NCBI GenBank assembly: GCA_030645535.1
Contig: JAUSNM010000060.1
Span: 1-34,608 of the forward strand
Origin: Gallionella sp.
Lineage (GTDB): Bacteria; Pseudomonadota; Gammaproteobacteria; Burkholderiales; Gallionellaceae
Direction of reading: 5' to 3'
DNA: 34,608 nucleotides
In this document: positions 1 through 34,608 of the stretch, one piece after another
Layout of the letters: the number at the start of each line of letters is the position of its first letter
Numbering within the stretch: position 1 is the first letter of the stretch
The notes under the pieces: generated by a model
Databases searched by the model: none
Seen by the model: the letters and a program-made list of their open reading frames with translations, nothing else
What the model was told of the DNA's origin: nothing
Position numbers and translations under genes: made by a program

Positions 1-735
1 CCCATCGCCGTGAGCACGTTCCGCAAGCACCGAAACCTGCGGCGCATGTCTTGTCATTTGCTTCCACAGATTAGGCGCCAGCACAAACGGCATGTTCCGG
101 TATGTCAGCGACCGAAACACATCAACCTGGTCGAGAATATGAAGCAGCATCGTCGTGCCTGATCGCGCGAGTCCACAAACGTACACAGCCCCGTCTGCAG
201 GGTCTGCTGCCTTATTCGAGGTGCCTGGCGTAGCGCGCTTTGGCAGCGCGAACTGGCGTTCCATGTCAAATGCGAGATGGCGAACTGCCGCTGGTTCAAG
301 CGCAAGCCAGTGCAGCCAGCGCTCCAGAGTGCCATAGTGGTTGGCTTGTTCAGCAGACGTTTGAGTTAACGAAGAGTCAGTACTGAGTCGAGGCCGCCGT
401 AACCACCACCACCCAGTCGCCACTACCGTCGTAACCACGAGATAGACCGTCTGCTGCGATTTTGTCCACTCCAACATCCAGGGAGCAATAACTGCGATGA
501 CAGCCAACCCCACCAGCAACCCCAACAATACCAGACTAAATTTCAGCGTCATACGCCCTGATCGCAGCAGCGACTCCTGACGCGCATCGTCCCCCACCGC
601 CTCCCGGAACGTCTGCAAAAGCACCACAATCGTACGCAACTGATTATGAAACCATGCGCCACCGAAAACGCGAAATGATATTTCAGCTAAAACCGTTCCG
701 ACCAATATAGATGCAAGCAGAACGAAGGCAGTCAT
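1..735 (-). CDS. membrane-anchored sulfotransferase family protein (3' part beyond window)
   Basis: The reading frame stays open from the ATG at 735 to the window edge (245 codons), so the C-terminus is missing. Residues 1-22 and about 65-110 are hydrophobic and look like membrane segments. After a linker comes YVCGLARSGTTMLLHIL near residue 188, the P-loop-like 5'-phosphosulfate-binding motif of PAPS-dependent sulfotransferases. Inference: a membrane-tethered enzyme that moves sulfate from PAPS to a glycan or other acceptor, which cannot be identified here. Its ATG overlaps the stop of the preceding small gene (ATGA), which points to translational coupling. cysC and cysQ just upstream on the same strand supply PAPS and remove PAP. 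The second motif (3'-phosphate binding) would lie outside the window. Confidence 0.8.
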   Translation of the reverse strand, partial: MTAFVLLASILVGTVLAEISFRVFGGAWFHNQLRTIVVLLQTFREAVGDDARQESLLRSGRMTLKFSLVLLGLLVGLAVIAVIAPWMLEWTKSQQTVYLVVTTVVATGWWWLRRPRLSTDSSLTQTSAEQANHYGTLERWLHWLALEPAAVRHLAFDMERQFALPKRATPGTSNKAADPADGAVYVCGLARSGTTMLLHILDQVDVFRSLTYRNMPFVLAPNLWKQMTRHAPQVSVLAERAHGDG

Positions 736-944
736 TCTTTCGTCTTAAATCGACGAATCAGTCGTTTAAGCGGATACCAGACAACACCAACCAACAGCAT
801 CAACAAACCTGACGCTATGCCCAACACCACCGTGATCGCACCGGCACCTAGCCCCGGACCAATATAAGCAGAAGCAATCGGGGTATAGGATAAAAGCCAG
901 GCAGCAGACAAGCAAACAACAGTATCACGAACTTGAGTTTTCAT
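732..944 (-). CDS. small membrane protein with IGPG motif
   Basis: A 70-residue protein. Residues 1-26 look like a signal peptide ending in IASA. They are followed by YIGPGLGAG, a hydrophobic segment at about 35-57 and a basic tail (KRLIRRFKTKE). Short proteins with this YIGPG-plus-one-helix pattern ending in WYPxKR are widespread and of unknown function. The stop TGA overlaps the ATG of the sulfotransferase gene by four bases, so the two are probably translated together and may act together in the inner membrane. Only a weak GAG lies upstream of the ATG. No function is assigned. Confidence 0.75.
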   Translation of the reverse strand: MKTQVRDTVVCLSAAWLLSYTPIASAYIGPGLGAGAITVVLGIASGLLMLLVGVVWYPLKRLIRRFKTKE

Positions 945-1108
945 ATCGTTAGCTCAACTCTGTAATTTTCACAATGTTATCTTAATATATTTCCAACTTT
1001 AAAGTCGACATTTTGTAAGCTGATTGTAAGTCAATTTAGATGGTGTACTCTCAGACAGAATCTGCTGACTTATCAAAACCACGCACTACCAGCAAATTTC
1101 TGCACCGC

Positions 1109-1741
1109 TCAACGATGGGACAGGATGCCACTTTGCGTCATTTCGACGAGAATCTCGCGAACACAAGTATCAATGTCTTCCACGCCTGTACGCAAAGCAA
1201 GCTCGGGTTCAAGCGGCACCTCATAGGGCGATGAAATGCCGGTAAATTCAGCAATCTGTCCGGCGCGGGCTTTTTTGTAGAGGCCTTTCACATCACGACC
1301 TTCGCAAACTTGAATTGAGCTGTCGCAAAATATTTCCATGAAATCGCCGCTTTTAACCATGCCCCGCACCCGATCACGATCCGCCCTGTAGGGTGAGATG
1401 AAAGCGGTCAGCACGATGATGCCGGCTTCCATGAAGAGTTTGGCCATTTCGCCTATGCGGCGGATGTTCTCAATTCTGTCGTCGGGTGAGAAGCCGAGAT
1501 CACTGCAAAGTCCGTGGCGCACATTGTCGCCATCCAGCACGAAGGTGCGACAACCCTTTTGGTGAAGCACTTCTTCGACCGCATGCGCCAATGTCGACTT
1601 GCCTGAGCCGGACAACCCGGTAAACCAGATGATCGCACCACGATGACCGCTTTGTGCTTCGCGGCGCGCACGCGTCACCGTGGCATGATGCCAGACGATA
1701 TTAGAAGAAATTAAACGGCTGTCAGGATTGCTCATAGTCAT
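1109..1741 (-). CDS. cysC: adenylylsulfate (APS) kinase
   Basis: Phosphorylates adenosine 5'-phosphosulfate to PAPS with ATP in the cytoplasm. Clear CysC motifs in order: Walker [55 protein letters not shown] and FTGISSPYE. At about 210 residues it matches the single-domain enzyme (E. coli CysC has about 200). Two starts are possible: ATG at 1741, which overlaps the cysQ stop as ATGA, or ATG at 1735, two codons later; neither has a good Shine-Dalgarno. The frame also stays open upstream to 1768. No ATP sulfurylase gene lies in the window, so APS must come from elsewhere. The position between cysQ and a sulfotransferase suggests PAPS is made here for sulfation as well as, or instead of, assimilation. 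Confidence 0.95.
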
Positions 1742-2544
1742 TGATTGAACTGGCACAATTGCGCGCATAAATTATTATCCGACGCAGACAACACCAAGAA
1801 TTCCGGATTGTGCAGGTCGGGTTTATTGTAACTCAATTCGCATCCGTTCAAGTCGCACACCCTGCCGCCCGCAAGCTTTACCACTGCATGAGCCGCTGCG
1901 GTGTCCCATTCCATGGTCGGGCCCAGGCGCGGATAAATGTGCGCAACCCCTTCGGCTACCAGGCAGAGTTTCAGCGAACTACCCATACTGATGCACTGGT
2001 AGTCACCGAGATTTTGCAGGAGCGCTTCAGTGCGCGCGTCGCTGTGTGAACGGCTGGCAACGACCTTGACAGGTTCGCCGGACACATGAGTTTTGACGCT
2101 GATGAATTGAGAATTTTCTGTGCCGCGCCTGACAAATGCACCGACACCTCGCGCGGCAAAGTAACATACATCCAATGCCGGAGCGTACACAACGCCCAGC
2201 ACGGGTTCGCCGTCTTCGATCAGGGCGATGTTGACGGTAAACTCACCGTTGCGCTTGATGAACTCTTTGGTGCCATCAAGTGGATCGACCAGCCAGAAGC
2301 GTTGCCAATCGCAGCGGTCGGCATAGGCTATCTGCGCGGATTCTTCAGAGAGCACAGGCCAGCCCAAAGACAACTCCTTCAGACCTGCGCGGATAACGCG
2401 ATCCGCAGCGAGATCGGCCTGGGTCAGCGGCGAATTGTCCGGCTTGGTGGTCACCGCACTGGCCGGCTCAGCGTAAATTGCCATGATGGCCCGGCCGGCT
2501 TGCATTGCTACGGCGATGATTGGGGGAAGCAGATTTTCAAACAT
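1738..2544 (-). CDS. cysQ: 3'(2'),5'-bisphosphate nucleotidase
   Basis: Hydrolyses PAP (3'-phosphoadenosine 5'-phosphate) to AMP and phosphate, relieving product inhibition of sulfotransferases and PAPS reductase. It has 268 residues with inositol-monophosphatase-fold metal motifs: [13 protein letters not shown] (about 36-48), VLSEES (about 64), DPLDGTKEF (about 87-95) and [10 protein letters not shown] (about 212-221). The length fits CysQ. It is first in a tight group with cysC (four-base overlap). A perfect 3 x 7 bp tandem repeat lies three bases upstream of the ATG, and no Shine-Dalgarno is visible there. Confidence 0.95.
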
Positions 2545-2546
2545 AA

Positions 2547-2567
2547 GGTAGCGGGTAGCGGGTAGCT
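2547..2567. repeat. period-7 tandem repeat (GGTAGCG) x3
   Basis: Two exact copies of GGTAGCG followed by GGTAGCT, directly upstream of the cysQ start codon. It is one of several period-7 arrays in this window. It occupies the place where the ribosome-binding site of cysQ would be expected. Confidence 0.85.
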
Positions 2568-2633
2568 AATTATACAAACTGGCACAAAAAACCCAACATC
2601 CAGCACTTTCTCGCAGCTTGACAGCCATCTTTT

Positions 2634-3113
2634 TTACGCCCAGCCTCGCTGCTCAATTTCGGCAATCATTTTACCGGCTGCATCAATTAGTTCTGGCACA
2701 AAAGAATGCCCGGTTTGCAGGGCATTGGCGAGCAAAACCGGATCTTCAACATACTCATGGATCATCTGATTCCTGAGATTACGCATAGTCATCCATTCGT
2801 CTGCCGATTTTATTAAGCCCAGGCGTTCCGCACGATCAAGGTTATCCATAACGGAAGCTATTTTTTCACCAAGAGCAGCCAAAAGTTGTGGCAACAGCTT
2901 GTCGCCAACCGTGTCTTGCAGACGACCAAATCTACCCACAAATGCTTCCACCCGCTCCGCCAGATCAGGATCAGTTTCGAGCTGCGCCACTTCCGCCAAG
3001 GTGAACAAGCTTTTAAACAATCGCGAATCCGTGATAGCCAGGTGCTGGCATTCCTTGCGCACAACCCGCGCAAGAAATTGCAAGCGCAGCACTTTCTTCG
3101 TATCCAATGTCAT
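2634..3113 (-). CDS. hepT: HepT-like HEPN ribonuclease toxin
   Basis: A 159-residue, all-helical HEPN-domain protein. The catalytic motif R-x4-H-x-Y is intact as RNQMIHEY near residue 113. Characterised HepT toxins are RNases silenced when the partner MntA modifies the tyrosine of this motif. The ATG overlaps the stop of the upstream nucleotidyltransferase gene by four bases (ATGA), the usual antitoxin-first order. Nothing suggests inactivation. Gene symbols follow the family; substrate and toxicity in this host are inferred. Confidence 0.85.
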   Translation of the reverse strand: MTLDTKKVLRLQFLARVVRKECQHLAITDSRLFKSLFTLAEVAQLETDPDLAERVEAFVGRFGRLQDTVGDKLLPQLLAALGEKIASVMDNLDRAERLGLIKSADEWMTMRNLRNQMIHEYVEDPVLLANALQTGHSFVPELIDAAGKMIAEIEQRGWA

Positions 3114-3409
3114 AGCAACTGTCCTTCCTTGAATGCGATATCGTGGATAGGCAGGCGCATAAGATTTGGTGCGCTGAGCAACACATCCACTTTGCGTCCA
3201 TACATGGCGCGCGACACGCGAGCGGACAACTGCGCGGCTAGGAATGCTGGATTATCCACTGGGTCCGTCAATTCCAGCAACAGATCGACATCCCCGCCCT
3301 GTGCAGCATCATCAAGCCTGGAGCCAAAAACGCGTACTTGACACCGCTCACCGGCCACTGCGCGGGTAAGTTGGCGAATAGCCAGTCTCTGCTCAGCGGA
3401 TAGGCGCAT
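3110..3409 (-). CDS. mntA: MntA-like minimal nucleotidyltransferase antitoxin
   Basis: A 99-residue minimal nucleotidyltransferase. The active-site signature is visible as VFGSRLDDAAQGGDVDLLLE (G-S, then D-x-D, at about 28-47), with a third acidic strand at KVDVLL near 74-79. In the HepT/MntA system this enzyme transfers AMP from ATP to the toxin's tyrosine and neutralises it. The pair sits 142 bp downstream of guaA and is separated from it by a terminator, so it probably has its own promoter in 3410-3490; no clear -35/-10 was recognised. Confidence 0.85.
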   Translation of the reverse strand: MRLSAEQRLAIRQLTRAVAGERCQVRVFGSRLDDAAQGGDVDLLLELTDPVDNPAFLAAQLSARVSRAMYGRKVDVLLSAPNLMRLPIHDIAFKEGQLL

Positions 3410-3495
3410 GGTATTGAAATTTCCTAAAAATTAAAACTATCGATTCTGCCCGGTGAAGTATAGCGTATCTGGGAAGTACACCGAAAGCACTGACA

Positions 3496-3517
3496 GAAAA
3501 GCCCCGTAAACGGGGCT
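3496..3517 (-). terminator. Rho-independent terminator after guaA
   Basis: A perfect 7-bp stem, AGCCCCG (3500-3506) with CGGGGCT (3511-3517), around a four-base loop. On the minus strand it is followed by TTTTC. It lies 35 bases past the guaA stop and separates guaA from the toxin-antitoxin pair. Confidence 0.8.
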
Positions 3518-3551
3518 GTTCCAATTTCACGCTAAGCAACCAGATGCAAAA

Positions 3552-5138
3552 TCATTCCCACTCAATCGTGGCAGGTGGTTTTCCGGAGATGTCGTAAACC
3601 ACACGGTTGATGCCGCGCACTTCATTGATGATGCGATTGGAGACGCGACCTAACAGCGCATAAGGCAACTCTGCCCAGTGCGCCGTCATGAAGTCTTGCG
3701 TCTGCACGGCGCGCAACGCCACGACCCATTCATAGGTACGTCCATCGCCCATCACGCCGACACTCTTGACCGGCAGGAACACGACAAAGGCTTGTGACGT
3801 CTTCGCATACCAGGACTTGCCGTTTTCATCCACAGTGGCATTCAACTCTTCCATGAAGATGGCATCGGCGCGACGCAGCAGGTCTGCATACTCCTTCTTC
3901 ACTTCACCCAGGATACGCACACCTAACCCCGGACCCGGGAAAGGATGGCGATATACCATTTCAGGCGGCAGACCCAGCTCGACACCGAGTTCGCGCACCT
4001 CGTCCTTGAACAACTCGCGCAGCGGCTCCAGCAGTTTGAGATGCAGACTATCAGGCAGCCCACCGACGTTGTGGTGAGACTTGATGGTGTGCGCCTTCTT
4101 GTTCTTGCCGCCTGCCGATTCGATCACGTCAGGATAAATGGTGCCCTGCGCCAGCCATTTAGCCTGAGACAACTTGGCCGATTCGCGCTGAAACACTTCG
4201 ACAAATTCACGGCCGATGATCTTGCGCTTTTTCTCAGGATCGGTCACGCCGGTCAGATGATGCAAGAATTCTACACTTGCATCGACATGAATCACTTTTA
4301 CGCCCAGATTCTGCGCGAAGGTTTCCATTACCTGTTCGGCTTCATTCAGGCGCAACAAACCATTGTCGACAAACACACAGGTCAGCTGGGCGCCGATGGC
4401 GCGATGCAGCAAGGCCGCCGCAACCGATGAATCCACACCGCCGGACAAACCCAGAATCACTTCGTCGCTGCCTACCTGCGCGCGAATTTTTTCAACCGCC
4501 TCGCTGATGTAGTCCGGCATGTTCCAGTCATGACCACAGCCGCAGATGTCATGTACGAAACGTTCCAGCATCCGCTTGCCCTGATGAGTGTGCGTGACTT
4601 CAGGATGGAATTGCAGCGCATAAAAACGCCGCGTCTCGTCCGCCATCCCTGCAATCGGCGTGGTCGGATTGCTGGCAATTACCGAGAAACCTGCCGGCAG
4701 CGCAGTCACCTTGTCGCCGTGACTCATCCAGACGTCGACCAGTCCGTGCCCCTGTTCGTTGACCCGATCCTGAATATCGCGCAACAGCGCTGAATGACCT
4801 TGCGCACGAATCTCTGCATAACCGAATTCGCGCACCAGACCGTTCTCCACCGCACCGCCCAGTTGCGCGGCCATGGTCTGCATGCCGTAGCAAATACCCA
4901 AAACCGGCACGCCCAGTTCGAACACTGCCTGCGGTGCGCGCGGCGTATCACCTTCCGTCACCGAGTTTGGCCCGCCTGACAAAATAATGCCCGCCGGGTT
5001 ATACGCGCGGATGTCGGCTTCAGACATATCCCAAGGATGCAGTTCGCAGTAGACATTCGCTTCGCGAACGCGACGTGCGATCAACTGTGAGTATTGAGAA
5101 CCGAAATCGAGGATGAGGAGTTTTTTATGAGTAGTCAT
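3552..5138 (-). CDS. guaA: GMP synthase (glutamine-hydrolysing)
   Basis: Converts XMP to GMP using glutamine and ATP, the last step of de novo GMP synthesis. Residues 1-200 are the class I glutamine amidotransferase, with [10 protein letters not shown] (nucleophile Cys83) and HPEVTHT (His178, Glu180). The ATP-pyrophosphatase P-loop is LSGGVDSS near 231. The dimerisation domain ends with [10 protein letters not shown]. At 528 residues it is full length. The start codon lies inside a period-7 repeat array (5130-5164), so the first codons (MTTH) are repeat-derived. guaB lies upstream on the same strand, as in most proteobacteria, but a four-helix-bundle gene and repeats have been inserted between them. 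Confidence 0.98.
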
Positions 5139-5164
5139 TAGTCGTAAGTCGCTAGTCGTTAGTC
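5130..5164. repeat. period-7 tandem repeat (xxTAGTC) x5 across the guaA start
   Basis: Five units of seven bases: AGTAGTC, ATTAGTC, GTAAGTC, GCTAGTC, GTTAGTC. The array covers the guaA start codon (5136-5138), the 20-bp spacer and the last codons of the upstream four-helix-bundle gene. A related array with the same word family lies on the other side of that gene. Confidence 0.85.
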
Positions 5165-5515
5165 GGTGCCGAGGGACTTTTGCAGTCCCTTTAGCATTTT
5201 GCCTATCTCGTCAGCAAGCTGAAGAGCTTTGCTGGATTGTTGTTGGGATATGTAATCGAATCGTTGTGCCAGGAGAATTTGCGTCTCCAGTTCGGCCAAA
5301 GAGCCAAGTGCATTTCCAAGAAAGTGGCGAAATTCATTAGGTGAATTGCGCCCCTGCCCTTCCGCGATGTTGGACGGGATCGACACCGCTGAACGTTGCA
5401 ACTGACTCGTTAGCCCATAGACCTCATGTTTCGGAAAACTACGGCCAAGACGATACGCCTCCTCAGCCAACAGCATGGCTGATTGCCAAACTTTCAGGTC
5501 TCGATATCCCGGCAT
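5159..5515 (-). CDS. four-helix bundle protein (S23 / 23S rRNA-IVS family)
   Basis: A 118-residue protein beginning [14 protein letters not shown], with [20 protein letters not shown] at about 38-57 and a helical C-terminus; these are the family's signatures. Members were first found inside 23S rRNA intervening sequences but mostly occur as stand-alone genes of unknown function. Here it sits between guaB and guaA, with related period-7 repeat arrays at both ends (5130-5164 and 5541-5612). This suggests it arrived as a unit. The start has no strong Shine-Dalgarno. No reverse transcriptase or template repeat is nearby, so a diversity-generating role is not supported. Confidence 0.85.
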
Positions 5516-5540
5516 GGCATAACCCCGGTTTCCAGCAGAA

Positions 5541-5612
5541 AGTCGTTAGTTGCTAGTTAGCGTAGCAGCTTGCGATTTTTAACTATCGACGAGCGACTAA
5601 CGTCTAGCAACT
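5541..5612. repeat. inverted pair of period-7 arrays between guaB and the S23-like gene
   Basis: Left arm 5541-5561 reads AGTCGTT, AGTTGCT, AGTTAGC. The right arm (5581-5612) carries the same words on the other strand (AGTTGCT, AGACGTT, AGTCGCT). AGTTGCTAG and CTAGCAACT form a perfect 9-bp inverted repeat, so transcripts leaving guaB could fold here. There is no T-tract, so a classical terminator is unlikely. Confidence 0.75.
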
Positions 5613-5617
5613 GTTTT

Positions 5618-7078
5618 TCAGTCTATATGGTAATTCGGCGCTTCCTTGGTGATCTGCACGTCGTGCACATGCGACTCGCGAATGCCGGATGAGCTGATTT
5701 CAACGAATTCGGCCTTGGTATGCATGATCGCAATGTCAGCGCAGCCCAGATAGCCCATACTGGCGCGCAAGCCGCCCATCAACTGGTGAATCACGGCCAG
5801 CACACTGCCCTTGTAGGGTACGCGACCTTCAACACCTTCCGGCACCAGCTTATCCTGATTGCTCTCGCCCTCCTGGAAGTAACGGTCGCTGGAGCCTTGC
5901 TGCATTGCGCCCAGACTGCCCATGCCGCGATACGACTTGTATGAACGGCCCTGGAACAATTCGATTTCGCCCGGCGCCTCTTCGGTACCTGCAAACAGTC
6001 CGCCCAACATCACGGTATTTGCACCGGCGGCGATAGCCTTGGCGATGTCACCGGAGAAGCGAATCCCGCCATCGGCGATCAATGGCACGCCCGTCCCTTG
6101 CAGGGCTTTCGCCACATTCTGAATCGCGGCGATTTGCGGCACGCCGACACCCGCGACGATGCGCGTGGTGCAGATCGAACCCGGGCCGATACCCACTTTC
6201 ACGGCATCCGCGCCGTGATCCATCAGGGCCAGCGCCGCCGAACCTGTGGCAATGTTGCCACCGATCACTTCGACATGAGGGAAATTAGTCTTCACCCACT
6301 TGACGCGATCCAGTACACCTTGCGAATGACCGTGCGCGGTATCGACCACGATCACATCCACGCCGGCCTCGGCCAGCAGCGTTACGCGCTCTTCAGTACC
6401 CTCGCCCACGCCGACAGCAGCACCGGCACGCAAACTGCCACGACTATCTTTGTTGGCATGTGGATGTTCACTGGATTTGAGAATGTCTTTCACCGTCATC
6501 AGACCGCACAATTCAAACGCATCGTTGACCACCAGCACACGCTCGATGCGATGTTGATGCATCAGGTTGCGCGCGTCTTCCAGACTGGTATTTTCCCTGA
6601 CGGTAATCAGACGCTCACGCGGGGTCATGATATTTTGAATCGGCTGATCCAGATTATTTTCAAAGCGCAGATCGCGGTTAGTGACGATACCGACCAGTTG
6701 CTTGCCCTGCACCACGGGAAGGCCGGAAATCTTGTATTGGCGGGTCAGATTCAACACATGGCGCACCGACATATCCGGCGTAATGGTGATCGGATCCTTG
6801 ACCACGCCGCTCTCGAAACGCTTGACCTTGGCGACTTTAGCCGCCTGCTCACGTGCCGTCATGTTTTTATGGATGATGCCGATGCCGCCCTCCTGCGCCA
6901 GCGCAATCGCCAGGCGCGCGCCGGTGACGGTATCCATCGCGGCGGAGAGCAGCGGAATATTCAGGCTGATATTGCGTGTCAGTTGCGTACGCAGACTGAC
7001 ATCGCGCGGCATGACGTTGGAGTAAGCAGGAACGAGCAAAACGTCGTCAAAGGTTAGTGCTTTTTGAATGATGCGCAT
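5618..7078 (-). CDS. guaB: inosine-5'-monophosphate dehydrogenase
   Basis: Oxidises IMP to XMP with NAD+, the first committed step to GMP. It has 486 residues with an N-terminal barrel part ([12 protein letters not shown] near 62-73), two CBS domains at about 94-205, the catalytic loop [15 protein letters not shown] (Cys303) and the flap [10 protein letters not shown]. Length and motifs are normal. It is the first gene of the guaB/S23/guaA group; about 100 bp separate it from glnB upstream. Confidence 0.98.
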
Positions 7079-7179
7079 GGGAAACAGGCCTCGGCAAAAC
7101 GCGCATTATACGCATCCCGGGCGACGGGGTAAATGAGCCGGTCGCACGCGGGCAAAATTAAATGGATATTTCCAGGGTT

Positions 7180-7578
<399 letters not shown>

Positions 7579-7643
7579 TCAGATGCCGCACATTGTATCA
7601 AGACAGGCCATGTATGCATCAGATAATTAAAAGCCTGCTCAAG

Positions 7644-8204
7644 CTATTCCAATGACACATAGCAAACTTTTACGACTTCGATTTCGGCGACGCCAACCGG
7701 AGTCATCAATCTTGCCACATCACCTTCATGCAACTTGAGCAAAGCGCGCGCCAGCGGAGACACCCAGCTGATATGGTTGCGCGACAGATCTGCCTCATCC
7801 ACACCCACGATGGCATAGGTCGCATAACTTCCGTCGTCATTGCTAACGGTAACGGTTGCACCAAAGAAAACCTGATCGCACGTGCCACGTCGCGCCGGAT
7901 CAACCACCTCAGCCTGCTCAAGACGTTTATGCAAGAAGCGCACACGCCGATCTATTTCGCGCAACCGTCTTTTACCATAGATATAATCGCCATTCTCGGA
8001 ACGATCGCCATTCGACGCCGCCCAGGTAATGGTGTTGACCAGTACAGGGCGCTCGACCTTCCAGAGCTGCTCCAGCTCGGCCTGCAGCTTTTGATGCCCG
8101 CCGGGTGTGATGTAATTCTTGACACCCAACGGCAACGGCGCCAATGTCGGCAACTCATCATCATCGCCATCGTCTTGCGTCTGATTCAAATATGATTTAT
8201 TAAT
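7644..8204 (-). CDS. greB: transcription elongation factor GreB, probable AUU start
   Basis: GreB stimulates RNA cleavage in backtracked RNA polymerase. The signature NGDRSENGDYIYGKRRLREI is present (about residues 66-85), followed by VFFGATVTV and SPLARALL. After an acidic N-terminal stretch (QDDGDDDELP) comes KNYITPGGH. No ATG or GTG exists at the expected start. The frame carries ATT (8204-8202) followed by NKSYLN, six bases after AGGAG (8215-8211). Betaproteobacterial GreB proteins, as I remember them, begin MNKxF or MSKxF, so the AUU fits as start. Alternatives are TTG at 8219 (no ribosome-binding site) or a base error in ATG. The protein is 186 residues long, with a longer N-terminus than E. 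coli GreB (158). Confidence 0.9.
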   Translation of the reverse strand: MNKSYLNQTQDDGDDDELPTLAPLPLGVKNYITPGGHQKLQAELEQLWKVERPVLVNTITWAASNGDRSENGDYIYGKRRLREIDRRVRFLHKRLEQAEVVDPARRGTCDQVFFGATVTVSNDDGSYATYAIVGVDEADLSRNHISWVSPLARALLKLHEGDVARLMTPVGVAEIEVVKVCYVSLE

Positions 8205-8353
8205 TTTCAGCTCCTGCAAGCGACATACTACAAGCCGCGCATTCTATAGCAAAGCGTTCAGCGGGCGTGTTACCCGACAATTCCCGCACTGCCGCCTCTA
8301 CCCTAAAACCGAATCCAGCAACGCACATTTTTTACAAAAATATGGAGTTCATA

Positions 8354-8627
8354 CATATTGACAAATCCGGATTATCAACAAAGCCAGCAAACACAATGGC
8401 TTGCGCCACACGACGCATAACACAGCCTGCGCACTTATTACAACATATTGATTATTAACAATTTTTTTTAATATCAAAAAACAGGCAGCGCAACTAAAAC
8501 CCTTACGGCTCACCGCTTTATAGGCATAACCCCCACTCTTATCCACAGAGTTATCCACAGATATTGTGGGTAACCAAAAATTCTCTTTTACAACTAGGGA
8601 TTAGCTCATTGTTGTTAAGAAAAATCT
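8354..8627 (+). repeat. dispersed 274-bp DnaA-box repeat, copy A
   Basis: First of three related 273-274 bp elements. It begins CATATTGACAAATCC and ends TTAAGAAAAATCT. Conserved landmarks are TTGCGCCACACGAC, ACAACATATTGATTATTAAC, ATATCAAAAAACAGGCAGC, ACCCTTACGG, the three-box core at 8539-8573 and GGGATTAGCTCA. It lies in the 534-bp gap between greB and the porin gene. The remainder of that gap (8205-8353, 8628-8738) shows no gene. Relative to copy C the left internal box is decayed (TTATCAACA). Confidence 0.9.
8539..8573. promoter_or_regulatory. DnaA-box triplet in repeat copy A
   Basis: TTATCCACA at 8539-8547 and 8551-8559 exactly match the DnaA box consensus TTATNCACA. Box three, TGTGGGTAA at 8565-8573, is an inverted variant (TTACCCACA). 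Spacers are 3 and 5 bp. All 35 bases are identical in the other two copies. Confidence 0.75.
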
Positions 8628-8738
8628 GGGAGAAAGCCCTTTCGGAAGTTTCCACAAAGCGGTCGATCAAAATGGAGCACGCTGTTTTTTCAGTTTCAAC
8701 AAGCCGTCATTGCGCAGCGTCTGTGGCGTTCCGGAAGG

Positions 8739-10076
8739 TCAGAGGAGAATCTCACAGCGTAGCCCGATCACGGTGGCGTTTTTGATCCCGGGTGCCAGGC
8801 CCGGGTTGAAAATGCGCTGGATATTCGGCTGTATAACCAGCCAGGGATTGAGCTGGACACGGTAGGTGACTTCTACTGCGGTTTCGTTGCAGGGGATATT
8901 GATGCCGACGGCTTGCTGGGCGAGACGGTATTTCTCGCCGGCGCCAGATCTTGTGGCGGCGAATCCTGCGTAATCGTCCACCCGGCCGGTTATCAGCCCC
9001 CGCACACGCAGCCCGATGCTGGCGGAGTAGTCGAAGATATTGACGTTTTTTTCCGCCTGGCCGTAGCGAAAAAATGCGGTCACATCGCGCTCCATGTCAT
9101 CCGCACGGTACAGGCTGTTTTCCATCAGCAGATAGATGCCCATATTTTTGCGTTGCAAGGGATTCCCGGCGGGATCATTGTCGAACAGGTCGTCAAAACG
9201 CTTGCTGTAGGACCAGTAACCGATAGCGTACTTGCCGATGGGCTCGTAGCGCTGCTCCAGTTTTTCCGCCTGACTCAGGATCACCCCTCTCCCCGGCTCG
9301 ATGTTCGGATCGGTCATGTGATGTGCTTCGCCGGGGCTGTAGGCGATTTCTGCCACGAGCAACGAGCCGTCTCCATGAAATGGATTAATGCGGGTCCAAT
9401 GAGGTTTACGACCGCCCCCCGGGTTGCCATCGAGCACTGCCGCTTGTGCGTAGAAAATCGGCGAGGGCTGATACTTTACCCGTACGCCCAGTGCGGAAAA
9501 CGGGTAAACAGAAGGTCCGTTTTGCCCGGTTTGCGCCAGCTCCGCCGCCATACCGAAAGAGGGATGGAGGAAAATCCCGGAAGAATCCGTGACGTAAAAC
9601 TCCGTGTCTACCGGATAGACACCCGCCAGAACGGACAGGGTGGAACTGAATAAATTCTTGTTGAACCAGGCCTGATACAGCTTGGGATTGTTTTCATTTA
9701 CCTCGCCGTTGTCCACCCCCATCAGGCTGCCCACGTAAGCGGCGTTCATCTTGCCACCGCTGTTGAGCACCACGTGGATGAAGGCCGTGCTGTCGGGAAT
9801 GCCCCACAGCTTGCCTGTATCCAGCCCGACTTTCAGTTCCATGCCCTGCATGTAATCACGCCCCTGCTTGATTCCCCCTGACGGGTTGGTCATCAGCGTG
9901 CCCTTGAACAGCAGTTCGGTGTTGATACCCTTTTCGCTCCAGGCGCTGCGGGTGCCGTTCCAATCCCCGCTGAAAGTTTCCGCCGCCCAGTCATCGGCAC
10001 CTTGCGCTATGCAGGGCAGAACCATCATCAGCAGCACACCGATAGCAGGAAAAAACCGGCATTTCTTTTCCGGCAT
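8739..10076 (-). CDS. OprB-family carbohydrate-type porin
   Basis: A 445-residue outer-membrane protein. The ATG at 10076 was chosen because AAGGA lies upstream and a signal peptide follows at once (MPEKKCRFFPAIGVLLMMVL, cleavage near AQGADD). The mature part has porin-like alternating strands with family landmarks: GDWNGTRSAWSEKGI near the N-terminus, YQAWFNKNLF, SILAGVYPVDTEFY-like text (SVLAGVYPVDTEFYV) and a C-terminal strand ending in hydrophobics (CEILL). OprB-family proteins are 16-strand channels, some sugar-selective; the substrate cannot be read from sequence. It lies 164 bp downstream of the MCP gene but probably has its own promoter. Repeat copy A lies just beyond its 3' end. Confidence 0.85.
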   Translation of the reverse strand: MPEKKCRFFPAIGVLLMMVLPCIAQGADDWAAETFSGDWNGTRSAWSEKGINTELLFKGTLMTNPSGGIKQGRDYMQGMELKVGLDTGKLWGIPDSTAFIHVVLNSGGKMNAAYVGSLMGVDNGEVNENNPKLYQAWFNKNLFSSTLSVLAGVYPVDTEFYVTDSSGIFLHPSFGMAAELAQTGQNGPSVYPFSALGVRVKYQPSPIFYAQAAVLDGNPGGGRKPHWTRINPFHGDGSLLVAEIAYSPGEAHHMTDPNIEPGRGVILSQAEKLEQRYEPIGKYAIGYWSYSKRFDDLFDNDPAGNPLQRKNMGIYLLMENSLYRADDMERDVTAFFRYGQAEKNVNIFDYSASIGLRVRGLITGRVDDYAGFAATRSGAGEKYRLAQQAVGINIPCNETAVEVTYRVQLNPWLVIQPNIQRIFNPGLAPGIKNATVIGLRCEILL

Positions 10077-10222
10077 ATACTTCCTTCCCCCTGAAGGCAG
10101 CGGATTGACTGTCAATATATGAACCTGAAAAAACGGCTGCACCCGAAACGACAGTAGTTTTATCATCAATAGCGACTCAGTGAGCGTCTTTTGCTCACCT
10201 AGTCCGATATTGAGTTGCTTCA

Positions 10223-10243
10223 TCAGAAACGGTCAAAGTCCTA
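10223..10243 (-). other. amber codon followed in frame by DFDRF and stop
   Basis: The codons after the upstream MCP stop are GAC TTT GAC CGT TTC TGA, so the frame reads stop-DFDRF-stop. The sister MCP gene has CAG GAC TTT GAA CGT TTC TAG at the matching place (QDFERF). The simplest explanation is a CAG-to-TAG change that removed a conserved C-terminal pentapeptide. Its pattern (aromatic at positions 2 and 5) matches the CheR-tethering pentapeptide class (NWETF in E. coli receptors). Confidence 0.85.
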
Positions 10244-12253
10244 CGCTGTTTTGCAGCGACGCTTCATATGGCTCAGCATGCTGATCACTTTGGTCGAAAT
10301 CACCGCATACTCGCCGGCGAGCATCTTTTCGGCTTCGCCCGCCTGGCCCTGCTGCACGCTACGGATGATACGGGCGGCGCAACGATGGAAGCTGGCATGA
10401 TCCTGGCGAAGCTGCCGAAAGTCGTCGTCAGTAGAAAAACGTTGGCCCTCTTCGTAGATCCACTTTCCCAGCGCGCAGGCATTATCTTTCTCGGCTGCAG
10501 CGGGATCGGGGCACTTGTCGTGGTTGGTGGTACACGTGCGCAGTTTCGTTTTCCACTGGCTATGAGCCTCGACGGCTGCGGTGAACATCTGCGGATCAGC
10601 GTCGAGCGGCACCACGCCTGCCGTTTTGTCAGCAGGTTTTTTGGCAGCTGTCCTGGTCAAAACCGGCGCCGGGCTGCGACTCGGGCTGCGGCGCACTGCG
10701 GCAATGACCTGAGCGCCTGCATCGTCCATTTTGAAGAACGTCATGACACTTTGCAGTTGCTCGGTCTGGCTGCTCATTTCCTCCGCCGTTGCCGCCAGTT
10801 CCTCCGAGGCGGAAGCATTCTGCTGTGTGGTCTGGTTGAGTTGTCCCATCGCGCCGTTGATCTGCGCGACGCCAGTGGATTGCTCCGACGAGGCGGAGGC
10901 GATCTCCTGCACCAGATCGGAAGTCTTGTTGATGGAGGGGACTATATCATCGAGCAACTTGCCGGCCTTCTCCGCCAGGCTCACGCTGCTGCTGGCGAGT
11001 TCGCCGATTTCCCGTGCGGCCACCTGGCTGCGTTCGGCCAGCTTGCGCACTTCAGCCGCCACCACCGCAAAGCCTTTGCCGTGTTCTCCGGCGCGTGCCG
11101 CTTCAATCGCGGCATTCAGCGCCAGCAGGTTGGTCTGGTAGGCGATATCGTCCACGATGCCGATCTTTCCGGCGATCTTCTTCATCGCCTCGACCGTGCT
11201 GCCCACGGCCTGCCCGCCTTCGGTCGCCTCCCTGGCAGCCTTGCTGGCCATACTGTCGGTGACTTTGGCATTCTCGGTATTCTGGTTGATCGAGGCGGTC
11301 ATCTGTTCGATGGAGGCGGTGGTCTCTTCCACGCTGGCTGCCTGCTCAGAAGATGATTGCGACAACGATTGCGCGGTGGCGCTGATTTCTTCCGAGGCGC
11401 TGGCAAGCGAATCCGCGTTTGAGCGCACGGCGGTGATGATTTCGGTAAGCTTTTCGACCATGCCGCGAATGGCAGCCAGCAAACTTGTGGTGTCGTCCGG
11501 TTTGGTTTCAATCCGAACCGTGAAGTCTCCGGATGCGATCTTGCCGACAAGCTGCGACACATACATCGGTTCGCCGCCCAGTTGCTGAAGGATGCTGCGT
11601 ATCATCAGAATACCCATGGTAAAGGCGAGTAATACACCCAGAACTATGGATGCCACGCCAACCGTGCGTGTTGCGGAATATTCCTGCACCGCCTTGCCGT
11701 ACTCCTCCTTACCTACATCGATTTGCAACTGGAGCAGCTTATGGATCGTTTCTGTATTCGACGTGAAAGCCGGGCCTGTTTCCTTCACAACGGTGGAATT
11801 GGCTTGCAGATAATCGCCTGCCTTGATGAATTCCAGTGCTTTGTTCCGCGCAGCCTGGTAAACCTTGCGTTTCGCCAGAAATTCATCGGTCAGTATTTTC
11901 TCCTCCGGCGTATGGAAGGTGGTCATGTAACCCTCCCAGTTTTTGTTGTTATTCCGGGTATTTACCGCCATCTTGTCGGTGTGAAATGAAAGGGGATGAT
12001 CGTGCAGCTTGCTCTCGGGCAGGCGCGGGTCGTGCATCAGCATCAGATGAACCTGGCGCTGGTTTTCTGCCTGGAGCAGATTGATTTCCGCCAATTGGCC
12101 GGCAGCAATCATCCGGTCCTCATAAATGGTGCGCAATCTTTCGTTGGAAGAATTCATCCCGCGCAGACCCAGCAAACCGATGACGATGAGCAGAGCAGAC
12201 AGCAAACCGATGATGGAAATCAACTTTGTTTTAATCGTCATATTGCTGAACAT
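10241..12253 (-). CDS. methyl-accepting chemotaxis protein with C-terminal CZB domain
   Basis: A 670-residue receptor. TM1 at about 10-30, then a periplasmic four-helix-type sensor rich in histidines (about 74-94, [20 protein letters not shown]), TM2 at about 197-218, HAMP to about 272 and the cytoplasmic coiled coil with hairpin tip [19 protein letters not shown] near 392-410. Residues 560-660 form a CZB zinc-binding domain with candidate ligands His564, Cys593, His619 and His623. CZB domains of other receptors sense zinc or reactive oxidants. The ATG at 12253 was chosen because GGGAGG lies upstream. The signalling region is almost the same as in the MCP at 13093-14778. Translation ends at TAG just before a conserved DFDRF pentapeptide. 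Confidence 0.93.
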
Positions 12254-12388
12254 ACCAACCTCCCGGGTAAAGAAATGCCTAACGGGCATGGCAAAAAGCC
12301 ACCCCTGATAATGCAAAGATTCTCGCAGGGATGATGCCCGACGGGCATCAACTCGCAAAGTCGCCATGCCCGTTTCCCTATTGCGAGT

Positions 12389-12407
12389 TATTGTCCACTG
12401 GACAATA
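12389..12407. promoter_or_regulatory. 19-bp palindrome upstream of the CZB receptor gene
   Basis: TATTGTCCA-C-TGGACAATA is a perfect inverted repeat with 9-bp arms around one base, about 136 bp upstream of the receptor ATG and in the cheW-MCP spacer. No T-tract follows on either strand, so an operator for a dimeric regulator is more likely than a terminator. The factor is unknown. A second palindrome, GATGCCCG-A-CGGGCATC (12333-12349), lies nearer the gene. Confidence 0.5.
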
Positions 12408-12531
12408 TACCTGCTAACATCTTTTCAACTTTCCCCCGCACGCAGGAGAAAGGGCAAACGAATCGCTACGCGTGTTTCACGTTAAAGACTTACTCCAGCA
12501 GCAAGATTCTGCGAGCTGAATAGCTTGCCTG

Positions 12532-13083
12532 TCAGGCAGCCGCCTCAGCCTGAGCCGCTGGCATCGCGCCAGCTGCCTGGCCCAGCATTGACAACTCATC
12601 CACTGACAGCACCCTGTCGGCATCCAGAATAATGACGAACTTGCCTGCCACCTTGCCCATGCCATGAATGAAGTCCACGCGTATTTTGGCGCCAAAAGCC
12701 GGCGGCGGTTCTATCTCGCTGCGCGGAATTTCCAGCACTTCGGAAACGCTGTCCACCATCACGCCGATGTCCTGCTTCGATTCATCACTGCCCGCCACTT
12801 CGATGATGACGATGCAGGTACGGCGCGAAACTTCTGTCTTGCCACGTCCGAAGCGCGCCGACAAATCCACGACCGGCACCACGCTGCCACGCAGGTTGAT
12901 GACGCCCCGGATGAAGCCGGGCATCATCGGCACGATGGTCAGGTTGCCGTATTCGATGATTTCCTTGATATTGAGGATGGCGATGGCAAACATTTCGCCG
13001 CTCAACAGAAAGGTGAGATATTGGTGATCTTCAGCGGCATTCGCAGCTTGTGCGATGACCGGCAAATTATTAGCTGTGCTCAT
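12532..13083 (-). CDS. cheW: chemotaxis coupling protein CheW
   Basis: A 183-residue adaptor that links receptors to CheA. The CheW fold starts at about residue 20 (QYLTFLLSGEMFAIAI), with the motifs IIEYGNLTIVPMMPGFIRGV, INLRGSVVPVVDL (about 63-75), GVMVDSVSEVL and the late IILDADRVLS. The tail is alanine-rich. AGGAG lies six bases before the ATG. It sits between the two receptor genes, 9 bp after the first, so it is clearly cotranscribed with that one. Confidence 0.95.
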   Translation of the reverse strand: MSTANNLPVIAQAANAAEDHQYLTFLLSGEMFAIAILNIKEIIEYGNLTIVPMMPGFIRGVINLRGSVVPVVDLSARFGRGKTEVSRRTCIVIIEVAGSDESKQDIGVMVDSVSEVLEIPRSEIEPPPAFGAKIRVDFIHGMGKVAGKFVIILDADRVLSVDELSMLGQAAGAMPAAQAEAAA

Positions 13084-13092
13084 GATGAACTC

Positions 13093-14778
13093 CTAGAAAC
13101 GTTCAAAGTCCTGTTCATTGGGCGCGCCGCTGGCGGGCTTGGCGGCAGGTTTTTTGGCGGACATTTTGGATAGCTTAGGCGCCGGACTGCGACCAGGACC
13201 TGCACTGTGGCGCACTGCGGGAATACCCTGAGCGCCTGTGTTGTCCAGTTTGAAGAATGTCATGACATTTTGCAGTTGCTCGGTCTGGCTGCTCATTTCC
13301 TCCGCCGTTGCCGCCAACTCCTCCGAAGCGGAAGCATTCTGCTGCGTGGTCTGGTTGAGCTGTCCCATTGCGCTGTTGATCTGCGCGACGCCAGTGGATT
13401 GCTCCGATGAGGCAGAGGCGATCTCCTGCACCAGCTCTGAGGTCTTGTTGATACTGGGTACGATCTCATCGAGCAACTTGCCGGCCTTTTCCGCCAGGCT
13501 TACGCTGCTGCTGGCGAGTTCGCCGATTTCCTGTGCGGCCACTTGGCTGCGTTCGGCCAGCTTGCGCACTTCAGCCGCCACCACCGCGAAGCCTTTACCG
13601 TGTTCTCCGGCGCGGGCCGCTTCAATCGCGGCATTCAGCGCCAGCAGGTTGGTCTGGTAGGCGATATCGTCCACGATACCGATCTTGCCTGCGATCTTTT
13701 TCATCGCATCAACCGTGCCGCCCACGGCCTGCCCGCCTTCGGTCGCTTCCTTCGCGGCTTTGCCGGCCATGCTGTCGGTGACTTTGGCGTTCTCGGTGTT
13801 CTGCGTGATCGATGCAGTCATCTGCTCGATGGAGGCGGTGGTCTCTTCCACGCTGGCGGCCTGTTCACTTGATGATTGCGACAGCGATTGCGCGGTTGCA
13901 CTGATTTCTTCCGAGGCGCTGGCAAGCGAATCCGCGTTTGAGCGCACGGCGGTGATGATTTCTGTCAGCTTGGCGACCATGTTTTGCATGGCCATCAGCA
14001 ACTGGCCGGTTTCATCCCTGGAATTCGCTTCGATCCTGACGTTCAGGTTGCCCTCGGCCAGGTTATTAGCCACATCCACGGCTTCGGCAAGCGGGCGAGT
14101 AATGCTGCGTGTCAGCCAGAAGGCGAGAACCATGGTGAACAGAATGGCGATTGAGGACAGCACAAACATCGTGTTGCGGGCGCTGACGTAGGTTTCTTCA
14201 GCCTCCTTTGCCTTATTCTTCATTTGCTCTTCCTGATGGTTGATCAGGGCGGTGACGGCGCTCATGTAGTTGTGTTGCATGGGGCGTATGTCTTCAAGCA
14301 GGTATTGGGTGGCAGCATCACGCTTGGCTTCGGCGCTATTGTCGCCCGAGGTTTTTGCCTTTAAATAACTCGCCGACAGTTCCAGAAATTTGTCTTGCCC
14401 CGCTACAAAAACGCTACGTGCGTCGGTTACGCCCTTTACCAATGCTTTACCCGTGTCGCTCCTGGCGGTTTGCTCCAGCTTGTCGAGGTTCTCAATTATG
14501 GTCTTGCGTTGCGCCTGGATCGTGTCGAGTTGACCCTGGATGGTTTTTTCATCTTTCGCGAGCAGCACCGTGCGCATGGCGCGGGCGATGGCGTTGATGC
14601 CTTCGTTAATGTTGTTGGCTTGCATGACTTTGGGGAAAGCATCATTGGTCACTATGTTCACGCTTTCGTCGATAGCAGACATACCCCTGATGCCGATCCC
14701 GGACAAGATGACCAGCACCAGCAGCACAAGGGCAAAGCCTGCCCCGAGTTTTACGCCTATTTTCAGGTTCTTGAACAT
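13093..14778 (-). CDS. methyl-accepting chemotaxis protein, 4HB type
   Basis: A 561-residue receptor with TM1 at about 10-30, a periplasmic four-helix-bundle-like sensor to about 200, TM2 ([19 protein letters not shown], about 205-223), HAMP and a cytoplasmic signalling domain. The C-terminus is [13 protein letters not shown] fits the CheR-binding pentapeptide pattern. AAGGAG lies six bases upstream of the ATG. The ligand is unknown. It follows cheA by 38 bp and precedes cheW by 9 bp. The signalling domain is nearly identical, even at DNA level, to that of the CZB receptor downstream, while the sensor halves differ. That points to duplication with sensor replacement, or to gene conversion. 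Confidence 0.95.
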
Positions 14779-14816
14779 TTCATTCTCCTTAAATAAAACA
14801 AATAGTCAGATTTGCA

Positions 14817-16976
14817 CTATGCTGCCTGCATTCGATTCTGATGCACGGCGGCCAGCGCCACCAGCGATTGCACATCCAGAATCAGCGCCACATCTCCTGA
14901 GCCCAGAATAGTGGAACCGCCGATACCCTTGATATGCTTGAAGATGCTGCCCAACGGTTTGATTACGGTCTGGAATTCGCCCATCAGCTCGTCCACCACC
15001 AGGCCGATCTTCTGTCCGGCATATTGCACCACCACGATGTTCTCGCGGCGACCGCCAGGTTCCGCGACCTCGAACTGCTCGCGCATTCGCACAAACGGCA
15101 ATACTTCGCCGCGCAGGTTGATGTACTGGCGGCTGAGTGTTTCGGCTCTATCCTTTTCGGAGAGTTCGATGCATTCCACCACCGTGCCCAGCGGAATAAC
15201 GTAGGAGGCACGGCCCACCCCGACCAGGAAGCCGTCGATGATCGCCAGCGTCAGCGGCAGACGGATGCGGAAGGTTGAACCCACGCCTTCATGGCTTTCC
15301 ACTTCGACGCTTCCCCTGAGGGCTGTAATATTGCGCTTCACCACATCAAGACCTACGCCGCGACCGGAGATGTTGGTGACCTTGTCTGCGGTGGAGAATC
15401 CCGGCTCGAAAATCAACCCGTATATCTCACTGTCGGAAAGCGTCTGGTTAGGGCCGATCAATTCGCGTTCATGAGCCTTGCTGAGGATTTTTTCCCGGTT
15501 CATCCCGGCGCCGTCGTCGATGATCTCGATGACGATACTGCCGGATTCATGGTAGGCGTTGAGTCTCAACGTGCCGCGCGCCGGCTTGCCTTTTGCTGTT
15601 CGCACTTCAGGCAACTCGATGCCATGATCGAGCGCATTGCGCACCAGGTGCATCAGCGGATCGCCCAGCTTTTCCACCACGGATTTATCCAGTTCGGCTT
15701 CACTGCCGCTGATAACCAGCTCGATGTCCTTGCCCAATTCGCGGCTGGTGTCGTGCACCACGCGCTGGAAGCGTGTGAAGCTATCGCCGATTTGCACCAT
15801 GCGCAGTTGCAATGTGCTGTCGCGGATTTGTTCCACCAGCATCGAGATGACGGAGGTTGATTCCACCAGCGCGGTCTCGCCGCTTTTGCGGGCCAGCATA
15901 TTGGCGCCGGCGCTGGCGATGACCATCTCCCCCACCAGGTCGATGAGCTGATCCAGTTTCGCTGCCTGTACGCGGATCAGCTGGGACTCAATGGTTTTCT
16001 TCTCATTGATGCGGCCTTGCTTGACGGCGGCAGCCTCCACCACTTCCGCGGTGACCGCGCCCTGATTGACCAGTACGTCGCCGATCTTGGGCTGAGAAGA
16101 CGGATCGCCTTGCCGGTCGGATTGCGTGTTCAACGCCAAATCCAGTTCATTCCGGGTTAATGCACCTGACTTGATCAGAATCTCGCCCAGGCGCATGGTG
16201 TCTTCGGGCAGCGCCTCAATGGAACTGATAAAATCGGCCAGCTTGCTGTGCGGCGGCCAGATTTGCACCACGCAATCATCACGCACAAAGTCGAACACGC
16301 TTTCAATACGGGATTTGTCCGCTTCGGATTGGTAGGAAATCTCGAAACCCAGATAGCAGGATTCAGCATCCATATCAATGGCATCAGGGATTGCGTCGGG
16401 CAGCGTGGTCAGGTGGACGATCTTGCCCAGTTCCATCAGGTAGCGCATGAAAGACGCGGGGTCCATGCCCTTGCGCAATACGTCGGGACCGAAACGCAGT
16501 GAGATGTGCCAGTTATCCGACTCCATCTCGCCGCCGACACTAATGTGCACGTTCTCCCCGCTCAGTGCGACTTCATGGCTTGTAACGGACGGTATGCGTA
16601 GATAGTGTTGCAGCTTGTCGCGCAATGACAGACTGACCTTGTTGATGTCATCGTCCGGCTCGCTCTCGCTTTCGACACAGCCTATCAGCGTGCCCAACTG
16701 GTCGGAACAGGCGAGCAGCACTTCGATCAGTTCGCGGTCAGAGGTGACCGTACCTGTGCGCATCTCATCCAGCAGGTTTTCCAGCACATGCGTAAATTCG
16801 ACGATGAACTTGCAATCGATGACGCCGGCACCGCCCTTGATGGTGTGTGCAGCGCGAAAGATTGCGTTGATGGTATCCGGATCGGCGCCGCCGCCTTCCA
16901 TCTGCAACAGTTTGTCTTCCATCATCTGCAGCAGTTCGCGGCTTTCGACTACAAAGGCTTGTTGAATTGCGTCCAT
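14817..16976 (-). CDS. cheA: chemotaxis histidine kinase CheA with MshEN-like insert
   Basis: A 719-residue cytoplasmic kinase. Hpt/P1 domain with phospho-acceptor His44 (AAHTIKGGAG); a P2-like ferredoxin-type segment at about 155-245; dimerisation P3 from about 325; ATP-binding P4 with N-box LVRNALDHGIE (about 444-454), DDGAGM (487-492) and GRGVGLDVV (about 538-546); P5 CheW-like domain at about 575-715. Between P2 and P3 (262-320) are two tandem 24-residue units of the form RLGxxL..G..L..Q, resembling the c-di-GMP-binding MshEN module; the first is close to consensus, the second weaker. GGGGAG lies just upstream of the ATG. No cheY, cheR or cheB is present, so the phosphorelay partners are elsewhere. 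Confidence 0.96.
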   Translation of the reverse strand: MDAIQQAFVVESRELLQMMEDKLLQMEGGGADPDTINAIFRAAHTIKGGAGVIDCKFIVEFTHVLENLLDEMRTGTVTSDRELIEVLLACSDQLGTLIGCVESESEPDDDINKVSLSLRDKLQHYLRIPSVTSHEVALSGENVHISVGGEMESDNWHISLRFGPDVLRKGMDPASFMRYLMELGKIVHLTTLPDAIPDAIDMDAESCYLGFEISYQSEADKSRIESVFDFVRDDCVVQIWPPHSKLADFISSIEALPEDTMRLGEILIKSGALTRNELDLALNTQSDRQGDPSSQPKIGDVLVNQGAVTAEVVEAAAVKQGRINEKKTIESQLIRVQAAKLDQLIDLVGEMVIASAGANMLARKSGETALVESTSVISMLVEQIRDSTLQLRMVQIGDSFTRFQRVVHDTSRELGKDIELVISGSEAELDKSVVEKLGDPLMHLVRNALDHGIELPEVRTAKGKPARGTLRLNAYHESGSIVIEIIDDGAGMNREKILSKAHERELIGPNQTLSDSEIYGLIFEPGFSTADKVTNISGRGVGLDVVKRNITALRGSVEVESHEGVGSTFRIRLPLTLAIIDGFLVGVGRASYVIPLGTVVECIELSEKDRAETLSRQYINLRGEVLPFVRMREQFEVAEPGGRRENIVVVQYAGQKIGLVVDELMGEFQTVIKPLGSIFKHIKGIGGSTILGSGDVALILDVQSLVALAAVHQNRMQAA

Positions 16977-17064
16977 GTCTCCCCCGGCTCTTCGTTCTTA
17001 ACTTATTCGTTCGAAACTACTCAGGCACAATACAGAAAAACATATATTATTTTAATTCATATCG

Positions 17065-17415
17065 TTACAAATACAAACCCGCTTTGTGCTCAGATTTTCC
17101 CTCGCTGACAGCTGTGTGTTCACTGGCCATGATGACCATCGGGTCGCCGAAATAACTCGCCATGTTGTACAAGTCGAGCAGTTCAGTTACAGCTTTGCTG
17201 TGCGCACTCAGCCGCACGGTCTTGTTGGCCTTGATGGCTTCACGCTTGGTCAGCAACAGAATCTGCAAGCCTGCCGTATCCATCTCACTGACTTGCGACA
17301 GGTCAATATCCAGCTCATCGCAATCGGCCAGTGCATCCAGCAGCATTTGTTTCTGCGCCGCTGCGTTATAGATGGTCATATCTTCGCTGATCGATGTTTT
17401 ATGCTGGCTTTTCAT
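17065..17415 (-). CDS. STAS-domain protein
   Basis: A 116-residue single STAS domain with the anti-sigma-antagonist signature DLSQVSEMDTAGLQILLL at about 38-55. Thr47 stands where the phosphorylatable Ser/Thr usually is. GGGAGG lies five bases before the ATG. It is first in the chemosensory operon, 88 bp before cheA. STAS proteins at the head of such operons are common in beta- and gammaproteobacteria; the role is not well defined, and a regulatory input or scaffold is inferred. Confidence 0.85.
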   Translation of the reverse strand: MKSQHKTSISEDMTIYNAAAQKQMLLDALADCDELDIDLSQVSEMDTAGLQILLLTKREAIKANKTVRLSAHSKAVTELLDLYNMASYFGDPMVIMASEHTAVSEGKSEHKAGLYL

Positions 17416-17997
17416 TACCGCCTCCCATGCGTCGGGGTTATGCCACTATGGAGTTCAACGAATGCGCTTGTCACCACGACAGGCGCAGATGGCAACCATT
17501 CAACAGATGTCGACTATCGCACACCAGGCGGGCAAGAGCTATCAGATTATCCCTATTTTCAACAGGGAATAGCTGTGTATTGTTGTAAGAATTTTCTTAT
17601 CTGCAAAAATCAAACAGCGATCAATCAGCTAACCCGTGTTGTACGGCATAAACATCTGAAGTCAGCCACACTGTTTGCAACCTTTTGGAATTAAAGGCCT
17701 GCCGCTGGTTGTCTGTGACATGAGCGTTGAAATTTTAGTAAAAAAAAGGGCAACCTTTGAAAAGTTGCCCAAAATACGGGAGGAGAGTTTTAGATACCGG
17801 TTTAAAAATGGTCTCTAAAGCACAGTCAGCGCCATGCCTTGCAAATTCTACCCAACTAATCATGCCAGGAACATTAGAAAATTCTTATTTTATATAAGAA
17901 AAATGCTTTGTTGAGCAAGAATTCAATTTCTATGCAGTAACCGATTAATTACATGAGTAAATTCAGCGACGCACGATATATAAAAAAGTACCGCAAA
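17416..17997. other. 582-bp intergenic region upstream of the chemosensory operon
   Basis: It should hold the promoter of the STAS/cheA operon, but no convincing sigma-70, sigma-28 or sigma-54 site was recognised. The only strong element is the terminator at 17739-17770. The frames here lack recognisable domains or ribosome-binding sites. The stretch 17870-17997 is AT-rich. Confidence 0.5.
17739..17770 (-). terminator. Rho-independent terminator, minus strand
   Basis: GGGCAAC (17748-17754) pairs with GTTGCCC (17764-17770), and three further A-T pairs close inside after one mismatch. Eight T residues follow on the minus strand. The nearest gene read into it is the GIY-YIG gene, more than 540 bp upstream with repeat copy B in between. 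It may therefore end a transcript that crosses or starts in that repeat. Confidence 0.8.
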
Positions 17998-18270
17998 CAT
18001 ATTGACAATCCAAAATTACTCACAAAGTCAGGAGCCGCGCCACGTTGCGCCACACGACACTTAACAAAACTTTCATACTTATAGTAACCTGTTGTTTTTT
18101 AAGATGTATTTTTAATATCAAAAAACAGGCAGCATAAGAAAAACCCTTATGGGTCACCGCGTTAAAGGCACAATCACCCGCCTTATCCACAGAGTTATCC
18201 ACAGATATTGTGGGTAATCAAAAATTCCCTTTTGCGACCGGGGATTAGCTCACTGTTACTAAGAAAAATC
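17998..18270 (+). repeat. dispersed 273-bp DnaA-box repeat, copy B
   Basis: It begins CATATTGACAATCC and ends CTAAGAAAAATCC, with the same landmarks in the same order as copy A: TTGCGCCACACGAC, AATATCAAAAAACAGGCAGC, ACCCTTATGGGT, the three-box core at 18183-18217 and GGGATTAGCTCACTG. The left internal box is a near match (TTACTCACA). It lies between the chemosensory operon and the GIY-YIG gene, and no target-site duplication is visible at its ends. Confidence 0.9.
18183..18217. promoter_or_regulatory. DnaA-box triplet in repeat copy B
   Basis: TTATCCACA at 18183-18191 and 18195-18203, plus the inverted variant TGTGGGTAA at 18209-18217. Sequence and spacing are the same as in copies A and C. 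Confidence 0.75.
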
Positions 18271-18316
18271 CTGAAAGCATGCTGAAGAAAAACTCGAAAT
18301 ACCGGCCTTCTGTAAC

Positions 18317-18643
18317 TTACGCCTGCCACACCCCGAAACCCGCACTACGCAAATCAATCCCTATCTCGATTTCCCTGTCGCACGCATCAACATAGGACAT
18401 AGGGTTAAATCCTTCGTAGAGGTCAGGCAACAAGCGCAGCCCATATTGCTTAACGTACCTGTTGGATTGAATTCCCGCCTTGTGTTTATCGAACCGCACG
18501 TCAGGATCAAGTCCCGTCATGCCGACATACACACAGGGCTTGCCTGTGATGTAGCCGGGGTTGCACTTTTTGAACTTGCCCTCGTACAACACGTCTTTGG
18601 ACAGTTCGATTACGTAGACGTTGTGGTGGTTGCGGCGTGCCAT
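18317..18643 (-). CDS. GIY-YIG-like small protein
   Basis: A 108-residue protein taken from the ATG at 18643 (MARRNHHNVYVIEL). VYVIEL and VYVGMTGLDPDVRFDKHKAG are a variant of the GIY-YIG nuclease core (VYV then YVG, with the downstream Arg and His). A stretch of about 15 residues (YEGKFKKCNPGYITGKP) lies between the two strands. The full catalytic Glu pattern was not confirmed, so nuclease activity is uncertain. The frame is open further upstream (to 18820), but that part overlaps the DUF1653-like gene and looks non-coding. No good Shine-Dalgarno is present. Confidence 0.65.
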   Translation of the reverse strand: MARRNHHNVYVIELSKDVLYEGKFKKCNPGYITGKPCVYVGMTGLDPDVRFDKHKAGIQSNRYVKQYGLRLLPDLYEGFNPMSYVDACDREIEIGIDLRSAGFGVWQA

Positions 18644-18728
18644 AGTTAGGAGCGGAATTAACAGAACTGCGCAATGCAGGATATGCGATCGATATGAACA
18701 AGGTAATGCAAACCCGGCCACGCCACCA

Positions 18729-18920
18729 TCAGTTAATCGGGACGAACCGCTGCACGGTCTTACCTTCGTGTTGCACAAGCTCAAAAAATACGTCGCGGGG
18801 TCGAGTCCAGACAGGGCCATCCTCGGATTTGTAAACGATCATGATGACACCGGGATCGGCCTCAAGCCTTGCCTCGCAAACGATCTCGTAGATACCACCC
18901 TTGTAGTGCCGATACTTCAT
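18729..18920 (-). CDS. DUF1653-like protein
   Basis: A 63-residue protein from MKYRHYKGGIYEIVCEARLE, with VIMIVYKSEDGPVWTRP and DVFFELVQ. This is the short beta-rich DUF1653 pattern (YRHYKGxxY, V.Y....G..W.RP..MF). The family's function is unknown. A GAGGG-type site precedes the chosen ATG; the open frame extends to 18974 without support. It lies 85 bp upstream of the GIY-YIG-like gene on the same strand. Confidence 0.75.
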   Translation of the reverse strand: MKYRHYKGGIYEIVCEARLEADPGVIMIVYKSEDGPVWTRPRDVFFELVQHEGKTVQRFVPIN

Positions 18921-18980
18921 TCTGCCCTCACCCTCAAAACTGTCGCAGCAATCTCTCCAGCGAGCGTATAACAAGCCCTG

Positions 18981-19793
18981 TTAAGGCTTGACAGCAATCG
19001 TCCGCAGGTTTCGTTCAATTTTAATGACAATCGACAGAAATACGACCAGCAAGAAAAATCCGAAGAGACCGGCTGCAACATATAACCGCATCATCGCTGT
19101 TGCTTTTTCATGTTGAATTTCAGTTGCAAGTTCTTCCTGCTTTTCCTTGGCTAGCGCTATTTTTTTATTAAACAACTCGGTGTAACTGTTAATTACCGAG
19201 CCCACCATGTTTATCGGTTTGTCATTCACCAGCGGAATCATCTGTTCCAACCCTGTAGCTTCACCACTTTGTTCCGGAGAGGGCGCAACTGCGACCATCG
19301 GACTCCCTGCAATTGCTGTCACCCTGAGTGATTTAAAGCTTGAATCCATAACACTAGTCAGCCCGGACAAATACTGCGCACGGACCTCATCGGAATCATA
19401 TTTGTTTAATTTTGTATCCAGATACTCGAAGAACCCATTTTTATTCAGCGTCTGAACATTGCCACTGAACTTGCCTATAAAAGTAGCTGCCATCGTGTAG
19501 ATTTTTTCGTATGCAGCTTGTTGAGTCGCATTTGCAGCTTTCACACCAGCCTTATTGGATGCTGACGGCTCATTAGCCTGAGCCACCGTCTTTTCTTCCG
19601 GCGCAACCAGCGCCATCACATCCTTTAGATCCACTGATACAGTTTCAATTTTTGGCTCAGCGGTTGGCAAGACACCTTTAATTGACCACCCGCCAAGTGC
19701 AATCGCAGCAATCAACAAAAGACTGGATGCTGCAATAACAACAACACGAAGAATTCCAAGGTATGAATTTTCTAATTTTTGAATAATTGACAT
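18981..19793 (-). CDS. uncharacterised protein with N- and C-terminal membrane segments
   Basis: Not recognised. From the ATG at 19793 it has 270 residues: a first membrane segment at about 14-36 (GILRVVVIAASSLLLIAAIA), a hydrophilic region of about 190 residues and a second membrane segment near 240-262 (LYVAAGLFGFFLLVVFLSIV) with a basic end. A helix rich in Lys/Glu (KKIALAKEKQEELATEIQ) precedes the second segment. The layout resembles a receptor-like or scaffold protein with a large periplasmic domain, but there is no HAMP or signalling domain. An alternative ATG at 19838 would add 15 residues; neither has a clear ribosome-binding site. Confidence 0.65.
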   Translation of the reverse strand: MSIIQKLENSYLGILRVVVIAASSLLLIAAIALGGWSIKGVLPTAEPKIETVSVDLKDVMALVAPEEKTVAQANEPSASNKAGVKAANATQQAAYEKIYTMAATFIGKFSGNVQTLNKNGFFEYLDTKLNKYDSDEVRAQYLSGLTSVMDSSFKSLRVTAIAGSPMVAVAPSPEQSGEATGLEQMIPLVNDKPINMVGSVINSYTELFNKKIALAKEKQEELATEIQHEKATAMMRLYVAAGLFGFFLLVVFLSIVIKIERNLRTIAVKP

Positions 19794-19980
19794 GGCTTTT
19801 TTAAAAGAACCTGTTTTTATGAATGAAGGGCGTTGCATGCCCGAAAATTGCGAATGAAAACAGCATCACAGTGGTAAGGATTTGATGGATTATTCACGGT
19901 AGTTGTGGGAAAGTTCGACGTCAGTCAGCTTATCGGACTGGCCGATATTCTGACGCCGAGACTCTCACAATGCCGGCGAC

Positions 19981-20199
19981 CTATTCGGCAAGCACGCTGA
20001 TGCGTACATCGCCCAACGACACCACAGAGCCTGCGCGTATCTTGGCAGTCTTGCGCAACTCAATCTGACCATTGACGGAAACAACGCCCTCTGCCACCAA
20101 CGCTTTTCCAGCGCCGCCGCTGTCGCATAAGCCGACCATCTTGAGTAGTTGGTTAAGTTCTACATACTCGCCGTTCAACTGAAACTGAAGTTCTTGCAT
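19981..20199 (-). CDS. S4-domain RNA-binding protein (YbcJ-like)
   Basis: A 72-residue protein that is essentially one S4 domain: QFQLNGEYVELNQLLKMVGL, then GGAGKALVAEGVVSVNGQIE and a basic RKTAKIRAGSVVSLGD. The pattern matches YbcJ, an RNA-binding protein of unclear role, possibly in ribosome or tRNA metabolism. It lies just downstream of tRNA-Asn on the same strand but behind that gene's terminator. The 140 bp after its stop contain an imperfect hairpin (CGTCAG...CTGACG) without a T-tract. Confidence 0.85.
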   Translation of the reverse strand: MQELQFQLNGEYVELNQLLKMVGLCDSGGAGKALVAEGVVSVNGQIELRKTAKIRAGSVVSLGDVRISVLAE

Positions 20200-20321
20200 A
20201 GAGGGAGTCCTGTTGGGTTTCGTAAATTACAAAGTTAAACTGCCACGTCAAAGCAGTGCCGCCTGGCCTGTACCGATCCGAAAATTCTATACCGACGCTG
20301 TACCAATCCAAACTCCGGGCG

Positions 20322-20352
20322 AGAAAAAAGCCTTGCATTGCTGCAAGGCTTT
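20322..20352 (-). terminator. Rho-independent terminator of tRNA-Asn
   Basis: An 11-bp perfect stem, AAAGCCTTGCA (20327-20337) with TGCAAGGCTTT (20342-20352), a four-base loop, and six T residues on the minus strand overlapping the stem end. It begins eight bases past the tRNA 3' end. Confidence 0.92.
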
Positions 20353-20359
20353 ATCTGTC

Positions 20360-20435
20360 TGGCTCCCCGACCTGGATTCGAACCAGGGACCTGCGGATTA
20401 ACAGTCCGTCGCTCTACCGGCTGAGCTATCAGGGA
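20360..20435 (-). tRNA. tRNA-Asn (anticodon GTT)
   Basis: A 76-nt cloverleaf with the CCA end encoded. The acceptor stem TCCCTGA pairs with TCGGGGA (one G-U), the D arm contains AGCTCAGCCGGTAGAGC, the anticodon loop is CTGTTAA with anticodon GTT, and the T arm is GGTTCGAATCC. The discriminator is G. It has its own promoter and terminator. Confidence 0.97.
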
Positions 20436-20449
20436 ATGAAGAGGTGCGC

Positions 20450-20477
20450 ATTATATAGATCCTGCCGATTCGGTCAA
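20450..20477 (-). promoter_or_regulatory. sigma-70 promoter of tRNA-Asn
   Basis: On the minus strand TTGACC (20477-20472), a 16-bp spacer and a perfect TATAAT (20455-20450), followed by GCGCACC. A GC-rich discriminator is typical of stringently controlled stable-RNA promoters. The mature 5' end is 14 bases past the -10. Confidence 0.85.
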
Positions 20478-20632
20478 CACTTAATTTACATTTTATTAAA
20501 AAACAACTTTTCCACATGACTTCGAATCGGCGATATTGCCTGTTGTCGAACCAGCCAACAGCCCGCTCCGTGCAGCGCGACGTATATAGCTTATTGAAAA
20601 TTATAGGCATTTATTTCATCACTCGCCATACG

Positions 20633-20661
20633 CTGACGTATCGTCCGTTCTGCGGCATAAT
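20633..20661 (+). promoter_or_regulatory. candidate sigma-70 promoter of ugd
   Basis: CTGACG (20633-20638), a 17-bp spacer and CATAAT (20656-20661), 30 bp before the ugd ATG. The -10 matches five of six consensus bases and the -35 four of six. It is the only recognisable element in the 255-bp tRNA-ugd spacer apart from the tRNA promoter. Confidence 0.55.
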
Positions 20662-20690
20662 ATGCGCTTCGAATCTTAAAAGTTCACGCA

Positions 20691-22037
20691 ATGAAAATCA
20701 CAGTGATTGGTTCCGGCTATGTCGGTTTGGTGTCGGGCGCATGCCTGGCAGATTTGGGCAATGACGTGCTGTGTCTGGATGTCGATCCGCGCAAGATCGA
20801 GATTCTTAACAACGGCGGCGTACCGATCTACGAACCCGGTCTGGACGATGTCATCAAACGCAATATCGAAGCCGGTCGCCTGCGCTTCACCACCGATGTC
20901 GCGGCAAGTGTCGCGCACGGTCTGGTGCAGATGATCGCGGTAGGCACGCCATCCGATGAAGACGGCTCGGCCGATCTGCAATATGTGATCGCCGCCGCCC
21001 GCAGCATTGCCCGCCACATGACCGAATACAAAGTCATCGTCGACAAATCGACCGTACCCGTCGGCACGGCTGACAAAGTCAAACAGGCCATGCAGGAAGT
21101 GCTGGACAAGCGCGACTTCGATCCTCAGTCCTCTCTCCCAAACCCTGCTTTTTCCATGGTGTCAAATCCTGAGTTTCTCAAGGAAGGCGCTGCGATAGAC
21201 GACTTTAACCGTCCGGACCGTATCGTTATCGGCGCCGAGGACGAAACCGCCATCAAGATCATGAAGGAGATGTACGCGCCCTTCCAGCGCAATCACGAAC
21301 GACTGATGGTCATGGACATCCGCTCCGCCGAACTGACCAAGTATGCGGCCAACGCGATGCTGGCCACGCGCATCTCGTACATGAACGAACTGGCGAATCT
21401 GGCAGAACGGGTTGGCGCCGACATCGAGCATGTGCGCAAGGGCATCGGCTCCGACCAGCGCATCGGTTACAGCTTCCTGTACGCGGGTTGCGGCTACGGC
21501 GGATCCTGCTTCCCCAAGGACGTGCGCGCCTTGCAACGCACCAGCGCAGAATATGGCTTGCCATCGAAAGTGCTGGAAGCGGTTGAACAAGTAAACAACG
21601 ACCAGAAATCGGTCATGCTGCGCAAGGTCACCAAACGCTTTGGCAATGATCTGAAAGGTAAACACTTCGCCCTGTGGGGACTGGCGTTCAAGCCCGGCAC
21701 GGATGACATGCGCGAGGCTTCCAGCCGCGTGCTGATGGAAGGTCTATGGGCGCTGGGCGCGACCGTTACCGCGTTCGATCCTGCGGCCATGAAAGAAACG
21801 CAGCATATTTACGGTGAGCGTGCCGATTTGCGTTATGCCGAAAATACCAAGGATGCGTTGCATGATGCCGATGCACTGATCATTGTCACGGAATGGAAAG
21901 CTTTCAAGAGCCCGGATTTTGGCATCATCAAGGCGCGACTGAAACAGCCGATTATTTTCGACGGGCGCAATCTGTTCGAACCAGCCGATCTGAAAGCACT
22001 GGGATTTGAGTATTTCGGTATCGGACGGGAAAGCTAG
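20691..22037 (+). CDS. ugd: UDP-glucose 6-dehydrogenase
   Basis: Oxidises UDP-glucose to UDP-glucuronate with two NAD+. It has 448 residues: N-terminal Rossmann motif [42 protein letters not shown], the catalytic cysteine in [11 protein letters not shown] (near 267) and the C-terminal NAD-domain motif [13 protein letters not shown]. About eight extra residues ([11 protein letters not shown]) precede VSNPEF compared with the usual sequence. It converges on HDOD and the arn operon. Its product feeds the L-Ara4N pathway and possibly other uronic-acid glycans. It is not in the arn operon itself. Confidence 0.97.
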
Positions 22038-22046
22038 GAAAACTTG

Positions 22047-22075
22047 CCGGGTGAGCCATCACCCGGTCATTTTCC
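22047..22075 (+). terminator. terminator between convergent ugd and HDOD gene
   Basis: A perfect 8-bp stem, CCGGGTGA (22047-22054) with TCACCCGG (22059-22066), and a GCCA loop. On the plus strand TCATTTT follows; on the minus strand CAAGTTTT follows. It may serve both converging genes, though both T-tracts are short. Confidence 0.65.
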
Positions 22076-22143
22076 ACCCCGAGGCTGCCTGATGCGCGGC
22101 ATTACGGGACGTAAAATTCAAATCCAGCCACGCTGACAACCGC

Positions 22144-22986
22144 TCAGTGAACCACGCTCAGGTCACATACCAGACCGGCTTCCGTTGTGACCATGATCAT
22201 CGCCTCTTCCTCACTAATTCGCAGCAATTCGCCTAATTCTTTATAGTCATCCGGCAAAGCGGCGTCATCCCAACCATTGGCAGAATGACGCGCCAGATTG
22301 ATCGCCAGCGTCACAATGCGCACGCGAGCATGATCAGCACTGAGCTCATCTGTCAGGGTGTGCAATAATTCCGGCAACGCCCATTGTGTGACCAATGCTT
22401 TTTGCAGTGCGGCCAGTGTAAAGCCCAACACTTCCTCCTGAACAGCATGACTGCGCAAGGCCTTGTCCTGATGCTGAATGTCGTGGATCTTCAACATGGC
22501 GTCCGGCGCAAAACACCACATGAGTATCTCGGCAATGTTATGCAGCAAGGCGGTCATGCGCACTTCTTCGAAATGCAGGTCGTGCAAATACACCGCCCAG
22601 TCATAGGCATACCCGGAAGCTCGATGCGAACGATGTATCACGCGCAAAACGGGAGGCAGTGCCACGACATGGCTCCTGAGCAGGTCTTCGATCAACGGTT
22701 GCGGCGCAACATTGTTGAAAAAAGCTTCGACGCCGAGCATCAGTAACGCTTGATCGACCTGAACGACATCTGTCGTTTGCGCCTTGTGCTTGTGGCCCTG
22801 CAAGTAGCGCAACAACTTGACCGTCATGATGGGATCACGCTTGATTGCATGGGCGACGGACTGCGCGGACAATTTTTTATCGTCTTCTCGCAGCGCCGCC
22901 AAATCACGCGCGGTATGCTTCAGAACGGGCAACTCACTCTGACTGAGCCTGTCCACCCACTCATTCAACGCCTTGTCATCTTGCAT
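22144..22986 (-). CDS. HDOD-domain protein
   Basis: A 280-residue protein with an HDOD domain (about 15-215): SELPVLKHTARDLAALRED, AHAIKRDPIMTVKLLRYLQG (near 46-65), QALLMLGVEAFFN and LLHNIAEILMWCFAP. HDOD proteins resemble HD phosphohydrolases without the full metal site and act in signalling; the ligand is unknown. AAGGGG lies upstream of the ATG. It is the last gene on the minus strand after arnD (83 bp apart), so it could be read through from the arn operon, but no functional link is known. Confidence 0.85.
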   Translation of the reverse strand: MQDDKALNEWVDRLSQSELPVLKHTARDLAALREDDKKLSAQSVAHAIKRDPIMTVKLLRYLQGHKHKAQTTDVVQVDQALLMLGVEAFFNNVAPQPLIEDLLRSHVVALPPVLRVIHRSHRASGYAYDWAVYLHDLHFEEVRMTALLHNIAEILMWCFAPDAMLKIHDIQHQDKALRSHAVQEEVLGFTLAALQKALVTQWALPELLHTLTDELSADHARVRIVTLAINLARHSANGWDDAALPDDYKELGELLRISEEEAMIMVTTEAGLVCDLSVVH

Positions 22987-23069
22987 CGTTTCCCCTTCAC
23001 TTTCACATCATTATCGGCATGCCGCACTAAATCATTAAGGAAATGCAGGGGTATAACGTGAAACGAATA

Positions 23070-23978
23070 TCAGACTTTTTCGCCCTGCACCGCCAACCTG
23101 CCGGTGCGCCCCTCGATTTCACGCATCAAAATTTCGTGGCGCGGCAATGATATGGCATCCAGCCCTTGCAAATATTGCTGCATGGATACCAGCTCATAAC
23201 CTTGCGCCTGCCAACCTTGCAACAACTGCTCGAATATCGGCATCCATTTGCCGCCTTCCAGCTCGGCGTGCAGGGTGTAAACATGCCCCGTCGACGGGGC
23301 ATCCGCTGTGAGTTGCAAAACATGTTGCGCGATATTATCCAGCGTGATGCCATCGCGGTTCATCAGTTCATCGAGCGTCGGCAAGGTCGTAGGCAGTTGC
23401 GGACAGGCGACAATCTCGGCCTGCCAGGTGGGAATAAAGGGATGCGTGCCGCGCGTGTCTGAACAGTAGTCAAACCCGAGGCGCTGCATCAGGCGCAGCG
23501 CATGGCGGTTCATCTGCCAACCTGCTGCGGCATGAGCATGCGGTGCCTCACCAAATATCTCCCTGTAGCGATCTACCGCACGCTGCAGCTCCCGCTGCGT
23601 CCACTCGGCGTCTTTCTCCGCCACGTAATCCTGCCAGCGAATATGGTCAAAGCAGTGGATACCCACTTCGAAGCCTGCGTCCCTCACCCCTCTCATGATG
23701 TCAGCACACTTCTTGCCGATGTCGGGTCCCGGCAGCAGCGTGCCATACAGCAAGGTACGGACACCGTAGTGTTCCACCACGGAAGTGCGCGATACTTTTC
23801 CCAGGAATCCCGGGCGGAATACCCGCTTGATGGCACGCCCGGTGTGATCGGGCCCCAGCGAGAAGAAAAAAGTAGCCTGCGCGTTGTAACGTTGCAGCGC
23901 ATCGACCAGACGCGGCACGCCTTCTCGAGTTCCGCGATAGGTGTCTACATGAATTTGGAGAGCGAGTTGTTTGGTCAT
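23070..23978 (-). CDS. arnD: 4-deoxy-4-formamido-L-arabinose-phosphoundecaprenol deformylase
   Basis: Removes the formyl group from undecaprenyl-phosphate-L-Ara4FN. A polysaccharide-deacetylase (NodB) fold of 302 residues with ArnD signatures IHVDTYRGTREGVPRLVD, ATFFFSLGPDHTGRAIKRVF, GFEVGIHCFDHIRWQD and AGWQMN. The ATG at 23978 was chosen because it begins MTKQLALQIHVD; the longer frame to 24014 is encoded by a period-7 repeat. It is the last arn gene of the operon and follows the decarboxylase by 83 bp containing two repeat arrays. Confidence 0.93.
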   Translation of the reverse strand: MTKQLALQIHVDTYRGTREGVPRLVDALQRYNAQATFFFSLGPDHTGRAIKRVFRPGFLGKVSRTSVVEHYGVRTLLYGTLLPGPDIGKKCADIMRGVRDAGFEVGIHCFDHIRWQDYVAEKDAEWTQRELQRAVDRYREIFGEAPHAHAAAGWQMNRHALRLMQRLGFDYCSDTRGTHPFIPTWQAEIVACPQLPTTLPTLDELMNRDGITLDNIAQHVLQLTADAPSTGHVYTLHAELEGGKWMPIFEQLLQGWQAQGYELVSMQQYLQGLDAISLPRHEILMREIEGRTGRLAVQGEKV

Positions 23979-23981
23979 ATC

Positions 23982-24056
23982 AGGATGCAGGTACAGGACG
24001 CAGGATGCAGACAACCCAGTTTTTAGCTGAATCCTGAATCCCGAATCCCGAATCCT
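23982..24056. repeat. paired period-7 arrays between arnD and the decarboxylase gene
   Basis: 23982-24008: AGGATGC, AGGTAC, AGGACGC, AGGATGC. 24029-24056: GAATCCT, GAATCCC, GAATCCC, GAATCCT, which is AGGATTC-type on the other strand. The two arrays are thus roughly inverted with an 18-20 bp gap and could form a hairpin in the operon mRNA. Confidence 0.85.
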
Positions 24057-24061
24057 GTTTC

Positions 24062-25102
24062 TCAGTCCATCAGCTTGCGCGCTTCGCCAACCTGGCCGCG
24101 GTACGCGTCAAAGATATTGCGCAAGGTGTCAGCCATGTTGATAGTTGGCTTCCAGCCCAGCTCCTCGCAGGTATTGGTGATCTTGGGCACGCGGTTCTGA
24201 ACGTCCTGATAACCCTTGCCATAGTAAGCGGCCGCAGTGGTCTCGACGATCTTAACTTTTTGTGCCGACTCACGGTACTCCGGATACTCATTCGCCAGCT
24301 TCAGCATCATGTCAGCCAAATCGCGGATTGAAAAATTGTTGACCGGATTGCCGATGTTGTAGATTTTTCCGGTGGCGATGCCGTCTTTGTTATCGATGAT
24401 CTTCATCAGCGCGGAGATACCATCATCGACGTAGGTGAACGCGCGTTTCTGCTGACCGCCATCTACCAGGCTGATGTTCTCGCCGCGCACGATGTGACCC
24501 AGGAATTGCGTGACCACGCGCGAGCTGCCTTCTTTCGGCGTATGGATGGAGTCCAGCCCGGCACCGATCCAGTTGAACGGACGGAACAACGTGAAATTCA
24601 AGCCTTCCATGCCGTAACCCCAGATCACACGGTCCATCAGCTGTTTTGAACATGAATAAATCCAGCGCGGCTTGTTGATCGGGCCGCAGATCAGTTCGGA
24701 ATTCTCAGGATCGAATTCCTCGTCGTGACACATGCCATACACTTCGGATGTGGACGGAAACACCAGATGCTTGCCGTACTTCACTGCTGCACGCACGATA
24801 GGCAGATTGGCTTCGAAATCCAGTTCAAATACGCGCAACGGCTGCTTGACGTAGGTGGAAGGAGTTGCGATCGCCACCAGCGGCAGGATCACGTCGCATT
24901 TCTTGACGTGGTACTCGACCCATTCCTTGTTGATGGTGATATCGCCCTCGAAGAAATGAAAACGCTCATGGCCGATCAGATCGCTGATGCGTTCAGAACT
25001 CATATCCATGCCGTACACTTCCCAGTCGGTGGTATTCAGGATGCGGTTGGACAGATGGTGGCCGATGAAACCGTTCACGCCGAGGATCAATACTTTTTTC
25101 AT
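24062..25102 (-). CDS. arnA: UDP-glucuronate decarboxylase (separate ArnA C-terminal domain)
   Basis: Oxidatively decarboxylates UDP-glucuronate to UDP-L-Ara4-keto with NAD+. It is a 346-residue short-chain dehydrogenase fold: LGVNGFIGHHL near the N-terminus, PSTSEVYGMC (Ser119, Glu120), YSCSK (Tyr149, Lys153), LFRPFNWIGAGLD and YQDVQNRVPKI, which carries the arginine matching Arg619 of E. coli ArnA. In E. coli this is fused behind the formyltransferase; here it is a separate gene, read after the formyltransferase gene with 113 bp between. AAGGA lies upstream of the ATG. Confidence 0.95.
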   Translation of the reverse strand: MKKVLILGVNGFIGHHLSNRILNTTDWEVYGMDMSSERISDLIGHERFHFFEGDITINKEWVEYHVKKCDVILPLVAIATPSTYVKQPLRVFELDFEANLPIVRAAVKYGKHLVFPSTSEVYGMCHDEEFDPENSELICGPINKPRWIYSCSKQLMDRVIWGYGMEGLNFTLFRPFNWIGAGLDSIHTPKEGSSRVVTQFLGHIVRGENISLVDGGQQKRAFTYVDDGISALMKIIDNKDGIATGKIYNIGNPVNNFSIRDLADMMLKLANEYPEYRESAQKVKIVETTAAAYYGKGYQDVQNRVPKITNTCEELGWKPTINMADTLRNIFDAYRGQVGEARKLMD

Positions 25103-25131
25103 TTTTTATTTCCTTAACAATTAAATTCAAA

Positions 25132-25199
25132 CGTCGTTCCGGGCTCGACCCGGAATCCAGCAGGTATTTTTAACTGGATTCCCGCATTCGCGGGAATGA
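25132..25199. repeat. REP-like palindromes between the two arnA halves
   Basis: Two palindromes in the spacer. TTCCGGG-CTCGA-CCCGGAA (25137-25155) and ATTCCCGC-ATTC-GCGGGAAT (25178-25197), both followed or preceded by the usual flanks (AATCCAG, ACTGG, GTCATT). The second fits the pattern ATTCCC-N8-GGGAAT of the neisserial dRS3 repeat, and similar REP-like units are common in proteobacteria. In mRNA they would form stable hairpins and could change the ratio of the two products. Confidence 0.8.
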
Positions 25200-25215
25200 C
25201 AAAACCTTAAAATAC

Positions 25216-26202
25216 TCAAACATTAAACTCAAATCTCGCTGAGCCGTAAACAGCTGCAAATTGTGCCGCGCTCATTTCCAGCCCATCCAGCTCAAAGCAG
25301 ACAATCCGCAACACGCCTTGCCCGCATATCGCGTAAGCCTTGTCTTCCTTCACATAGAAAGCGGGTAATTCTTTTTCTGCTGCGGTGCATTTCGTCACCA
25401 GCGTCTGCAAGATGCGCATCGGCTTGCCCATCAACTGCGTGGTCGCACCCGGATAAGGGGGCGCGACGGCACGTACCAGATTGTGTATCTGTTGCGCGCT
25501 TTGCGACCAGACGATCACGCCATCCGCAGCTTTGCGCCCGCCAAAATAGGCGCCGAGGCTCAAATCCTGTTTAACCGCCTTTGCCTGCCCTGCCAGCAGC
25601 GCGGGCAAAACCGAATTCAACGCCATTTCGGCCGCCACGGTTACTTTCTGAAATACGTGCAGCGCGGTATCGTCGGGCAAAATCGGCACGGCCTGTTGCG
25701 CCACAATGTCGCCGTTGTCCGGTTTCTCGGTCATGTAATGCAAGGTGGAGCCCGTTTCACGCTCGCCGCGAATTATCGCCCAATTCACCGGCACACGGCC
25801 ACGGTATTTCGGCAACAGGGAACCATGCATGTTCAGCGCGCCCTGTTTCGGGATGGCTAACAGCGCTGCTTTGAGCATCTCGCGATAATAAAATGAGAAG
25901 AAATAATCAGGCGCCAGCGCGCGGATTTGCTCAACCACGTCAGGCGCATTCGGATTATCCGGCGTAATCACCGGAATACCGTGCAGCTTTGCCAATTCGG
26001 CAACGCTCTCGAACCAGATATTCTCGGCCGGATTATCGCGATGCGTGACTACAAGCGCAACATCCACGCCCTGCGCCAGCAACACGGACAGGCAACGCAC
26101 GCCTACATTATGGTAGGCAAAGACGACAGCCGAGGAGCGAGGAGCGAGGAGCGAGGATTGAGAAAAACCGGGCTCTCCGTTTTCAATACACGTGTCGTTC
26201 AT
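25216..26202 (-). CDS. arnA: UDP-L-Ara4N formyltransferase (separate ArnA N-terminal domain)
   Basis: Formylates UDP-L-Ara4N with 10-formyl-tetrahydrofolate. It has 328 residues with the formyltransferase catalytic triad: NMHGSLLPKYRGR (Asn124, His126) and EKPDNGDIV (Asp162). The family core begins AVVFAYHNVG at residue 25; the first 24 residues are extra and partly encoded by four CGAGGAG repeat units read on the other strand (SSLLAPRSS). The ATG overlaps the arnC stop (ATGA). The C-terminal part (about 225-325) is the usual OB-like domain. Confidence 0.93.
   Translation of the reverse strand: MNDTCIENGEPGFSQSSLLAPRSSAVVFAYHNVGVRCLSVLLAQGVDVALVVTHRDNPAENIWFESVAELAKLHGIPVITPDNPNAPDVVEQIRALAPDYFFSFYYREMLKAALLAIPKQGALNMHGSLLPKYRGRVPVNWAIIRGERETGSTLHYMTEKPDNGDIVAQQAVPILPDDTALHVFQKVTVAAEMALNSVLPALLAGQAKAVKQDLSLGAYFGGRKAADGVIVWSQSAQQIHNLVRAVAPPYPGATTQLMGKPMRILQTLVTKCTAAEKELPAFYVKEDKAYAICGQGVLRIVCFELDGLEMSAAQFAAVYGSARFEFNV
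26131..26158. repeat. period-7 array (CGAGGAG) x4 inside the formyltransferase gene
   Basis: Three exact CGAGGAG units and a fourth, CGAGGAT. Because 7 is not a multiple of 3, three units make one codon-phase cycle. The array stays in frame and encodes the extra N-terminal residues of the formyltransferase. Confidence 0.9.
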
Positions 26203-27236
26203 TGCTGAACCACCGTATTTTCAGGATCGAGGTTCGGGGATTGAGAATTGCGGGAAAACCGCCGCCCCGTTATCGGATCGTTCATCGCTCCTCGCTCCTC
26301 GCTCCTGCTTTCCAGCACCGCTTCAACCAGATAACGCGGCCGATGGCGCACTTGCTGATAGATGCGGCCTACATATTCACCCAACAGGCCGATGCCGAAC
26401 AACGTGATGCCGATCATGAAAAACACCAGCGCGAACAGCGTAAACATCCCTTCCGCCTCCGGGCCGATGATCAGACGACGCACCACGAGAAAGACGAAAA
26501 ACAGCGCCGATAATACCGAGGTTAGCATGCCGACCATTGAAAACATCTGCAACGGCACCAGCGAAAACCCGGTCATCAGGTCGAAATTGAGGCGGATCAG
26601 GCTGTACAGCGAATATTTCGATTCGCCTGCCAGGCGTTCATCGTGCCCCACCACCACTTCGGCGGGGTTGCGCGCAAAGGTGTAGGCCAGCGCGGGAATG
26701 AAGGTATTCACTTCGCGACAGCTGTTGATCGCAGCGATGATACCCCTGTCGTAGGCGCGAAACATGCAGCCCTGATCGGTCATCTTGATGCGCGTGATGC
26801 GTTCGCGCAGATTGTTCATCGCACGCGATGCAACATGACGCCACCAACTGTCACTGCGCTGACGACGGATCGAGCCGACATAGTCGTGCCCCTCATCCAT
26901 CTTGGCCAGCAACAGGCCGATGTCTTCCGGCGGATTCTGCAGGTCCGCATCCAGCGTCACCACGCGCTGCCCGCGCGACTGCTCGAAACCTGCCATGATC
27001 GCCATGTGCTGACCGAAGTTGCCGTTGAACAGGATCACCCGCGTCACATCGGGGCGCTTCTGGAACTGTTCGCGCAGTATCGCCGCCGAGCGGTCGCGGC
27101 TGCCGTCGTTGATGAAGACGATCTCGTAACTGATGCCCAGCTTGTCGAATGCCGGATACACGCGGTCGAACAAGGTTTGCAGCCCTGCTTCTTCGTTGTA
27201 AACAGGAATGACGACGGAAAGTTGTATGGTATTCAT
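26199..27236 (-). CDS. arnC: undecaprenyl-phosphate 4-deoxy-4-formamido-L-arabinose transferase
   Basis: Transfers L-Ara4FN from UDP to undecaprenyl phosphate at the inner membrane. It is a GT2 enzyme of 345 residues: SVVIPVYNEEAGLQTLFDRV, FINDGSRDRSA, LDADLQNPPEDI (DxD-type metal site near 96-98), and a QGCMFRAYDR / GESKYSLYSL region. Two C-terminal membrane segments lie at about 235-257 and 270-293. About 30 residues after YLVEAVLES are additional compared with the usual end and are encoded by three CGCTCCT units (other strand) plus following sequence. The stop overlaps the formyltransferase ATG. Confidence 0.95.
   Translation of the reverse strand: MNTIQLSVVIPVYNEEAGLQTLFDRVYPAFDKLGISYEIVFINDGSRDRSAAILREQFQKRPDVTRVILFNGNFGQHMAIMAGFEQSRGQRVVTLDADLQNPPEDIGLLLAKMDEGHDYVGSIRRQRSDSWWRHVASRAMNNLRERITRIKMTDQGCMFRAYDRGIIAAINSCREVNTFIPALAYTFARNPAEVVVGHDERLAGESKYSLYSLIRLNFDLMTGFSLVPLQMFSMVGMLTSVLSALFFVFLVVRRLIIGPEAEGMFTLFALVFFMIGITLFGIGLLGEYVGRIYQQVRHRPRYLVEAVLESRSEERGAMNDPITGRRFSRNSQSPNLDPENTVVQQ
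26286..26306. repeat. period-7 array (CGCTCCT) x3 inside arnC
   Basis: Three exact units, the reverse complement of AGGAGCG. It is therefore inverted relative to the array at 26131-26158, with about 127 bp between them that hold the arnC/formyltransferase junction. On the coding strand the units read AGGAGCG and are followed by ATGAACGA, resembling the true formyltransferase start. Confidence 0.9.
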
Positions 27237-27295
27237 GGGGCGACATTCTACCGCACAGGGGGCGGATAGCGAAATCCGGACGTTATTTTATAGGC

Positions 27296-27358
27296 TTAGC
27301 GGTACACATCATCATGACTGCCGATATCAAGCAGGATGATTTCCTGCTCTGTAACCAT
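27296..27358 (-). pseudogene. C-terminal remnant of a RelE/YafQ-type toxin
   Basis: The frame reads MVTEQEIILLDIGSHDDVYR then stop. ILLDIGxHDxVYR is the usual C-terminal end of RelE/YafQ-family mRNA interferases. The preceding 70 or so residues of such a toxin are absent: the upstream frame is out-of-frame antitoxin sequence. A deletion has probably fused the end of the toxin gene to the antitoxin gene. Confidence 0.65.
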
Positions 27359-27530
27359 CATTAGCAGCCTCGTCCACATCCAGCGCTGCCAACAGTTCAG
27401 CGGCTGTCTTAAATTTCCTGACACGCCCGACCTCAACATCCGCAAGCGACGCACGGACACGGGCATAGTGCGCCTCCTGCTCCACCACAATGCCGCGACG
27501 CTTACCTTTTTTGGCAGGGATGGCGTTCAT
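27327..27530 (-). CDS. antitoxin-like protein of a decayed type II toxin-antitoxin pair
   Basis: A 67-residue protein, MNAIPAKKGKRRGIVVEQEA... with VGRVRKFKTAAELLAALDVDE, typical of the C-terminal region of RelB-like antitoxins. AAGGAG lies seven bases upstream of the ATG, so it can be translated. Its last 12 or so residues run out of frame into the remnant of the toxin gene. It lies within the arn operon between arnB and arnC. With no intact toxin it may be on the way to loss, or act as a solitary antitoxin. Confidence 0.6.
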   Translation of the reverse strand: MNAIPAKKGKRRGIVVEQEAHYARVRASLADVEVGRVRKFKTAAELLAALDVDEAANDGYRAGNHPA

Positions 27531-27606
27531 ATCCAGACTCCTTTTAGCACTAAATTAAGTACCAAAAAGATACACAATCGGGCAAGGGATAGCAAACTGA
27601 ACTTGC

Positions 27607-27634
27607 AGATTCAGGATCCAAGATTCAGGAATTC
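27607..27634. repeat. period-7 array (AGATTCA-type) x4
   Basis: AGATTCA, GGATCCA, AGATTCA, GGAATTC, followed by looser copies (AGAAATT). It lies in the gap between the frameshifted gene and the antitoxin-like gene. Nothing else is seen in 27531-27687. Confidence 0.75.
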
Positions 27635-27687
27635 AGAAATTCAAATGATAGGCATCGCGACATTCAAAGAATCTTACCAAGTTTAGG

Positions 27688-28216
27688 TCACATTTCTGGT
27701 TCCCAGTCTTGGTGAGCTTCAACCACGTTCACTCCAGCATTTCGAAGCAGAGCAGCGAACGAAGTGAAATGATCCGCGCCGCAGATAAACAACAGAGGCC
27801 ACACATTAAACTCTTGAATTCGGCGCAACCAGCACTGCTCCCGAATTTGGTCAGATACAACTCGCCCAGATTCGATAATTTCGGCTTCAATTTGCTCCGA
27901 TGTCCAACCATTCAGAAACCCATCTAATTTGATGTCGTTAATCCTGCCGAATGCCCAGCGCCACCCGCTCTTTGGGAGAAGGGTCTGAAAGTTGATGATA
28001 CAAGCCTAACTCAACAGATAGTTGTTGAGCGATAGACTCAGCAACCCTATTTTCATGCAGAGCATGTAAGCTCATTTCTTCAGCAATTGCACGCACTTTT
28101 TGCAGAATGCAAAGTTCGCGAATAGTGCTTCTGAAACTTTTAATTCCTACTGCGTGCCTCTCATTCAGAGGCAACTGGTATTTATGAGAGGTGCCAACGA
28201 GTATGACAGTAAGCAC
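27688..28216 (-). pseudogene. frameshifted uncharacterised gene in the arn operon
   Basis: Two frames join into one protein of about 175 residues. The first, from a GTG at 28216 with AAGG upstream, starts MLTVILVGTSHKYQLPL and runs to ALGIRQD, where TAA (27940-27938) stops it. Removing one T of the GATTAAC at 27937-27943 restores DNDIKLDGFLNGWTSEQIE and continues to VWPLLFICGADH and DWEPEM, stop at 27688. Both halves look protein-like. I do not recognise a named family; the pattern (short N-terminal VGTSHKYQ strand, central IAEEMS, late CGADH) resembles uncharacterised conserved proteins. Either a real single-base mutation or a sequence error explains it. Confidence 0.7.
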
Positions 28217-28269
28217 GGAGACACCCTTCGACAATTGAAAAACAGGCTCATGCAATTGACACTCAAACC

Positions 28270-29394
28270 TTACCCAGCCAGCACCTCTCTCATAGCAGCA
28301 CAGGTGCGTTCGACATCGGCTATCGTCATCGCGTAGAACATCGGCAAGGAGACGATCTGGCGCCCGACGCGTTCGGCAACAGGGAACATGCCTTCCTTGA
28401 AACCCAGCCCGCGATACAGACTGAACAGATGGATAGGCGCGTAATGAAAACCGATGCCGATGTTGTAGGCCTTCATCTTTTCCATGAACTCGGGGCGCGT
28501 GATCCGTTCCGGCAGCACGATCTGAAACAGGTGCCAGTTGGTGTTTTCGAAATCAGCAGGTGGCAGTTGCGCGCCGGTTTGCGCCTCGAAGTCCGTACCC
28601 AGCGTCTTAAAATAATGCTGTGCAAGTTTGCGGCGGTGCGCGGTGATGTCAGGCAGTTTCGCGAACTGACCCAAGCCGATTGCGGCGGCGATGTCGGTCA
28701 TGTTGTATTTGCCGCCCAACACGTCCACGTCGATGCCGTCCCAGCCGCTGCGCGACACGCCCTGCAGGCGATATTTCTCGGCAAGCACAGCTTCCGCCGC
28801 ATTGTTCAATACCAGACAACCGCCCTCGGAGGTGGTGATGTTCTTGTTGGCCTGAAAACTGAACGAGACGAAATCGCCAAACGAACCAACAGGTTTTCCC
28901 TGCCAGCGTGACCCGATGGCTTGCGCGGCATCTTCGATCACGCGCAGCTTGTACTTTGCCGCTATGGCATACAGCCGGTCCATATCCAGCGGGCGGCCCG
29001 CCAGATACACCGGAATGATCGCACGGGTTCTGGACGTAATCGCAGCTTCCACACGATCCAGATCGATGTTGCGCGTGACCGGGTCGATGTCGGCAAACAC
29101 CGGAGTCGCACCCACCTCGAGGATCACGTTGGCGGTCGCCACCCACGAGATCGGCGTTGTGATGACTTCGTCCCCTGCGCCAATGCCGGCGATGCGCAAG
29201 GCGATTTCCATCGTGCAGGTGCCGGAATTGAAGGTGCGCACCGGACGCCCGCCGAAGTAATCGGACAACTGCTTCTCGAACTCAGCCACCCTGGGGCCGC
29301 TGGTGAGCCAGCCGGAGCGCAGCACGTCGGACACCGCAGAAATAGTCGCCTCGTCTATGGTGGGCTTGGAAAAAGGAAGGAAATTATTGTTCAT
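28270..29394 (-). CDS. arnB: UDP-L-Ara4-keto aminotransferase
   Basis: A PLP enzyme that transfers the amino group from glutamate to UDP-L-Ara4-keto, forming UDP-L-Ara4N. It is a DegT/DnrJ/EryC1-type protein of 374 residues: FSKPTIDEATISAVSDVLRS, FNSGTCTMEIAL, TPISWVATANVI, VIEDAAQAIGS and SFQANKNITTSEGG, which carries the PLP lysine (near 185). The late FHYAPIHLFSLYR also fits ArnB. The ATG follows the arnE stop by one base. After its stop the operon is interrupted by about 1 kb of decayed genes before arnC. Confidence 0.95.
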   Translation of the reverse strand: MNNNFLPFSKPTIDEATISAVSDVLRSGWLTSGPRVAEFEKQLSDYFGGRPVRTFNSGTCTMEIALRIAGIGAGDEVITTPISWVATANVILEVGATPVFADIDPVTRNIDLDRVEAAITSRTRAIIPVYLAGRPLDMDRLYAIAAKYKLRVIEDAAQAIGSRWQGKPVGSFGDFVSFSFQANKNITTSEGGCLVLNNAAEAVLAEKYRLQGVSRSGWDGIDVDVLGGKYNMTDIAAAIGLGQFAKLPDITAHRRKLAQHYFKTLGTDFEAQTGAQLPPADFENTNWHLFQIVLPERITRPEFMEKMKAYNIGIGFHYAPIHLFSLYRGLGFKEGMFPVAERVGRQIVSLPMFYAMTIADVERTCAAMREVLAG

Positions 29395-29395
29395 T

Positions 29396-29767
29396 TTATG
29401 CCCGCGAAATGATGATTACACCGAGGATGATCACGCCCATGCCGACCAGTTTGACCGGATTGAAGGCTTCACCAAGCAGATACCACGCCGCCACGGCATT
29501 CACCACATAGGCCATGGACAGCATCGGAAAGGCGATGCTGACCGGCACACGCGACAACGCCAGTATCCACACCACCACGCTGATTGCGTAACAAAACAAG
29601 GCGACGATGATATGCCACTCGGTCGCCAGTTTCATGCCTATCGGCACGATATTCTCGACGCTGAACGCAAAATTCCCTATCGAATTGGTGCCTGCCTTCA
29701 TCAGTATCTGGGCTGCCGCATTGAGCATCACGCCGGTAAAAATCAGAGAAAAACTAATCAGGTTCAT
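29396..29767 (-). CDS. arnE: ArnE/EmrE-type flippase subunit
   Basis: A 123-residue protein of the EamA/SMR type with four membrane segments: about 3-23, 41-61, 67-88 and 100-121. The start MNLISFSLIFTGVMLNAAAQ and the QILMKAG motif fit ArnE/ArnF, which together move undecaprenyl-phosphate-L-Ara4N to the periplasmic side. Only one such gene is present, where E. coli has the pair arnE-arnF, so a homodimer is likely. The ATG overlaps the arnT stop as ATGA. The ATG at 29767 was chosen over the longer frame, whose extra part is arnT read in another frame. Confidence 0.88.
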   Translation of the reverse strand: MNLISFSLIFTGVMLNAAAQILMKAGTNSIGNFAFSVENIVPIGMKLATEWHIIVALFCYAISVVVWILALSRVPVSIAFPMLSMAYVVNAVAAWYLLGEAFNPVKLVGMGVIILGVIIISRA

Positions 29768-31428
29768 GGTTTTTTCACCACGATGTGTTGTGTATCTTGA
29801 AAAATGATCTTCATGGCTAAACCCTGTTGTTGTAACTGTGGATAAACATATACCGGCATGATAGCCAGCGCTTCCGGCTGTACATCCCATACCTTGGCGA
29901 AGGCGTCGAGCGTCGGAACCCAGCGCTGCGGCTCCTGCCTGATGCCGAAGCCCATTTCATCCTGATACTGCACCAGCGTGAAGGTGCGCTTCAGATAAAA
30001 CGGCAGGGTCTGCTCATAAGTCAGCACCGAGTAGAACGGAATATCAGGCTTGACCTCGGCACGAATGGCCTCGGCGATGTGTTTGGCGGAGCGTTCACGC
30101 GCCACGGTGTTGTAGCCGGACACACCGATTTGCGCTGCCAGCAAAGCCGACATTGCGATCACCAGAACAGCCACAGGCTTTTGCGCGCGCCACAGCAATG
30201 CCATCCCCCCCAGCAAACCTGCCAGCAAAATCAGCGCTGCAGTAACCAGCCATGCGCTGTAATGGGGATATAGCTCGATCTGATTCGATGTGTCGGCAAA
30301 CTTGCCGACATTAATTGCCAGCACAAGAAACAACAGCGCAACAGGTACGGCCGGCAGAATTTGCCAGAACAACACCCGCTCACGTATCTCGGCGATGCGG
30401 CGTCCCATCAACAGCGCTAACGCCGGAAACATCGGCAACAGATAGGACGGCAACTTGGAGCCGGAGATGGTGAAAAACACATAGATGAATATCGCCCAGA
30501 TCAACAGAAAGCGCGCAGGGTTGAATGACTTGTCCGCACTCGCGCCGCGGCTTATCCCCTGATTACCAAATGCAGTGCGAAACAGCGAGTCGAACATCAG
30601 CACTGTCCAGGGCAATGCACCTGCGAGCAGGATAGGCACGAAGTAATACCAGGGCTGGTAGCGCCCAAGATCCTTGGTGGTAAAGCGCGTGTAATGCTCG
30701 TAGATAAAGAAGCGGTCGAAGAACTCGGGGTTGGCTTGCATCACCAGATAGAACCAGGGTCCGGTGATCAGCAGAAACACTGCCATGCCGGATAACCAGT
30801 GCATGCGCTTCAATACGGTGAAATCGCGCTGCACCATGCAATAAATGAACACCGCCGTGCCCGGCAGAATGATACCCATCAGCCCCTTGGAGAGCACCGC
30901 CAGCGCCATGCCCGCCCAGGCCAGCAGCATCCAGTTACGCCGCTGCACAACATTCGTCTCAGTTTGCGCAAGCAGCAACGCAAAAATCCCCAGCGTGATA
31001 AAGAACGTCACACCCATGTCCAGCGTGTTGATGTGGGCCATCATCACATACAGCATGCTGCTGCAAAGAATAAGCGTGGCGTAACCAGCCGCCTCGCGGC
31101 CGAACAGACGCTGCCCGGCAAACCAGACAAGAAACAAACCAGCGAATCCCGTGAGACCAGCCCAAAGCCGCGAAGTCCACTGATGCTCGCCGAACACGGT
31201 GTAAGCGGTCGCAGTCGCCCAGTATTGCAGCGGCGGTTTCTCGAAATATTTGAGATCGTTCAGGCGCGGGGTGACCCAGTCGCCGGAATGCACCATCTCG
31301 CGGGGGATCTCGGCATAGCGCCCTTCATCCGGCTTGATCAGTGTGCGGTATTCAAGATTGGCAAACCAGATTATTGCGACGCTGATCAGCAACCACCAGA
31401 GCTGCCTGTTTGAAATGCGACTGATCAT
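29764..31428 (-). CDS. arnT: lipid A 4-amino-4-deoxy-L-arabinose transferase (GT83)
   Basis: A 554-residue inner-membrane GT-C enzyme that moves L-Ara4N from undecaprenyl phosphate to lipid A phosphates, lowering affinity for cationic peptides such as polymyxin. The N-terminal signature PDEGRYAEIPREMV, then SGDWVTPRLN and YFEKPPLQYW, is diagnostic for the ArnT/PMT-like group. Many membrane segments follow and a soluble domain forms the C-terminus. The ATG at 31428 was chosen: GAGG lies upstream and MISRISNRQLWW starts the first helix. The longer frame to 31551 overlaps a zinc-ribbon fragment. It is the first arn gene. Related GT83 enzymes may use other sugars, but the full arn set supports L-Ara4N. 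Confidence 0.92.
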   Translation of the reverse strand: MISRISNRQLWWLLISVAIIWFANLEYRTLIKPDEGRYAEIPREMVHSGDWVTPRLNDLKYFEKPPLQYWATATAYTVFGEHQWTSRLWAGLTGFAGLFLVWFAGQRLFGREAAGYATLILCSSMLYVMMAHINTLDMGVTFFITLGIFALLLAQTETNVVQRRNWMLLAWAGMALAVLSKGLMGIILPGTAVFIYCMVQRDFTVLKRMHWLSGMAVFLLITGPWFYLVMQANPEFFDRFFIYEHYTRFTTKDLGRYQPWYYFVPILLAGALPWTVLMFDSLFRTAFGNQGISRGASADKSFNPARFLLIWAIFIYVFFTISGSKLPSYLLPMFPALALLMGRRIAEIRERVLFWQILPAVPVALLFLVLAINVGKFADTSNQIELYPHYSAWLVTAALILLAGLLGGMALLWRAQKPVAVLVIAMSALLAAQIGVSGYNTVARERSAKHIAEAIRAEVKPDIPFYSVLTYEQTLPFYLKRTFTLVQYQDEMGFGIRQEPQRWVPTLDAFAKVWDVQPEALAIMPVYVYPQLQQQGLAMKIIFQDTQHIVVKKP

Positions 31429-31559
31429 GATATCGTCCTCGATGCCAGCTTTTGCGCGAACGCCATGAAACCGCCGCGCTCGGTCGGCGCATCGCCGCAA
31501 GCTGTGCATTGCCAATCGGTACTGGTAAAAGGTTTTTGACAGGTCAGACAAAATTTCAT
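31425..31559 (-). pseudogene. 44-residue zinc-ribbon fragment overlapping the arnT start
   Basis: The frame begins MKFCLTCQKPFTSTDWQCTA and includes a CxxC...CxxC zinc ribbon (Cys4, Cys7, Cys18, Cys21), then GFMAFAQKLA and a short tail to the stop. It resembles the N-terminal end of some class I methyltransferases found in glycan clusters (zinc ribbon, then G...FAP.LA), but the methyltransferase domain is missing. Its TGA overlaps the arnT ATG (ATGA), and GGGA precedes its own ATG. It may be a remnant of a deleted gene that now acts as a leader coupling ribosomes into arnT. It could also be a true small protein. Confidence 0.6.
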
Positions 31560-31685
31560 GAATTCATTCCCGGCAAAAAGCCGAAAGGGTTGCGGGCGCA
31601 GATTTTAACGCGTCCTGCATGGATGCTCCAAATTTCTGCGCAGTATCCCTGCGAGAACATTTGCGTAGACAGATGCTTTTTAGAT

Positions 31686-33029
31686 TCAGGCCCCCTGCTC
31701 TTTCACCTCGGTGCGCGCCCATCCCTCTGCAAAAGTGATGCGCAGTTCTGCACCTACGGCTAATTTCCTGGCATCCGACACAAGGTGGCCGTTCTCGTCC
31801 TGCACCAGGCTGTAGCCACGCGCCAGAACTTGCTGCGGGTTGAGCAGAACCAGATGCTGGGCTACCGTATCCAGGCCGGCCTGCCGCCTGTGTTGCGCGT
31901 TGTGCACAGCCTTTACCAGCCGTCCGGCAAGATGAGTCTGCCTGTCCTGCATCCGGTTGAAGTCGCTGCCCGCGCCGCACAGTCGCTGCGCATAGGACCG
32001 GCATCGCCACTGCTGCTGATCCAGGTCGTGTGCGTAGCCGCGCTGCAAGCGTTGTTGCAACTGATCCAGGTGCAGCTTCTGGCGTTGCAACTGCTGTGCG
32101 GGATGGACTACGCGGCGCTGCAAGTAATCCACCGCCTGCATGGCATTTTGCAGCCGGTTGCGCTGTGCGCGCAGCAGATGCTGCGCCATGTCGCGCAACC
32201 CTTGCAACAAGGCATGGCGATCCGGCACGACGCGCTGTGCTGCGGCTGTGGGTGTCGGCGCACGTTCATCGGCGACAAAATCAGCGATGGTAAAATCGGT
32301 CTCGTGACCCACGCCGCTGACAATCGGAATTGCACTGGCGAATATGGCACGCGCCACGACTTCTTCGTTGAAAGCCCACAAATCTTCGATGCTGCCACCG
32401 CCGCGACACAGAATCAGTACACAGCACTCGGCGCGCTGATTGGCGATTTCAATGGCTTGCGCAATTTTCTCCGCACTGCCGGCACCCTGCACCGGCGTGG
32501 GATACAACACCACCGGCACACCGGGCAAGCGCAGCTTCAAGGTGGTCAGCACGTCACGCAACGCGGCGGCCTGAGGGGATGTGATGATGCCGATACGCCT
32601 GGGGAAGGCGGGTAACAATCGTTTGCGCGCAGCGGCAAACAGCCCTTCATCTTCCAGTTTCTGCTTGAGCTTTGCGAATTGTTCATACAGCACGCCCAGG
32701 CCCGCCGGGCGCAGCTGCTCAACTGTCAGCTGAAAATCGCCGCGCGCCTCGTAAAGAGAAGCTGCTGCCAGCACTTCGACCTGCGTCCCGTTAGCGATGG
32801 TTTTATCCAGAGACTGATTTTTATGACGGAACATCACACAGCGAACTTGTGCCTGTTCATCCTTGAGCGCGAAATACCAGTGACCGGAGGCGGCCTTTAC
32901 CAGATTACAAATTTCTCCGCGCACCCACAGCAAGGGAACGTTGCCCTCCAGTAACTGATTGATTGCACGAGTGAGTTCAGACACGCGCAGCACGCGGGGT
33001 CGGGCTTCAAAAAAAAGGTCTTCAGACAT
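31686..33029 (-). CDS. xseA: exodeoxyribonuclease VII large subunit
   Basis: Large subunit of the single-strand exonuclease with XseB. It has 447 residues with an N-terminal OB fold (LRVSELTRAINQLLEGNVPL, then LWVRGEICNLVKAASGHWYF), the catalytic-domain motifs GIITSPQAAALRDVL, LILCRGGGSIEDLWAFNEE (near 205-223) and SGVGHETDFTIADFVAD, and a long coiled-coil region at about 265-390. It ends with the small domain NPQQVLARGYSLV. Its ATG (33029-33027) is the first three bases of repeat copy C, so the whole 5' leader is repeat sequence; no Shine-Dalgarno is seen there. xseB is not adjacent. Confidence 0.96.
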   Translation of the reverse strand: MSEDLFFEARPRVLRVSELTRAINQLLEGNVPLLWVRGEICNLVKAASGHWYFALKDEQAQVRCVMFRHKNQSLDKTIANGTQVEVLAAASLYEARGDFQLTVEQLRPAGLGVLYEQFAKLKQKLEDEGLFAAARKRLLPAFPRRIGIITSPQAAALRDVLTTLKLRLPGVPVVLYPTPVQGAGSAEKIAQAIEIANQRAECCVLILCRGGGSIEDLWAFNEEVVARAIFASAIPIVSGVGHETDFTIADFVADERAPTPTAAAQRVVPDRHALLQGLRDMAQHLLRAQRNRLQNAMQAVDYLQRRVVHPAQQLQRQKLHLDQLQQRLQRGYAHDLDQQQWRCRSYAQRLCGAGSDFNRMQDRQTHLAGRLVKAVHNAQHRRQAGLDTVAQHLVLLNPQQVLARGYSLVQDENGHLVSDARKLAVGAELRITFAEGWARTEVKEQGA

Positions 33030-33299
33030 ATTGACAATCCAGAATTATTCACAAACCCAGAGAACACGCCGCTTTGCGCCACGCCACTCTGACAAAACCA
33101 TCGCGTTCAATACAACATGTTGATTATTAACGACAAATTATCATGACAAAAAACAGGCAAGATAAGAAAAACCCTTACGGGTCGCCACTTTAAAGGCGTA
33201 TCCACCCGCTTTATCCACAGAGTTATCCACAGATATTGTGGGTAAACAAAAATACTCTTTGATATCGCGGGATTAGCTCACTGTTGTTAAGAAGACTCT
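33027..33299 (+). repeat. dispersed 273-bp DnaA-box repeat, copy C
   Basis: It begins CATATTGACAATCC, the CAT being the complement of the xseA start codon, and ends TTAAGAAGACTCT. Landmarks: TTTGCGCCACGCCACT, ACAACATGTTGATTATTAAC, AAAAAACAGGCAAG, ACCCTTACGGGT, the core at 33211-33245 and GGGATTAGCTCACTGTTGTT. This copy also keeps an extra perfect DnaA box, TTATTCACA at 33045-33053. The rest of the xseA-exbB gap (33300-33427) must contain the exbB promoter, which was not recognised. Confidence 0.9.
33211..33245. promoter_or_regulatory. DnaA-box triplet in repeat copy C
   Basis: TTATCCACA at 33211-33219 and 33223-33231, plus the inverted variant TGTGGGTAA at 33237-33245. Sequence and spacing are the same as in copies A and B. 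Confidence 0.75.
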
Positions 33300-33427
33300 G
33301 AGAAATCTTGCTCAACCAGTCGCGACACGCTACAGTTGCGGATTTGGAGCCTCTGATTCGATCCGCACGCAGTTTAAACCGGAGCGGGGCAGCGGTCTGA
33401 CAATTTAAGCATATTTGGAGAATACCC

Positions 33428-34036
33428 GTGTTTGCAATCGTAGAAGCGGCTGGCTGGCCGATCTGGTTTTTGATTTTTGCGTCCATCATTGCGACAGGTT
33501 TGATTACCGAACGACTCATCTATCTGCGCAGCAGTCGGATTACACCGCCCGGCTTACTGGATGAAGTGGTCAAAGAACTCAAGCAACGTGGCGTCAGCGA
33601 CGGCATGTTGGCCAAGCTGGCTCAACATTCTCCGCTGGGCCGCATCTTCGCCGCCGGCCTGAAGAATATCAAGAGCACACCGGAGATCATGAAAGAGTCC
33701 ATCGAGGAAGCCGGGCGCGCGACCTCACACGACCTGGAACACTTTCTCACCACGCTGGGCACGATTGCGTCCATCAGCCCGCTGCTGGGACTGTTTGGCA
33801 CCGTGGTCGGCATGATCGAGATTTTCGGCGCGCAAACAGCGGCCGGCAACACCCCGGCCGTCCTGGCTCACGGCATTTCTGTGGCCCTGTACAACACCGC
33901 TTTCGGCCTGATTGTGGCGATACCCAGCATGATTTTTTACCGTCATTTCCGTGCCAAGGCAGACAGCCTGACCATCGAAATGGAGCAGCAGGCGATCAAG
34001 CTGGTCGAAATTGTGCACGGTCAGCGCAAAGGTTAA
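33428..34036 (+). CDS. exbB: MotA/TolQ/ExbB proton-channel family protein
   Basis: A 202-residue inner-membrane protein that, with ExbD, uses the proton gradient to energise TonB-type or similar machinery. Three membrane segments: about 8-30, 105-130 and 150-170. Family motifs: LTTLGTIASISPLLGLFGTV (near 106-125), then GMIEIF and GISVALYNTAFGLIVAIPSM. It starts with GTG at 33428; GGAG lies seven bases upstream and no ATG fits. exbD follows after 6 bp. tonB is absent nearby; the exbB-exbD-lpxK order is common in proteobacteria. Confidence 0.92.
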   Translation: MFAIVEAAGWPIWFLIFASIIATGLITERLIYLRSSRITPPGLLDEVVKELKQRGVSDGMLAKLAQHSPLGRIFAAGLKNIKSTPEIMKESIEEAGRATSHDLEHFLTTLGTIASISPLLGLFGTVVGMIEIFGAQTAAGNTPAVLAHGISVALYNTAFGLIVAIPSMIFYRHFRAKADSLTIEMEQQAIKLVEIVHGQRKG

Positions 34037-34042
34037 GCCGAC

Positions 34043-34462
34043 ATGAATTTTCAACGCGGACGCACTCGTGAAGAACCGGAAATCAACCTGATTCCGATGA
34101 TAGACGTGCTGCTGGTGATCCTGATCTTTCTGATGGTCACCACCAGCTATGCAAAATATTCCGAGCTGCAGATCAACCTGCCGCAGGCCGGCGGAGAGGC
34201 CAGCGCCTCGCAGGTACAGCCCATCACGGTTGCGATCGATGCCACCGCGCACTATGCGATCAACAATAGCGGGTTGAACTTCACCGACATCGCAGCTTTG
34301 GCCGCCTCACTGAAAAAAGCGGCTGGCGCGCAAACTGACCCGACCATCGTCATCAATGCCGACGCAAAGACACCGCATCAGGCCGTCATCAACGTTATGG
34401 AAGCGGCCAGACAAGCCGGGTTCGGGCGCATCACCTTTGCCACGCAAAACGAAGCCAAATAA
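34043..34462 (+). CDS. exbD: ExbD/TolR family biopolymer transport protein
   Basis: A 139-residue protein with a short cytoplasmic end, one membrane segment (about 20-40) with the essential aspartate in INLIPMIDVLLVILIFLM (Asp22), and a periplasmic domain ending in a typical ExbD/TolR fold (PTIVINADAKTPHQAVINVM, then GFGRITFATQ). It is translated just after exbB and forms the motor complex with it. No strong Shine-Dalgarno is present, so coupling to exbB is likely. Confidence 0.93.
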   Translation: MNFQRGRTREEPEINLIPMIDVLLVILIFLMVTTSYAKYSELQINLPQAGGEASASQVQPITVAIDATAHYAINNSGLNFTDIAALAASLKKAAGAQTDPTIVINADAKTPHQAVINVMEAARQAGFGRITFATQNEAK

Positions 34463-34467
34463 CCTTA

Positions 34468-34608
34468 ATGGCCGGACTTGAACACTACTGGTACCGTATC
34501 AGTTGGCTACACCTGATACTGCTGCCGGTAAGCTGGCTTTTCCGCGCATTGGCGTCCTTGCGCCGCACACTGTACCGCCGCCACATCCTGAGCAGTTTCA
34601 AATTGCCC
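34468..34608 (+). CDS. lpxK: tetraacyldisaccharide 4'-kinase, N-terminal part
   Basis: The frame is open from the ATG at 34468 to the window end (47 codons). MAGLEHYWYRISWLHLILLP followed by SWLFRALASLRRTLYRR matches the membrane-anchored N-terminus of LpxK, which phosphorylates the lipid A precursor at the 4' position. That phosphate is one of the sites ArnT modifies. Its place after exbBD is the usual one. The P-loop lies outside the window. Confidence 0.85.
   Translation, partial: MAGLEHYWYRISWLHLILLPVSWLFRALASLRRTLYRRHILSSFKLP

Follow-up and report, generated by a model that had tools for sequence, protein, structure and literature searches.

What is a repeat that carries the same set of DnaA boxes doing in three separate intergenic gaps of a bacterial genome, all of them away from oriC? 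The question is raised by a stretch of 34,608 nucleotides from Gallionella sp. (the window), which contains three copies of an element of about 277 bp that are 76–78% alike pairwise (table 1). The original prediction described three repeats in the same orientation, AT-rich and with an invariant DnaA-box triplet, and in these respects it was confirmed. BLAST of copy 3 against its own genome recovers the other two at E 7e-54 and 5e-52, all on the plus strand; the G+C content of the copies is 39–41%, against 53.9% for the window; and all 35 columns of the 35-bp triplet are identical, whereas elsewhere in the element 147 of 241 are. Two copies match the landmark CATATTGACAATCC exactly, while copy 1 has CATATTGACAAATCC, and in the 40-bp flanks identity falls to 12/36 and 6/36. 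The expectation of many more copies in the genome was not borne out, as the assembly, which is 86.6% complete, holds five matches: the three in the window and two degenerate copies in tandem on another contig, C3.

Within each copy, the triplet is arranged as box III, 3 nt, box II, 5 nt and an inverted box I. It is preceded by an IHF site, about 110 bp ahead of box II, and between the two, at about 79 bp, by a Fis-like A-tract whose match is weak in the window copies (2 mismatches). Sites were scored against IHF and Fis consensus strings, and a Fis-family protein (83 aa) is among those encoded by the genome itself. For DnaA boxes, the consensus TTWTNCACA is also given in one published source (PMC12371093).

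Table 1. Positions of the three element copies and their internal sites in the window.
Feature	Copy	Position	Strand	Remarks
Element	1	8354..8630	+	extra copy; gap between greA-like and oprB-like genes
Fourth DnaA-box-like 9-mer	1	8372..8380	+	1 mismatch
IHF consensus site	1	8441..8453	-	0 mismatches
Fis-like site	1	8472..8486		2 mismatches
DnaA box III	1	8539..8547	+	
DnaA box II	1	8551..8559	+	
DnaA box I	1	8565..8573	-	
Element	2	17998..18270	+	extra copy; cheA/STAS side on one flank, small ORF on the other
Fourth DnaA-box-like 9-mer	2	18016..18024	+	1 mismatch
IHF-like site	2	18085..18097	-	1 mismatch
Fis-like site	2	18116..18130		2 mismatches
DnaA box III	2	18183..18191	+	
DnaA box II	2	18195..18203	+	
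DnaA box I	2	18209..18217	-	
Element	3	33027..33302	+	divergent xseA/exbB gap; usual location in the genus
Fourth DnaA-box-like 9-mer	3	33045..33053	+	TTATTCACA, 0 mismatches to TTATNCACA
IHF consensus site	3	33113..33125	-	0 mismatches; 110 bp before box II
Fis-like site	3	33144..33158		2 mismatches to 15-mer
DnaA box III	3	33211..33219	+	TTATCCACA
DnaA box II	3	33223..33231	+	TTATCCACA
DnaA box I	3	33237..33245	-	TTACCCACA on minus strand

This spacing recurs well beyond the window. Among the matches listed, 120 sites in 119 stretches were chosen by the exact core pattern; the members of this set are related to one another, and shuffling does not give a strict probability. Upstream sequence was usable for 114 of the 120, the stretch being too short in six. 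In these listed sites, an IHF consensus with at most one mismatch occurs at −114 to −106 in 84/114 (none after shuffling, and one in each of two other intervals), and a Fis consensus, also with at most one mismatch, at −80 to −75 in 52/114 (none after shuffling; 0 and 3 in two other intervals). Box III (up to two mismatches) lies at −12 in 86 of 119 listed sites, with 0–2 at six other offsets. When the spacer between the boxes was allowed to vary from 1 to 11, it was 5 nt in all but one of the matches listed; this search matched 106 of 276 genomes of the class, and its reversed-pattern controls matched none. An additional motif check could use 18 of 29 loci and took the better orientation, which favours the motif.

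In Escherichia coli, the sites DARS1 and DARS2 promote the release of ADP from DnaA. Their core is described in a review as three DnaA boxes, the first of which, box I, faces the other way from boxes II and III (PMC5742627), and in E. coli K-12 the spacing and orientation of the boxes in both sites are identical to those of the window triplet. The original statement that no named family fits must accordingly be revised: of the two readings offered, replication-linked sites are upheld by this core layout and an undescribed non-autonomous element is not. Similarity also extends past the core. A profile (R2) of 46 hand-picked sites, none of them enteric (one is a window copy, and the other 45 come from 66 cluster representatives), matches DARS1 at 30.8 bits over model positions 8–153 of 163, while E. 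coli oriC scores 16.3 bits and the region upstream of Gallionella dnaA 15.8. The DARS2 core reaches 12.5 bits, another spot in that gap scores 15.1, and because both fall below oriC and the dnaA upstream region, the tie at the level of sequence profiles is to DARS1 only.

An oriC is itself AT-rich and has DnaA boxes, like the window element. The oriC of this genome is presumably the dnaA–dnaN gap (locus L040, 2512–3152; dnaN was recognized by eye), and the module profile finds no match there at E ≤ 1, nor does a DnaA gene lie near the element in any of the 119 listed stretches of up to 8 kb; an oriC duplicate is thereby ruled out. The enteric sites also differ from the window copies. DARS1 of E. 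coli K-12 sits in the bioD–uvrB gap, with other neighbours, has weaker boxes III and I, and shows no IHF consensus at up to one mismatch in its own gap. DARS2, in the rppH–mutH gap, has an IHF-like 13-mer with one mismatch at −109. One study states that DARS2 uses IHF and Fis and that its IHF sites are 3 bp apart (PMC4245941); these published sites fit an IHF-like pair that we found on the side of box I (+217 and +233), whereas in the window elements the IHF and Fis sites lie on the box III side.

We read each copy as a DARS-type element, a putative chromosomal DnaA-reactivating site, with a probability of roughly three in four, and infer its activity from this anatomy. It would be a variant form, distinguished by IHF and Fis on the box III side, by extra copies and by a reach far beyond the enterics. 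With regard to DARS outside the enterics, the PMC literature searched yielded a review that speaks of beta or gamma species proximal to E. coli (PMC5742627) and a passage on Vibrio cholerae (PMC6090056).

The same parts list could belong to a different device. In E. coli, datA is described as comprising DnaA boxes plus one IHF site (PMC5742627), and by this description the window element has both in common with it. Boxes and IHF might thus soak up DnaA or switch it off after initiation, with extra copies strengthening the brake; additional copies mean more capacity to hold DnaA, and a purely DnaA-titrating role would retain the same boxes. A fourth box-like 9-mer near the 5′ end, present with at most one mismatch in 68 of 78 genus copies (at the best of 16 offsets, with no shuffled control, and after 8 of 86 full genus copies lacking the exact core had been dropped), fits such a role too. 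However, box I is inverted and the spacers are fixed at 3 and 5 nt, which is how the DARS core is laid out, and the non-enteric profile matches DARS1, so that a datA-like function is unlikely, if worth keeping in mind.

The module is widespread. It was found in all 48 congeneric genomes (near Gallionella), and the 281 genomes of the class that were searched include 259 with a profile match at E ≤ 1e-3 and 223 at the stricter E ≤ 1e-8 (hand count). Two is the commonest number of copies per matching class genome, and 188 of the 259 have one or two (hand-transcribed tally); such counts may be low, because filters were stricter in the large searches, with no more than 10, 19 or 39 candidates scored per genome. 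A further profile (R1) combines 30 copies from the genus, many of them taken from genomes that were later searched. Outside the class, the module is carried by family f176. That family aside, there are 30 matching genomes, of which 24 have E values no better than 1e-8 to 1e-3 (a hand count, in which the 27 unlisted misses are assumed to lie outside the class), and since most of these matches are confined to that range, the weak ones may be origin-type background. The exact core pattern is also present in two IMG/VR stretches.

The arrangement xseA–element–exbB recurs in many species of the genus, as well as in two Sideroxydans records and one Andreprevotia record. Copy 3, which occupies this usual location, is probably ancestral. 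It is 82.6% identical to its positional counterpart in another genome (G127), against 76% to its own paralogs; the reading of the genus-copy tree took no support values into account. The other two copies, at 8354 and 17998, are old extra duplicates. Among relatives at the 17998 locus, the next small ORF is conserved in many at 68–83% DNA identity, and because element and ORF fall within one alignment in genome G059 (query 930–1565, 72%), the window genome is probably not alone in having this extra copy.

The neighbours vary by clade (xseA and exbB, priA, purL, cytochrome b561), but the module persists. The nine E. coli DARS neighbours BioD, UvrB, YbhK, RppH, MutH, YgdQ, Tas, LplT and PtsP occur at none of the 119 listed loci (BioD and PtsP were searched as pieces). 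A fixed chromosomal position is likewise not supported, as sites in eight genomes, including E. coli, lie at 0.08 to 1.0 of the replichore; distances were taken from dnaA, or from the record's oriC for E. coli, with 3 of 10 sites placed in wino1 and with G013, G058, G067, G313 and G368/G428 left out.

These locations bear on whether the element instead controls transcription of neighbours such as xseA, exbB and priA, with DnaA as the regulator. The element is intergenic, and copy 3 abuts xseA so closely that it opens with three bases complementary to that gene's start codon; a priA-family gene (identified from one representative named by NCBIfam) is the next downstream ORF of at least 90 aa in 26 of the 120 listed sites. 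Yet neighbours change between clades while the module remains constant, and the two extra window copies adjoin unrelated genes, which makes this explanation very unlikely.

Even less probable is a non-autonomous mobile repeat that carries DnaA boxes by chance. The genus does contain dispersed extra copies and tandem arrays, but the hallmarks of mobility are missing from the window, as had originally been noted: the longest word common to the 15-bp flanks is 3–4 bp, giving no sign of target duplications; a comparison of one end with the other end's complement yields words of at most 4–6 bp, giving none of terminal inverted repeats; and Pfam finds no transposase among 29 window ORFs. A MITE or other mobile element was rejected on the lack of repeats and duplications and on the age of the paralogs, which are less alike than copy 3 and its counterpart in G127. 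The xseA–exbB copy is in place across many species, and most matching class genomes have only one or two copies. A structured non-coding RNA, for which strong intergenic conservation might speak, was rejected, since Rfam matches neither the copies nor anything in 17800–19900, and the covariation check suggested with the original prediction gave nine pairs in a 30-copy alignment, all within the inverted boxes and none with compensatory changes.

If the copies are DARS-type elements, ADP-DnaA would bind boxes I and II head to head, and bending of the DNA by IHF and Fis would let further DnaA assemble there. Release of ADP would then regenerate ATP-DnaA for the next start at oriC. The core of the duplicates at 8354 and 17998 would have been kept by selection, which would give this cell a larger dose of sites that reactivate or hold DnaA. 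We are evenly divided over a broader proposal, namely that DARS may be an old and near-universal part of replication control rather than an enteric speciality. It would have existed as a compact IHF–Fis–core module, usually two per genome, before the gamma and beta groups radiated, and also in f176; of the two E. coli sites, DARS1 would have been reduced and DARS2 rewired, and some lineages, namely Gallionella, methanotrophs and f176 would have multiplied their copies to tune initiation. Should the sites work as DARS, the regeneration of ATP-DnaA would become testable in methanotrophs, Azotobacter, Marinobacter and iron oxidizers, and the natural differences among them in copy number, spacing and accessory sites would offer a means of testing switch against titration models of initiation.

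The repeat stands in the window in three copies of about 277 bp each, all in a single orientation and where the original prediction had placed them; the genes next to each copy bear out its claim of three unrelated gaps (table below). The core reads, 5′–3′, TTATCCACA (box III), 3 nt, TTATCCACA (box II), 5 nt and an inverted TTACCCACA (box I). The 35 bp of this DnaA-box triplet show no differences among the three copies, and 147 of the remaining 241 columns are identical; 35 matches at the rate of the other columns would have a probability of 3e-8, columns being taken as independent. An integration host factor (IHF) consensus lies about 110 bp before box II, a Fis-like A-tract about 79 bp before it (2 mismatches in each window copy) and a fourth box-like 9-mer near the 5′ end of the element. 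The genome itself encodes an 83 aa Fis-family protein (115 bits over residues 8–82, below the curated cut-off of 122).

Copies of the element and neighbouring features (window coordinates unless another contig or locus is named)
Feature	Position	Strand	Setting	IHF mismatches
Element copy	8354–8630	+	gap between greA-like and oprB-like genes	0
Element copy	17998–18270	+	gap between cheA/STAS side and small ORF	1
Element copy	33027–33302	+	gap between divergent xseA and exbB	0
Two degenerate tandem copies	own genome (G000), contig C3, 69237–69638 (locus L006, 7237–7638)		adjoin cytochrome b561 gene; purL about 3 kb off	
Element three times in tandem	loci L025 and L026 (two genomes), 1204–1980		between xseA and exbB	
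Small ORF	18317–18640	−	beside second copy	
23S rRNA intervening-sequence-type protein gene	5159–5515		flanked by guaA and guaB	
300-bp stretches, 90% identical	10686–10985 and 13205–13504		within two adjacent chemoreceptor genes	

The small ORF has a DNA identity of 68–83% across many congeners and resembles GIY-YIG by eye; as called, it has no Pfam match.

The three boxes and their 3-nt and 5-nt gaps coincide, in the same reading sense, with those of DARS1 and DARS2, the DnaA-reactivating sites of Escherichia coli, for which a review gives a common structure of three boxes, equally spaced in both, with boxes II and III pointing one way and box I the other (PMC5742627). Our profile of 46 non-enteric sites (R2) holds no enteric sequence; E. 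coli serves as an outside test. The profile matched DARS1 over positions 8–153 with 30.8 bits; the E. coli oriC scored 16.3 bits, the region upstream of the Gallionella dnaA 15.8 bits, and the gap holding DARS2 12.5 bits at the core and 15.1 bits at a second place. Thus, DARS1 rises above background and DARS2 does not. DARS2 has an IHF-like 13-mer with 1 mismatch at −109 relative to box II, whereas its footprinted IHF sites IBS1-2, reported to lie 3 bp apart (PMC4245941), fit an IHF pair found at +217 and +233, on the opposite side from the IHF site of the element.

In E. coli, the opposed boxes I and II let ADP-DnaA molecules meet head to head, freeing ADP (PMC8682772), and DnaA loading is raised by IHF and Fis (PMC4245941). 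The elements would act in the same way, with head-to-head ADP-DnaA on boxes I and II, release of ADP, and IHF and Fis raising DnaA loading; judged by their anatomy, they should work like E. coli DARS. The same boxes might instead titrate DnaA or serve in the manner of datA, the E. coli site that inactivates or titrates it, a role we consider improbable beside the box arrangement held in common with DARS1 and DARS2.

The core pattern of these DARS-like elements is not confined to the genus; at least 119 stretches carry it, from Marinobacter, Pseudomonas, Azotobacter, Methylococcales, Alcanivorax, Sideroxydans, Paraburkholderia and others. Searched for DnaA and for nine genes that adjoin DARS in E. 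coli, the 119 stretches listed (each up to 8 kb) yielded none of them. Of the 120 sites listed, 26 have a priA-family gene downstream and 18 a purL-family gene upstream, family names resting on one representative per neighbour cluster; xseA with exbB accompanies four of the 119 loci (those of Gallionella, two Sideroxydans and Andreprevotia). The neighbours of the element are clade-specific. With at most one mismatch, IHF falls at a single distance upstream of the core in 84 of 114 listed sites (shuffled 0; two other windows 1 and 1) and Fis in 52 (shuffled 0; other windows 0 and 3). A second set of 18 sites, its orientation chosen by fit, gave 10 with IHF and 7 with Fis at the same cut-off (shuffled 0 and 0). 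The methanotroph records behind loci L056 and L098 hold 10 and 7 distinct head-to-head box pairs at 5-nt spacing (one mismatch allowed), and two IMG/VR viral contigs (L164, L165) contain the core pattern, with no obvious upstream module by eye.

When the spacer separating box II from box I could vary from 1 to 11 nt, the pattern was found in 106 of 276 class genomes (0 for reversed control columns), and the gap was 5 nt in all but one of the matches listed. Of 281 genomes of the class, profile R2 matched 259 at E ≤ 1e-3 (copies per matching genome: one in 71, two in 117, three in 37, four to seven in 34) and 223 at E ≤ 1e-8 (hand count). In the phylum sample, 43 of the 46 genomes in the class gave matches, as did 60 of the 104 from other classes (hand count). 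One family outside the class (f176) supplies 30 of these 60, and its copy number rises to nine in a genome, the maximum in the phylum search; the other 30 divide into six that reach 1e-8 and 24 that fall between 1e-8 and 1e-3 (hand count). The signal is therefore strongest in the class itself and in f176; elsewhere, the weak matches may reflect origin-type background.

Profile R1, built from 30 copies, found the element at least once in each of the 48 genomes of the genus. The many further copies expected of the source genome did not appear: one copy used as query and a profile both returned the same five places, the three window copies and the two on contig C3, in an assembly 86.6% complete. 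Among the 99 elements in the loci examined, a subset of the R1 genus matches, 56 lie no more than 1.5 kb from XseA and/or ExbB, 15 have the cytochrome b561 gene as neighbour and the remaining 28 have none of these, a split that indicates extra copies besides two recurrent locations. The copy at 33027 is 82.6% identical to its counterpart in a near relative (G127) versus 76% to its own paralogues, and the C3 pair occupies the b561 location. Short tandem copies are also seen in other species, at b561 in G012 and G048 too. Among full genus copies, 78 have an exact core (eight others set aside); in 62 of these 78, IHF (≤1 mismatch) stands in the expected place, against 2 in shuffled sequence; Fis (≤1 mismatch) occurs in 44, a count without shuffled comparison. 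For the sites placed in eight genomes, the distance from dnaA/oriC, as a fraction of that to the opposite point, spans 0.08 to 1.0, and no general rule of position is evident; the five sites in genome G086 cluster at 0.36–0.53, and those of E. coli lie at 0.41 and 0.66.

The finding is real and its kind already known: by their anatomy these are DARS-type elements, with an activity to match presumed from it. As far as searches of the literature show, the novelty lies in their spread through the class, in an IHF–Fis module placed on the side of box III, and in their multiplication, both in this genus and elsewhere.
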